In this document: positions 1-64,000 of the stretch, in pieces
How positions within the stretch are numbered: the first letter of the stretch is position 1
Layout of the letters: each line of letters starts with the position of its first letter
From: Cenococcum geophilum 1.58
Lineage: Eukaryota; Ascomycota; Dothideomycetes; Gloniales; Gloniaceae
Direction of reading: 5' to 3'
Length of the DNA stretch: 64,000 nt
Assembly: GCA_001692895.1 (NCBI GenBank)
Contig: KV748242.1
Location: forward strand, 744,001-808,000
Position numbers and translations under genes: made by a program
Notes under the pieces: model-generated
Databases searched by the model: none
What the model was told of the DNA's origin: nothing
What the model saw: the letters and a program-made list of their open reading frames with translations, nothing else

Positions 1-2460
1 CCCCCAGTCTTCGTACCAGCAGAAAGGGAGACATGAATCTCGGAGAAGATGTTGTCGGAATGGTTGTGTACGCCGCAGTTAACGCCAGTGCCTGCAGTCC
101 AGAACTGCATGTGCGCGATGGGCTGCTTGGTGGCAAGGAAGCGAAAGTGGAAGCCAGAAAGGTTGTAAAAGGCAACGCCTTTGAAGAAAGGGTTGTCCTT
201 GCCCCACCAGAGAGAGTCGACCTTTTTAAAGGCGAGGGGCGGGAGGGTGATGCCAAGGTGGGAGACGTCGAGCTTCGTGGAGACAGGAACGTCGGCGGCA
301 GTGGGGTAGGTGGTGGGATTGGTGGTGGGCTTGAGGCGAAGGAGGATAGCCCCAGTGTCTTTGGCGGCCAGCCAGCTGCTATAGTGGCTTGTAGTCATGT
401 AGCCGGTGAAAGGCGGGACACCGAATGGAGAACGAATGGCCTCAGGCAAAGGGTCGGGGCCCTTGTCGTCAGGGGCTTTGGGATCACAGGGTGTCTTGTC
501 TTTGAAGCGCTGGATGGAGCCATAGATGATCTTGACACCTTCGTCTTTTCCAATGAAGACGGAGTGACACTTGGGGTAGACCTCGATGTTGATGGCGTGG
601 CCGGCTATTTCAATCAGTGGCACAATTGAAGGCTCAGTAACGGACTTGTCGTCTTTGGGGTTGCGGAGATAGACCATACCCTCGTTGTCCCAGAATGTAG
701 GAACGATTGATGGGACACTGTTAACAGCTTTGACAGGGGCGAATTGGCTCAGGTGCAGTGTAACTACTGGTTCTGGTTCCTCGTAGTAACGGTTAACGTT
801 GTACTTCATGGATACAAAGTCCAGCAAGCCCTTGCCTCCAAAGTTGCCGAGAGCAAGGCGGGCTGAAGACTCCTCAGCAATCTTCCATTTCGCAAAGACC
901 CCATTTTCAAGGTCCAAAGCCTTGTAATACATGATGCCTTTGTTTGGATTGGGTCCAGGGGCTGGTGGAATGGACTCGCCCTTGTCGTCGCGGTCCAAGG
1001 GCCCGAACAGCGAAAGCAAGAATTCATCATCGCCATCGCCATCGAAGTCGGCGCAAACGATAAAGTGGCCAGGCCCATCACCGGTCTTCAGCTGCTGATT
1101 CGGAGTCCCGTAAGTGTCGAGGATATGTCGCTTCCACTTTTGGCTCTCGATGCCGCGGTTCTCCTTCGTGTAAACACAGGCAGTGGTGCCGTGGAATGGG
1201 TCTAGGGTAGCGATGTACGCAAATGGGTCGTCTCCAACCTTGCCTGCGTCTGCGCAGCCAGTGCCCCAGTGGTCGCCAGAGCCAGGCGATTCGGAAGTCG
1301 GAGATTGCCGAGCTTCTTTGGGCTCGCCGATGGAGATCAAGTCTCGGTGCCATTGCTTGTTCTTGTAGAAGAGGCGAGTCGTGCCTTCTCGCGAGGAGAT
1401 CAGCATTGAATCGAGGCCTTGAGGACCGTCGAATCTGGAGGGTCAGCACAGCGAGCGTCCAGCGGGACAGCGACCTACTTGCGGACTGTAACCTCGTGGA
1501 TGACCGTAAAGTTCTCGTCGTCTATGATGTCGCGAGGCCATTCGGTACTGTAGGTCATGGGTCAGTGGGTTTGTAAGCATGTGGCGTGGTAATAAACTGA
1601 CGCTTCTAGAACCTTTTCCGGAGCTTGGAAGCGGATGATTGGAATCGGAGTGGTCTTGTCATGCTGTCCATACACCACAGACGCAGCAACGACTTCAAGG
1701 ACTGACCTATTGATTCTCGGTCAGCACCCTAGGTTCCTGATATGCCTGGTGTATAACCTACTTCTGTGTGAAGTGTCCAGCCTTCACTCGGTGCATGGCA
1801 GGCCATCTTCCGATGTATCTCTCCTTCCAGTGGCCATTCTTAAGAGCATTCCTCCCTGGGTTCTCGAGCCAGGTCACATGGCCGCCTTTCGGGTCACATT
1901 CTAGCATAAATGGTCCATAGTCGTGACAGATGACGAGGTCCATGAGTCCATTCTTGGTGATGTCGACCGCTACTACCGCCACTGGCGAATTAAACTTTCC
2001 AATCTCGTACTTTGTCCATTCTGTAGAAGTAAGCTTCTATGTAAATGGTCACTAGCGATCACAAACCTCTAGTCAGATCTTTCTCGGTAGCTGCGGTACG
2101 CTTACATTTGCAGCCTCCTGTCGCTTGATGCTCGGCTTCGGCGATTGGGTTGTCGAGCAACTCGATCAGGCCTGAGACAAGGCCAGAACTGATAGTATTA
2201 GCACGAAGAGCTCTTCTGCCACAAGGACGTTCTACCTACGCTATGATGCCTGATACACGATCCTTACTGCTAAAGTGGAATGTTTCTACCCAGTATCCGT
2301 CCTTACGATTACTTTCAATGACAGACGATCCGAACGATGGCACTTGAATGGAGCTCTTCGTTGGTGCTGCTACGGCGAGACTGTCAAGGGCAGGCTCAAT
2401 GATCTCGTAGTCATCCATCATGACAACTGTAGGAACCGGGGGCTGACTCCAGAGCTGCAT
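1..2460 (-). CDS. Aldos-2-ulose / 1,5-anhydrofructose dehydratase homologue, 3' end cut by window
   Basis: Six exons read on the minus strand: 2460-2240, 2188-2067, 2020-1762, 1706-1602, 1547-1479 and 1434-1, with introns of 44-55 bp that all keep frame and have GT/AG ends. About 736 residues are visible; the Phanerochaete AUDH family is about 900, so the C-terminal end is missing. Recognised by family-specific stretches: DGYWVE near the N-terminus, AVDITKNG, WLENPG and MHRVKAGHF (beta-propeller part), VCADFDGDGDDEF, and a cupin-type metal site HNH (His715, His717) followed by EIH (Glu724, His726). Known members dehydrate glucosone or 1,5-anhydro-D-fructose, giving cortalcerone or microthecin. 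The ATG at 2460 is the first after an in-frame TAA upstream. No signal peptide is seen, so a cytosolic enzyme is likely. It lies head to head with the glucan lyase at 44294, which makes its substrate. The frame is intact, with no RIP damage. Family is confident; exact substrate is inferred. Confidence 0.88.
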
Positions 2461-2537
2461 TGAACCGGGGAGTAGCTCGACTTGGGGAGGCGAGGTTGCG
2501 CGGGTCAGAATCTCTTACACATTAGCAGTCTTCACCA
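2461..2537. promoter_or_regulatory. Remnant of divergent promoter, dehydratase side
   Basis: These 77 bp of ordinary base composition lie between the dehydratase start codon and the first base of the transposon terminal repeat. This is all the native upstream DNA the gene retains in this window. Together with 44181-44293 it makes about 190 bp, a plausible complete spacer between two divergent fungal genes. No clear TATA box was seen. Confidence 0.5.
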
Positions 2538-3228
2538 CTGCGTGCACGGTCCCACTCAATGCACGGTTTTTCCTCACCAAAATTTGCCCAAATACACCTT
2601 TTTATACCACCCATAACTTAATAACCTTTTAATAAAAATTTATAAAACTTTTTATATAGCTTATCAAATACTAAGGCTATAATTTTATATAAAAATATTA
2701 TAAAATATTATAAAATATTATAAAATATATATACTTAAAATTAGGTTAAAAAAGTACTTTTTTAATAAAACTTAATAATATTAATAATATTAATAATAAA
2801 GCTACTATATAGCTAGATTATATATATCTAGATTTATTATATAAGTGAGCTTTTTTAAATATATTAGTAACTAGCTTATATATATAATTAGCTTATATAT
2901 AGTTCTAAAAATCATTCTAAAAAATTATATTTAAATGCTTATAACTTAATTACTATAATAGCAATTAATAAATAAAAAATTAATATAGCTTATTGTATAG
3001 TAGATATAGGTATTTATAAAATAAAAGTTAAAAAATATTATTGGTTATAACTTGAAATAAAGAAGCTTGCTTTTTATATATATTAAAATTTTTCAATTAT
3101 TATATTAGATATAATAATAAGCTTAATTATATTTTTTATACTTAATTTTACTTATAGTAAAGTATTTTATATCCTTAATTTATTATATAAAATCTTTATT
3201 TATAATATAAATATATATATTTTAAGTA

Positions 3229-5368
3229 GGCCGTCGAAAACGGATTCTGCACCTATACGTGGTGATGGCTACGAACCTAGGTCTTCGAAGTTCAGACCCA
3301 GAGCCAACGCAGAGACGTTGCACAGCGCGTGCAAGTAGGACCTGGTGGTTGTGTGCGTTGTGGGGCGTAGTGAAAAGTTTTCACATGGGATGGTAAGATC
3401 TCGAAAACTACTACTAACGGTACCCCTTTATAATATAGCCACTAGTTCTCCTACCAAGCACCTATATAATCTAACGTGGATAAATAGCTTTTAAAAGCAT
3501 CCCCTAGCCCCCAATGGAAAGCATTAACGACCTTATATTAACGGATAAACGAGCGTATAAGCGAACGAACGAACGAGTAAATATACGGCCCCTCCTAACC
3601 CCTAGGGCAGTCGCCCGCGGAGCATGCGGTTACTCGCCGTTTTTAACTACTAAATACTACCTAGCAGCTTAGATTGCGACCCACGGTTTTCCCTATCTCC
3701 TTTTAACGGAGTAGTAACCCTTAGAGAGGGCCTAGCTAGGGCCTAGGCATAAAAGATACCCAAATACATAATATCCCGCTCGCTTATTAGTATTACGGTA
3801 GTTAGAATGGATGAATCCCCCTTACGCCTTTAATGGATCTAGGGGGGGGGAGGTAAGGCGTATATAGCAGTAGTTTATATAAGAGATAGCATATAGGGGA
3901 TGGGTAAGATATGGGATATAAAGAGACAATAAGACATAGCAATTGATTAGCAAGGCCTAGCTGGGACGTAGTAAACCCTAGCTTTAATAAGCTAGAGAAG
4001 GAAGTAGTGGTTTTTAAGGAGTTTAAAACATCTAAGGAGGAGGACGTGNAGTAGGCCNNTAGGGCCGCTGCTANNTNCAAACATGGCAAATTGGGGTTTT
4101 TTATCCTACTAAGGCTGCTTATAGGGTTTTTCCTCCCCCAACTACAGGGTTTTCTTCATGTAAATTATAAGTTTTCCCCCCTATAACGGAGTAGTCTGCG
4201 TAGGCTAAGATAGGATCCGTATCAGACGTTAATTAAAGAACTACTACTATATATTTTAAGTATATTAAATTTTAATATAATTTATTTAATATATTATTAA
4301 TAAACTATATATATATTAAAAACACTTATTTATATAATATATATAAATATATATAGTAGTAGTAATTCTTAATTAACGTCTAATATAGATCCTATCTAGG
4401 CCTACGCAGACTACTCCGTTATAGGGGGAAAACTTATAATTTATAGGAAGAAAACCCTGCAGTTTAGGGGAGGAAAAACCCTATAAGCCACCTTAGTAGG
4501 ATAAAAAACCCCGGTTTACCATGTTCGTCCATAGCGGCGGCCCTATAGGCCTACGGCTACGTCCTGTCCTCCTTAGATATTTAAACTTCTTAGGAACTAC
4601 TACTTCCTTCTCTAGCTTATCCTAGCTAGGGTTTACTACGTCCTAGCTAGGCTTTGCCGTTTAATTGCTATACACTTATAGTTATATTCCGTATTTTAAC
4701 CACCCCCTATATACTATCTCTTGTTAACTATTGCCATATACACTATACCTCCCCCCCCCCCTAAGGCCTATTAAAGGCGTAAGGGGGATTTATCTATAAA
4801 CTATTATACTAAAAGGTAAGCGGGATATATATACCTAAGTATCTTTTATACCTAGGCCCTAGTTACTAGGCCCTTACTAAGGGTTACTACTTTTTAAAAG
4901 GAGATAGGAAAACTATACGGTGTTATTTAGGCTGCTAGGTAGTATCTAATAGTTAATAGTAAGTGACCGTATACTCCGCGGGCGATTGCCCTAAGGGTTA
5001 GAAGGGGCCGTATATTTGCTTATTGCTCATTCGCAATCGCTTGTTTGTTAACGTAAGAGGTCGTTAATACTCTCTATTGGGGGTTAGGGAATGTTATCGA
5101 ATGCTATATATCTATGTTGGATTATATAGGTGCCTTAATAGGAGAATAGTGTTGTTATTATTGCTATAAGGGGCACTTAGTGGTTGTTTTTAAGATCTTA
5201 CTATCCCATATAAAAACTTTTTACCACTGTCCATAATACCTATAACCACCACCACTAGGTCGTATCGTACGCTATACGACGTCTCTGCGTTGGCTCTGAG
5301 TCTAAACTTCGAAGACTTAGGTTCGTAGCCGTCACCACGTATAAGTGCAGAGTCCGTTTTTGACGGCC
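3229..5368. repeat. Inverted pair of a 1.0-kb dispersed repeat
   Basis: The left arm (3229 to about 4245) and right arm (about 4359-5368) are reverse complements with scattered differences, separated by about 110 bp of AT-rich spacer. Each arm starts from the outside with GGCCGTCGAAAACGG or a close variant. A third copy sits in element E at 35489-36497. The arms contain a homopolymer run (G in the left, C in the right) and no convincing protein frame; the longest reading, 95 residues with ambiguous bases, matches nothing I recognise. Flanks are (TA)n-rich, so target duplications cannot be judged here. Confidence 0.75.
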
Positions 5369-5437
5369 TATAAATATATATATAATCTAGCTATATAATA
5401 GCTTTATTAATAGGATTATTAATAATACTAAGCCTTA

Positions 5438-5622
5438 TATCACGGCACTGACCTGACGCGTTGTTATGGCTTGTGTACGCGTATGTATGAGTACGGACCT
5501 AACCCCTAACCGACATATATATACCGACTCACCTCCTATATAGATCCTTACACGACATCGTTTGTCAATTATATACAGTCACCTCGTACATTGTACCTTG
5601 ACAGTCCGCACGTACTGTGACA
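5438..5622. mobile_element. Solo-LTR-like element 1 (185 bp)
   Basis: A GC-richer segment within AT-rich DNA. It begins TATCACGG (ancestrally TGTCACGG, by comparison with the element at 43807) and ends ACTGTGACA, so the TG...CA ends form an inverted repeat. It is flanked by CCTTA on the left and CTTTA on the right, a 5-bp duplication with one C-to-T change. It interrupts the right arm of TIR element 1: the sequence on both sides joins to match the left arm. No internal coding region is present, as expected of a solo LTR or a tiny TRIM. Confidence 0.7.
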
Positions 5623-5772
5623 CTTTACTAAAAAAGTACTTTTTTAACTTAATTTTAAGCATTTATATTTTATAATATATTATAATATTTTTATATAAAA
5701 TTATAGCTTTAGTATTTAATAAGCTATATTAAAAATTTTATAAAATTCTATTAAAAGGTTATTAGGTTATAG

Positions 5773-7430
5773 GTACCTATACTAATATTATTAATAGCTT
5801 ATATAACGATATACTACGCCTTAGCCTAAATATACACCTTAATATACTGCCCCTTAGCTACCTAAGACCTGTAAGGACCTAATGCCATAGATATTAATAC
5901 TAAAACCCTCTCCTCTACCCTAAAAGGGTCTATTAAATAAGAATGACATATTAAACTTAGCCTTTACTTTAAATGCGGAAGTAACGCTTATATCTTAAAA
6001 TACTGCTCCGTTTTTATGCCTTAATACAATTTACAAACGGCTAATACCAGTGGCTGTTTACTGTATTAATCTTCCGGTTACCGTCTCTAATTTTTATCTA
6101 ATTCTAGCCCTATATCTAGTAAGTACTACTTATAAGAACAAAGCTATAACCGGTATGATATAAGAACTCCGCCCTAATTGCCTCTAAAAGGAAGGTCCTA
6201 GAGCTAAGTCGCTCTTTAAAATGGCTCTGCCTTAGGATCTCGTTAAATGCTTTAAATGTTATAAACTCTAACTCTTAGGATTATAGTATAACCGTTAACT
6301 GTTATCTTTGGCAGAATAATTAATAGGTTAATGCTTAAGCCTTAATTAATATAGGAGCTAGTAGTATAGGATTTATTAATAAGATCTTTGCGTAAGATAA
6401 TAGTTTTACCCTAATCCCCCTTAACCAGTATATTAACGTATTTAAATTTAATAGCAAACGTACTGTTTTAGGTTATATTACCTATATAGTATTCCTAAAA
6501 CTCTAATACCTAAACTATAAAGAATTAATTAAACTTTTTATTACTACCCTAGGTTACTTAGTAATCTTTAAATAACCCTAGATAAAGCTATATAAGGTAA
6601 CCATTAATTAGAACAACCTTAAGCTTCTATTTACCGCCTCCTGTTATAAGTAGAAGTGCTTTATAACTTACTACTTAGACCTAAAACCGAAATCTAAAAA
6701 ATCTACTAAAATCTGCTAGTCTAAAATTTCTACTAACATCTAAGAAGTCTACCTAATTTTACTAGTCTAGGAATTTTACCGAATTCCACTAATATAAGAC
6801 TTCTACTAATATCTATTAAGGATCTAGAAATTCCACTAAACCCTATAAATAGACCCTAAGTACTATACTACCCCGCGTTAAGTAAAAGCTTAAGCTTACT
6901 ATACAAAAATACTAGAAGGACTAGTACTCTACTATAAAGAGTATACTTAAAGAACCCGAACCTAAATCTAATACTAACTCTATACTTAATACTAAACCTA
7001 AAGCCGAACAAGAATCTATATAAGAAACTATAGATAACCTAAGTAAGCTTAATACCCTAAATATCCGTATAATTGGAGCTACCCCGCTAGCACAACTTAT
7101 TAAGAAACCTAAATATATAATCTTCGCTATTATAATGGCCAATAATAAGAAGGCCTTAGTACTAAAGAAGTATACTTACCCTGCCATAAAGGTACTAGTA
7201 AAGTATTATTACCGCCTAGATATATTTTTTATAAAAAAAAGCTAATAAGCTACCGGAATACTAACTATATAACTATAAGATTATAGTTAAAGAAGGAAAG
7301 CAGCCTAGATTTAGACCCTTATATAGGATATCCTAAAATAAACTCTAAGTGCTATAAAAGTATTTAGACGAGAACCTAAGTAAAGAATTTATTAGAGCAA
7401 GCTCATTGCCTATAGCCGTACTAGTAATCT
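5773..7430 (+). pseudogene. Gypsy C gag C-terminus, protease and start of reverse transcriptase
   Basis: A degraded CCHC knuckle near 5965-6010 reads FKCGSNAYILKYC, where a Tyr stands in the His position. A protease-like stretch follows near 6345-6560, with ASSIGFINK where an active-site Asp-Ser-Gly would be expected nearby. The 5' part of reverse transcriptase begins near 7090. Dozens of TAA/TAG stops occur where Gln or Trp codons are expected. The frame is cut at 7430 by the LTR of element A. This is the oldest coding layer in the block. Confidence 0.75.
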
Positions 7431-7633
7431 TATTAGGCTATAGAGACACACTGGCCATAACCGGCTTAGCGCAGGCGAGGCGCAGGCGAGGCGCCTACAA
7501 AACGTAGTCGCCCCGCATTAGAGAACAGCAGAATTTAGTTCTACAGTTCTACTTTATTAAGAACTAGAAACTCTTTGCATCCCGCTACTATTATTATATT
7601 ACTACATGCCCTAAGGACCTTAGCGTCCTAACA
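7431..7633 (+). repeat. 5' LTR of element A
   Basis: This 203-bp repeat pairs with 13816-14015. Differences are nearly all C/T or G/A, plus a 3-base length difference near position 7600. This copy carries more of the T/A states, so it looks more RIP-mutated than the 3' copy. Confidence 0.92.
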
Positions 7634-7847
7634 GTACTAAATTCTTATCCCTTTTTAAGGGTAGTGGCCCGACAACACAGCGGTCTACAAAGGCCACGAC
7701 TACGTAGTAGCAACCCTCTGTTAAGAAGACGACCTGTATTTATTAGCTATATCGCAGCCTATTAACCTAATAGCGAGACGCGGGTGTACTAGCGTAGTGC
7801 GTAATACTAAGTCTAGGGATCGGCCCTAGGACAATATAGGCGAACCT

Positions 7848-8990
7848 ATGTCGTCCCGGACAGAACCGGAAGCTACGGATAAAGGGAATATATAGGAAGA
7901 AATACAACGGCTAGAAAACGAGAAGCTACAACTCCTAGAGTAAAGAAAACTATACTCGCTTAGGGAAGAGGTGGAAGTGCTAAGACGGCGTTAATGCGGT
8001 AAGGTAACGTCGACTCCCGTTCCTAACCTAGATTTATAACCTTAAACTATCCTATTAGAGTACTTAGATAGTAGCCAGATGCGTCTAAACCTTAAGCAGA
8101 AGGCTACTAATATAATAGGCGCTCCGTTAAAACGGGCCGTTAAAATAGAGAAGATTGCTCTATATTATGATAAGACTATATAAGAGCACCAAGACTTCCG
8201 CGATAGCTTAAAGCTAGCATTCCGCCTAGAGCACGACGGCTTCGCGGATAAGGATACTAAAGTTGCGTTTACTATGCAATATATAAAGGAGACCAACCGA
8301 ACCCTTTAGCTATAGTATAAAGATAACTACCTAGACACGTAATTTACCTGGGAGGAGCTAATAGAATTCCTACTTAACTAAATTAAAAGTCCTATTAATC
8401 GAGAACTCCATATAGCCCTAATATATGCGAAGGCAATGCAGCGAACCAATTAACTAGTAAATAAGTTTGCTGCTTACCTAACCTCCTTAAAAGCGTAAAT
8501 TAACCCTCCTTATAATGCAAAGCATTTAATAATACATTTGTTTGTGAAGCTATAGCCAAAGCTACGGGTTGCTATTACCAACTATTAAGAATTCCCTTAA
8601 ACTTGAGACCAGCTAGTTTCTCTAGCTGCCCTATTAGAGGAAAACTAGAAGAGTGTAAGCGCCCTATAGGGTAGAAGCAATAGGCGCGCCGTAAACTTAA
8701 ATACAAAGACTACCTAGCTGGGTAACTTAGGGAGAACGGACTCTAAAACCACCGCCGGTAACTTAACGGCGGGGCGAAGTAATACCGCTGGGGGTTTGAC
8801 TTAGCCTAAAGGAAACTACAAAAATTATGGCAAGCTAGGATATTAGTAGCGATAATGCCCGGAGCAGTAATAGCAATAGTAGCCGCCACTAAGCAGTATA
8901 AACGCCATCTCTACGCTGGGAAAAGGTAGGCGCCCTCGGAGCCCCTTATACCTATAGGGCGTAAGCTACTACTAGATTGTAAGGAAGCTA
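7848..8990 (+). pseudogene. Element A gag
   Basis: Read from an ATG at 7848. A charged N-terminal coiled-coil-like segment comes first (Glu/Leu/Arg-rich, about the first 50 codons), then a capsid-like region (for example FRDSLKLAFRLEHDGFA near 8200). A CCHC zinc knuckle remnant lies at about 8814-8860, where Cys and His codons have become Tyr but GKLGY and a final Cys remain. In-frame TAG/TAA stops replace Gln or Trp. It is in a different frame from pol, which would fit a frameshift between gag and pol or a later indel. Inactive. Confidence 0.75.
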
Positions 8991-8999
8991 TTACTGTCT

Positions 9000-11900
9000 T
9001 AGGTAAAGTCCTTTTTAAGCAGATCTAAAAAGAGACCTTAGTAATGCTTAACATCGGTGCTAAAGTAAATGTAATTAACTAGCGATTTGTAATAGAGTGT
9101 AACTTTAAAACACTAGACGCAGAATTGCCTACCTACTTCTAGTTAAATAAAACTTAGGTATATTACTATAAAGCCTATAAGGTACTATTACAAATAAAGG
9201 ACAGCTGGGGTAGGATTAGGGAAGTAACCCTTATCTGCTATAGAATGGCTAACGCATCCCCTACTGTTACCCTAGGTATACTAGGGTTAAAGAAGGCCTA
9301 ACTTCTTATTAACTATAAGGCGAAGGTATAGTAATGGAAGCTAGATGGCTCGTCCCTGTTGCTATAAACCCCTAAGGGTTTTGTAGAGTCTCTTTAGAAG
9401 GAACCTAGGGTCTTTACCCTAGTGGTTGCTGGATTAATACCTAGCAAATAAGACGACGGCAGCTTACTAGTTCTTCCCCTATAGTTAAAAGAAGCTAGCG
9501 ATGTCTTCTTATATAAGGAAGTAGGAAAGCTACCCTAATACTATTAGGGTAACTATACTATTAACCTAGAAGAGGGATAGGAGGCCCCGTATGGACCGCT
9601 TTATAACCTCTTAGTTAAGGAGCTGGAGGTACTAAGGGAGTACTTAGATAATACCTTAGCTAAAGGCTAGATCTAACCAAGTACTAGTCCCGCAGGGGTA
9701 CCTGTCCTATTCGTACCTAAAAAAGATAGAAAGCTATAGCTCTATATAGACTACAGAGGCCTTAATAAGGTAACAATTAAGAATTATCTTGCACTACTAT
9801 TAATTAGTAAGACCTTGGACCGCTTAGCAGGTTCTAAAATCTTTACTAAGTTAGACCTAATAAATGCGTACCACCGCCTTTGTATCCGTTGGGGTAATAA
9901 GTAGAAGACGGCGTTCCGCACGCGTTACGGCCACTTTAAGTATTTAGTTTTGCCTTTTAGGTTAACTAACGGACTAGTGACCTTTTAGGGCTATATTAAT
10001 TAAGCCTTGTTAGGACTAGTAGACGTCTTCTGTATGGTCTACCTTAATAATATTCTAATTTTCTCTAAAAATCCAAAGAAACACTGGCGCTACATACTAG
10101 AAGTGCTACGTAGGTTGCGGTAATATTAACTATATACAAACCTTAAGAAGTGCAGGTTTAGCGTACAAGAGGTTAAGTTCCTAGGATATATTATTAGTCC
10201 TAAAGGTGTAGCGATAGATCTTAGCCGGGTAGAAGCCATTACTAAGTGGAAGAGCCCTTAATCCTATAGGGATGTCTAGGTCTTTCTAGGTTTTGCCAAT
10301 TTCTATTACCGGTTTATCTATAAGTACTCTACTATTGTGAAGCCTATTATTAATCTCCTTAAGGGAGTAAAGAACGGCCGTAAAGCTAGGCCTTTTAGTT
10401 AGCCAGAAGAGGTAGAGCAGGCGATACGCCGGCTCTGCGACGCCTTTACGACGGCGCCGCTTCTGCGACACTATACGCTGGGCTTACTAACACGGTTGGA
10501 AACTAATGCCTTAATATAAGGCCTAGCAGCTATTATATTATAGCTGTTTAAAGACGGCCTTTAGCATCTAATAGCCTTCTAGTCTAGGAAGCTTTCGCTA
10601 GCAGAGCGCAATTATAAGACCTATAATTAGGAGCTACTAGCTATTATAAAGGCTTTTAAGCATTAGAGACACTACATTAAGGGGCTATTAAGCCGCCTAG
10701 AAGTGCTTATAGACTATAATAATCTGAAGGGTTTTATAAAAGTAAAAGCCCTTAATGGACGGTAAGCCAGATAGGCTATAGCATTAGCTGCCTATAACTT
10801 TGTTATTAAGTATAGGGCGGGAAAAACAAACCCCGTAGACGCGCCGTTAAGGCGACCCCTAGGCGCAGGGGGTCCGCCAGAAGAAGACACTATGCTACTA
10901 TTGCTCTAAAGGACTTTGGGAATATAGGGCCACTAACCTAAGGTAAAAGTCCTATTAGGTGTATAGGAAAGCGAGCCTTCTATAGAGGTGTCGTTTCTAT
11001 AGCTATAAGCCGGCGACCTAATAGCGGTACGCCTGGGCCATATAGCATTACGGTTTAACTAGGCAACCTATACGTATACCGTTAAGCAGCGTGTAACGAG
11101 AACCTAAGTTAGAGAAGCTAGTACTTAAGAGAGTGCTTATAAGTCTAGTACGGAAATAGTTGTTAAGCTTATTAAAGGACTTTAGACTAAAGATAACTTT
11201 ATGCTGCAAAAGCGTAGCAACAGCATAGATACGGCGAGACGCCGTTAACGCGCCCGCTCGAAGCTAGTATAGTAGTTTAATTCCGCTAGACTACTTTATT
11301 ACCACGGGAGGTTATATATACCCTTAAACCTAGCAGTTTGTGCAGAACTCCTACAGATCTACTACGATAATACCCTAGCTGGGCACTTTAGTAAGAAAAA
11401 GACTCTAAATCTACTCTCGCGTAAGTACTACTGGCCTAGTATAACTGCGGACGTTATAAACTATATCTCTACCTATAATATATACCAACGTATACATACG
11501 CCTTAATATCGCCCTTATGGTAAGCTCTAAGCGCTGCCTTACCCAGAACAGCTATGGTAGGAAATTACAATGGACTTTATTATAGGCCTACCGCCTAGTA
11601 AACGAGGCGATAAGGTATATAACGTAATATGTGTAATAGTCAACCGCTATACTAAGATGGCCTTATATCTGCTAATAGTAAAAACTATTACTATAACCAA
11701 ACTCGCGGATCTCTTCCTTAATAAAGTAGTACGCCGTTTTGGAGCCCCTAGGGGGATTATATCTAATCGCGGCAGTATTTTTACCAGTAAGTTCTGGTTG
11801 GAGCTATGCTTTACTGCGAAGATAAAACATAGGCTAAGTATAGCCTTTTACCTATAAACGGACGGGTAAATAGAACGCCAGAACTAAACCCTAGAGTATT

Positions 11901-12658
11901 ACCTCCGTGTGTTCTATAACGAAAAGCAGAGCAATTAGGTAGGCCTTTTATTGCTAGCTAAATTCGCCTATAATAATGCTAAATATAGCACAATAGGTAT
12001 AAGCCCATTCTATACCTATTATAGGTTTCACCCGCGTCTAGAATATAAGGTTTAGGCAGACGATAGTAGTTCTATTCTAGCCGCCTTTAAGAGGATTAAA
12101 AGAATATCCCTTAAACGCGAAGCGTTAGTAAAACGCTAGGAGTACGCCGCCGAGGCGCAGGTAAAATACTATAATCGTCGTTACTAACTACAGGTATACA
12201 AAGTAGGGGATCTAGTCTTACTATTAACTAAAAACCTTAAACTAAAAAGGCCAAGTAAGAAACTTATAGCACACTTTATTGGACCTTTTAGTATAGCTAA
12301 ACTAGTCGGAAAGTAAGCATACCAGCTATATCTACCTATGTCTTACCGTATCCACCTAGTGTTCTATATTAGCTTGCTAGAGCTATATAAATAATATAAG
12401 GGCATTACTAGAGACCCTCTCCTAGGGCCTATTAAGCTAGATAATTAAGAGGACTAAGAGGACTAATATAAGATAGAAGAAGTATATAGAAGGAAGGGAC
12501 GTAACTAAACCCTATAGTACCTAGTTAAGTAGAAAGGCTGGCTAAAAGAGTATAATAAATAGGTCCTAGTAGAGGACATTAATAAGGACGCAAAGGAGAC
12601 ATATAATAGTTACTTTACCCTAAGGGGTAAACGGAAAAGAAAGTAGGTGGAAGAATAA
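9000..12658 (+). pseudogene. Element A pol: protease, RT, RNase H, integrase, chromodomain
   Basis: One frame can be followed from about 9000 to a stop at 12656-12658. Protease is near 9044, where the active-site DSGA reads NIGA. Reverse transcriptase spans about 9600-10300, with PVLFVPKK, the catalytic YxDD reading YLNN, and FLGFANFYYRF. RNase H follows (about 10480-10830). Integrase runs about 11340-12000, with the first Asp kept (MDFIIGLPP), the second changed to Asn (ISNRGSIF) and the Glu region kept (TDGQIERQN). A chromodomain-like end lies at about 12468-12610 (QYLVKQKG, IEEVYRRKG). The mutated catalytic residues are G-to-A changes, as expected of RIP. A chromodomain is known to guide chromoviruses to heterochromatin. 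Confidence 0.88.
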
Positions 12659-12779
12659 AAAACTTTTAATTATAACTAATATTACGCCCTACTAGCGGGG
12701 CGATAATGGAACGACGGTAAAGTAATAGTAGTACGCTAATAGAAATATAGATACTCTACAGCTCCAACAAATCCTCCCT

Positions 12780-13560
12780 TTCCTCCCCTCCTTCCTCTTC
12801 CTCCTCCTCCTCCTCTCCCTCCTTATCCTCCTCCTCATCCTCCTTACCCTTATCCTCCTCCTTATCCCTTATAATGGGAGGCATATTAGCCTATAGGTAC
12901 TATTAGTATACGCTATAACGGCGAAATACCTGCGCTATAATATGTACTAAAGCGCGCATTACGTTAAGAATTCCTTTGAGAGTATAACGGATAGCCTATA
13001 ATTCCTGTACTTAGAGTAGGGAAAAGTCTTCGCCCTTTAGGCGCTGGCGGAGACCGTACTTAGCGCCGGTGCGCACTAAGGCCTTAATATCCTTTGTAAA
13101 GGACTTCTGGGCGGTAGCAACGCGAGCGTTAAGGTTAGCTATGTCTCCGCCAGTAACCCGCTAGCGCTTAGCCCTATTAATAAGGGCGAGCAGCTTATTT
13201 AGGCGGCTATAGAAGGCCTTAGGGACCTAGTCTGTTAGCTATTAAAACCTAAACTAATGTACTTAGACGTACTAGTTAGTACGACTTATTTAGTTATTAG
13301 TAGTACCCGCAATTGCGGTTAGCCTGCTTGCCGTAGGTAGCCCGCCTAGTAGTAGCTACATGCTTAGTGTAACGGAGACAGATTAGTTCTAGCAAAGCTA
13401 GGGGAGCGGCTTATAAGCGGCGTAGGAGCTTTGACGGCGCTTAGTAGGGTTAGCGACAGCTATAAGCTAGTATAAAGAATACTTATAGAAAGCTCGCGAG
13501 TAGGCGAACTGACAGCTTAGCGCTTGCGATTTATAATTAATTAGAAATTGTGGAGAAGGC
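12780..13560 (-). pseudogene. Antisense reading frame in element A, unknown product
   Basis: Read on the minus strand from about 13560 to about 12780, between the pol stop and the 3' LTR. After allowing for stops at likely former Gln or Trp codons, the frame gives a coherent polar protein: VPKAFYSRLNKLLALINRAK, then GGDIANLNARVATAQKSF, then TGAKYGLRQRLKGEDFSLL, ending in a long Glu/Asp/Lys-rich tail. The polypyrimidine run at 12772-12880 on the plus strand is this acidic tail seen from the other side. I do not recognise the family. Extra antisense frames are known in some plant retroelements; function here is unknown. The start codon is not clear. Confidence 0.5.
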
Positions 13561-13815
13561 GAGTCGTAGGCTAAAAAAAAATCGGAATGGACTTAGAAGG
13601 GAAATCTGATATCCTACCTAGGTAAGAACTCCTACCTTTATAGATCTCTATAAGGTCCTATTATTATATTATCCTATTCTTATATTATCCTATCGTTACA
13701 TTGTCTGATTTACTTAAATTTATTAAAAACTTTTTATTTAGAGAAGGACAATAATAGCACTCCTATTATATAATAGCGTCGGCTAAGGACAGCCGCTTAA
13801 GAAGGGGGGGGCAAT

Positions 13816-14015
13816 TATTAGGCCATAGAGACGCACTGGCCATAACCGGCTTAGCGCAGGCGAGGCGTAGGCGAGGCGCCTACAAAACGTAGTCGCCCCG
13901 CATCAGAGAACAGCAGAATTCAGTTCTACAGTTCTACTTCATCAAGAACCAGAAACTCTTTGCATCCCGCTATTGTCACGTTACTACATGCCCTAAGGAC
14001 CTTGGCGTCCTAACA
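13816..14015 (+). repeat. 3' LTR of element A
   Basis: This 200-bp repeat ends CCTAACA and is followed by the AATCT duplication. It retains more C and G than the 5' copy, and is preceded by a G-rich polypurine tract. Confidence 0.92.
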
Positions 14016-14084
14016 AATCTTTATTAAGAAACCTAGCGGCGGTCTACGCTTCTATATAAACTACTAAGCTCTTAGCGCTATTAC

Positions 14085-14205
14085 TGTCAGGTAACGACAG
14101 GGACGAACGTATATATATTAGTTACCGAGCCCGCCGAACCATTCGGTTCGACACTGTACCTTTTTAGCCAGTTGCGTTCGTTTGGCTCGGTGGGCGATCG
14201 TCACA
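14085..14205. repeat. Left LTR of TRIM
   Basis: A 121-bp direct repeat whose ends are TGTCAGG and GTCACA. It differs from the right copy at a handful of sites, mostly transitions. Confidence 0.88.
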
Positions 14206-14514
14206 GAGTGTCGAACCAAATGCGGAGTTCTCCGTGGCTGAGTTTCGGACGCGTCTGGTCCGCGAATGCGAATCCAGTTATACACAGGGGTAATTTCATT
14301 TAGCATTGGCCGATCGTAATATGTGTCGTTTACGATCGAGGGTCACGGCCCATGTGGGGTTCCGACCGTAGCTGCTAGAGGTCGCTAATATATATGAGAC
14401 GCCCAAAGGCTCGCGTGCGCCCCTAAGGGAGGCGTTGTTAGGCAAGGGTTCTGATAGGGGCAACGTATACGTACGTTGGCGCCCGCGGTCGTGCGCTCCT
14501 AAGAAGGGATGCAT

Positions 14515-14635
14515 TATCAGGTGACAACAGGGACAAACGTATCTATATTAGTTACCGAGCCCGTCGAACCGTTTGGTTCGACACTATACCTTTTTGGCCA
14601 GTTGCGTTCGTTTGGCTCGGTGGGCGATCGTTACA
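14515..14635. repeat. Right LTR of TRIM
   Basis: A 121-bp direct repeat, equal in length to the left copy. It starts TATCAGG (TG changed to TA) and ends GTTACA, followed by the ATTAC duplication. Confidence 0.88.
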
Positions 14636-14775
14636 ATTACCGTTAAAAATTAATATCCAATCCCATTAATATAAGAGACGCTAAACCGACTAAGTAAGGC
14701 TCGCTACTATATAAAACTTAATATCATCTCTGCATTTAACCGCCTTTGTATTATAAAAGGAGATAAATAGCTTAC

Positions 14776-15059
14776 TGTAGCTAGAAGCGTTGGACATATC
14801 GCGAGGACGGCTAACGCGCTAGTGGTAAGCGAACCAATAGTGCGATGGCAGAATATGGTAGAATATGGCAGGACACGGCTAATACACTAGTGGTAAGTGA
14901 GCCAATGGCGAGGTGGCAGAATATGGCAGAACATGGCAGGACGCGCCCAATATATATGTGTGACGCGCGTTATAAGTAGAAAAACAATCCACTAATAACA
15001 CCGCATAGTATATATTATTATAATATATATATTCTGCACGTTGTTAAAGCATACTAACA
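14776..15059 (+). repeat. 5' LTR of Copia B
   Basis: A 284-bp repeat. The LTR carries internal near-repeats of the type GTGGTAAGYRARCCAATRG and AGAATATGGCAG. Confidence 0.88.
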
Positions 15060-15389
15060 CTGATTAGTGAGTATATATAGATTAGGAAATACGTATTAGT
15101 TTAGAAGACGTCTAACGCTCCACCTTATAACGGCCTTATTTTAGTTAAAGAGAGTACTAAGGATAATCTAGAAGCTTAATAGCTTGCCGTCGCCTATAGA
15201 CCCTTATTACTGCTAAGAATTAAATAATACACTCTAGATTTAGAAGGATATTGCTTCCCACCTTATTAAAAGTTAAGTTTTTAATAACTTATATTAACTA
15301 CCCTTTCTCCCTCCTTATAAATACTATAAATACTCTCTCTCTATAAACACCAACACCCTCTATTAACAACCTCTTTATAACTAGATAAG

Positions 15390-18300
15390 ATGGCTATACC
15401 TATAGACTAGAAGGTAGAGGCAGAGTAATAGAAGAATAGAATTAATATACAAACTGCGACTAATGATGATATTATAGACTATATTTAGTTTAAGATATAG
15501 GAATATAATAATAATAACTCTATTAATAGCGCTTTATAGGACTACTTTTAAGAAGACTTTAAAGAGTTTATTATAGATATATTCTCTTAAGCTAGCACTA
15601 AAACCCTTAAGAATCTTTTCCTCCTTCTTTATAAAGGAGGAGTGTATATACACAAGAATAATAAACGTACTAAGCTTGTATAAGTTTTGGCTAATATACT
15701 ACTTAAAGAAACTTAACATAAATAGAGCTAAGAAGAATTTAATAAAGCCTATAAGGAGCAATTTAATAGCACCTTTAAGTCTAATATACTTACTAACGTA
15801 TTTATACGCGGCTTAAAACATAAGACTGTATAAACCCTTATACCTTAATTAATACCTAAAAGCACACCTGCAATAACTCTACTAATGTCTTAAATAACTC
15901 TGCCTCTAAGTCTACTACTTCTACCTCTATAGGCCACGATACATACTACTACTATACCCGTTGCTATAGTACCTACTTCTATACTAGGGTATGGAAAGGA
16001 ACTAGTAAATGCAGCTAAGTTATATACGAACGACTAGAAATATAGTAGTACTAGCGGAAACTTTAACTTTAAGTTAATAATCTTCTATAATATCTGTAAT
16101 AGAGCAGACGTTCCACCTAATGCCTACCTTAAGGCTCTCCTACTTATGCTATAAGGCCTAGCTCTAGATTACTACTATAATGCTAGACTTGCTACACTTA
16201 TATTTAAGGACGCTTATAAGTCACTTTATAGCTTCTTTAGAGGACCTAGTTCTAAATGTAAAAGCCTTAACGAATGGAATTTGATATTATTACAGATAGT
16301 TATATAAAAAATGCGGACAAATTAACTAGTTAATGTCTTTAGATACTAGTTACTAAACTCTCTTAACTATAGTATAGACTAAATTCAGAACTATAAGGAG
16401 TCCCATTTCTCTATAATAAGCTTATTATATCTTGTTAGGGGATTCCCGCATGTTAAATTGCTGTATTAGATCTACTAGATAAACTAGGCCCCCTTATTAA
16501 TAAATTACAATCCTTAATTACGGCTTATAAAAAGCAGAACTTAGAATAAGTTTAAGCCTATTATACAGACTGCTAATACCTTAGAAGGAGAGACAACTAT
16601 AACCGAAATCGCAATTGTAATCGACTTCGATTCCCTCCTTAACATAAACTACGTTACTTTATATATAATAAGGAGGACTATTGCTTATGGAAGTATAGTA
16701 AGGAAGAATAAGAAGAGGCGAAGGCTTAGTTTAGAAGTATTAATAAGGACAAGTTTAATAAGTTTAATAATCACTTTACTTAACGCCTTAATTAATATAT
16801 CGCCGACTATAAGAATAATAATGGTATTAACTTAGAAGAAGAGCTTAAAGAAGTCTTTTATATACTAACTATTAATATAAGTACTGAGATAGTCGACTAG
16901 AATAATCAGTTGCACATTAATTACTTCTATATATCCTTTGGTTAAGTTAAGCAATAGGAAGTAACCCTTATGGCTACTAACCTAGCAAATAAGGCCTTTA
17001 GTTATTTAGTCACAACTATAGATAGCGTAACTCCTTTTGTATAAACACCTTTCGTAACTAATAAAGACCTATTTGCTTATAATACGACTACGTCCCACTA
17101 TACTATAGACCGCTTTCTAGGTATTATAATTAATATAGGAGCCTCTAAACGCTCTACGGTAGGATATGGTTAGTTCTTAGTATTTTAAAGACTTAATACC
17201 AATATATAACTTAATATAACTACGCAAGGCATAGTTAACGTATAATTCGGTATTAAATTAACCTTATTAATCAGATTAGCTAAAGTAGCTACCCCCATTA
17301 ATATAATTAAGTTTTATATTATTAAGGTTAATACCCTATTTTTGCTTTACTTAGCAGATATAAACCACTTATAAGTATATTTTAACAATTTAAAGAACTT
17401 ACTAGTCACATCTCACAGTATAGTACTAGTTGTACGTCGTTTTAGCCACCCTTTCCTACTTTGGAATATATCCCTATATACTTATTTAACTAAGTTATTT
17501 AAGCAAAACCCTTGCTACTTAACCAATATGGAACTAAAACGACTATATCGCCGTTTTGGCCACCCTTTAGTTAAATACCTTACGCGAGTACTTAAGCGCT
17601 TAGGATATAACGTTAATAGCAAGACCTTAAACCATCTTATACGCTACTGCCATTATTGTTAAAAACACAGAAAATTACCCGGCAGATTTAGATTTACAAT
17701 ACGTAATAATATTAATTTTAACTACTTAATTATAGTTAATATTATGTATATTAACAGCGCACCCCTTCTATACATCATTAATAAAGGAATATAATTTTAA
17801 GCTAGCAGATAGCTATAAAGCATTAGCGCTAAACATATATGGGATGTACTACGAATATACTAGATCAACACATATTTAGGACCTTCTAATATAATTACAT
17901 ATAATATAGGCAAGAACTTTATAAGTAAGGAATTTAAGTAGTACGCTATAACATTTGGAACGATTATAAAAAGCGTACCCATTAAAGCCTATAACTTAAT
18001 TAGAATGGTAGAACGCTATTACAGTCCCCTTTGCCGCATATACTATATTATTACTATAAAACTACCGGATATTAATAAAGATATAGCTCTATAAATGGCT
18101 TTTAAGGCAATTAATAATTTAGTAGGCCCTAACGGCCTTATACCCACCTTGCTGGTATTTAAAGCTTACCCACGTATAGTGGAATCCGATGCACCTAACC
18201 CTACAGTTATATAATAAGCTATAGCCCTTAGGAAAGCCATAGAAGAAGTTAAGAAGATTAGAGCCGAATATTAAGTAGTAGATGCTCTTAATATGCGCAA

Positions 18301-20254
18301 CGGCCCTAAAATAACCATAATTCACGACCTACCACTTAACTTACTTGTACTGGCATGGAGAGAAGGACCTATAGGCCAGCCTGGTTTCTAGTTAGGTCCC
18401 TATAATCTACTTAGTATCAATAATGAGACCTATACTATATAACTCCCCCACGGCCCTATTAACTTTCGTAGTATAGTTATAAAACTATACTTATAAGAAC
18501 CTAGAGATATAGAGGACGTATAACCTAATAATAAGAACGAACTACCTTAGTTAATTATGGAACTACCTTAGGAACCTTAACTAGTTAAGTAAGGATAAGG
18601 TAGACCACATAAGTATCCTATCGCAGTTAATACTGTAAATATATCTATATACTTATAAGATAAGAATAAGACTAATAGTTAGTTTACAGCCTTACGATAG
18701 AAAGAGGTTAAAGGACTACTTAAGAAAGGAGTCTTCAAATTGGTTAATATTAAGGACGTACCTTAAGGCAACAGAGTATTTAACTCTAGATTTGTTAATG
18801 AAATTAAGAATCCCGGTACTAATAAGGCCTTTAAGAAATTAAGACTAGTTATATAGGCCTATAACGACCTAGAAAAAGACCTTATACTAACCCAATTACC
18901 TACAATTTAACGAGTTAGCTAACGCCTTATTCTCTGTATTACGGCTATAACCTAGACTAATAATATATACCTTTACTTATGAGATATCTCATAAGCCTAT
19001 GTTTAGTTAATTACGAAACTAAATTAAGACTTCTATATCCGAGCACCTCTTAAACTCGGTATAGCACTTGGAGTCTTATAATGCACAATCCTTAAGGTCG
19101 TTAGACCTTTATACAGCATCCCAGAAGCAGGCAATTATTAGTTTAAGACCTATTATAATTACTATACTAAGGAGTTAAATATAAACCAATCCACTTATAA
19201 CCCCTGCTTACTCCACCTTAATAATTCTATAAGCTTTAGAATAGTTGGCCTTTAGACTAATAATACCCTCTTCTTAGCTAATTTGGTTTTTGCAGCTTTA
19301 GAATAAGAAAAGATTAAGAAAGCGAAGTTTCTAACTAAGGAACGCGAGTACCTTATACTAGAGCACCCAATTAAGTTTAACGGAGGCATTATTTGATAAT
19401 AGGACTATACAATTATACTTATATAGGAGCGCTAATACTAGAACCTAACCCTTATTAATATTAAGGAAGCTATTATAATAACTAGCTCTAGAGGTACTAT
19501 TTGTATAGCATTTATACCTAAGGACTAATACGTCACCTAATAAGCAAGAGGAGCTTATATTGCGTCTATATACCAGCCTAAAGCTTCTTTTAATTTATCC
19601 TACGCTGCCTAAGTAATTAACCCTAACGAGAAAGACACAAAACTACTTAATAAGAGAATTTAGTAGCAAATTAAAAACTTAATAAGAGGTTTAAGCTTTA
19701 TTAAACTTAATATAGAGACACTTTAACTGCTTATATTTACTAATTCCTTATTTACAAATAATAAGGACCTTTTATTATAAATTGGATATATCCTAGTACT
19801 AGCAGACTTATTAAATAAGGCGAATATCGTCTACTAGTCCTTAGTTAAGTGTAAGAGAGTCACTAGAAGCGTACTAGCCTCCAAATTATACGCTATAGCC
19901 TATGGTTTTAACATCGGCGCTGCAATTAAGGCCACAGTTAAACTATAACTTAATATCAGCCTACCGCTTATCCTTTACACCAATTCTAAGTTAATCTACG
20001 AATGCCTTATTAAGCTAGGAATATTATAGAAGAAGAGACTTATGATTAATGTTATATGCCTACGCCAGTTATATAAAAGACGTAAAATAGCTAAAGTTAA
20101 GTGGATTAACGGAGATAGTAACCCTATAAATACTATAACTAAAAGCAAACCGTTATTAGCCCTTAAGCGACTTATTAATATAAACCGAATTAAGTTAGAG
20201 ATAGTAGAATGGGTAGAACGTTCTACCGATAATAGTATTAATTTAAAGGCATAG
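15390..20254 (+). pseudogene. Copia B gag-pol polyprotein
   Basis: The frame starts at an ATG at 15390 and can be followed, with many TAA/TAG stops, to a stop at 20252-20254. The gag part spans about 15390-16800. The integrase core is near 17700-18100, with its C-terminal part reading GPINFRSIVIKLY near 18450. Reverse transcriptase starts near 18690 (FTALRQKEVKGLLKKGVFKL) and includes NSRFVNEIK. RNase H lies near 19860-20254, where an uninterrupted 70-codon end reads WINGDSNPINTITKSKP, typical of Copia RNase H. The stops replace Gln and Trp positions, as RIP produces. Confidence 0.85.
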
Positions 20255-20349
20255 GGCAGGGAAGGAAGGGAGGAGAAGTGTGTATATGGATTTCTCGGAC
20301 TATATAGTTGTAGCCTACTAGTTCTTTGTATTTTCTAAAGTACTCCCAG

Positions 20350-20633
20350 TATAGCTAAAAGCGTTAAACATATCGCGAGGACGGCTAACGCGCTAGTGGT
20401 AAGCAAACTAATAGTGCGATAGCAGAATATGGCAGAATATAGCAGGATATAACTAATATACTAGTGGTAAGCGAGCCAATGGCGAGGTAGCAGAACATAG
20501 TAGAATATGGCAGGACGCGCCTAATATATATATGTGACGCGCGTCGCAAGTAGAAAAATAATCCACTAACAACACCGCATAGTATATATTATTGTGATAT
20601 ATATATTCTGCACGTTGTTAAAGCATATCAACA
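20350..20633 (+). repeat. 3' LTR of Copia B
   Basis: The same 284-bp length as the 5' LTR. It is followed by the CTTAT target duplication. Confidence 0.88.
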
Positions 20634-20638
20634 CTTAT

Positions 20639-22823
20639 AGTATTTTGTACTTAGTATAGATTATTTAAATACTTAGTAACGCTATTTAGCCTTATAAATG
20701 CCCTAAGCTTATTTTAATATTATATAAAAATATCCTACGTCCCTACCTGGACATCTTCTATACTGCTTATATTAATAATATCCTAATATATAGTAATAAC
20801 CTAACTAAATATTAGAAATATATTAACCTTATTTTATAAGCCCTATATAAAGCTAGTCTATAATTAGATATAGATTAATATAAGTTCTATAAAACGGAAG
20901 TTCTATACTTTAGACTCCTTATTTTTATAAATAGTATATAAATAGACCTAAAGAAGGTTAAAGTAATTATAAACTCGTAAGAACCTAAAAACGTTAAGGA
21001 CGTAAGAGCCTTTATAAAATTTACTAACTTCTACTAATAGTATATTAATAACTTCTCTACCCTAGTTTTACTCCTTATAGCTCTAACCTAAAAGAATAAA
21101 GCCTTTATCTTTAATAAGGAATATAAAAAGGCCTTTACTTATTTAAAGGTTATATTTATTATTATACCTATACTTTAACACTTTAACCTAAACTAAATAA
21201 GTATTATAGAAGCTAATTTATTTAACTATATTATTAAAGGTATTCTGTCTTAATACAATAAGAATAGAATATTGCACCCTATAGTATACTTCTTAAAATT
21301 ACTAAGCCTAGCTAAATATAATTATATAATCTATAATAAGGAGCTATTAGCTATTACTAAATATTTTAAATAATAGTAACCTAAACTAAAAGGCGCCAGA
21401 TTTCTAATTAAAGTCTTTAGCAGCTATAAGAATCTATAATACTTTTTAACTATAAAATAGCTATATTACCGCTAAGCTTACTAGTTAGAATATCTATCTT
21501 ATTTCTAATTCTTAATTATATACTATCTAGGTATTTAAGGCTAGAAGCTTAATACTCTAACCTAACGCTCTTAAGACGTGCTACTATTAAAAGAAGCGCG
21601 CTCCTACTAAAACTAAACCCTACTCCGCCCTAAACTATTTAACCTTCCTACTAAAGATCCTATAGTATATACTCTTAAAATAACTAATTAATTAAATAAA
21701 TAGATTATAGTTAATAAATACCTAAATAATGAGTTTATTTAAGAGACGCTTGAGCTAATTTAAAATAGCGTTAGATGCTTTAAAAGATTTCTTTAAGTAA
21801 ATATAAAACTTATAGAGACCGCTTATACTATAGGAACTGCCTAGTTATACCTAACTATAATAAACTTAAGCTTAAGCTCCTTAAACACGTATATAATTTA
21901 CTAGTAGCTAGCTACCCGGGCTAAGGAAAAACCCTAAAACTACTCTAATAAGAATATTATTAGCTAAATATATATAATATAATATAAAGGTATATCTTTA
22001 GCTTCTATACCTACTAATAAGCTAAAGCTTTATATAAGATATATAATGGCCTTTTAAAACTACTACCTATTCCAGACTAAAGGTAGAAGGATATCTTAAT
22101 TAACTTTATTATTAATCTTTCTGTAAGTAAAGGCTATATAAATATTATAGTAGTTATAGACTAACTATCTAAGATAAGATACTTAATTGCCTGCCCTAAT
22201 ATATTAGCACTTACTATTACTTAACTATTCTTAGATTATATATAAAAACTCTACAGACTCCCTAAAATGATTATATCTAATAAAGGCTATTAGTTTATTT
22301 TTATATTTTAGAAAAAATTAACTACCTAGCTCCGCGTTTAAGTATTATTATCTATAGTATACTACCTAAAAACGGATGGTTAAATAAAATATGTAAATAC
22401 TATAATAGAATAGTATATTTGGATATATATATCGTATTTATAGGATAACTAGATTAACTGGCTTATATTTACTAAGTTTACTATAAATAACTCCGTTTTG
22501 GAAACTATAAAGATCTTATCGTTTCTAGCTAACTACGGTTAGTATCTATAAATAGGGTTTAAACCCTTTAGTAATACTCCTCGCCTCACTTATTACGCCT
22601 TATAAGTTATAAAAGTAAATTAATTTATAGAAAAGATGGGAACTATAATAGTTCCTTACTAACGAAATAATATGGGCTTAACTTATATATAAAGCCGTAG
22701 TAAATAAAAACCGAACCCTAGCACCAGCCTATTAAGTTAGTACTTTTATTTAGCTAGATATAAGAAATATAAATATAAAACAACCTACTAAGAAGCTTAA
22801 TTAGAAGAACGCTAGCCCTTATA
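20639..22823 (+). pseudogene. Gypsy C: rest of RT, RNase H, integrase
   Basis: The reverse transcriptase resumes directly after the Copia duplication (YRLFKYLVTLFSLINA). It continues to the catalytic motif AYINNILIYS near 20770, where both Asp of YxDD have become Asn; a 1-base deletion in an A run just before it shifts the frame. RNase H follows (AKYNYIIYNKELLAI near 21320), then integrase near 22060-22450 (IIVVINQLSKIRYLIACP, ISNKGYQF, LKTDGQIKY). It is cut at 22823 by element D. Confidence 0.8.
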
Positions 22824-23247
22824 TATAACGGAGCCTTGTAGTAGGAACTACGATGGACTTGTTAATGGGCTAGGTATATAGGTATTGCAAGTAAGTCAAC
22901 AACGTAATAATAACTGGTAGAGTGGTTGCCTAATAGATTAACTCCAATTGTATTCTGAGAATTACTACAAGGAAGGAACTATCTAGGTAGGGACTAAGGG
23001 TCCTTAAATACACAACCGTACTCCTATAAAATCCTTCTTATATATAAAGTACGTGAGGTACGTAAGGTACGTAAGATATTCCTTATAGTCCTTACAGAGC
23101 TTATAGAGCCTGTTATGTAACCTTAGTTACTATTCCTCGTTATATAGTTCTACGGGTTCTATCCTAGACTGTACTTATATTAACTAACTAGCTTCTTCCA
23201 ACTCCTCTTTAAGTAGTCGTAACATTGTACTTAAAGCGTTTGTAACA
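22824..23247 (-). repeat. 3' LTR of element D
   Basis: A 424-bp repeat, downstream with respect to the minus-strand genes. It contains short tandem copies of a GTACGTAAG-like motif near 23050-23075. Confidence 0.9.
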
Positions 23248-26200
23248 CCATCTCCCTCCTCTTTATCTTCGTCCTTAAAGATACCTAATATCTCTAAGTT
23301 GTTTACTAAAGGTGTAATATCCGTCTAATTAATTTGGTTAATATTGTTACTTATAATACCTAAAGCACCTTCTTCTTCTTTAGCTGAGCGCCGGTCTTGT
23401 ACTATAGCTATTATATTATCGCTAGGTAAGATTATACCTTCTTATTCTCATTATGCGAAAGAGGGGTTAGTTTATATTATAATTGCGTTACCTATTAACC
23501 GATAACCGTCCTTCTGTTCTAAGTATACGCGAGCAAACATGCGGTCTTCCTGTAATATCCGTTCCGTTTCTAACGTTAAGTATGCGCGTTCTATAACTCT
23601 TAATAGTCTCTAAGTTCCCTAAGTAATTTGTTATAAGGTCTCGTGTTTAATCTGCTACTACGAAGCTTAATGGTAAATTATTAGAGGCGTTAGCCGAGAT
23701 CTATTAACTTTAGTATAACAATAAGCTTTATTTGGCTTATATTTATAATAAGGAGCATTATACCCTTAAGGCCCGTTAAAACGCTTATACTTATCTTTAG
23801 TATTTAAAACGTGTCTATAAGAAGGTTTGTTTTAAGGAGTAAAAACTTATAGAATAAGGTTTATAGGAACTTAGTAATAAAAAAACAGATTCTCTTTTAA
23901 TAGAGAAGGAAACAACTCCAAGTAGTTCGGTAGTCGCTCTTCCTAGGTCCCCCTTAGGTGACTCGTTCTTTGGTAATTCCTCTTTATTAATATTGCCTAA
24001 CCTTTTCCCTTTTAATACTCCTATACCTTTCCTATAGCGTTCTTTAGGTTCTTTAGTAGCTCCTAGGTAGTTTTATTATAACCTATCTACTTTACTTTAT
24101 ACTATATTTTATCGTCTATATCCTTATAACTAACGATCTTTAAAACTTACTATTTATCTTCCTCTTATCCTCTATACGTGTTTGCTTTATAAACCGATGG
24201 CTTAATATTCCTATATACTAGCTTTAGCATTATAATATACTATATAGGGTAGATCTTTATCCTGGCTAGTAAGTTTAACTTAAATGTAACTGATAAAAAT
24301 TTTTATATAATTTTAAAAGGTCCTAGTCTGACGTGGTCTAACTTCTTGCTTAGTCGTTAACTCTTAAAATTTTTGTATAGTAGCCATACTTTATCTCCCT
24401 CCTTAAGATCTAGTCCCTTAGATCTCTTAGCATTATAGTACTTTTTTATCCTTTGCTATACTACCTTAGCTGTTTCCGTAAGGTCTATATAAAGATTTAT
24501 TAAACTCTTTATTCTTTACTTAGCTATGCTACTTGTCTTCTTTACTTAACGTAGTAATAATAAGGTCCTTGGCTTATATCCGTAATTCGCCTTAAATAGT
24601 AACGTGCCTATTCCTTCTTATAGTATTATATTATATATAAACTGTATAACTAGTAATAGTAATACCTAATTATTCTATGCGTGATTAATATAATGCCTTA
24701 GATACTACTTTAGTGTCTAATTTAATCTTTCTGTTTGGCCGTCTATCTGTAGATAATATGCGGTAGAAGTTGCTGCTTAAACTCCTTGCTCTACTAAGAA
24801 TACTTCTTAAAATGCTACTATAAATCTTAGATCTTTGTCCGATATAATTTTATTTAGTGCTCTATATCTTATAAATACTTCTTTAATATAGATTCTAGCG
24901 ACATCTTCCGCTAATATTTCTTCTGTATATGCTATAAAGTATCCCCACTTTATAAGCTTATCTACTATTACTAAGATCGCGTTATAATCTTATCCGGTAA
25001 TAGGATCTCTTAACTTTAGTAACTTAATAATAAAGTCCCATAATATGACCTCCTATAGTCTCTCCGGTATTTTAATAGGTTATAGCCCTCTATATGGCTT
25101 ATGCCTTATTAGTTTGTTTCTTTAGCAATCTAAATATTCCTTAGTGATTTTTTATACTAAACCCTAGATTCCATTAATGATATACTCTTCTTAAAGTCTT
25201 AACACTAAGCCTATAGCTCCGTTGTGTCCTTAAGTTGGTCCTTTATAAAATGATTTAATAAACTCCTTTATAATAGATCTCGGCATGTATATCGCTTCTT
25301 AATTTTCGTACTACTCTAAGTCTAAATCCTCTATTTATATGTCTAGGATCTTTTATATCTAATTACTTTTTAGTAATTTATGGATCTTCTCTTCTTATAT
25401 TGCTGTGATTTTCGGATAATTATATCTAATTAATCTGTCTGTATCTTTTCGCAATAAAGCCCCTAATGGCTTTTTATCGTTTTATAGTTTAGTCTTTCTA
25501 CTTAGGGCATCTACTCGTGCATTTTCTGTACCCTTAGTATACTAAATCTTGAAATAGTATTCTATAAGCATTTCCGCCTATTTAACCTGTCTTTAATTAA
25601 GTTCTTTTATTATTAGAAACCCCATTAGGTTCTTATAATCTATCTTAACTATAAATAGTTTTTCTATACCTTATAAGAATGACCTTTATTCTCTTAATGC
25701 TATAACTATACCTAATAACTCCTTGTTGTAGATATTATAGTTTAGTTCCGGTGGTGTTATCTTCTAACTATAGTATACCACTAGGTGCTATCCATTTTTA
25801 TATTTCTATAGAAAGTACGCTCCTAGTGCATATTCTAATGTATCCGTTTTAACTACTGTCTCTAACTATAGTTAATAGATTTTAAGAACTAGCTCCTAGG
25901 TGAATAACTATTTAATTTTCTTAAACAGTTTCTTTTATTCCTTTCCCTATGCCTATAGTTCTTCCTTCTTTATTAATCTTATAAGTGGCTTAATGTCCTT
26001 TAACTATTAAGCTATAAACCTTCTGTAGTAGTTGCAGAACCCTAGAAATAACCTTAACTGTGTTATATTTTCTAGTTCTTGCCAATTTACTATAGCCTCG
26101 ATCTCCTTTAGATCTATACTAAGTTGGCCTAGTTTAATAATAAATCTAATAAAATCCGTCTTCCTAGTAAAGAACTTGTATTTCTTAATTGCTACTAGCA

Positions 26201-29200
26201 TCTGCTCTTCCTATAGTCTCTTTAAGACCTATTTAATGTGTTCTCCATATTCTTTCTTACTTATTAAGTAGATAATAATATCGTTAAGATATACTATAAT
26301 AAATTTATCTAAGTATTCTCTTAACACATTGTTAATACGCTTCTAAAACATTACTGGTGCGTTTATAAGCCTAAATTGCATAACTAGTGGTTTATATAGT
26401 CCTTCTTTTAACCTAAAGACTGCCTTTTATTTATTGCCTTCCTTAATTCTAATCTAATAGTACGCCTATCTTAGATCTATCTTTATAAAGATTTGCGTAT
26501 TACTAATCCTGTCTTAGATTTTGCTAATTAAGGGTAAAGGATACCTATCCTTCCTAGTAATGCTGTTTAACTATTTATAGTTAATGTATAGCTTAAGTTT
26601 TCCATTCTTCTTTAGTACGAATAGTACTGGATATCCCGCTAATAATTGTAATAGTCTAATATATCCCTTTTAAAGATTTTCCTAAACAAACTTCTTAAGT
26701 GCCTATAACTCTTTTTCTGTTAACTTATAGGTTAGGTAGAACCTTAGACTTATTTCTAGTTCTAACTCTATTTTATAATCCTATACTGCATACTCTAATA
26801 GCTTTTTACTTTTTAGTGACTATAACTTTTTGCCATATTTATAGTATCTCTTTAGTATATAACTTAATTCTTAATTAGTCTCCTTATATGTCGCTCTAAC
26901 TTAATACTATACTAACTTAGTTTATTATTACATCTTACGTCGTTGTATATCTTTAATATTAACTTAACCTATAACCTAATTAATCTTTAGATTATATTTC
27001 TATAACTAAGGTATTTCTAATACTGCCTTATTATTCCCTAATGGTAATATATTAAAAGACATCTTAACTTATTTCCCTTTAATAGTTATCTAAATTAGTT
27101 CTGTTTTAAGATTAATAATACCTCCTCTATAGGCTATTAGATCTCCTAAAATTGTTACTAATAGATAAGGGTGCTCTTTTTGCCTATATGGTAGCCCTAT
27201 CCTTTTAACTGCTGCTAGTAAGATGTGGTTCCTTATTGCTCTACTATCTACTAATACTTTAAACTACTAATCTTGCCATTTAATTTTTAGATTTAGGTGT
27301 TATCCTTAAATTCCTTTAAGGGTTTAAGGCTCTACTACTAGCTCCCTCTAGTCCTATAGGCCTCTACTTTTCCTAACTATTAGCTGCTTAATCCTGTTAT
27401 ACTTAACTTATTCTTTAGCTAATACCTAGTTTACTTTTTATCTTTAATATACTATAAATAGGTATTCTCTAGACATTCCTACTATTATTATCTATCTAAG
27501 TATTTTTCCGTAAGGAACCTTCCTGGTTAAAGTATTAAACTTCCTTCCTTTTAGACTTCTGCTGGATGCTAACTATGTATATATTTAGCATTCCTATACT
27601 ATTATTTATTTGTTATCTAGTATATCCTTATAGGGTATTTCCGGTTCTTTTCCTTTGGATTTTTATATATTTTACATATATCGTCTACGCATGCAACCTA
27701 TAATAGCGTATAGTATACTAGGTGCTTTAGGTTAACTCTTAACTTATCTTTATTTTTAAATTTAAACTTTTATCGCACTAATATAAACGTTATAACTTTA
27801 TTTGCAGGTACTAAGATGCGTTTTTTACTTCTCTAGTCCTCTAATTGTTCCTCTAGATCCTTTAATATTATAATTAAGGCTCCCTTAATATAATTTATTG
27901 CTTTTTCCGTAATTAGGTAGTCTTAGATAACTTTTTTGTCTAACTATATATAGAAATCTTCCTACTTATTATTGTATCGTTGCCTATACTACTTTTAGTA
28001 TAGCTGTTAAAGTGTATATGGTCTATCCGTAAGGAAGTATCTTCTTATTACTGTGTTATGATAGCCTTTTATATATCGTTCTTTAAACCTAGTAGGAATC
28101 CTTAGATCCTCTTCTTGTTCTAGTTTAGTAAGCTACTTAGCTCTTAGTATACCTGCTCTCGGCCTATTGGTGATCCTTTATACTAGTGCTTTATCCTTTA
28201 TATGTCCTAATATGCTAGATCTCTTATCTAGTTTCTATTCTTGCTATAAGGTAATTCTTGCTCTAAATTCCTCTATAGTTTCTTTCTTTTTGTGTCTTAT
28301 AAGTGGATTTTTAAAGTCTTCTTGCTTCTTAATCTTGGTATTAAACTCTTAATCTTTAGTCTAAATATCTTGTTTAACTGGTAAGTCCTCTAGGTCTATA
28401 TATCTATCTCCTAATTTAACTACTATTTGTATTATAGATTCTCTAATCTATAGCGAAGCCGCTTACTTTTTACTTATAGGTGTCCTTATTTATACTCTAA
28501 ACTCTTAACCCCTTAGATTCTTTAATCCTAAGCTTGCTTTTAACTTAAGCTTAGCTCTAGCCTTAGTCTAACTAGGCTTTACTAGTGTTCTTATCTTGTC
28601 TTAAGAGTCTTAAATCTTACTTATCTTATCTTAAGAATCTTGTGCCGTTGGGAACACTTGTCCTAAGCTTATTCGTATATTCTTAAACTAAGCTGCTGCC
28701 CTACTCTATTAGTTTACGTCCGTTGTAGGTCCTTAAGCACACCTTATTTCTTCTTAAGAATCTTAGTTATCTCTTATCTTATCTTAAGAATCTTAAGCCT
28801 TTGGCCTTTTGCCTTTATTAAGTGGTAAGCTAGCACTAGCAGTCGTCTACTTGCTTAATCGTTTTTAGATATTACTCCTTCCGTTTTATAAAGCGATGGA
28901 TGCTGTATCTAATGGTGTTATAATACCCGTTACTAAACCTTACTTTATGGCGGTCTTAGTCTCTACTTCTATTACGTTATTAAGGTTTAGATACCCCTAG
29001 TTAGTTCCTTTACTATCCTTATTGCTATTAATTAATAAGTACTCCAACTCTATTGTTATTATTACTAATTATTATCTATACGTCGCTATAATATCTTAAT
29101 CTAGCTTATAGAGTTAATCTTATTTTTTATCTAACTCTTTAGTTTCTTTAAGTCCTCTTAACTCTAGCTTTTATGGCTAATAGCTTACGCCGTACTTGGC

Positions 29201-30400
29201 GTCTTTATTAATTTAGTATACGTTATTATAATAAAACGCAAAACTTCTAATTAAATATTCTTTTGTTCCTTGTAGTATACTATTATCCCTCTATATATAT
29301 GTGTTATATACTATTAGTCTAGTTCCCTTTACTACGTAATAACTCTAACTACTTCTATAGTCTTTAGCGAAATAACCCTATTTTCCGTAATTTATGTAAG
29401 CTCCGTTTTTAAACCATTGCTTTTACTATAGAGTCCGCTTAAACGTCTTCTGCTATTAAGATCCTTAGTTTAGCCTATACTCTTTAGTCCTATAATTACT
29501 TAATCCTTAACTTCTAGGTTTCTATAGTTGCTTTCCTTATTTCTTATAGGTTTTTCTGGTACTACTTAGGTCCATTAGCTCTGCGCCATACTATAGTTTC
29601 TAATTTAGCTTTAGTTGTTACGTGCTCTGCGTCTTATACAACTATAGAACTTTATCCTAGCCTCTCTTAGCCTATTCCCTTTGGAAGATCCTATTGTTAA
29701 TCTTAATCGCTTAATCTATTAATTCCCTTAGGGTATTTATATCTTCCATTAGAATAATTATATCTTAGACTTTAGCCTTAAGTCCCTGTTTATACTATAC
29801 TATAAGCGCCTTATTATTCTATTTAACCTATATAGTAAGTATTTAAAACTATATCGTATACTTAATTACTAAAGTTCGCTATATTAGGTTCTAAAGCTTT
29901 CTCTTTACTATAACTGTTACTTCTAGGTCCCTAAATATCTGTGTTAATTATTCCGCGAATCCTGCCTAGCTAGAAAATATAAATTGTACCTCTTAATTAG
30001 TAGTAGTTATTCCGTTAGTCTATATTTCCGTTAGGTAGGGTTTAAACTATTTAAGTACCCGACCTGTTAGAAATAGTCCTATATAGGCTATCTAATCCAT
30101 TATTGTGGCTAACTTAGCCCCTTCTTATATAACTTTAAAATGTATTTACGTTAGGAATCCTTTAAGCTTCGATCTCTTCCCTAAGAATTATTTAATTAAA
30201 GGTAATTTAACCTTTACTACTCCGATCCCATTAAGTCTTTCTTTAAGTATTTAGTTATTCTTATTTAACCTATTAATAATTTCCTATAACTGCCTAACCG
30301 TAACTAGTTATAAGTTAATATCTTATATACTTATATCTCTACTTAACCTTAAAGTAGTTGCTGCCGTTAACGGTGTTATGGTGGCTGCTTTTAGTAGCAT
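23248..30400 (-). pseudogene. Element D gag-pol
   Basis: Starts at an ATG at 30400 (MLLKAATITPLTAATTLRLS) and runs leftward toward the 3' LTR. A degenerate zinc knuckle lies near 29340-29420. The protease active site near 27250 reads VDSRA, so the Gly of DSG is lost. Reverse transcriptase includes VYLNDIIIY near 26290, with one Asp of YxDD changed to Asn. The connection region reads FLGFCNYYRRFIA at 26007-26045, inside a 64-codon open stretch. Integrase lies further left, toward about 24900. Near the 3' LTR the frame has an acidic polar region (DEDKEEGDG). Confidence 0.82.
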
Positions 30401-30440
30401 GTTGTTTAACTTATTGAAACCGTAACTGTGGTAGTAATTG

Positions 30441-30864
30441 TGTAATGGAGCTTTGTAGTAGGAACTACGGTAGACTCGTTAATAGGTTAGGTATATAGGT
30501 ATTATAAGTAAGTTAACAACGTAATAATAATTAGTAGAGTGGTTGCTTAATAGATTAACTCTAATTATATTCTAAGAATTACTATAAGGAAGGAACTATC
30601 TAGGTAGGGACTAAGGGTCCTTAAATACACAACCGTACTCCTATAAAATCCTTCTTGTACGTGAAGTACGTAAGGTACGTAAGGTACGTAAGACGTTTCT
30701 TATAGTCCTTATAGAGCTTATAGAGCTCGTTATGTGACCTCGGTTACTATTCCTTGTTACATTGTTCTCTGGGTTCTATCCTGGACCGTGCTTGTATTAA
30801 CTAACTAGCTTCTTCCGACTCCTCTCTAAGTAGTTATAACATTGTACTTAAAGCGTCCGTAACA
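30441..30864 (-). repeat. 5' LTR of element D
   Basis: A 424-bp repeat of exactly the same length as the other LTR. It keeps more CpG and TpG than the 3' copy. Confidence 0.9.
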
Positions 30865-31245
30865 TTATATGGTTAAGAAGGTTATCTCCTTTTATGCCTA
30901 CTAATTAAAGCTTTCTAATATGGTTAAAATCTACCCCGTATTCTATATATTAGTCCTTTACCCTATTACATCTATATTAAACGCCTTACCTAAATATATT
31001 TAGAACTCCCCTCTACTAATTAAAGTAGATAGTAAGAATAAGTACTTTATTAAAAGAATTAACGACATTAAGTATAATAAAAGGAAACGCTAATATATAT
31101 ACCTTATAAAATAAAAAGGCTTTACTAAACCCTTATAGGAACCTATTAACTCTGTAGGACTTATATAAGCTATAGAAGACTTTTATAAACTCTATCTAGA
31201 ACTATTATAGCCCTATCTTGCAGAAGCTTAAGTTTAAAGGGGGGG
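30865..31245 (+). pseudogene. Gypsy C pol C-terminus with chromodomain, and polypurine tract
   Basis: After the TTATA duplication of element D the Gypsy C frame resumes. A chromodomain-like segment lies near 31060-31200 (RQYIYLIK, then KGF, then EDFYKLYLE). It ends at a polypurine tract of three A and seven G (31236-31245) that primes plus-strand DNA synthesis just before the 3' LTR. Confidence 0.7.
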
Positions 31246-31248
31246 TAC

Positions 31249-31648
31249 TATTATAGAACTCCCCCATAATACCTTATATACGTCTACCTATTTCTACTAA
31301 CTTAGTAATTAGAGACCGACTACAAGATAATAATCTAATAGCAATTTGCGGCAATCTAATAGTAATCTGCTATATTCTGCTAAGTTCTGCTAAGTTCTAC
31401 TAAATCCTGCTATATTCCGCTAAGTTTTACTAAATCCTATTAAGTTCTACTAGGACTACTGCCTAAATCCTATTCTACTCCATGTATATATCAACTAAGT
31501 AACCAAGCTAATAATATATACCCTTTCTTCCCGTTTTCTTACCTTCTTTTTTTATATAACGTCTTAGTCTTATTATATACTTTATATATATAGCTTAATA
31601 ATATCTACTCTGCTATATATTATTGTCACTTATACTTACTTTGTAACA
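31249..31648 (+). repeat. Candidate 3' LTR of Gypsy C
   Basis: Begins just after the polypurine tract with TATTATAGAAC (probably TGTCATGAAC before RIP) and ends near 31648 at TTTGTAACA. Internally it carries many near-repeats of CTGCTAAGTTCTA. No second copy lies in the window, so the right boundary is a guess from the ACA end. Confidence 0.5.
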
Positions 31649-32771
31649 CTAGCGAATTGCTTTTTTTTATACTATACGTCTTTTAACTATAACGTTTTTA
31701 GGTACTTTTTTATGCTATTATCTTATAAAGACAGGCAGCTATTTATTTTTATAGCTTTTTATATCTAATAGAGGTCTATTAAGCAGTAATATAGCTATAA
31801 ACTAACCGCTATAAGAGACGCGTCTTTTCTTAGGGTATATTATTATTAGATTTACGGCTCTTCCATTTTAAGGGCTAGCCTATAACTTCCTTAATAAAAA
31901 AGAGAAGTAGCTTATTCTCCGTAATAATATTACTATTATAGTACTACTTCTATTTATAAAAGGCCTAAAGCTAAATAATATATTGGCTATAGAGTGTAAC
32001 GCTTTTAGGGAAAGAGAAAGGAGAAGAAGAGGGGGGTATTATATCCTTCTTATCTTAAATCCTTTTACTTTAGGTTATACGCTAAAAATTTATCCTTAAG
32101 CTTAGTAGTATACGTAAGGGTAAGGATATACTACGCATTAGTATATAATTTGGCACTATTAGCAATATTAATCTCTACGCGGTTAGTTAGTGCTATTTTA
32201 TATAGTAGGTATTTAAGGGTTAGCTAAAAATTAGTTAGTTAAAAAGTTATATATTTATATATAGTTATAGCGCTATTAGAGCCAGGCTATATATATACGC
32301 GTATTAAAGACTACCTATTAATTAAGCTGCTAATTAGTACTAACTATAGAGTATTAGGGCCTTAAGTATATATTAAAAAAGCCCTTTTTACCTAATCCTT
32401 AATTATAACAGTGCGTATACTATTATATCTACTATATAAAATAGCGTTAACTAATTATATAGAGATTAATATTGCCAAGAATGCTAAATTACGCGCTAAT
32501 ATATAGTATATCCTCGCCCTTATATATATTACTGGGCCTAAAAATATATCTTTAGTATATAACCTAAAGTAGAAGGAGTTTAAGGTAAAAAGGATATAAT
32601 ACCTCTCCCCTTCTTCCTTCTTTTTCCCTAAAAGTGTTACGCCTAATAACTAATATATTATTTAGCTTTAGGCCTTTTATAAACAAAAGCAGTACTATAA
32701 GAATAATACTATTATAGAGGATAAGCTATTTCTCTTTTTTGTTAAGGTTATAGGCGTAAATATAGATTAGT
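31649..32771. repeat. AT-rich stretch with inverted arms of about 215 bp
   Basis: No gene is visible. Bases from about 31880 to 32100 match the reverse complement of about 32530-32750, sharing AAAAGGCCTAAAGCTAAATA, a polypurine run (GAAAGGAGAAGAAGAGGGG in the left arm) and TTTAGGTTATA. The spacer is about 430 bp. This looks like a decayed foldback or TIR DNA element. RIP-type base composition throughout. Confidence 0.55.
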
Positions 32772-32972
32772 CTTAATACGTTAAAGGGTGGGTCTACTAT
32801 AAGCGCTAATATATAATTTTTATATAGAATAGCCTTAGCTAAAAATATAAGATTATATAGTAGGATAAGCGATTTTAGCTCAGTTAACCACGTAATCTTT
32901 TAGCTCAGGCTGCCCCGTGCAGGGATTGTGCATTAGCGCTCATAGTAGACCCACCTTTTAGCGTAGTAAGAC
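32772..32972. mobile_element. Small MITE-like inverted-repeat element (about 200 bp)
   Basis: Terminal inverted repeats of about 40 bp, at 32772-32810 and 32932-32970, share GTAGACCCACC and ATTAGCGCT. The loop holds two copies of TTTTAGCTCAG about 20 bp apart, and the short palindrome CCCCGTGCAGGG. No clear target duplication was found. No coding capacity. Confidence 0.5.
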
Positions 32973-34254
32973 CAACCTGCATCCACCTTTCCACCTTTCA
33001 CTGAACCCTCAACAGCTCTTTCAGCCGGCCACGAGACCGTCATCGGGTCGTCAGACGGAGCTTCCCTTATCTAGCGTGCCCGAGCGATGGGATTCTCGCC
33101 ATCTTTGACCTCTTTATCGACGTGGTCGGATCTCTTTCCTTCCTTTGTTTTCGGTCTATGCCTAGAATAGTATCAGATCAACCTTCTGGAGCTGTAGATA
33201 CGCGGCCCAGGCCCGAAGTAGACCTTTCCAGAGACCGTATGCTATGCATGCGGCTAATGTCTGTACCTTTACAGGGAAGCTCTGCATTCCTTCCAATGGT
33301 GCTAGCAGTAGATGCAGCTCCATGTACGAAGGCAGGTGTAGATCGAGCAGGTAGAGCGGTTCGTTTACTAGAGGTAGTCGCCAAGGTTGCAGGTGGGTGA
33401 AATAGCAGGGGTTAGGTTGGCGAGAATCACGTGATGCGTATAATCTTCAAAAATAATCCCAATCGAGGTTGGATTGATCGAACAGGCCGCCCAAGTGAAC
33501 ATACAGGACCCCCCCTTTTCTACGGAGGGTGCAGGTGGAATTCCACCTTTTCGATAGCCCAGGCGGGCAAAATCGCGCAATCTATACTACTTTTGGCTAT
33601 GTAATCGCGACAAGCGCGAGGACGTCGAACAGGCCGGGTGGAAGTTAATTTCGGCTGCCAAGACGACCCAGCGGGCGGAAACCGAACAAGTGAGGTAAAC
33701 AAGCAGCTCCTACCTGTTGGATATTTGATCGACCTGGAAATATCGGCCTGTTCGTTCCAGGTGGGTTTTTTGGGCGGCGAACAGGTGAAAAAAAGTTAGT
33801 CACCGAGTCCTAAATGGGATACCAATTATATATAGCCGCACGAACGTGCCAGAGAGTACGAAAGCCGACGGTTTTGAAAACGATGCATCTGCTAAAACGC
33901 AAGGAATGCCAAAATCTCTACCATTTGGAATTCGTATGCAGTTTCAACCTAACACCCAAAACTCTTAATTAAAGTACTATGCGATAGAGAAGAAGCAGAT
34001 TAGTGATTCCCCAGAACCCCGCGATAGTTAAATTCAAGGCGCAATTGCTATTTGTTATCGCGGGCCTAGAATGCGCAAAATACTCGCTTAAAAAATTGGA
34101 CGCTTTTCAAAACCCCTGCACGAGCGCTTGCTAGTGGCGCTTACTATCCACCTGTTGGACCTTAATTGATCCACCTGGCGGCGTCGACCAGGTGAGCGCG
34201 AACAGGTGAAAAAAAGTTAGTAAACGAGGCCTTAGGTAGGGGTCCTCCCCCTCC
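32973..34254. other. GC-normal island without a recognisable gene
   Basis: This 1.3-kb stretch has near-normal base composition and retains CpA and TpG, unlike its flanks. Short frames on both strands near 33120-33700 overlap each other and match no family I know, so I call none. Two direct copies of a segment of roughly 80 bp end in GAACAGGTGAAAAAAAGTTA at about 33713-33800 and 34148-34222. Within each, CACCTGTT or ACCTGTT and AACAGGTG face each other as inverted repeats. This could be a short non-autonomous DNA transposon or surviving host sequence. Confidence 0.45.
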
Positions 34255-34909
34255 ATGCACGGTCCCACTCAATGCACGGTTTTCCTCACCAAAATTTGCT
34301 CAAATACACCTTTTTATACCACCTATAACTTAATAACTTTGTAATGGAATTTTATAAAATTTTAAATATGGCTTATTAATACTTTATTTGTAATTCTATA
34401 GGAAAATTTATTTAAAATATTAAAATTTTTATACTAAAAATAAGGCTAAAAAAGTACCTTTTTAATCAATAATATTAATAATATTAATAGACCTATTATA
34501 TAGCTATATTATATATAAATATATAAGCATTAGATAAATAATTCTTTTTAATATCTATTAAGTCCAATAGCTGCATTTTTATATAAGTTATAATATAATT
34601 TATATTTATTTATATTTATATATTTATATTATAAATAAAGTTATAATATTATAATTAAAAGCTATAATATGCTTTATAAGAACTAAAATTGGTTATTAAA
34701 AATATAATATAGCTTATTATTATATTTAATAAAATATTTTCAAATATTTACTATATAGAGTTTTTTTTGTTTATGCTATAATATATAATTTATTTTTATT
34801 TTTATATTATAAAAAGCTTAAGTTGCTATAAAATAAGCTATATTTTAGTTTTGATATTAATCGCTATTGTGGTTATTTAGTTATAAGTATTTAAAAATGC
34901 TTATATTTT

Positions 34910-35330
34910 TATTACAGACGCTTTAAGTACAATATTATAACTACTTAAAGAGGAGTCGGAAGAAGCTAGTTAGTTAATTTAGGTACAGTTTAGGATGGAG
35001 CCGATAGAGCTATATAATAAGGAATGGTAACTAAGGTTATATAATGTAATTTGTATAATCTATAAGATTTATATAATTTATAATAGAGTAGATAGAATAT
35101 ACGTACCTTACGTACTAAGGGGATTTCTTAGGAGTATGGTTGTGTATTTAAAGGACCACAGTCCCTACTTAAATAGTTCTCTTCTTTATAGTAAATCTTA
35201 GAATATAATTAGAGTTAATCTATTAAGCAACCACTCTACTAGTTATTATTACGTTATTAACTTCTTATTTACCTATATACCTAGCCTATTAGTAAGTTTA
35301 CCGTAGTTCCTGCTATAAGGCTTTATTACA
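34910..35330 (+). repeat. 5' LTR of element E
   Basis: A 421-bp repeat starting TATTACAGACGC (ancestrally TGTTACGGACGC) and ending TTATTACA. Confidence 0.9.
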
Positions 35331-35371
35331 CATTTACTACTAAGGTTATAGTATTAACAAAGTTAAATAAT

Positions 35372-38300
35372 ATGCTACTAAAAGCAGCCACTATAACGCT
35401 ATTAATGGCGGCAACTACTTTAAGGTTAGTTAGCGACACTAGTATAGTAGATACTAACTTATAGTAACCTATAACGGTTAGATAATTAGTAGTAATTCTT
35501 AATTAACGTCTAATACGGATCCTATCTAGGCCTACGCAGACTACTCCGTTATAGGGGGAAAACTTATAATTTATAGGAAGAAAACCCTGCAGTTTAGGGG
35601 AGGAAAAACCCTATAAGCCACCTTAGTAGGATAAAAAACCCTAGTTTGCCATGTTCGTCTATAGCGGCGGCCCTATAGGCCTACGGCTACGTCCTGTCCT
35701 CCTTAGATATTTAAACTCCTTAGGAACTACTGCTTCCTTCTCTAGCTTATCCTAGCTAGGGTTCACTACGTCCTAGCTAGGCCTTACCGTTTGATTGCTA
35801 TATACTTATAGTTATATTCCGTATTTTAATCACCCCCCGTATACTATCTCTTATTAACTATTACTATATACGCCATGCCTCCCCCCCCCCTAAGGCCTAT
35901 TAAAGGCATAAGGGGGATTTATCTATAAACTACTATACTAAAAGGTAAGCGGGACGTGTGTGCCTAAGTATCTTTTATGCTTAGGCCCTAGTTACTAGGC
36001 CCTTACTAAGGGTTACTACTCCTTAAAAGGAGATAGGAAAACCGTATAGTGTTATTTAGGCTGCTAGGTAGTATTTAATAGTTAATAGCGAGTAACCATA
36101 TACTCCGCGGGCGATTGCCCTAGGGGTTAAGAGGGGCCGTATATTTACTCGTTGCTTATTTATAATCGCTCGTTTATTAATATAAGAGGTCGTTAATGCT
36201 CTCTACTAGGGGTTAGGGGATGTTATTAAATGCCGCGTATCCATATTAGATTGTATAGGTGCCTTAATAGGAGAATAGTGTTATTATTATTGCTATAAGG
36301 GGCACTTAGTAGTTGTTTTCGAGATCTTACCATCCCATATAAAAACTTTTTACTACCGCCTATAATACCTATAACCACCACCACTAGGTTATATCGCACG
36401 CTGTACGATGTCTCTGCGTTAGCTCTAAGTCTAAACTTCGAAGACTTAGGTTTGTAGCTGTCACCACATATAGGTGCAGAGTCCGTTTTCGACGGCCCGG
36501 TTAGATAATTATAAGAGATAGTTAACTAGCTAATAGAAAATAATATAATGTTAGAAAATAGGATTAATGGGATAGGAGTAGTAAAGATTAAATTACTATT
36601 AATTAAAAGGTACTTAGGGGAAAGATTAAAACTTAAAGGATTTCTTATATAAATGCACTTTAAGGTTATATAAGAAGGAGTAAAGCTGCTAATACCTATA
36701 GATTGAATAGTATATACGGGACTATTCCTATTAAGGAGGGCACTTAAGTAGTTTAAGCTTTACCTTATAGAGATATAAGCGAATGGTATAATAACTACTA
36801 ATTAAGAAGTATGGTTTATATTTATAAACTAGGAAGGGTTTACGGGGCGACTTATATAGATATTTAGAGACCTAGAGGTAGTAACTATAGTAAAAAAAAA
36901 ACTCTAAAACATTATATAATAAACCTTAGTAATTAAGTATATAACGCAGTTCCAGACGTTAGCGATATAAGTTAAGTGGAATAATAAGGCGCTTATGGTA
37001 TAGTATAAGTAAGGACTTAAGGCTAAAGTCTAGGACGTAATTATTCTAATAAAAGATGTGGAAACCCTACAGGAACTAATAGATTAAGCGATTAAGATTA
37101 ATAATTGAATTTACTAAAGGGAATAGGCTAAGAGAGGCTAGGATAGAGTTTTATAGTTATATAAGGCGTAAAGTACGTAATAACTAAAGTTAAGTTAAAA
37201 ACTATAGTATAGCGCAGAGCTAATAGACCTAAGTAGTACTAAAGAATTTAAAAGATAAAATAAGAAATTATGGAAACCTAAAGGATAAGGATTAAGTAAT
37301 TAAAGGTTTAAGGAGTAAAGGCTAAACTAGGGATCTTAGTAGTAGAAGACGTTTAGGCGGACTCTATAATAAGAAAAATGGTTTAAAAAAGGAGCTTATA
37401 TAAATTGCGGAAAATAGGGTTATTACGTTAAAGACTATAGAAGTGGGTAAAGTTACTATATAGTAAAAGGAATAAGACTAGTAGATAATATATATATATA
37501 GAGGGATAATAATATGCTATAAGGAACAAAAGAATATTTAATTAAAAGTTTTGCGTTTTGTTATAATAACGTATACTAAATTTATAAGGACGCTAAGTAC
37601 GGCGTAAGCTATTAGCTATAAGAGCTATATTTAGCGGAATATAAAGAAACTAATAAACCAGTTTATAGATTGGATATTAAGGATAATAAATTTAATATAG
37701 GTAAAACATTTTATAATAATAAGGTAATAAAGGCGGCTTACTAGGAGTATATAAACCTCAGAGATATTATATAAGAGGTAGAGAATAATTCTACTATAGA
37801 ATAGGGAATATTAGTAGGGATTAAGACCCTACTAGATATAATATCTATTACTTTATAAGACGTAAGAGAAGTAGGGTAGTAAATTACTTTGGTACTTAAT
37901 AAAGGTAAAAGGCCAAAAGCTTAAGATTTTTAAGACAAGATATAAGATAACTAAGATTCTTAAGACAAGATAAGGTAAGCTCAAGGACCTATAATAGACA
38001 ATAACTAATAGAGCAGAGTAATAGCTTAGTTTAGTAATATATAAATAAGCTTAGGATAAAGTTTCCTAAAAATATAAGACTCTTAAGATAAAATAAGTAA
38101 GATTTAAAACTCTTAAGATAAAATAAGAACACTAAGTAAGCCTAGTTAGACTAAGGCTAGAGTAAAGCTTAAGATAGAAGTAAGCTTAGGATTAAGAATC
38201 CTATAGAACTAAGATTTCTAAATATAAATAAGGACTATTAAATAAACTAAAATTAAGAAGTATAAAGACTTTAAGAATCTAAGCGCAAGACGTAAACTAA

Positions 38301-41300
38301 AAAAAACTATAAAAGAATTTAGATAAAGAATTATTGTATAGCAAGAACAGAAACTAGATAAGAAATTTAGTATATTAGGACGTACTAGGGACAGAGCGCT
38401 AGTATAAAGAATTACTAATAGGCCTAGAGCAGGTATACTAAGAGCTAAGTAGCTTACTAAACTAGAAAATAAAGAGGATCTAGGAATCCCTACTAGATTT
38501 AAAAAATAATATATAAAAGGCTATTATAACGCAGTAATAAGAAGATACTTCCTTATGGATAAGCCGTATATACTCTAGCAGCTATACTAAAAGTGGTATA
38601 GGCAATAATATAACGATAAGTGGGAAGATTTCTATATATAGTTAGATAAAAGAGTTATCTAAAACCACCTAATTATAGAAAAGGCTATAACTTATATTAA
38701 AGGAGCCTTAATTATAATATTAAAGGATCTAGAGGAATAATTAGAGGACTAGAGAAGCGAGAGACGCATCTTAGTACTTATAAATAAAGTTATAACGTTT
38801 AGATTAGCATAATAAAGGTTTAAACTTAAAGATAAAAATAAGTTAAGAGTTAACCTAAAGCACCTAGTATACTATACGCTATTATAGATTATATATATAG
38901 ACGATATATATAAGATATATAAGAATCTAAAGGAAAAGAATTAGAAGTACTCTATAAGGATATATTAGGCACTAAATAAGTAATAGTATAGAAATGCTAA
39001 GTATATATATAGTTAGCATTTAGCGGAAGTTTAAGAGTTAGAAGACTTAATATTTTAACTAGAAAAATTCCTTATAAAAGAATACTTAAACGGATAATAG
39101 TAATGGGAATGCCTAGAGAATATATATCTATAGTATATTAAAAATAAAAAGCAAACTAGGTATTGGCTAAAGAACGAGCTAAGTATAATAGGATTAAGTA
39201 GCTAATAGTTAGGAAAAGTGGAGGCCTATAGGACTAAAGGGAGCTAGTAGTAGAGCCTTAGACCCTTAAAGAAATTTCAGGATAATACCTAAATTTATAA
39301 GTTAAATAGTAAGATTAACAGTTTAAAGCGCTAATAGATAGTGGAGTAACGCGGAACTATATCTTACTAGTAGTAGTTAAGAGAATAGGACTACCTTATA
39401 GATAGAAGGAATAACCTTACCTATTAGTTATAATTTTAGGAGATTTAATAGCCTATAAAGGAGGGATTATNAATCTTAAAATAGGACCTATTTAGATAAC
39501 TATTAAAGGAAGATAAATTAAGATNTCTTTTAATATNCTACNATTAGGANNGGATAAGGCNNTATTAGGTATNCCTTAGTTATAGGAATATAATCTAAGG
39601 ATTAATTAGATTATAGGTTAGGTCGATATTAAAGATACTTAACGCTATAAGATATAATAGTAAACTAAGTTAGTATAGTACTAAGTTAGAGTAATATATA
39701 AAGAGACTAAGCGAGGCTTAAGTTATATACTAAAAAGATATTATAAGTATGGCAAGAAACTATAGAGCCTAAAAAGTAAAAAGCTAGCAGATTATATAGC
39801 ATAGGACTATAAGATAGAGTTAGAACTAGAAATAAATCTAAGGTTCTTTCTAACCTATAAGCTTACTTAAGAGGAGGCAAGCGCACTTAAAGAGTTTGTT
39901 TAAGAGAACTTATAAAAGGGATATATTAGACTATTATAGTTATTAGTAGGTTATCTAGTATTGTTTATACCAAAGAAGAACGGAAAACTTAGGTTATATA
40001 TTAACTATAAATAGTTAAATAGTATTACTCGGAAGGATAGGTATCCTTTACCCTTAATTAGCGAAATCTAAGACCAAATAGGTAATGTGTAAATCTTTAT
40101 AAAAATAGATCTAAGATAGGCGTACCATTAGATTAGAATTAAGGAAGGTAATAAATAAAAAGCAGCCTTTAGATTAAAAGAAGGACTATATAAGCCATTA
40201 GTTATATAATTCGGATTAACGAATATACTAGCAATATTTTAGAAATAAATTAATAGCGTATTAGGAGAATACCTTAATAAGTTTATTATAGTATACCTTA
40301 ATGATATTATTATCTACTTAATAACTAAGGAACAANACGGGGAACACGTTAAATAGGTCTTAAAGAGACTATAAGAAGAATAGATGCTAGTAATAATTAA
40401 GAAATGCGAGTTCTTTATAAGGAAGACTAATTTTATTAGATTTATTATTAAACTAGGTTATATTAGTATAGACCTAAAGAAGATTAAAGCTATAGTAAGT
40501 TAGTAAGAACTAGAGAATGTAATATAGTTAAGGTTATTTTTAGGGTTTTATAACTACTACAGAAGGTTTATAGCACAGTGGTTAAAGAATATTAAACTAT
40601 TTACTAGGCTTATAAAGAAAGAGAAACTATAGGTATAGGGAGATAAATAAAAAAAGTTATTTAAGGAACTTAAGGAATTGTTTACCTAGAAGCTAATCCT
40701 TAAAATTTATTAACTAGGACTAGACACGGTTGTAAAAACGAATATATTAAACTATGTATTAGGAGTATACTTACTATAGAAGTATAAGGACGTATAGCAC
40801 CTAGTAGCATACTATAGTAGAAAGATAATACCACTAGAGTTAAACTATAACGTCTATAATAAGCAGTTATTAGGTATAGTTACAGCACTTAAGGAATAGA
40901 GAGTATTCTTATAAGGCGTAAAGAAACTATTTATAGTTAAGATGGATTATAAAAACCTAACGGGGTTCCTAATAATAAAAGAACTTAATTAAAAACAAGT
41001 TAAATAGGTAGAGATACTTATAGAATACCATTTTAAAATTTAGTATACTAAGGGAACTAAGAATATAAGAGTAGACGCACTTAGCAGAAAAGCTAAACTA
41101 TAAAATAACGAGAAACTATTAGGAGCAATACTACGCAGAGATAAGGATAGATTAATTAAATATAATTACCCTAAGTTAGTAATAACTTAAGAGGATAATA
41201 AACTAGAAAGAGTCTATAAGATACCAGAAAGCTTTTAGGTATAAAGAATTTTTAAAGCACAATTAGAAGAATAGTTAGAATATCTAGAAGAAGAAATATT

Positions 41301-43355
41301 ATATAAGCATAGAGAAGTAAAGTACATCCTAAGAAGTATAGTAGAGCATTTTATAGAAGATTTCTATAAGGGAATAACTTAAGGACATAATGGAGTAATA
41401 GGCTTAGTGTTAAGACTTTAAGAAGAGTATATTATTAANNAAATCTAGAATATTATAAGAAAAGTAATAAAAGAGTATCTAGATTGCTAAAGGAATAAAC
41501 TAATAAGGTATAAGCTATATAGAGGGCTACAACCTATTAAAATACTATAGAGACTATAGGAGGTTATATTTTAAGACTTTATTATTAAGTTACTAAAGTT
41601 AAGAAATCTTATTACTAGATAAGATTATAACGTAATCTTAGTAATAGTAGACAAGTTAACTAAATAGGGCTACTTTATAGCATGTATAAAAGAAATCTCA
41701 GCGAAGGATATTACTAGAATCTATATTAAAGAAGTGTTTATAAGACACGAAGTACTAAGTAAAATTATATTAGATAGAGATCTAAGATTTATAGCAATAT
41801 TCTAGGAGGTATTTTTAGCGAAGCAAGAAGTTTAAGCAGTAACTTCTACCGCATATTATCTATAGATAGACGGTTAAACGGAAAGGTTAAATTAGACGCT
41901 AGAACAGTATTTAAGATATTATATTAATTACGTATAGAACAATTAGGTATTATTATTACTAGTTATATAGTTTATATATAATATAATACTATAGGAAGGA
42001 ATAGGTATATTACTATTTAAGGCAAATTATGGATATAAGCTAAGAATATTATTATTACTATGGTAAGTAAAGAAAACGAGTAGTATAGCTAAAGAAAGAA
42101 TAAAGACGTTAATAAATCTTTATATAGACCTTATAGAATTANTAAAGAANGTATAANANANAATAAAAANGTANTATAANNCTAANAGATCTAAGGGACN
42201 AGATCTTAAGNAGGGAGATAAAGTATAGCTACTATATAAAAATTTTAAGAGTTAACGACTAAGTAAGAAGTTAGACTATGTTAGACTAGAACCTTTTAAA
42301 ATTACTTAGAGGATTTTACCAGTTATATTTAAGTTAAACCTACTAGCTAAAATAAAGATCTACCCTATATAATATATTGCAATACTAGAACTAGCATATA
42401 GGAATATTAAACCACTAGTTTATAAGGTAAACACGTATAAAGGACAAGAGAAAGACAAATAGTAAGTTTTAAAGATCGTTAGTTATAAGGACATTAACAA
42501 TAAAATATAGTACGAGGTTAAGTAGATAGGCTATAAAAAGACTACCTAAAAGCTACTAAAGAATTTAAAAAATGCTATAAGAAAGGTATAGGAGTATTAA
42601 AAGAGATTAGGTTAGGTAGTATTAATAAAGAAGAATTGCTAAAGAATAAGTTACTTAAGGGGGACCTAAGAAGAGTAGTTGCCGAACTACTTAGATCTAT
42701 TTCCTTCTTAGTTAGAAGAGAATCCGTTCTTTTATTACTAAGTTCCTATAAACCTTATTTTATAAGTTTTTACTCTTTAAAACGAACCTTCTTATAAACC
42801 TTTTTAAGATAGATTAACTAAGTAAACGCAGCTAGATAAGAATTAAAAGCCCTTTACTAAGCTTTAGCAGCCTCTTACTTAGTATTATAAAAATAATAGA
42901 GTTCTAATAATATAATAGATAGTTTATTATCTAGCTATATAGCAGCAGATTAAATATAAAACCTTAAGATAAATTAATTAAGAAACCAGACGACTACTAA
43001 AAGTAATAAGTTACGTATATTTAGTATTAGAGACAGAGTAAACGTTATAGGATAAATAAATATTTACTTTAGTGCACTCTAAGTAAGAGGACGGTTATTG
43101 TAAAGATAGACTTGCTAGCGCAATATAGACTAACCCCTTTTTTAAATAGCAAGAATATAGAGACGGTATAATCTTACTAAGAGATAATATCGCAGTAACG
43201 GTATAAGATTAATAAGTAGTAGATAAAGAGGAAGGAGCCTTAGGTATAATAAGCAACAATATTAACTAAATTAATTAGACGGATATTATACCTCTAGTAA
43301 ATAACTTAGAGATATTTAGGATTTTTAAGAACAAAGATAAAAAGGAGGGAGATGG
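35372..43355 (+). pseudogene. Element E gag-pol
   Basis: Starts at an ATG at 35372, in the same context as element D gag. It is interrupted at 35489-36497 by the 1-kb repeat. A zinc knuckle remnant lies near 37395-37440 (YINCGKQGYYVKD). The protease site near 39310 is intact as IDSG. Reverse transcriptase contains VYLNDIIIY near 40300, one Asp changed to Asn. Integrase lies near 41450-41900 (ILDRDLRF, DGQTERLNQTLEQYL). A chromodomain-like end is near 42465-42600 (YEVKQIGYKK). Gln and Trp codons are widely turned into stops. Confidence 0.83.
35489..36497. repeat. Third copy of the 1.0-kb dispersed repeat, inserted in element E
   Basis: A 1009-bp segment matching the right arm of the inverted pair at 3229-5368. 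It is bounded by a 14-bp direct repeat, CGGTTAGATAATTA, at 35475-35488 and 36498-36511. Element D, the sister copy, has no insertion at the same place, which gives an empty site for comparison. No terminal inverted repeats, no poly-A tail and no clear frame were seen. Confidence 0.8.
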
Positions 43356-43776
43356 TATTACGGACGCTTTAAGTACAATATTATAACTACTTAGAGAGGA
43401 GTTAAAAGAAGCTAGTTAGTTAATTTAGGCATGGTCTAAAATAGAGCCGATAGAGCTATATAACGAGGAATGGTAACTAAGATTATATAACGTAATCTAT
43501 ATAATCTATAGGATCTGTATAATCCGTAATAGAGTAGATAAAGTATACGTACCTTACGTACTAAGGGGATTTCTTAGGAGTACGGTTGTGTATTTAAAGG
43601 ACTACAGTCCCTATCTAAATAGTTCTCTACTTTGTAGTAAATCTTAGAATATAATTGGAGTTAATCTATTAGGTAACCACTCTACTAGTTATTATTACGT
43701 TATTAACTTCTTGTTTACCTATATACCTAGCCTATTAACAAGTCCACCATAGTTCCTGCTACAAGGCTTCGTTACA
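43356..43776 (+). repeat. 3' LTR of element E
   Basis: The same length as the 5' LTR, but with more TpG and CpA retained. It ends CTTCGTTACA, followed by the ATTTT duplication. Confidence 0.9.
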
Positions 43777-43806
43777 ATTTTGGTATATTTTAGTACTATA
43801 TACAAG

Positions 43807-43978
43807 TGTCACGGATTCCGACCGTAGCACCGCCAAGGGCTCGCCTAGCGAGCCTTGGCACCCACAGTATATAGAGCCACGGTGCCTTCGCACCTCTTTG
43901 CACCTTCGTGCAATATCCTGTCGTGTACATAGCCAATGCTACGACGTTCCCAGAGCCTCCTGACCGCGCTCCGTGACA
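43807..43978. mobile_element. Solo-LTR-like element 2 (172 bp)
   Basis: Begins TGTCACGGATTCCG and ends GCTCCGTGACA, a 9-bp inverted terminal match with TG...CA ends. Perfect 5-bp duplications ACAAG lie at 43802-43806 and 43979-43983. It contains an internal palindrome around GGGCTCGCCTAGCGAGCC. It is GC-rich and nearly free of RIP changes inside strongly mutated DNA. Its ends resemble those of the element at 5438, but the interiors differ. Confidence 0.78.
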
Positions 43979-44180
43979 ACAAGCCAGTTACGTATACAAG
44001 CTAATTAGTGTTTTATTATATATTTTTTATCATATAATTATAGTTTTAGTATTTAATAAGCCATATTAAAACTTTATAAAATTCTATTATAAGGTTATTA
44101 AGTTATAGGTAGTATAAAAAGGTGTAATTGAGTAAATTTTGGTGAGGAAAACCGTGCATTGAGTGGGACCGTGCACGCAG

Positions 44181-44293
44181 GGGGGCAAACCTCTAATCTG
44201 CAAACATTGAATGGAAATTTTCCAAAGTGTGATTTTGCTACCCAGAACTGGGATACCCTTTTGCTGCGTTAATAGAGGTCCACGGTCGCCACC
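44181..44293. promoter_or_regulatory. Remnant of divergent promoter, glucan lyase side
   Basis: These 113 bp lie between the transposon terminal repeat and the lyase ATG. Composition is normal. An in-frame TAG at 44273 limits the lyase start. This is all the native upstream sequence left next to the gene. Confidence 0.5.
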
Positions 44294-47200
44294 ATGGGAC
44301 GCATCGACGAGACACCAATTAATGATCCGAAGAATAAGGACTGGTATTTGTTCAGGCCTGCTGATGACTTCTTCGACTCACTTCAAGGCGCTGTGCGACC
44401 AACATCTGTCACATACGAAGATGACGATCAGAAAAAGAGCGATGGCCAAGACAACCCTGCGTGCAGCCATGGAAGAGTCTTTCGCTTCAACGATAATCTG
44501 GGGTTCGTCCTCATCCAATTCATGCGTCCACACATCTGGCGGATCCGCTTTCATCATGTCAATCAATCAGGTGCTGGATTCTCCGACTACAACACCCGGA
44601 CTATTGTGCAGGACACTTTGTCAGACATGATCAGGATCCTGGACGTCGCTGAACATGTAAACTGGCAGGTCGAGCTCCAGACCGAGGACGCACGGTATTT
44701 TATCCTTCAATCGGTCATTGATCCTGGGCTCTCAACGCAAAGGGTTGGTGTTCAACTGTGGATACAACGCAACCCGTTCAGGATCACCGCTGTTCGCTCA
44801 GTCAGAGCCGCATCTGCATCAGCTATTTTGCCCCAGCTTCAAGCTCCAATTGATGCCAGTGTGGCGTCCAAGCTGAGGATTGAGGAGGCGCAGGGAATGA
44901 ATAATGCCATCATCTGGCAAACCAAGGTGCGGCCTCTGCAGTATATCCAGGACGCAGCCATCCTATCTGTCGAGAAACCGTCCATTGCCAGATATGCAGG
45001 CTTCGGAGAGCAAGGAGGAAAGCGAATGTTCAAGGACAACGTATTCATGAACTACTTCAGTGAGTACGCCATGCTTGTAGTACATATCTCAAGTGGATCT
45101 GACTCCAAGCCTAGACTTCGATAACATGAGGTACTATAATGTCTACGGAGAAGGTCCATTGAAGGTACCTTTACATCTATTGCCTAAAGGAAGTTTCCTA
45201 ATGATTCCCAGGATGACGAGCCACTCTACCACTCCGAGCCTTACTGGATAGAGATGAATGCGCATCCTGGTCACTTGTCTCAGGTCGGATACTTCGTGGA
45301 CAACTATTCTCAGGTGTGCGTGGATCTTGGCAAGACCGATCCGACTACAATTCGGATTGCTACACGATTCAATAGCTTTCAGTGTATCATTATGGCTGGT
45401 GATGACATCGGTGACATCATTCGATCTTATACGTCAATCATCGGCAGACCAAACCTGAAGCCGCGCTTTATTCTGGGCAATCACCAGGGCTGCTACGGAT
45501 ATGACGAACAGTGGAAAGTGACACAAGCGGTCGACAAGTATCGGCAGTATGGCATTCCTCTGGACGGCATGCACGTCGATGTCGATATTCAGCGTGACTA
45601 TCGAACTTTCACAATTGACACCAGAACCTTTCCGGATCCTAGGGGAATGTTCTCAGATCTGAGGAAAAAGGGTGTCAAATGCAGCACGAACATCACACCC
45701 GTTATCAATATGCGTCCGGATTCCACCTACACAACACTCAACGAGGGACTGCAACATGGATACTTTGTCAAGGATGTTCGTGAGCTTGATCCTGGCGCTC
45801 CATCACCATCCCAACAGCGATGCTTGGACTTTGGTAACGGCCACCGCTACTTCAAAGATCCGAACAAGAAGAACAACTTCAACATTGACAGCGAGAAAGA
45901 TAATCGACCTCCGTTCAGTCCTCCCGATGACTATGATTTCGACAACGTCTTCAACAGTGGTCAGCCATTCCACGGCGCGGTCCATTACGGTGGTGACCGT
46001 GGAGCACCAGGCCACTATCCCAACCTGAATAGCCAGAAGGTACGTGACTGGTGGGGCAAGCAGTATCAGTACCTATTCGATACGGGGCTCGAGTTCGTCT
46101 GGCAAGACATGACGTCTCCTTGCATGGCCAAAGAATACGGAGATATGCGCTCGTAAGCCACATCCGACAAAGTACCTGGCTCTGCTAATCGCTCCTGGCC
46201 AGATTCCCTTTCAGACTTCTCCTCGACTCCGATGGATGGTCAGGCGACCCGCACGCTGATGCGCAGAAGAAAGCGATTGAGATCTGGTCTCTGTATAGTT
46301 ACAACCTACACAAAGCAACGTTTCAAGGACTATCAGTACTCCCGGGGCGCGAGGGGAAGCGCAACTTCATCATTGGACGCGGAAGTTTTGCAGGGGCCCA
46401 ACGCTATGCTGGCCTATGGACTGGCGACAACGTATCCTCATGGGAATTCTTCGACATCTCTGTTGCTCAAGTCCTCTCGCTGGGCTTAGCTGGTGTTTTA
46501 ATCTCAGGTGCCGATGTGGGCGGTTTTGAACCTCTTGATGGCATAGAAGAGAATCTTTGCGCCGATCCAGAGCTTCTCATCCGCTGGTACTGTGCTTACT
46601 CTCTTCTCCCATGGTTCCGGTTAGTCAAACACACGACTTTACTCTTGTGCAAACGCTGACCAGGCTAAAGCAATCATTATACCGCAAAGCCCGGGAAGAA
46701 GAGCTTCCAGGTAAACCAATACCATTCCACTATCACTAATGCTGTGCACTAATCTTACCTAGGAGCCTTATGCATACATTGAATGGTTCAACAACAACAG
46801 CCAGAGAATACCCAGCACGGACTACCGCATGTGGTGGGCTGTTCTACCGGTGTGTAGATATGTTATACAGCTCCGATACTCTCTACTACAGTTGATGTAC
46901 GATGCTATGTTTGAGAACCTATGGACTGGGTTGCCGATAGCGCGTGCAATGGTGGGTTTTTAGGCCCTTCTGTCATTGTATCATATGACTTCTGCTAATA
47001 CATCATTAGATCGTCACCGATCCCATGGATACATCCCTCTATCAGACTGTTCGCTTCACTGTTCTCTCGCACTGATTGCTCACTAACCCTCGCCTAGAAC
47101 CAGTGGTACACCAGGAGTCAATATCTTGTCCGCAATGACCTCCTCGTTGCTCCGGCCCTCTACAAAGAGCGCGTCCGCGACCGACGCAAGTTATATCTCC

Positions 47201-48186
47201 CGTACCCCGATTCATGGTACCCTATGAACCTCCGACCTCGTTGGAATGACAACGCATCCCTCGGAATGCCTCTCGGTGCATTAACGCGTGGTGGGTCGTA
47301 TATCAACTACGATTGCCGCATTTCGCCCGACGAATCCCAGCTTCCTTATGTCAACCCCATGNACATACGAGAGGGTAGGCTGCATTCAAAGCCCTCTTAA
47401 TATCCCACCACTAATCCATGTTCAGGCGCAATCATACCTCAAATCGAAGTCCGCCAATCCGTGCCCGACCGAAGCAGGTTCCCAAATGAACCCGCCATTC
47501 CCGTGACAATTAACGTATACCCGGGCAAAGACCGGGTCAACAGTCTCTACAAAGACGAGGTAAGCGGCAGCCGTTGGAACGACTGTCTTACATTTATCAA
47601 GCTTACCCAATTCTACAGTCCTATAACATGTACCTCGACGATGGCGTCTCTCGTGAAAGCGCACCAGACAACGTGTACCTCTCCGCGCTGACTGACGACA
47701 CCAAGAGCAGCGACAAGAAGTTATTAACCGACTACTACGGCGACAAGCAAGCAGCGAGCAAGTTCCGCCACGTGCGCGTCGAGCAGGTATGACTCTCTCT
47801 AGCTTCTTCCTTGAGTTCCCCAGTTCTACCCCCTCTCATGAGCCCTCTCGGCTCATTGACTGCATGAGTGCCGTACTCACTCTTCGCCAAAGACCACTAC
47901 CCGATCCATCATTTCCTCCCAACTCCACGAGATCCGCACCGTCACTATCACGAGCCCGCATTCCGACTACAGCGACGACCTGGTCAAGCGCGACATTGGT
48001 GCAGAGTACAAGATCGTCTTCTGGCATGACCCAGACACCAACGTGAACCTCAACGACGTGAAGGCGGACATCACCAGCATCGGCAATAGTCGATCTGCAC
48101 AAGACTGGAATGCGAGAGCTACGGTGGCTTGGATCCCTACCAGTAAGGTCGACAAGGCGGTGATCGAGGTTAGCTATCCGGTATAG
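44294..48186 (+). CDS. Alpha-1,4-glucan lyase (GH31)
   Basis: Eleven exons: 44294-45059, 45115-45164, 45212-46152, 46203-46619, 46671-46710, 46763-46951, 47010-47048, 47098-47374, 47426-47559, 47619-47786 and 47893-48186. They total 3315 bp, or 1104 codons plus stop, about the length of known glucan lyases. The ATG has an excellent context (GCCACCATGG) and follows an in-frame stop. Lyase-like motifs are FGEQGGKRMFK, MNYFNFDNM (across intron 1), NHQGCYGY, DGMHVDVD, CSTNITPV, and WQDMTSP with Asp571 at the GH31 nucleophile position. Ordinary GH31 glucosidases read W-x-D-M-N-E there. LWTGDN (Asp661) lies at the usual acid/base site. LLVAPAL and YLDDGVSRESAP follow. Such enzymes release 1,5-anhydro-D-fructose from starch or glycogen. 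No signal peptide is seen, so intracellular glycogen is the likely substrate. One N lies at 47362. The head-to-head partner is the dehydratase at 2460. Confidence 0.88.
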
Positions 48187-48448
48187 AAGTGGAGCGTGGT
48201 TACACCCAGTGCTTTAATCTATATTCAATATTGATTAGAGTTATTGAATATAGTTTGAGAAGGTGAAAAAAGAGCTTGGATGCCTCAGTAGATGCCTATT
48301 AGAGCCTCCTCGCATACTTACACCTTTCTAATTTGGTAGAGTTCTCCATATATTTTAGAAATTTATAGTCATCCAATTAACCATCATAATTCTCGCATAA
48401 CGCATTTTTAAAATTTGAAGCTCTTACCCACCCAACACCCTTAACACT
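48187..48448. other. Spacer between glucan lyase and hAT transposon
   Basis: The 3' flank of the lyase gene passing into the AT-rich hAT element. No gene was seen. The left terminal repeat of the hAT element should lie here, but I could not fix it. Confidence 0.4.
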
Positions 48449-50951
48449 ATGCCTCCCTTATTTACTAATATTACTAACAACAACTCTTCGATCCTTTCGG
48501 AGCTTAATTCTAATTAGTTTACCTATTCTAACGCCGGCGATAAGCAATTAAGTAGCTCTATTACAGATACTCTAACTCTAAAACCTCGTTAAAAGCGTAA
48601 GCTCGCTGCGACTTTTAGCTAGGGTCTTACCCGTAACCCTCTCCCTGGTAAGCCTAGTTATAATAGCAAGAATAAGATCTGGTATCGTTCTATATGCAAA
48701 TAGGACTCTACCTCTCTTATATCTACCTATATATACTTAGCAAAGCAGTATAGTATTAAGATTTAGGCAGGAGAGATTAAGGCTAAGAAGCTTTAGCAGG
48801 AATGGCTTTTAAATATATTTAATAAGATAGAGAATTAGAAGTAGGCACGGCTTAAAAGGTATTTAAAAAATCCTTTAATCTGCTATTAATTATAAAGCTA
48901 TTAATAAAGCTCTTATCTAATTAATTACCCTTTAAAATCTACTATATAATGCAGCTTCGTAGCTAGAGCTCTAGGCGTTACTTATAACAGTTAATTATAT
49001 AGTAGAAGATGTCCTAGTTACTGCTGTAGGAACTATACTAAAGCTAATTAAGACTTTATTTATAGTATATTACAAAATACTAAAATTAAAGCTTTATCGC
49101 TCTCTCTTAAAAATCCACTTCTTAATTAATATATGGACGTTACTAAACCACCAAGCCTTTTAAGCGATCGTCGCCTACTTTATTAATTTAGATACGTGTA
49201 TATTATAAAAAGCTCTTTTAGCTCTACCAGAGCTTTCCTTATACGGTGGTAAGGACTAAGCCGCTGCCTTTAGTTAGGTCGCTAAGGACTATAATATTTT
49301 TAATAAAATTGGCTATATATATAGCGGTAATTATAGCGCTAATAATAAGATGTGTCGCTTTATATCTATAAGCCTTTAAGAGAGAAAACTGCCCTACTAG
49401 AATCCTATTTATAACCGAATTTAATATAGCGGTTATATTATTAACCTTACCCTTTAAGCCTTCTTCTACCTTAAAGATATAGACGCTATAAATAAGGCTG
49501 TGCAATAGATAGATCTTAATAAGAATTTAGTAATTAATAAGAAGCTTACGTAGAGGATAAAGAAAGCTAAAGCTGCTAGCTAGAGAGAGAGATTGGTATA
49601 CTAGGCAAAGTTTATAATTTTATTATTTATATCCGCTTTTTAGAGTCTTACTAGAATAAGTTTAAAGCTCTATATAGAAGATCTATTCCTATAGATAATA
49701 ATATATATTAGAACTTATAGTTTACAGTCCTTAATATTATTAAGTAGGAGAAGGTTTAATTAGTAAGTGGCGCCTATATAACCAACTAGTATAAAAAAGT
49801 AAAAGATAACTACCTTATACTAGAGGACTGGAAAATTATTAATAAAATACACTCTTTTCTACAGCCGTTTTATAAGGTTACTTTAATAAATTAGGGTAAC
49901 TTCTTATTAAATACTACGAGCGCTTAAAGGTGAGTTTTTTTAATACCTTAAAGGCCTTGCTAAATCTAATGTTATAGGAACGATTTTAACTAAATATACG
50001 CCTTTTTTCTGCCGTTATTACGAGCTGGTACGCCTTTAATAAATATTATAAGCTTACTAATAAGACTCCTATATACGCCGCGTTAGTCCTCCTTTATCTA
50101 TTATATTAGAAACTCTATATTATAAAGCACTAAAGGGAGGATTAGTATAAGCCTATATTTAATATAGTAAGGGAGCTTTAGGAGGATAAGTATTTAAATT
50201 ACCTAGTTGCCTTAGTATCTACTTCCTTAATTAATTAAGCTAATGAGCCTTCCGACACTAAGCTCTATATACGCCTACTTAACGTTACTAGTGGTATTAA
50301 AGAAGAATTTAAAGACTTTATTAATGCGAAGCCTATATTAGTCTAAGGAATAGCGTTTAATTAGTGGCTTAATCTAACGCGTTACAGTAACTACCTATAA
50401 TTCTCTTAGATAGTAATTAATATACTATTTATACCCTCTATATTAGCAGAGGCAGAGCGAATCTTCTTAGGTGCTTGGTAAATAATATTATAGGATTATA
50501 TATTACTAGGAAGTACAAATATTAAGCGTATAGAGTGTTTAAAGAGCTAGCTACGTAGTAATATTACAGCAGGTGGTAAAATAGTAGCTCTATAGTTAAT
50601 AGATAAGGTCTTTTTTTCTTTTTTTCTTTTTTTTATATCCATTGTATTATACTACGTATAATACTACGCATGCAGCCTTAGGCTATGGCGCTATAGTTCT
50701 ATATACATAAATCCTTTCTAGGCAGCTTAATACATACTAGTAGGTATGTCCTAGTAGTTTATAGTTTCCTAGTAAAATACTAAGATACTACAACTACTAG
50801 GGAATGAGAAAATAGTAAGAAAAACTATAAGAAATCCTAACCCCTGTCTCTATCCTTTTGCTCTCTAATATCTTTTACCCAGAAGCCTAGTAGGAGGTAC
50901 CTCCTTCTAGTAGATAAGGTCTTACTAGACGGCAGAGGATTGTTAAAATAG
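48449..50951 (+). pseudogene. hAT-family transposase, RIP-degraded
   Basis: An ATG at 48449 opens a frame with an N-terminal region resembling the BED-finger part of hAT transposases. Near 49230 the core reads ELSLYGGKD, then VAKDYNIFNKIGYI, then NYSANNKMCRFIS, matching hAT core blocks. Near 50430 the C-terminal dimerisation domain reads IPSILAEAERIFLGAW and NIKRIECLKS. These blocks lie in three different frames with many stops, so the gene is dead through indels and RIP. A SINE-like insertion (50613-50911) splits the last codons. Removing it with one duplication restores LIDKVLLDGRGLLK. The terminal inverted repeats and 8-bp duplication of the element were not located. Confidence 0.8.
50613..50911 (-). 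mobile_element. SINE-like retroposon copy 1
   Basis: A segment of about 299 bp flanked by 12-bp direct repeats AGATAAGGTCTT (50601-50612 and 50912-50923). At its left end on the plus strand is a run of T with interspersed C, so on the minus strand it ends in a poly-A-like tail preceded by AATGGATAT. This structure (variable long duplication plus A-rich 3' tail) is that of a retroposon copied by target-primed reverse transcription. No protein is encoded. Copy 2 is at 52366. Confidence 0.75.
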
Positions 50952-52352
50952 TAACGACTATAACACCAAGCTAAAGCTTGTAATATTTGGAAGTAGCTAT
51001 AAAATATTAACCGTCCTTTAAAGCTCCGTGCCTAATTTAATTGATTTAGAGCCTAAATTTAACCTAAAATACGTGCCAAGACTCTGTATAAGACCTAACT
51101 AGGTTTAATATTTAATATAATATTAATACTAAAGGCGCGTTTAATATTAATATCAATAACGTAGTGCCAGAAGCAACGGGTTAAGGAATAGCGGTGCCGA
51201 CAAGAGCAACGATTAAACATGCTCGAGGCCGGCCAGTGTAGGCAACGATTATCGTGGGGCTGAAGAAGCTGGATGTCAAGCGCTTCGGCCGCCAATCGAA
51301 ATTCACGAGTTCGTGGCACAAGCGAAGCAAATGTGATATCTGACATCTCGATCACGCTAGCAGGGAGGGTGCCGACTCGCTAAAGCCACCTTCTTGTGGA
51401 GCGAAGACCATCATATCTTGTACGAGTAAGCTCCCTATTGACGGTAGGCCTTTGTTTTTAATGCCTTAGACATTAACTGTCCTTAACAGACATCGTCCAC
51501 GGTATTCTTTTCCTTGCACGTAGGGCATTCTAAGTCGCCCACAAGAGGTTAGACTCCAACGGCCGCAAGCTTAGTAAAGTGTAAGAAAAGGTATTAGCTA
51601 AGGTAACTTAAAGTAATTGTATTATATAATAGTAGCGTAATACTATCGCATATTATTACGCACTACCTAAGTAGGATATCTTAATATACGGTAGCACACC
51701 CCCAAAAATGCGCATTACTACAAATATCTCCAATTATATTTTTATTTAAAAGTCAGCCAAAACACGTTTTAGGTGTAATCTAACATAGCCCTAGGCTGAC
51801 TTACTATCCTTACCACCCTAATTAGATCCATTGTCCAATAGATAGTAACGTTCGATATTGTAACCGACTACCAGTACCATGCTAAGAAACCAGGATGCTG
51901 CCTGGAAGGCAGCATCAGCACTACCCTCGTATACCTCGTATACCTTATATTACCCTGTTTCGACTACGTATTAGTCTCCCCTTTTATCTTATTTCCTACG
52001 CCGTCTTCATGTATATATACCACTTGATTTCCATAGATTTACAATTAAGTCATTCATTCAATTCTTCGCACTGTAAAGCTTACAGATATACTAGTAATCC
52101 TTATCCTTTTCTAATCTAATGTTATGCTCAAGCCCAACCCACTCAACCATACAAACCACCGGAGGGGTAGCAGCAGTGTCTCGCGACTGGACGGGCTGCC
52201 GGTTGGAATGCCTTATAAGCTCTCCAGCCCATACCGCCGTATGGGTAGCGCAAGGTCGTGACATCTAACTATCGTCTTTCTTGATTCTTATAACGTAAGA
52301 TTATCTTTTTCTATTATATCTTTCTAGGGCAAAGAATTAACCCATCCTAAAA
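50952..52352. other. Intergenic, end of hAT element and unassigned DNA
   Basis: Bases to about 51160 are AT-rich and probably hAT tail. From about 51160 to 51600 composition is normal, with no convincing gene; an 86-codon minus-strand frame at 51095-51355 is unrecognised and crosses the AT-rich edge. A perfect hairpin GATGCTGCCT-GGA-AGGCAGCATC lies at 51894-51916. A short palindrome CATACCGCCGTATG lies near 52230. Confidence 0.4.
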
Positions 52353-52365
52353 GTTCTAGAGAAGT

Positions 52366-52695
52366 TTTTTATTTTATTTTATATCCATTATATTACACTA
52401 CGTATAATATTACGCATGCAGCCTCTAGGCTATAGCGCTATAGTCCTATAGTCCTATAGTCCTATATATATAAATCCCTTAGGGCAGCTTAATATGTACT
52501 AGTAACTACGTCCTAGTAGTTTATAAATCCCTAAGCTAGGGTTTTATAGTTTCTTAGTAAAATACTAAGTTATAAGTAACTACTAGGGAATGAGAAAACG
52601 GTAGAAAAGAAAACGAATCCTAACGCCTATCCCTGTCCATTTGTAATTTATTTCTATCCTTTTGCTTACTAATATCTCTCTACTAGGATCCTAGT
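52366..52695 (-). mobile_element. SINE-like retroposon copy 2
   Basis: About 330 bp of the same family as 50613-50911, in the same orientation. It is flanked by 13-bp direct repeats GTTCTAGAGAAGT (52353-52365 and 52696-52708). The left end is T-rich (poly-A on the minus strand). The two copies share GCATGCAGCC, AGCTTAATA, CTACTAGGGAATGAGAAAA and TATCCTTTTGC. This copy has a triplicated CCTATAGT and a duplicated stretch near AAATCCCT. Confidence 0.75.
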
Positions 52696-52708
52696 GTTCT
52701 AGAGAAGT

Positions 52709-54557
52709 GTCTGGGAAGATACGCTTGATCAACCTTGTCCCTTTCGATCAAGCTACCTCTACTCCAAGCCTGATCTGCACTCCAATCATCTGAGTCTTAC
52801 TCATCTCGTTCGTGCTCTGATAGGTGCAAATATTGCGATTCATGACGTTTGGATATATAGAAAATGCGGTGCTGGGAGAGGGAATTAACAAGTCTAAGTG
52901 ATCAAGGACAGGAGCGGAAGAGCACGATGGCGTCTTCGTCAGGCCGAGATTCTGTATATCATTGCCTCACTTCTAGACGAGACTCTAAGAAAACGTGCTT
53001 TTCGCTTCTGGATAGCTTTCATCACAATGGCATCAGGCCGACATCAGCATGCAAGTACATGCGTAATCGACCTGACGCATGCCCACTTTAAAATTTCAGA
53101 GTCAGCCTAAATTCTCATTCCTAGTGGAGTGGCCTTGCTATTTAGTCTCCACCGGCTCCATGGTTGATCCATCACAATGCGTTAACTCTCTTCTAACTTC
53201 ACGAAACATTTACAGCCAATGACGTGCTAGCCCAGCGATATAACCGACAGAGCCAATCATGATAACAACTGAAAGCAGCTCAGGTCCATCTAGCCAAGAC
53301 CCCGCTTCGGCTACTTTCTCAAAGGCGGATTGCTGGGTCTGGCTTGGCGAGCAAAAAGGGCAGGGTCACTCAAGGGCTCCTGCGAAACCCCAAGTTGCAT
53401 AAGTAGGGGCGGAGTAATGTTATTGAATAGGATTGAGTTGATTGTCTGAACATCCAAGGAATCATTCTGTTGCTGAGATTGTGAGCTTGAAGGCAGTTGA
53501 CATAGACCATAATGGCGTTTGAGGGAGGCTCAGAAAGCGACTGACAGACGTGTTAAACTTGCCAACGGTGATAACTGGTAAAGCAAAGTCTAGATTGCTC
53601 GAAGCAGCCATCGAAACAGGATTCGAAATGCTAATACGCTCATGCAAAGACCGACCGCAGAAGCACATTTAACGACAGAACTTGAGGACATGCCAGTAAC
53701 CGCCTGTCACCAAGAAGGGATGTGCAGTGACATGACAGGGGATGCAATTGACTATAATACAGACGGCCTCCCTCGCACAGAACGCACAGTACAAGAAGAC
53801 GCATCAGCAATCCATCTGTCCCCACTCGGGCAAAGTGTAAAACTCCTCGCTGAATGTCCAGCAGCCCGCGCTAGAAGGAAGAAATGAGCTCCGCGGTATC
53901 ACCCTCTGAACAACAACATGAAACTCCATTCCCATCCTCCATCCGAACCAGCGCAATGCAGAAAAAAGTTGAGGACGGGATATCAGTCTGTGTATAAAAG
54001 AAAGTATGGTATGGTAACGAGTGAATATGATCCGGACCTTATCCTAAGTCCAAAGATTCCACAGTTTCCATTTTAGTTCCGGTGACGGAGCGCCTTCTAG
54101 TGTTTCACCTACCCTCCTAATCCACCCCAAGGGAGTCGGTGATGTGTGTGTATGCCCTGAGACAGGAAAGGAGATTCGTAACGTCAGCCAAGCGAGTGGT
54201 GGTCGCAAAAGATAAGAGAATAGAGGTGGACATAGATGGAGAGATGAATAGAGGATGATTTCACCAACATCCAATGCTGCCCGTCGAAACTCCATGAAGG
54301 TATCCCAGTCCGACCCAAAAAAGATTTGTATACCTCCCAACCAGATCGCTGATAGCAATGTGCAAATGTCAGTCTGTTGTAAAAATCAAAACATCAAAGT
54401 AACAAGGGTGAACTATGTCCAAAAAAAAAACCAAAAACCAGTATGTCGCTTGCTATCGTAACTCATGAGGAGAAAAGAAGCCCAAGTCGGGATTAAAGAG
54501 ACACCACTTCGAAAGGTCAAAAATTGTTTGACACGCCGTTCCGCAAGCAGCACGCGC
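52709..54557. other. Intergenic between SINE copy 2 and hapB
   Basis: Normal base composition. Small frames occur (for example 52898-53110 plus, 53642-53887 plus and 54044-54358 minus), but none resembles a known protein and they overlap others, so none is called. The right part, next to the hapB stop codon, probably holds the hapB 3' untranslated region. Confidence 0.4.
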
Positions 54558-55697
54558 TCATCCATCATCATCCGCATCATCCTCATCATCATCCTCGCTG
54601 TCTTCACTTGTACTAGGCCTCTGGACTGGGAGCACGGTGGTCTTAGGCTTCTTTGTCGAAGGAGTTCCTTTCGCTTGGGTCATAGCGGGAGCTTTCCTCT
54701 TGGACCCGGAGCTCGCTTGAGCCTGGGTGGCTTTGGCAGGAGTATGGGCGTTTTCCTTATCACCGCCATCGTCGGCATCCCCACCGGTAGCCTTGGCAGC
54801 AGCGTCCATGNCTGCAACTTCATCAGCAGTCAAGAAGCGTCCACCAGGGCCGCGCGGTCGCCTCATCGCGTGATTATGTCGGGATTCGTGCAGATATGGC
54901 TTTCGTCCTTTCGAGGTGAGGCGAAGCGCGTCCTCGAGTTTCTGACGCGCCATGCGTCTCTTCAGAATCCGATGAAACTGCTTCGCGTTGACGTACAACG
55001 GAGACTCTTCCGCCGCCCCGGCCGCGAGCTCAGGTGACTGTTGATGCTGCTGAACGGGAGGCGCCTGTTGAGGCATCTGAGGAGGTACGGAGGGTCTTGC
55101 GGCGGCGTGGTTCATGACCGGCTGAGGGTGCTGCATCGCAGGGCTGCTGATCTGGCTCATCCGCCTCTGCGTCATGGCTTGCCCCGTAGGCATCTGACCT
55201 TGAGATGCGAGAGCTGCTGCGCTCATCGCCCCAGATACCGATGTTGGGGATCGTGGTGCCACGCGTCCATCGGTCTTGATCTGCTGTCCGGCCATCCTGG
55301 GAGATGCTCGCGGATCCTGTGTGAGTTGACCTTGCAGAGCTTGGTCGTAATAACCCGGACCCGCAGCAGCAGCTGTAGCCATCGCCGCCGCTTGTGTCGG
55401 TGATATTCCGTACTGCTGATGCATTCCTGGAGGAACTCCATAGGCCTGCGGATAAGCCATTTGCTGGTGGACCTGATGCTGCTGCGGGTTCGGAGCGCCG
55501 GGTTGTGAGTATTGATGTCCTTGGGACGGGAGTATCGGTGATGTTTGTTGATAGGATGGATGCATCTGAGCTTGTTGATTTGGCGATGTTATCGAAGGGT
55601 TGCCTGGGCCGGCGTTTTGCGGAGCCCCGCCGTAGCTCTGCAAATGGGCGGGCGCATGCCCGTGATGAGGTTGCTGGTACTGGGCGTATTCCGTCAT
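54558..55697 (-). CDS. hapB: CCAAT-binding complex subunit HapB (NF-YA/HAP2)
   Basis: A single-exon frame of 379 codons from the ATG at 55697 (MTEYAQYQ) to a stop at 54558. The frame stays open upstream to 55808 but has no other ATG, so MTEY is the start. The N-terminal 225 residues are rich in Gln, Pro and Ala, as in activation regions. The NF-YA core lies at about residues 230-288. It opens with [18 protein letters not shown], which binds the HapC/HapE pair, followed by [20 protein letters not shown], the CCAAT-contacting part. The tail is rich in Lys/Ser/Thr and ends in an Asp/Glu-rich run. In fungi the complex regulates iron, redox and many metabolic genes from the nucleus. One N at 54811 leaves one residue uncertain. 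Confidence 0.95.
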
Positions 55698-57612
55698 GTT
55701 TGCGATCCCCTCGAGGTAGAAGGTACCTGGGGTACAGAGGCGGGCTTGATGTACGCGATGCTTGAGCGTCGCCTCCAATCCTACCCTGGAAACGCCACTA
55801 TAGGGCACAGACCTTGACTGCTATCTCGGTATATGGGGCAAGCCACCGGAAATGACAGGTCGACGAGTCACGGCGAAGGGTCTGGCTTCGTACAGGCGAT
55901 TGGGGAAGCGTTGTATAGGAGAGAAATCGCGAACGGGACGGTTTGTGGATACTGGGAAGCGCGACGTGAATCGCAGAGTCGTAGCTAGTGGCGGAAAACT
56001 GCAGCCTGAAGGGAAGGTAAGATCAGCAATGGCCCAATGGCTGTCTCGGGTCGAAACTCTGGGGAACCAATACGAACCTTGGAGCGTACGAGCTGGAAAA
56101 AAAATCTCGCGTGAAAGTCGATACGGTGATGCTCGTAGGCCTGCTCGGTTCTTCGGCGGATTATGAAGCTTCCTTCGATGTTCCTTCTTTGTTTGCTGGC
56201 CGGGTGTCAAATGTCGGGCCTCCCGGGATATCAGGGACTTTGCTGGGCTGAGCTTGGTGGTCACGTCACGGCAACCTGATGCTTGATGCGTTGTCAATGG
56301 CCACGCTGATGAGGCGGAATCGATAGATGCGCACGGAGACAGCCTCAGCGCGGTCGTCTGAGGCGCTAGGTGGTCCCGATGCTATTGGGCGCGTCGTCGA
56401 CGTGAGGCGGTGCGCTGGTGCTTAAGCAGTTATGACAGGATCGGTACAAAAGTGGCCGGTGATGAGGCCCGCACCGTGTGGGGTATGGGACCGTTGCAGA
56501 AGTTTGCCAGTAAGAGGGTTGAAATTGGATACGATCTGGGGGGAAGACGGTGGTTTGTTAGCTTGGTCCGCGCAAAGTCGAAGCAATTGGAGGATGTCGA
56601 GGGTGGGCATGTGCTGGCGGGGAGGTCGATTGGAGATGATGCGTTGGCAATGCAGGTTCATGCACGCCCAACAAGAACCTTACCGTCTTAATCAGAGCGA
56701 TGCGCATCCACGTCGCAATGGCGACTTCGTTATTTCTGTGCCGTCGCAAGGTGACGTTGGATGTTTCTATTCTGTCCTTCCGGCTGATCAATCTATCCGC
56801 GGCTGGCTGGGGGAAGGCTCGGAAGTGCGAAGATATAAATTGTCGCAACGCGCAGACGACGCCAGCTGACTCCAGAGCGAAGTAGCCGGGCGCTGGACAG
56901 AGTTCTGGGCCTGGAATTGGGGATGAAGCGCAACACACACACACAGGCTATGTATCGCGAGAGGGTCCGGCGAGGTACCGTGCTGCTTTCGGGAGCTGGC
57001 TGGGGCAATGTTAGAGATGACAACCCTTTTCGGGCTCTGGGGAGGACGCTTGGCTGCGCCGTGCGGTCGGCGCCGTCCTCTTAACAGCTGCCAAACCGTG
57101 CTATGGGCGTTGAGTGGACGAGAATGAATTCCAGCAGGAACTTACCGAGTTTAGGACCGCAGACGATGTCAGTCACGAGATTTTATGGAGGTGAGGGTTC
57201 TTTGGGTTTTCGTTCGCTGGTGGGCGATTGTCTTACCCGTGCGGCCAACAGGAGGAGAGGCGAGGGGCGTTTTGGGTTGAGGGAGCGAGGGTTGCTGCTT
57301 GTCCGGGGCCTGACGTGCATCCACGAGCCTCTATCGTCGTGCAGGAACTCGTGATGGCGGGCTGATAGGTAGCCGTTGGTGGTGCGCGGGTGATTGGTGT
57401 TCGAAGAGAAGCTGCGCGGAAGACGAGTGGTTGGATTGGGTCTGGGAGCGAGGCGACTAGGGATTTTATTCGATGGTCGGCGGCTGGGCTGGAAAGCAAA
57501 GGCCCCCAAGACACGCTGGACGGCCCTATGGCGTGGCCGTGCCTGGGGCAAGTATTTCAGGGAACACGGGAGCAATAGCAACGCAATCTCTTTCGTTCGC
57601 AGCAACAAAGCA

Positions 57613-57693
57613 GGAGTTGTAGTTGTAGCAGCAGCAGCAGGCAGGCGGCAGCAGTTGCAGCAGTTGCAGTAGTTGCAGCAGTTGCAGCAGTGG
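57613..57693. repeat. GCAGTT / GCAGCA short tandem repeat
   Basis: An imperfect tandem array of GCAGTT and GCA units, read as CTGCAA/CTGC on the other strand. It would encode Ala/Thr or Leu/Gln runs in shadow frames, which explains the odd low-complexity open frames here. Confidence 0.75.
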
Positions 57694-60507
57694 CCGGCGG
57701 CAGGGAAGAGGGCGAAGTGCTGGTCAGTCGAGGGAGAAGATGCGCTGCAGGGTGCCCGGTCGGGACCTGCAAACTGAGGGGCGCAGTACTCTGCTGGCGG
57801 GTGTTGGCGGTGAGAATCGACACGTCAGGCCTCCTAACACGAGCTCCTGAGCTGCTCGACGCTTTTGCGCAAGAACAAAACGGGCTGGCCCGGCGGGAAA
57901 GCAAAAGAATAATCAGGACACTGCAAGCCCAGTTCTCAGGGCCAGTACAGAGCCAGCTGGAGCCGCCTTTTTCAAAAATTTCAGCGGCCTGAGCAATCAC
58001 AGAAATGCAGTCGCTTCTTTTCGCGCCGGGGACCAACTGTGGGCCAACTTTGAAGCAGTCACTTCTCGCCATTTCTGCCCTACGCAATTTCTGCGCGGCC
58101 ATTGGGCGATTAATGGAAATTGACTCGGCCCTCAGCCCATGGTGTGCATGCATTCGCTCGCCTGCCTGCCTGCTGCTGGGGGTGGCAGGGAGGCTGGTCC
58201 TGCGCGGGGGAAGACAGCGAGAAAGTGAGAGCGTCGCTCCACGCTAGGCGGTTTTCGCCCTCTTTCCCCCCCTCCCGCCCGGTGCACGCCCGTTACCTTG
58301 CAAGGTTTTACTTCGCGGCTTGTTCAACGGGCTCTGCGGGCTCTGATGGCTTCTCACGGGCTCTGGACAGGCATCATCGGACGAGACTTGCCCGGTTGGG
58401 GGCCGCCAAAGCGGCCGGAGATTTAGAATTTGTAACCAAGAACAACTAGGAACAACTCAGAACAAGTCCCACGCCCCGCCCAGACCGTTCCCATCAGCCC
58501 GTCACACAGTCACGCTGCGGGAAATGGACACCACGAGGTACAGTACAGACCAGTGCACCCAGTTGCAGGCCCGGCGCTGCAGTTCGCTCGCTGCCCAAGT
58601 GGCCAGAGCGGCGAGGAACTTTCCATCATTTTTTGCGGCGCCCTATGACAAACGAGAGCTGCTGGCGCGCGGCATCATTGGCTGACGGAGTCGTCGCGGC
58701 TTCGTTTCAGGACCAGTCCCAACGTCAGCGTGTCGCCCTGGTGCTTGTCGATCATGCATCGCCCGTCTTCCAACCTGAAAAAAGTCAAAGCTCGCGATCT
58801 TGCTTATGCAAAGAATCTTCGCGCCGTCGAGCGGAGAGGATGTGTGAGGCGTTTATCCGAGCTTGGTCGCAGATCATAGCAGCACGGCAGCAGTGAAGGG
58901 AAAGGCAAGTGAGCCCCTGTGAAAAGGCTTTTGCGGGGCTGAGTCGACTCCCCTTGGTCTCAAGTTCATGGGGGTGCTTTTCTGATATCGCACCGAAAAA
59001 GGGCCATAATTCCAGCGGCGCAAAAGGGCTTTATTCCCAGCCGTATTTCCTAGATTCCCTATTTCGCTACTTCCCAGATTCCCAGGTTCCCCAACCATAA
59101 TTACTCCCCCGGCCGTTAGCCATGACCGTTAGTCGTCCGCCGCCCGAGATGATGATTATAAAAACACCATGCCTCTTTTGTCAGATGCTAAGGCCATAAA
59201 CTTTCGATCCGCAGCTGCGGTTCCGCCGTGCATTCGCTCGTTGCACGGCGTCTGTAGCATGATGTGTGCTTTTCGGTCTTGTTCTCCCAATCGGTCCATC
59301 CCCGGACGCCCCAAAAGCAAAGAACGAGGTGGAAATGATAGCACAGACCGCACGAAACTGCACCGTCGCCATCGTCATGGCCATGGCCAAGAGTAGAAGC
59401 CCAGAGCCGCCTCGTCCGGAACTAAGCGTGACTTCACCTTCTGTCTTTGCACCCGGTGGTCGATCGCACCCGCGGGCTCTAATGACTCCAATGACTCCAT
59501 GCGGTTGAGGCTGAAATAGGTTGACACCTGATCAGAAACTTTTCGAGCCTTGGGCTGTTGGACATGGGACGCCGTACCGGCACCGCATCGCACGACATTT
59601 TGCTTTATCGGAGCTCGTATTATCATCTCGGTTGCGGCCTTCTGACTTGCACCCCGACTTCAACTGTCGTGGCCGGGTTTCGTCATCTCATCTCATCAAA
59701 AAGTCTGATATTATGATATTACCCGAAACGCGCAGGCAGACCAAGGTCCTAAGTACCGACAGGACCGGCCCTGCGAACTTGGAAACAGGCAGAGGGTGCA
59801 TGGGGGTGGCTTTGAAGCGGTTCAAAAAGTATGGATGATCCGCCGGACTCGCCGAAGCCCTGGCCAGCCTCCAAGGACTCCCCTATCGCCACGGCGTCCG
59901 GGGCGTGGTCTCGATTCAATGTTTTGCAGCGTAACCGGAATTCCCAAATACCTCTTTTCGCAGCAGGTGGCTGGTTGCTTGCATCACATGACTGGATCTA
60001 CCACGATCACAAACCATCCTAACCACCCTTACCACCCTTACCACCTCTACCACCTTCTCCCCGAGAACCGGAGGCCGTAGCCACAACGGCTGAATCGGGA
60101 CGGGACAGCCCTATATCGCTGCTTGACCTATCGTCTTACCAATCAAAAGCAGTTAATCAAAACAAGGTTACATCTCCCGCTGACCTGCAGCACGCTGGCC
60201 GCATTCCGCTGCTCTCCCCGGATGCACCGTCATCATCGTCCGCGGACCGCTGCTGCACCGGGTACAGGGAAAGTGATCAAAGCAAGCCGCTTACTCGCAT
60301 CTCGCAAATTATACTTTTTATTTTATTTTTATTGGTAAGTCAAAATGCTTGTTTTTAATTTTTAATTTTTTTCGCCTTTTCCCTCCTTCTCGCTCGCGTT
60401 TAATCGCTTTTGCGGCTTAGCCTGGACCCCGCCCCACTGGGGTTCTCCACATTTGCTTTTTGCGGCCACTCTCGCTTTCTCTCTCTCGATACGGAGGCTA
60501 ACTGACT

Positions 60508-60538
60508 AACCAACCAACCAACCAACCAACCAACCAAC
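60508..60538. repeat. AACC microsatellite
   Basis: More than seven tandem AACC units without interruption. Confidence 0.85.
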
Positions 60539-61771
60539 TCCCAGCCGCCCGTGCTCTCTAAAAGTCCTGGATTGTCAAAGGCGTCAGGCCCGTCACAACT
60601 CTAAAAAACCCATCGTGGCTCTTTCTTAATGCTGATCTCTATATACGGCACATCGCGCATCCGGGCAAAGCCGACAACCCGCAGCGCGCCGTACCGAGGG
60701 TAGTTATTTTAAATAGTAGCAGCTCCCAGCTCCCCCGCCCAGCACATGAAGGCAGCCGTTCCCGGCACGTGAGGTAGCACGTCAAAGGTAGCAGTTTTAC
60801 TTTTCGCGCCGGCTCGGCGCGCCGGTTCAATGATAAGGATCGCCAGGCCAAATGCACGGGCGAGGCAGCCTGGGCAATCGTCGACTGCCTAATCTAGCAT
60901 GTATGGTGTGAGAAGCAAAAGCGGATATGAGAAAGGTCTGGGGTCCGGGGTGGGGCGCGGGGAAATTCTCGAGGCTAAATTGCGCGTCCCCCAGTGAGCG
61001 TGAGGGTGTTTCTGCACCAAGGCAAGGCAAAGGCAAGGCAAGGCGAGGCATGCAAGAAAAAAAAACCAGGCATGGCTTGCCCCGGTTGTTGCATCAGGCA
61101 ATTCGCGTGTCCGCCCGTTGTCGCCTAATTTCCCTTCTCTTCTTCTTCTTTCTCTCTCTCTAGCGTGTGTGCGCCGCGAGATGGATTGGGCGCTGGGAGA
61201 TGGGAAAGGTTTAATTGAACGGCGATGTAGATCGCTTCTGTTGCGCCGGGACGCGCTGCCCGGACTCTGCTGCGATGCGTCGTTCACGTGGCCGCCAGCC
61301 CTCGTGATAAGCAGCGCCCCGGTTTCAGTTGCGCCGGACGGCTTACATGTTGCCCGCATTGGGGATCTTCACCGGTAAGTCAAAGTGATGCTAGGTGTGA
61401 TGGCTATGTTTAAAATTATTTCGATGCTGCTGTGGAACGGTGATGAAGCTTGGATCACCATTTGGAAGTCGGCGATGGAGCTGGAATGAATTCCGCTGTG
61501 CTACTCCGCTCTGTGCCTCCGCTACTCCAGATGCCTACCAAGATGATACCCCAAGCTCTGAAGCAATGCAAACCTCAGATCCTCTCCATCTCTACTCCAC
61601 CAACCGCACCCAAAAACAGCTCTAGGTAATTAGGTAATTAGGTAATCTCTGATCCAGTCATGAACACCCATCTAAATCCCCAATTCCCAAAGGAAAAAAA
61701 AAGACGCCAGCGAATGCACCCACCCAAACCCCTAATGCCCCCTCTATCTCTCAACCCCCCCTCAAACCCAC

Positions 61772-63622
61772 CTACAAGTCCTTAAACACCTCCATCATCT
61801 TCCCAAAATCCGGCGTCCCCAGCCCCGTCACCGGATCCCACCCTTCCACCGCCTCAAACCCATCCGTCCCGCAACCCGGATTGCTCCCCTCGACGACATC
61901 CCTCACGAACTTGCCAGCATACTTGTAAACCGCGGGGTTCAAGAACCCCAAACTGGGCTTCCCGGCCGCAAGCCGCGCCTCGTTGACCATGACGACCATG
62001 GCAGCGAACACGGGCGTCGACGCGCTCGTCCCGTAAATCGAGGTCGCCACCCCGCCCATCACGACCTGGTAGTTGGCGCCGTTGACGCTGAGGTCCGGCA
62101 CCGCGCGCGCCTTGCCCGTGTCGTTGAACCGGTCCGCGCCGTACGGCGGCGGGGAGTTGCTGAACCACGAGGACACGGCCGCCTGCTGGTAGCTGGGGAG
62201 CGCGAAGAGGTTGCTGAAGCCGCCGCCGGAGCGGATGGTTTGGTAGATGGCGACTTCGGGCTGGTCGCCCGCGGCGAGGGCGGCCGTGAGGTTGGTGGTG
62301 GAGCGGTCGATTTGGGTCGCGCCGATGGCAGTTACGTAGGGGCATGTGGCGGGGAAGTCGGGTTGGAATTGCCCTGGGGGGGTTGTTAGCTTTGGGGGTG
62401 CTTGGGTTGGGTGTTTGTTTTAGTTGCTTGGGAAGGGTGGGGATGGGATAGGGAGTGGCATACCATCGTCGGTGCAGTTGTCGGTGTTGCCGGCGACGCC
62501 GTGGTCAGCGGTCGAAAAGAGGACGGACACGCCCTGCAGCCCGAGCTTCATGTACTCGTTGCACATCATCTCCGCGTAGGCTGCGCTGATGTCGTTCTCG
62601 TTTTGTCCCCACGACGTCGAGACGACCTTGGTTTTGATGAAATCGGCATCTGACGCGTCGTTGTTCGTCGCGCCCACTTGGTACAGCGTCACCTTCTGCG
62701 GGTACACGAGGTCCATGCCGAACTGCAAGTCCAAGTTCGACTCGATGTTGTTGTCGAAGTCGGTCGGGTTGTCGACGTCGATGCTGCCACTGTTGATTGA
62801 CTTGAAGATTGGGCGCTGGCCAACGGCTGCGGGGGTATAGTTGGCGAAGAAAGCGTCGAGGTCAGCTTCATTGTAGGTGTTGGGGCTGTACTCGACAATG
62901 CCGAAGCTGTTATCGGGGGAGGGCTTGGAGGTTGCCTTTGGGATGTTGTAGAGAGCGCGTAAACAGTCAGGCGTGATCCGATCAACGCAGCCCTGCATAT
63001 CATTGCTTCCATTGCTGGTGGGCGTACTTGCGGCATCACTCTCCCCGTTCGGTACGTGGTTTGGCACGTCACGCTTCTTCATATGCGGCTTGACGTCGAA
63101 GTGCAAGGTAGGGGTAATGATGTTGATGTGCTCGGTGATATGGGCAGGGACGCTGTACTCCTCGCATGCGACATAGCCCTTACCGGATTCGCTGTGTTCG
63201 TAGACGTAGTACTCGGTCTTGAGCAGGCGCTCGATTTCCGCAACCGAAGCCTCAAACTCGAGAGTGTGAAGGGCACCCGAGGTTCTAATGTTGACGAAAC
63301 CATGCTCGGACAGCCACTGCAGGACTGCCTTGCTGCTCTCGTCGCTAGGAGCAAAGGTCTTGGTGATCTCTTTAACCGACCAATGCTTGCCGTACTTGGA
63401 GGAGGCCGGATTTGATACCTCGTCCAGATACTCATGTGCACGCTCAAGGTTCCGTTGTTTCAAGCTAACACGCACAGGGAGGACAGCCCGGGCATCCATC
63501 TTGGCCCTCTTGGCCCATTTTGCGGGCAGGCGGTCACGCTTCTCACGAACGACATGTTTGTAAGTAGGAAAGGCTGAAGTAGTAGCAATGAATGCAACGA
63601 ACGCAGGTAGCAAAAAATGCAT
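61772..63622 (-). CDS. Secreted sedolisin-type tripeptidyl peptidase (S53)
   Basis: Two exons, 63622-62464 and 62373-61772, joined over a 90-bp intron (GTATG...CAG). They total 1761 bp, or 586 residues plus stop. The ATG at 63622 gives a signal peptide (MHFLLPAFVAFIATTSA). Upstream the frame is open only through a TTG. A pro-domain of about 180 residues follows (SKYGKHWSVKEI and others) and ends near a basic MKKRD site. Catalytic features of S53 are NNIESNLDLQ with Glu294 and Asp298, oxyanion Asp373 in STADHG, and Ser503 in GTSAST. The calcium-binding end reads WDPVTGLGTPDF. Family members are acid-acting endo- or tripeptidyl peptidases secreted by fungi to degrade protein. Asn-X-Ser/Thr sites are present (for example NYT and NCT). 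Confidence 0.93.
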
Positions 63623-64000
63623 ATTGGAGACTACGAAAGAAAGAAACAAGTCGAGGAAGCAGGAGAGGAGAGATGTCTGGATGAGTGGTCTTGTAATGAG
63701 ACATACGAGAAGAATTGGAAAGACTCTTTATACTGTCTTCACGGAATCCACCAAGGCTATACATTTCGGTCATTCTGAAATTCCATTCGGCTCTACAGGT
63801 CTGAGCCCGTTAGCCCCAGCGTTGTTTCATGCTCCTTCGACGGCGTGCATGGAGGCCGTCTTCTAAGCTGGTAAGCGGCACCTCGCCTTATTCCGCTGCG
63901 CCGCTCTCTATGCCGGGAAATCCTCCTCGGTTGCGGAGTTGATGCAAACATCTGGTGCCCGGGTGGAGTTACTAGCCACTGATTTGATAAGATGGTTTGC
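63623..64000. other. Upstream region of the sedolisin gene
   Basis: Non-coding flank to the window end. Short frames here overlap and are not recognisable. A GTATAAAGAG stretch on the minus strand at about 63724-63733, roughly 100 bp before the start codon, could serve as a TATA box. Confidence 0.4.

Follow-up and report, generated by a model that had tools for sequence, protein, structure and literature searches.

In Cenococcum geophilum 1.58, 41.7 kb of AT-rich, RIP-mutated repeats lie between an aldos-2-ulose dehydratase-type gene and a glucan-lyase-type gene, and linkage of the pair in other fungi supports the view that the two are old neighbours. We consider it probable that the nested block grew within the intergenic region of this anciently linked pair, most likely by at least two separate TIR insertions, and that the old spacer measured at least about 0.5 kb. 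The window is the whole 64,000-nt stretch of contig KV748242.1 that was analysed, and its coordinates are used throughout (Table 1); the genome analysed comprised 177.19 Mb.

The two flanking genes

The original prediction of a dehydratase gene reading leftward from 2460 was borne out by an ATG at that position and by matches of the model to the family domains in Pfam (AUDH_Cupin, PF18637, 8e-104; AUDH_beta_propeller, PF22301, 1.5e-75) and to aldos-2-ulose dehydratase in the PDB (4a7k, E 4.9e-101, residues 39-815). The gene product thus carries both the beta-propeller and the cupin domain of the AUDH family. A spliced ORF, P0001, was 98% identical to the model and began at its codon 15 (window position 2418), so the start of the dehydratase is uncertain. 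Its substrate is presumably 1,5-anhydro-D-fructose, the product of glucan lyase in the anhydrofructose pathway. In bacterial genomes, relatives were found at four Flammeovirga loci, and 21.2-kb stretches at all four gave no lyase match at E 1e-5; a search of viral contigs for dehydratase relatives yielded 29 pattern matches, none of which was confirmed.

The rightward gene from 44294 was also recovered as a GH31 model, which is putatively of the lyase type. Among the 120 of 444 matches listed, some close ones were named glucan lyase (Rutstroemia, 60%) and many others alpha-glucosidase or GH31; an entry from Morchella vulgaris (P0199), whose name was readable as far as 'alpha-1,4-gluc', was 41% identical to the model among the matches listed. 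The algal lyase 2x2h ranked 12th of the 53 PDB chains matched, after alpha-glucosidases.

All five matches in a genome search with the dehydratase lay at this one locus. The lyase gave 14 matches, of which seven fell at this locus (89-99%) and seven elsewhere (25-36%). The idea that the genome holds a second, paralogous pair with the empty arrangement was rejected, given the single dehydratase locus and the low identity of the extra lyase matches.

Linkage of the pair in other fungi

Linkage was scored between 55 named fungal dehydratase matches and the 120 of 444 lyase matches listed, and was accepted when the species and the size of the longest contig agreed. By this measure 21 of the 55 dehydratase matches were linked to a listed lyase match, which upholds the earlier claim that the genes were neighbours; 10 of these cases were on contigs shorter than 200 kb and three had consecutive locus tags. 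The pair is linked in at least 20 other named fungal species among the lyase matches listed. The closest dehydratase among the named relatives is that of Lepidopterella palustris, in which both genes are on one 81,958-bp contig. Six of the 55 belonged to species seen among the listed lyase matches only on contigs of a different size: Elsinoe australis, Colletotrichum tofieldiae, Camillea tinctor, Peziza echinospora, and the second dehydratases of Thelonectria olida and Jackrogersella minutella. The pair may have been divergent in the ancestor, and its regulation may once have been shared. Listings of the anhydrofructose-pathway literature contained no description of a fungal gene cluster.

These data bear on whether the two halves of the locus were misjoined inside repeats, such that the genes would not be neighbours in the living genome. 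According to its description (PMC5023957), the published Cenococcum assembly was built from short reads, mate pairs of approximately 4-4.5 kb and 3-kb PacBio gap filling; if this is the assembly used here, the method is weak for 42 kb of repeats, and 24 of the 26 N runs in the window fall in the block. However, the block contains no long gap, and a misjoin would have to reunite exactly the two genes found linked elsewhere among fungi. Linkage in relatives, as on the L. palustris contig, therefore argues against a false join, which we regard as very improbable.

Extent and composition of the block

The edges of the block were set at 2525 and 44193 by the TA-flanked termini of copies elsewhere in the genome. 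The non-repeat DNA left upstream of the two start codons is consequently 62 and 98 bp, and the values of 77 and 113 bp given previously need correction.

Table 1. Features of the dehydratase-lyase locus in window coordinates.
Feature	Position	Strand	Remarks
Aldos-2-ulose dehydratase-type gene, 5' part	1..2460	minus	ATG 2458-2460; 6-exon model, 819 aa
Dehydratase exons	2460-2240, 2188-2067, 2020-1762, 1706-1602, 1547-1479, 1434 to 250 bp left of the window	minus	Hand-placed GT..AG introns
Residual non-repeat DNA upstream of dehydratase ATG	2461..2522 (62 bp)		Followed by TA 2523-2524; genome-copy comparison
TIR copy A	2525..5774		Left end whole; ~1.0 kb of element, broken by two repeats of ~1 kb each and by a short insertion; right end lacks its last ~83 bp
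Head-to-head ~1-kb repeat copies	3229..5368 (3229-4247, 4357-5368)		2.2-kb palindrome; third copy 35487-36497
Short insertion within copy A	5439..5623		LTR-like ends; gap relative to intact copies in alignment
LTR element	7431..14015		Target duplication probably AATCT; many genome copies, 87-91%
LTR-element-like, bounded by direct repeats	14778..20678		Repeats 14778-15098 and 20352-20678
LTR element 1	22824..30864		Target duplication probably TTATA
Single-copy DNA, non-RIP-mutated; candidate spacer remnant	32980..33334 (355 bp)		Genome search, RIP windows
Rearranged repeat, non-RIP-mutated	33335..34231		33335-33824 and inverted end 34112-34231; short repeat 33856-34114 inside
TIR copy B	34239..44193		Read as one element; TA 34237-34238 and 44194-44195; holds LTR element 2 and solo LTR
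LTR element 2	34910..43776		Target duplication probably ATTTT
Solo LTR	43807..43978		Target duplication ACAAG, only exact solution in range scanned
Residual non-repeat DNA upstream of lyase ATG	44196..44293 (98 bp)		Genome-copy comparison
GH31 alpha-1,4-glucan lyase-type gene	44294..48186	plus	11-exon model of 1091 aa, one of them X (N at 47362); Pfam GH31 5.5e-70
2-nt difference site in lyase gene	47269..47274	plus	P0098 shorter than the assembly here, frame lost

Every one of the 61 windows of 500 bp between 2501 and 33000 had a composite RIP index of at least 0.33, and each of the 19 between 34501 and 44000 reached at least 0.54. The RIP signature (raised TA/AT and lowered (CA+TG)/(AC+GT)) was thus present at an index of at least 0.33 in 80 of 80 repeat windows, and the index was mostly negative in gene windows, with one exception (0.36 at 47501-48000). 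The transposon block described earlier was accordingly confirmed as RIP-mutated repeats over most of its length; it is not continuous, and encloses a single-copy, non-RIP-mutated stretch. The index fell to -0.21 at 33001-33500 and 0.00 at 33501-34000, and no second copy of 32980-33334 was found in the 177-Mb genome. This island is probably host DNA left over from the original intergenic spacer. That the whole GC-rich patch at 33-34 kb is host DNA was rejected; 33335-34236 is mostly repeats, and only 32980-33334 is without a second copy.

In this AT-rich DNA, each of the three LTR elements allowed several exact target-duplication solutions, and no clean target duplication was found for the insertion at 5439-5623. 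Rfam at gathering thresholds gave no matches.

Origin of the block

The outer parts of the block belong to one TIR family, of which 146 candidates were found and 40 matches scored in an end scan. Seven copies extracted whole measured 894-1448 bp with 16-23% GC, and all seven were flanked by TA on both sides; all 14 aligned complete left ends began after TA. The family therefore has TIRs and a TA duplication, the one exception being copy L025, whose right end lacked TA. It is non-autonomous-looking and presumably Tc1/mariner-like.

When LTR element 2 and the solo LTR are removed, 906 bp of copy B remain, and bases 1-898 align in one piece to the 894-bp copy L030 (78%; 87% outside gaps, with 94 gap columns). 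Copy B may thus be read as one element, and by sequence the right-hand element looks complete by itself. Copy A carries element positions 8-990 in order. Its missing right end was not found, and this left-hand copy appears to have inserted separately and to lack that end.

The original proposal, in which one block dropped into a spacer of about 190 bp, is probably wrong in view of these two copies, of which copy B has TA on both sides, and of the single-copy, non-RIP-mutated DNA between them, although the terminal subtypes favour it. Its nearest form is one founding TIR element, 2525-44193, inserted in a 162-bp spacer (62 bp, TA and 98 bp) with everything else, the island included, nested within. 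The outer ends at 2525 and 44193 are both CTGC next to TA, unlike the CTCC left end of copy B, and in each of the seven intact copies whose left end is CTCC the right end is CTCC as well; this pattern speaks for a single outer element, or for an exchange at a later time. Likewise, the right part of copy B (44014-44193) is nearer to copy L013 (90%) than to L030 (76%), and family ends, seen as ends only, lie far apart elsewhere (e.g., C20, 2117615 and 2149177, approximately 31.6 kb). The island, too, could be a single-copy piece brought by an element. However, copy B without its insertions is continuous with L030, and because copy A spans positions 8-990, the stretch common to 5678-5775 and 44014-44111 (positions ~894-990) would have to occur twice in a single outer element. 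Single-copy, non-RIP-mutated DNA would also have to have arrived inside a transposon. On balance we find a single founding element unlikely. The inverted pair 2515-2705 and 44011-44203 could be viewed as the ends of a giant transposon; the L030 alignment speaks against this and the terminal subtypes for it.

Under the preferred history of separate insertions, at least two TIR copies would have entered independently, with one landing 62 bp upstream of the dehydratase start codon and another 98 bp upstream of that of the lyase. LTR and other elements would then have accumulated in and between them, and RIP would have turned the repeats AT-rich. The few hundred base pairs of single-copy, non-RIP-mutated DNA in mid-block would be the remainder of the old spacer, and since this leftover lies between the copies, the genes were probably once separated by no less than 0.5 kb. 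Expression of the two genes may now be separate or weakened.

Reading frame and expression of the genes

Both frames are open in the assembly with GT..AG introns placed by hand, and to this extent the statement that they are intact was correct; for the lyase it is weakened by a shorter, truncated form. P0098, a lyase ORF on a short contig, followed the spliced model over 872 residues and seven splice junctions; beyond residue 872 it was 2 nt shorter near 47269-47274 and reached a stop at 926 aa. Of these 926 residues, 925 agreed with the 2-nt-shorter frame, the remaining one being the N. The lyase may therefore be decaying after separation from its promoter, with P0098 as a real allele and the assembly or some strains keeping the older frame, a reading compatible with the other explanations. 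Consistent with this, no second lyase ORF of near-100% identity occurred among the 120 of 444 matches listed. However, the unspliced ORF P0221, from a near relative, retains the frame at 47269-47274, and P0098 was read at the protein level; we regard decay as doubtful. The last 282 aa of the lyase, used as a query, gave 13 matches, which favoured neither form of the frame.

P0001 and P0098 are transcript-like spliced ORFs, from this strain or another. Both genes might still be transcribed, with the short stubs sufficing as core promoters or the TIR ends now acting as promoters or heterochromatin barriers, which we judge rather unlikely. If this were true, one transposon family would have made two separately driven genes out of a pair once regulated together.

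Comparison with known systems

In Epichloe, alkaloid gene clusters are split by AT-rich nested repeat blocks (PMC3585121). Like those blocks, which include MITEs and vary in position among strains and species, the block described here is a long stack of nested, RIP-mutated transposons between genes of the same pathway. Unlike the multi-gene alkaloid loci, known in that source from many genomes, it concerns a pair of carbohydrate genes, observed in a single genome.

The basidiomycete Tricholoma matsutake offers a second comparison. Transposons also adjoin genes in that large ectomycorrhizal genome, and 83.2% of its 702 transposon-enclosed genes were reported as not transcribed (PMC6980582); in contrast to these mostly silent genes, both genes here have transcript-like spliced ORFs. 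The C. geophilum genome was described as 178 Mb with 81% repeats and 14,748 gene models in a report (PMC5023957) the main text of which does not mention glucan lyase. Simple division gives approximately 12 kb for each gene, a scale on which a gap of 42 kb is unremarkable. The locus is a clear, if rather ordinary, example of transposon growth.

The lyase frameshift, if real, bears on whether the fungus still uses the anhydrofructose route. With breakpoints that can be closely placed, a single locus for each gene and linkage of the pair in other fungi, the region offers a good natural experiment on how a transposon nest affects a conserved pair amid RIP-mutated repeats. A comparison of strains that carry the nest with strains that lack it would reveal whether such neighbours need a common spacer.

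The dehydratase and lyase-type genes and their linkage in other fungi

Hand-spliced models bore out the predicted layout, in which the dehydratase gene reads leftward from its start codon and the lyase-type gene rightward. Domain and PDB matches supported membership of the AUDH family and of GH31, respectively; the "lyase" label is putative and follows the name glucan lyase carried by homologues; the algal lyase 2x2h ranked 12th of the 53 PDB matches to the GH31 protein. A search of the genome (177,193,698 bases in 162 contigs; the window is C67:744001-808000) placed all five dehydratase matches at a single locus and the lyase-type gene at one high-identity locus, with seven further matches (25-36%) at other sites. 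The closest named relatives were from Lepidopterella palustris for the dehydratase (65%, among named homologues) and from Stromatinia and Rutstroemia for the lyase (60%; L. palustris, 56%; among 120 matches listed of 444).

Positions of genes, repeats and other features
Feature	Position	Strand	Description
Aldos-2-ulose dehydratase-type gene	start 2460	minus	819 aa, spliced by hand
TIR copy A	2525-5774		positions 8-990 of the 1,073-bp copy L017, in order
Head-to-head repeat	3229-5368		two ~1-kb copies ~108 bp apart, a 2.2-kb palindrome within copy A
Short insertion	5439-5623		no clean target duplication
LTR element	7431-14015		exact 5-base target duplication
LTR element	22824-30864		exact 5-base target duplication
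Two imperfect palindromes	31878-32978		878 bp and 215 bp, immediately left of the island
Island	32980-33334		single-copy
TIR copy B	34239-44193		filled by LTR element 2 and the solo LTR
LTR element 2	34910-43776		exact 5-base target duplication
Solo LTR	43807-43978		target duplication ACAAG
GH31 glucan-lyase-type gene	start 44294	plus	1091 aa, spliced by hand
ORF with NF-YA (CCAAT-binding factor) domain	54558-55820	minus	downstream of the lyase, past another AT-rich stretch
ORF with Pro-kumamolisin activation domain	62420-63727	minus	

The dehydratase had 97 homologues, 55 of them with a fungal species name (counted by hand). The original prediction that the two genes were neighbours agrees with their linkage for 21 of these 55 (20 species), which had a lyase homologue from the same species on a contig of equal size among 120 matches listed of 444; for chromosome-sized contigs equal size means the same chromosome at most, and the tables show neither orientation nor distance. 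Ten of the 21 pairs were on contigs shorter than 200 kb, three had consecutive locus tags (DL765_009768/009769, OQA88_11656/11655 and MMC25_006125/006126), one had tags two apart (SLS58_009886/009884), and Tricladium varicosporioides had two linked pairs, on two contigs. Among the same 120 of 444 matches, lyases lay only on contigs of other size for six of the 55 (Elsinoe australis, Colletotrichum tofieldiae, Camillea tinctor, Peziza echinospora and, for a second dehydratase each, Thelonectria olida and Jackrogersella minutella), and for the remaining 28 there was no lyase from the species concerned, which says little given that 120 of 444 were listed. Four Flammeovirga genomes (L065-L068, 10001-11209) encode a protein resembling the first half of the dehydratase; no lyase match was found within 10 kb at any of the four loci.

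Transcript-like ORFs and the lyase frame

The lyase-like ORF P0098, on a 3,535-bp contig, was identical to the spliced lyase model across 872 residues and seven junctions. Introns were read through by P0220, P0221 and, apparently, P0222 in the same search, the last of which shares its type of source with P0098; the gene caller therefore seems not to splice, and we infer that P0098 resembles a transcript. The dehydratase-like ORF P0001 (98% identity, continuous across the five dehydratase junctions) may likewise be a transcript. Both frames had been predicted to be intact, which holds in this assembly but not in P0098, which lacks 2 nt at 47269-47274 and stops at 926 aa; applying this shift to the lyase model reproduced P0098 in 925 of 926 residues. 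The C-terminal fifth of the lyase is lost in P0098, and P0221 retains the longer frame at 47269-47274.

Edges of the block

Both outer ends of the block matched one family of repeats, for which 40 of the 146 candidates in the genome were scored. The family terminus adjoined TA in all 14 complete left ends aligned, and TA was present on both sides of all seven copies extracted whole (894-1448 bp); one additional right end, L025, was without TA. The block edges were therefore set at 2525 and 44193. Measured from these aligned termini, the stubs upstream of the start codons are 62 bp (dehydratase side) and 98 bp (lyase side), replacing the predicted 77 bp and 113 bp; the left stub would be 104 bp if the dehydratase truly starts at codon 15, where P0001 starts.

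One insertion or two

The proposal of a single block in a ~190-bp gap is probably wrong, since a motif scan and comparison with the seven copies revealed two left ends of the family (2525 and 34239) and only one right end (44193) in the block. Two separate TIR insertions into an old spacer of at least ~0.5 kb are the best explanation, which we hold with moderate confidence. Copy A is broken up by the head-to-head repeat and the short insertion, and its final ~83 bp, the right end, was not found. A third copy of the ~1-kb repeat sits inside LTR element 2.

One founding TIR element spanning 2525-44193, with everything else nested within it, is unlikely: copy B without LTR element 2 and the solo LTR is 906 bp, and its bases 1-898 align unbroken with family copy L030 (78%; 87% outside gaps; 94 gap columns). 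Such an element would nevertheless fit the termini, as both outer ends are of subtype CTGC, whereas the left end of copy B is CTCC, a subtype that all seven intact copies bearing it on the left also bear on the right; moreover, 44014-44193 is nearer to copy L013 (90%) than to L030 (76%). Later exchange could account for both the subtype mismatch and the L013 likeness. Also counting against two insertions, besides this better match to L013, are ambiguous target duplications: in AT-rich DNA each LTR element had several exact solutions, from which those beside LTR-like ends were chosen, and the solo LTR was the only insertion with a single one.

The island had no second match when 32980-34238 was searched in the genome (40 of 53 candidates scored), and 32965-33345 alone returned one candidate, itself, in a search that skips very common words. 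The composite RIP index was -0.21 at 33001-33500 and 0.00 at 33501-34000, against at least 0.33 in all 61 windows of 2501-33000 and at least 0.54 in all 19 windows of 34501-44000; un-RIPed repeats adjoin the island on its right. On the simplest reading the island, putatively host DNA, is left over from the spacer that once separated the genes, and the gap before insertion would then have been at least 62 + 355 + 98 = 515 bp. In the second palindrome to its left, the right arm seems by eye less RIP-mutated than the left arm. Most N runs of the window (22 of 26) fall in three clusters (4049-4077, 39471-39573 and 42142-42211), all in repeats, which suggests unresolved repeat consensus.

Comparison with known loci

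The Cenococcum geophilum genome report gives 178 Mb, 81% repeats and 14,748 gene models (PMC5023957); at that gene density, repeats spanning 42 kb between two genes are nothing unusual. The locus resembles the Epichloe alkaloid loci, where pathway genes are reported to be split by nested RIP-mutated repeat blocks (PMC3585121); here such repeats lie between a dehydratase and a lyase-type gene. Transposon-enclosed genes without transcription are described for Tricholoma matsutake (PMC6980582). The phenomenon itself is not new; the locus is a well-placed example of it, and its worth is that of a test case.
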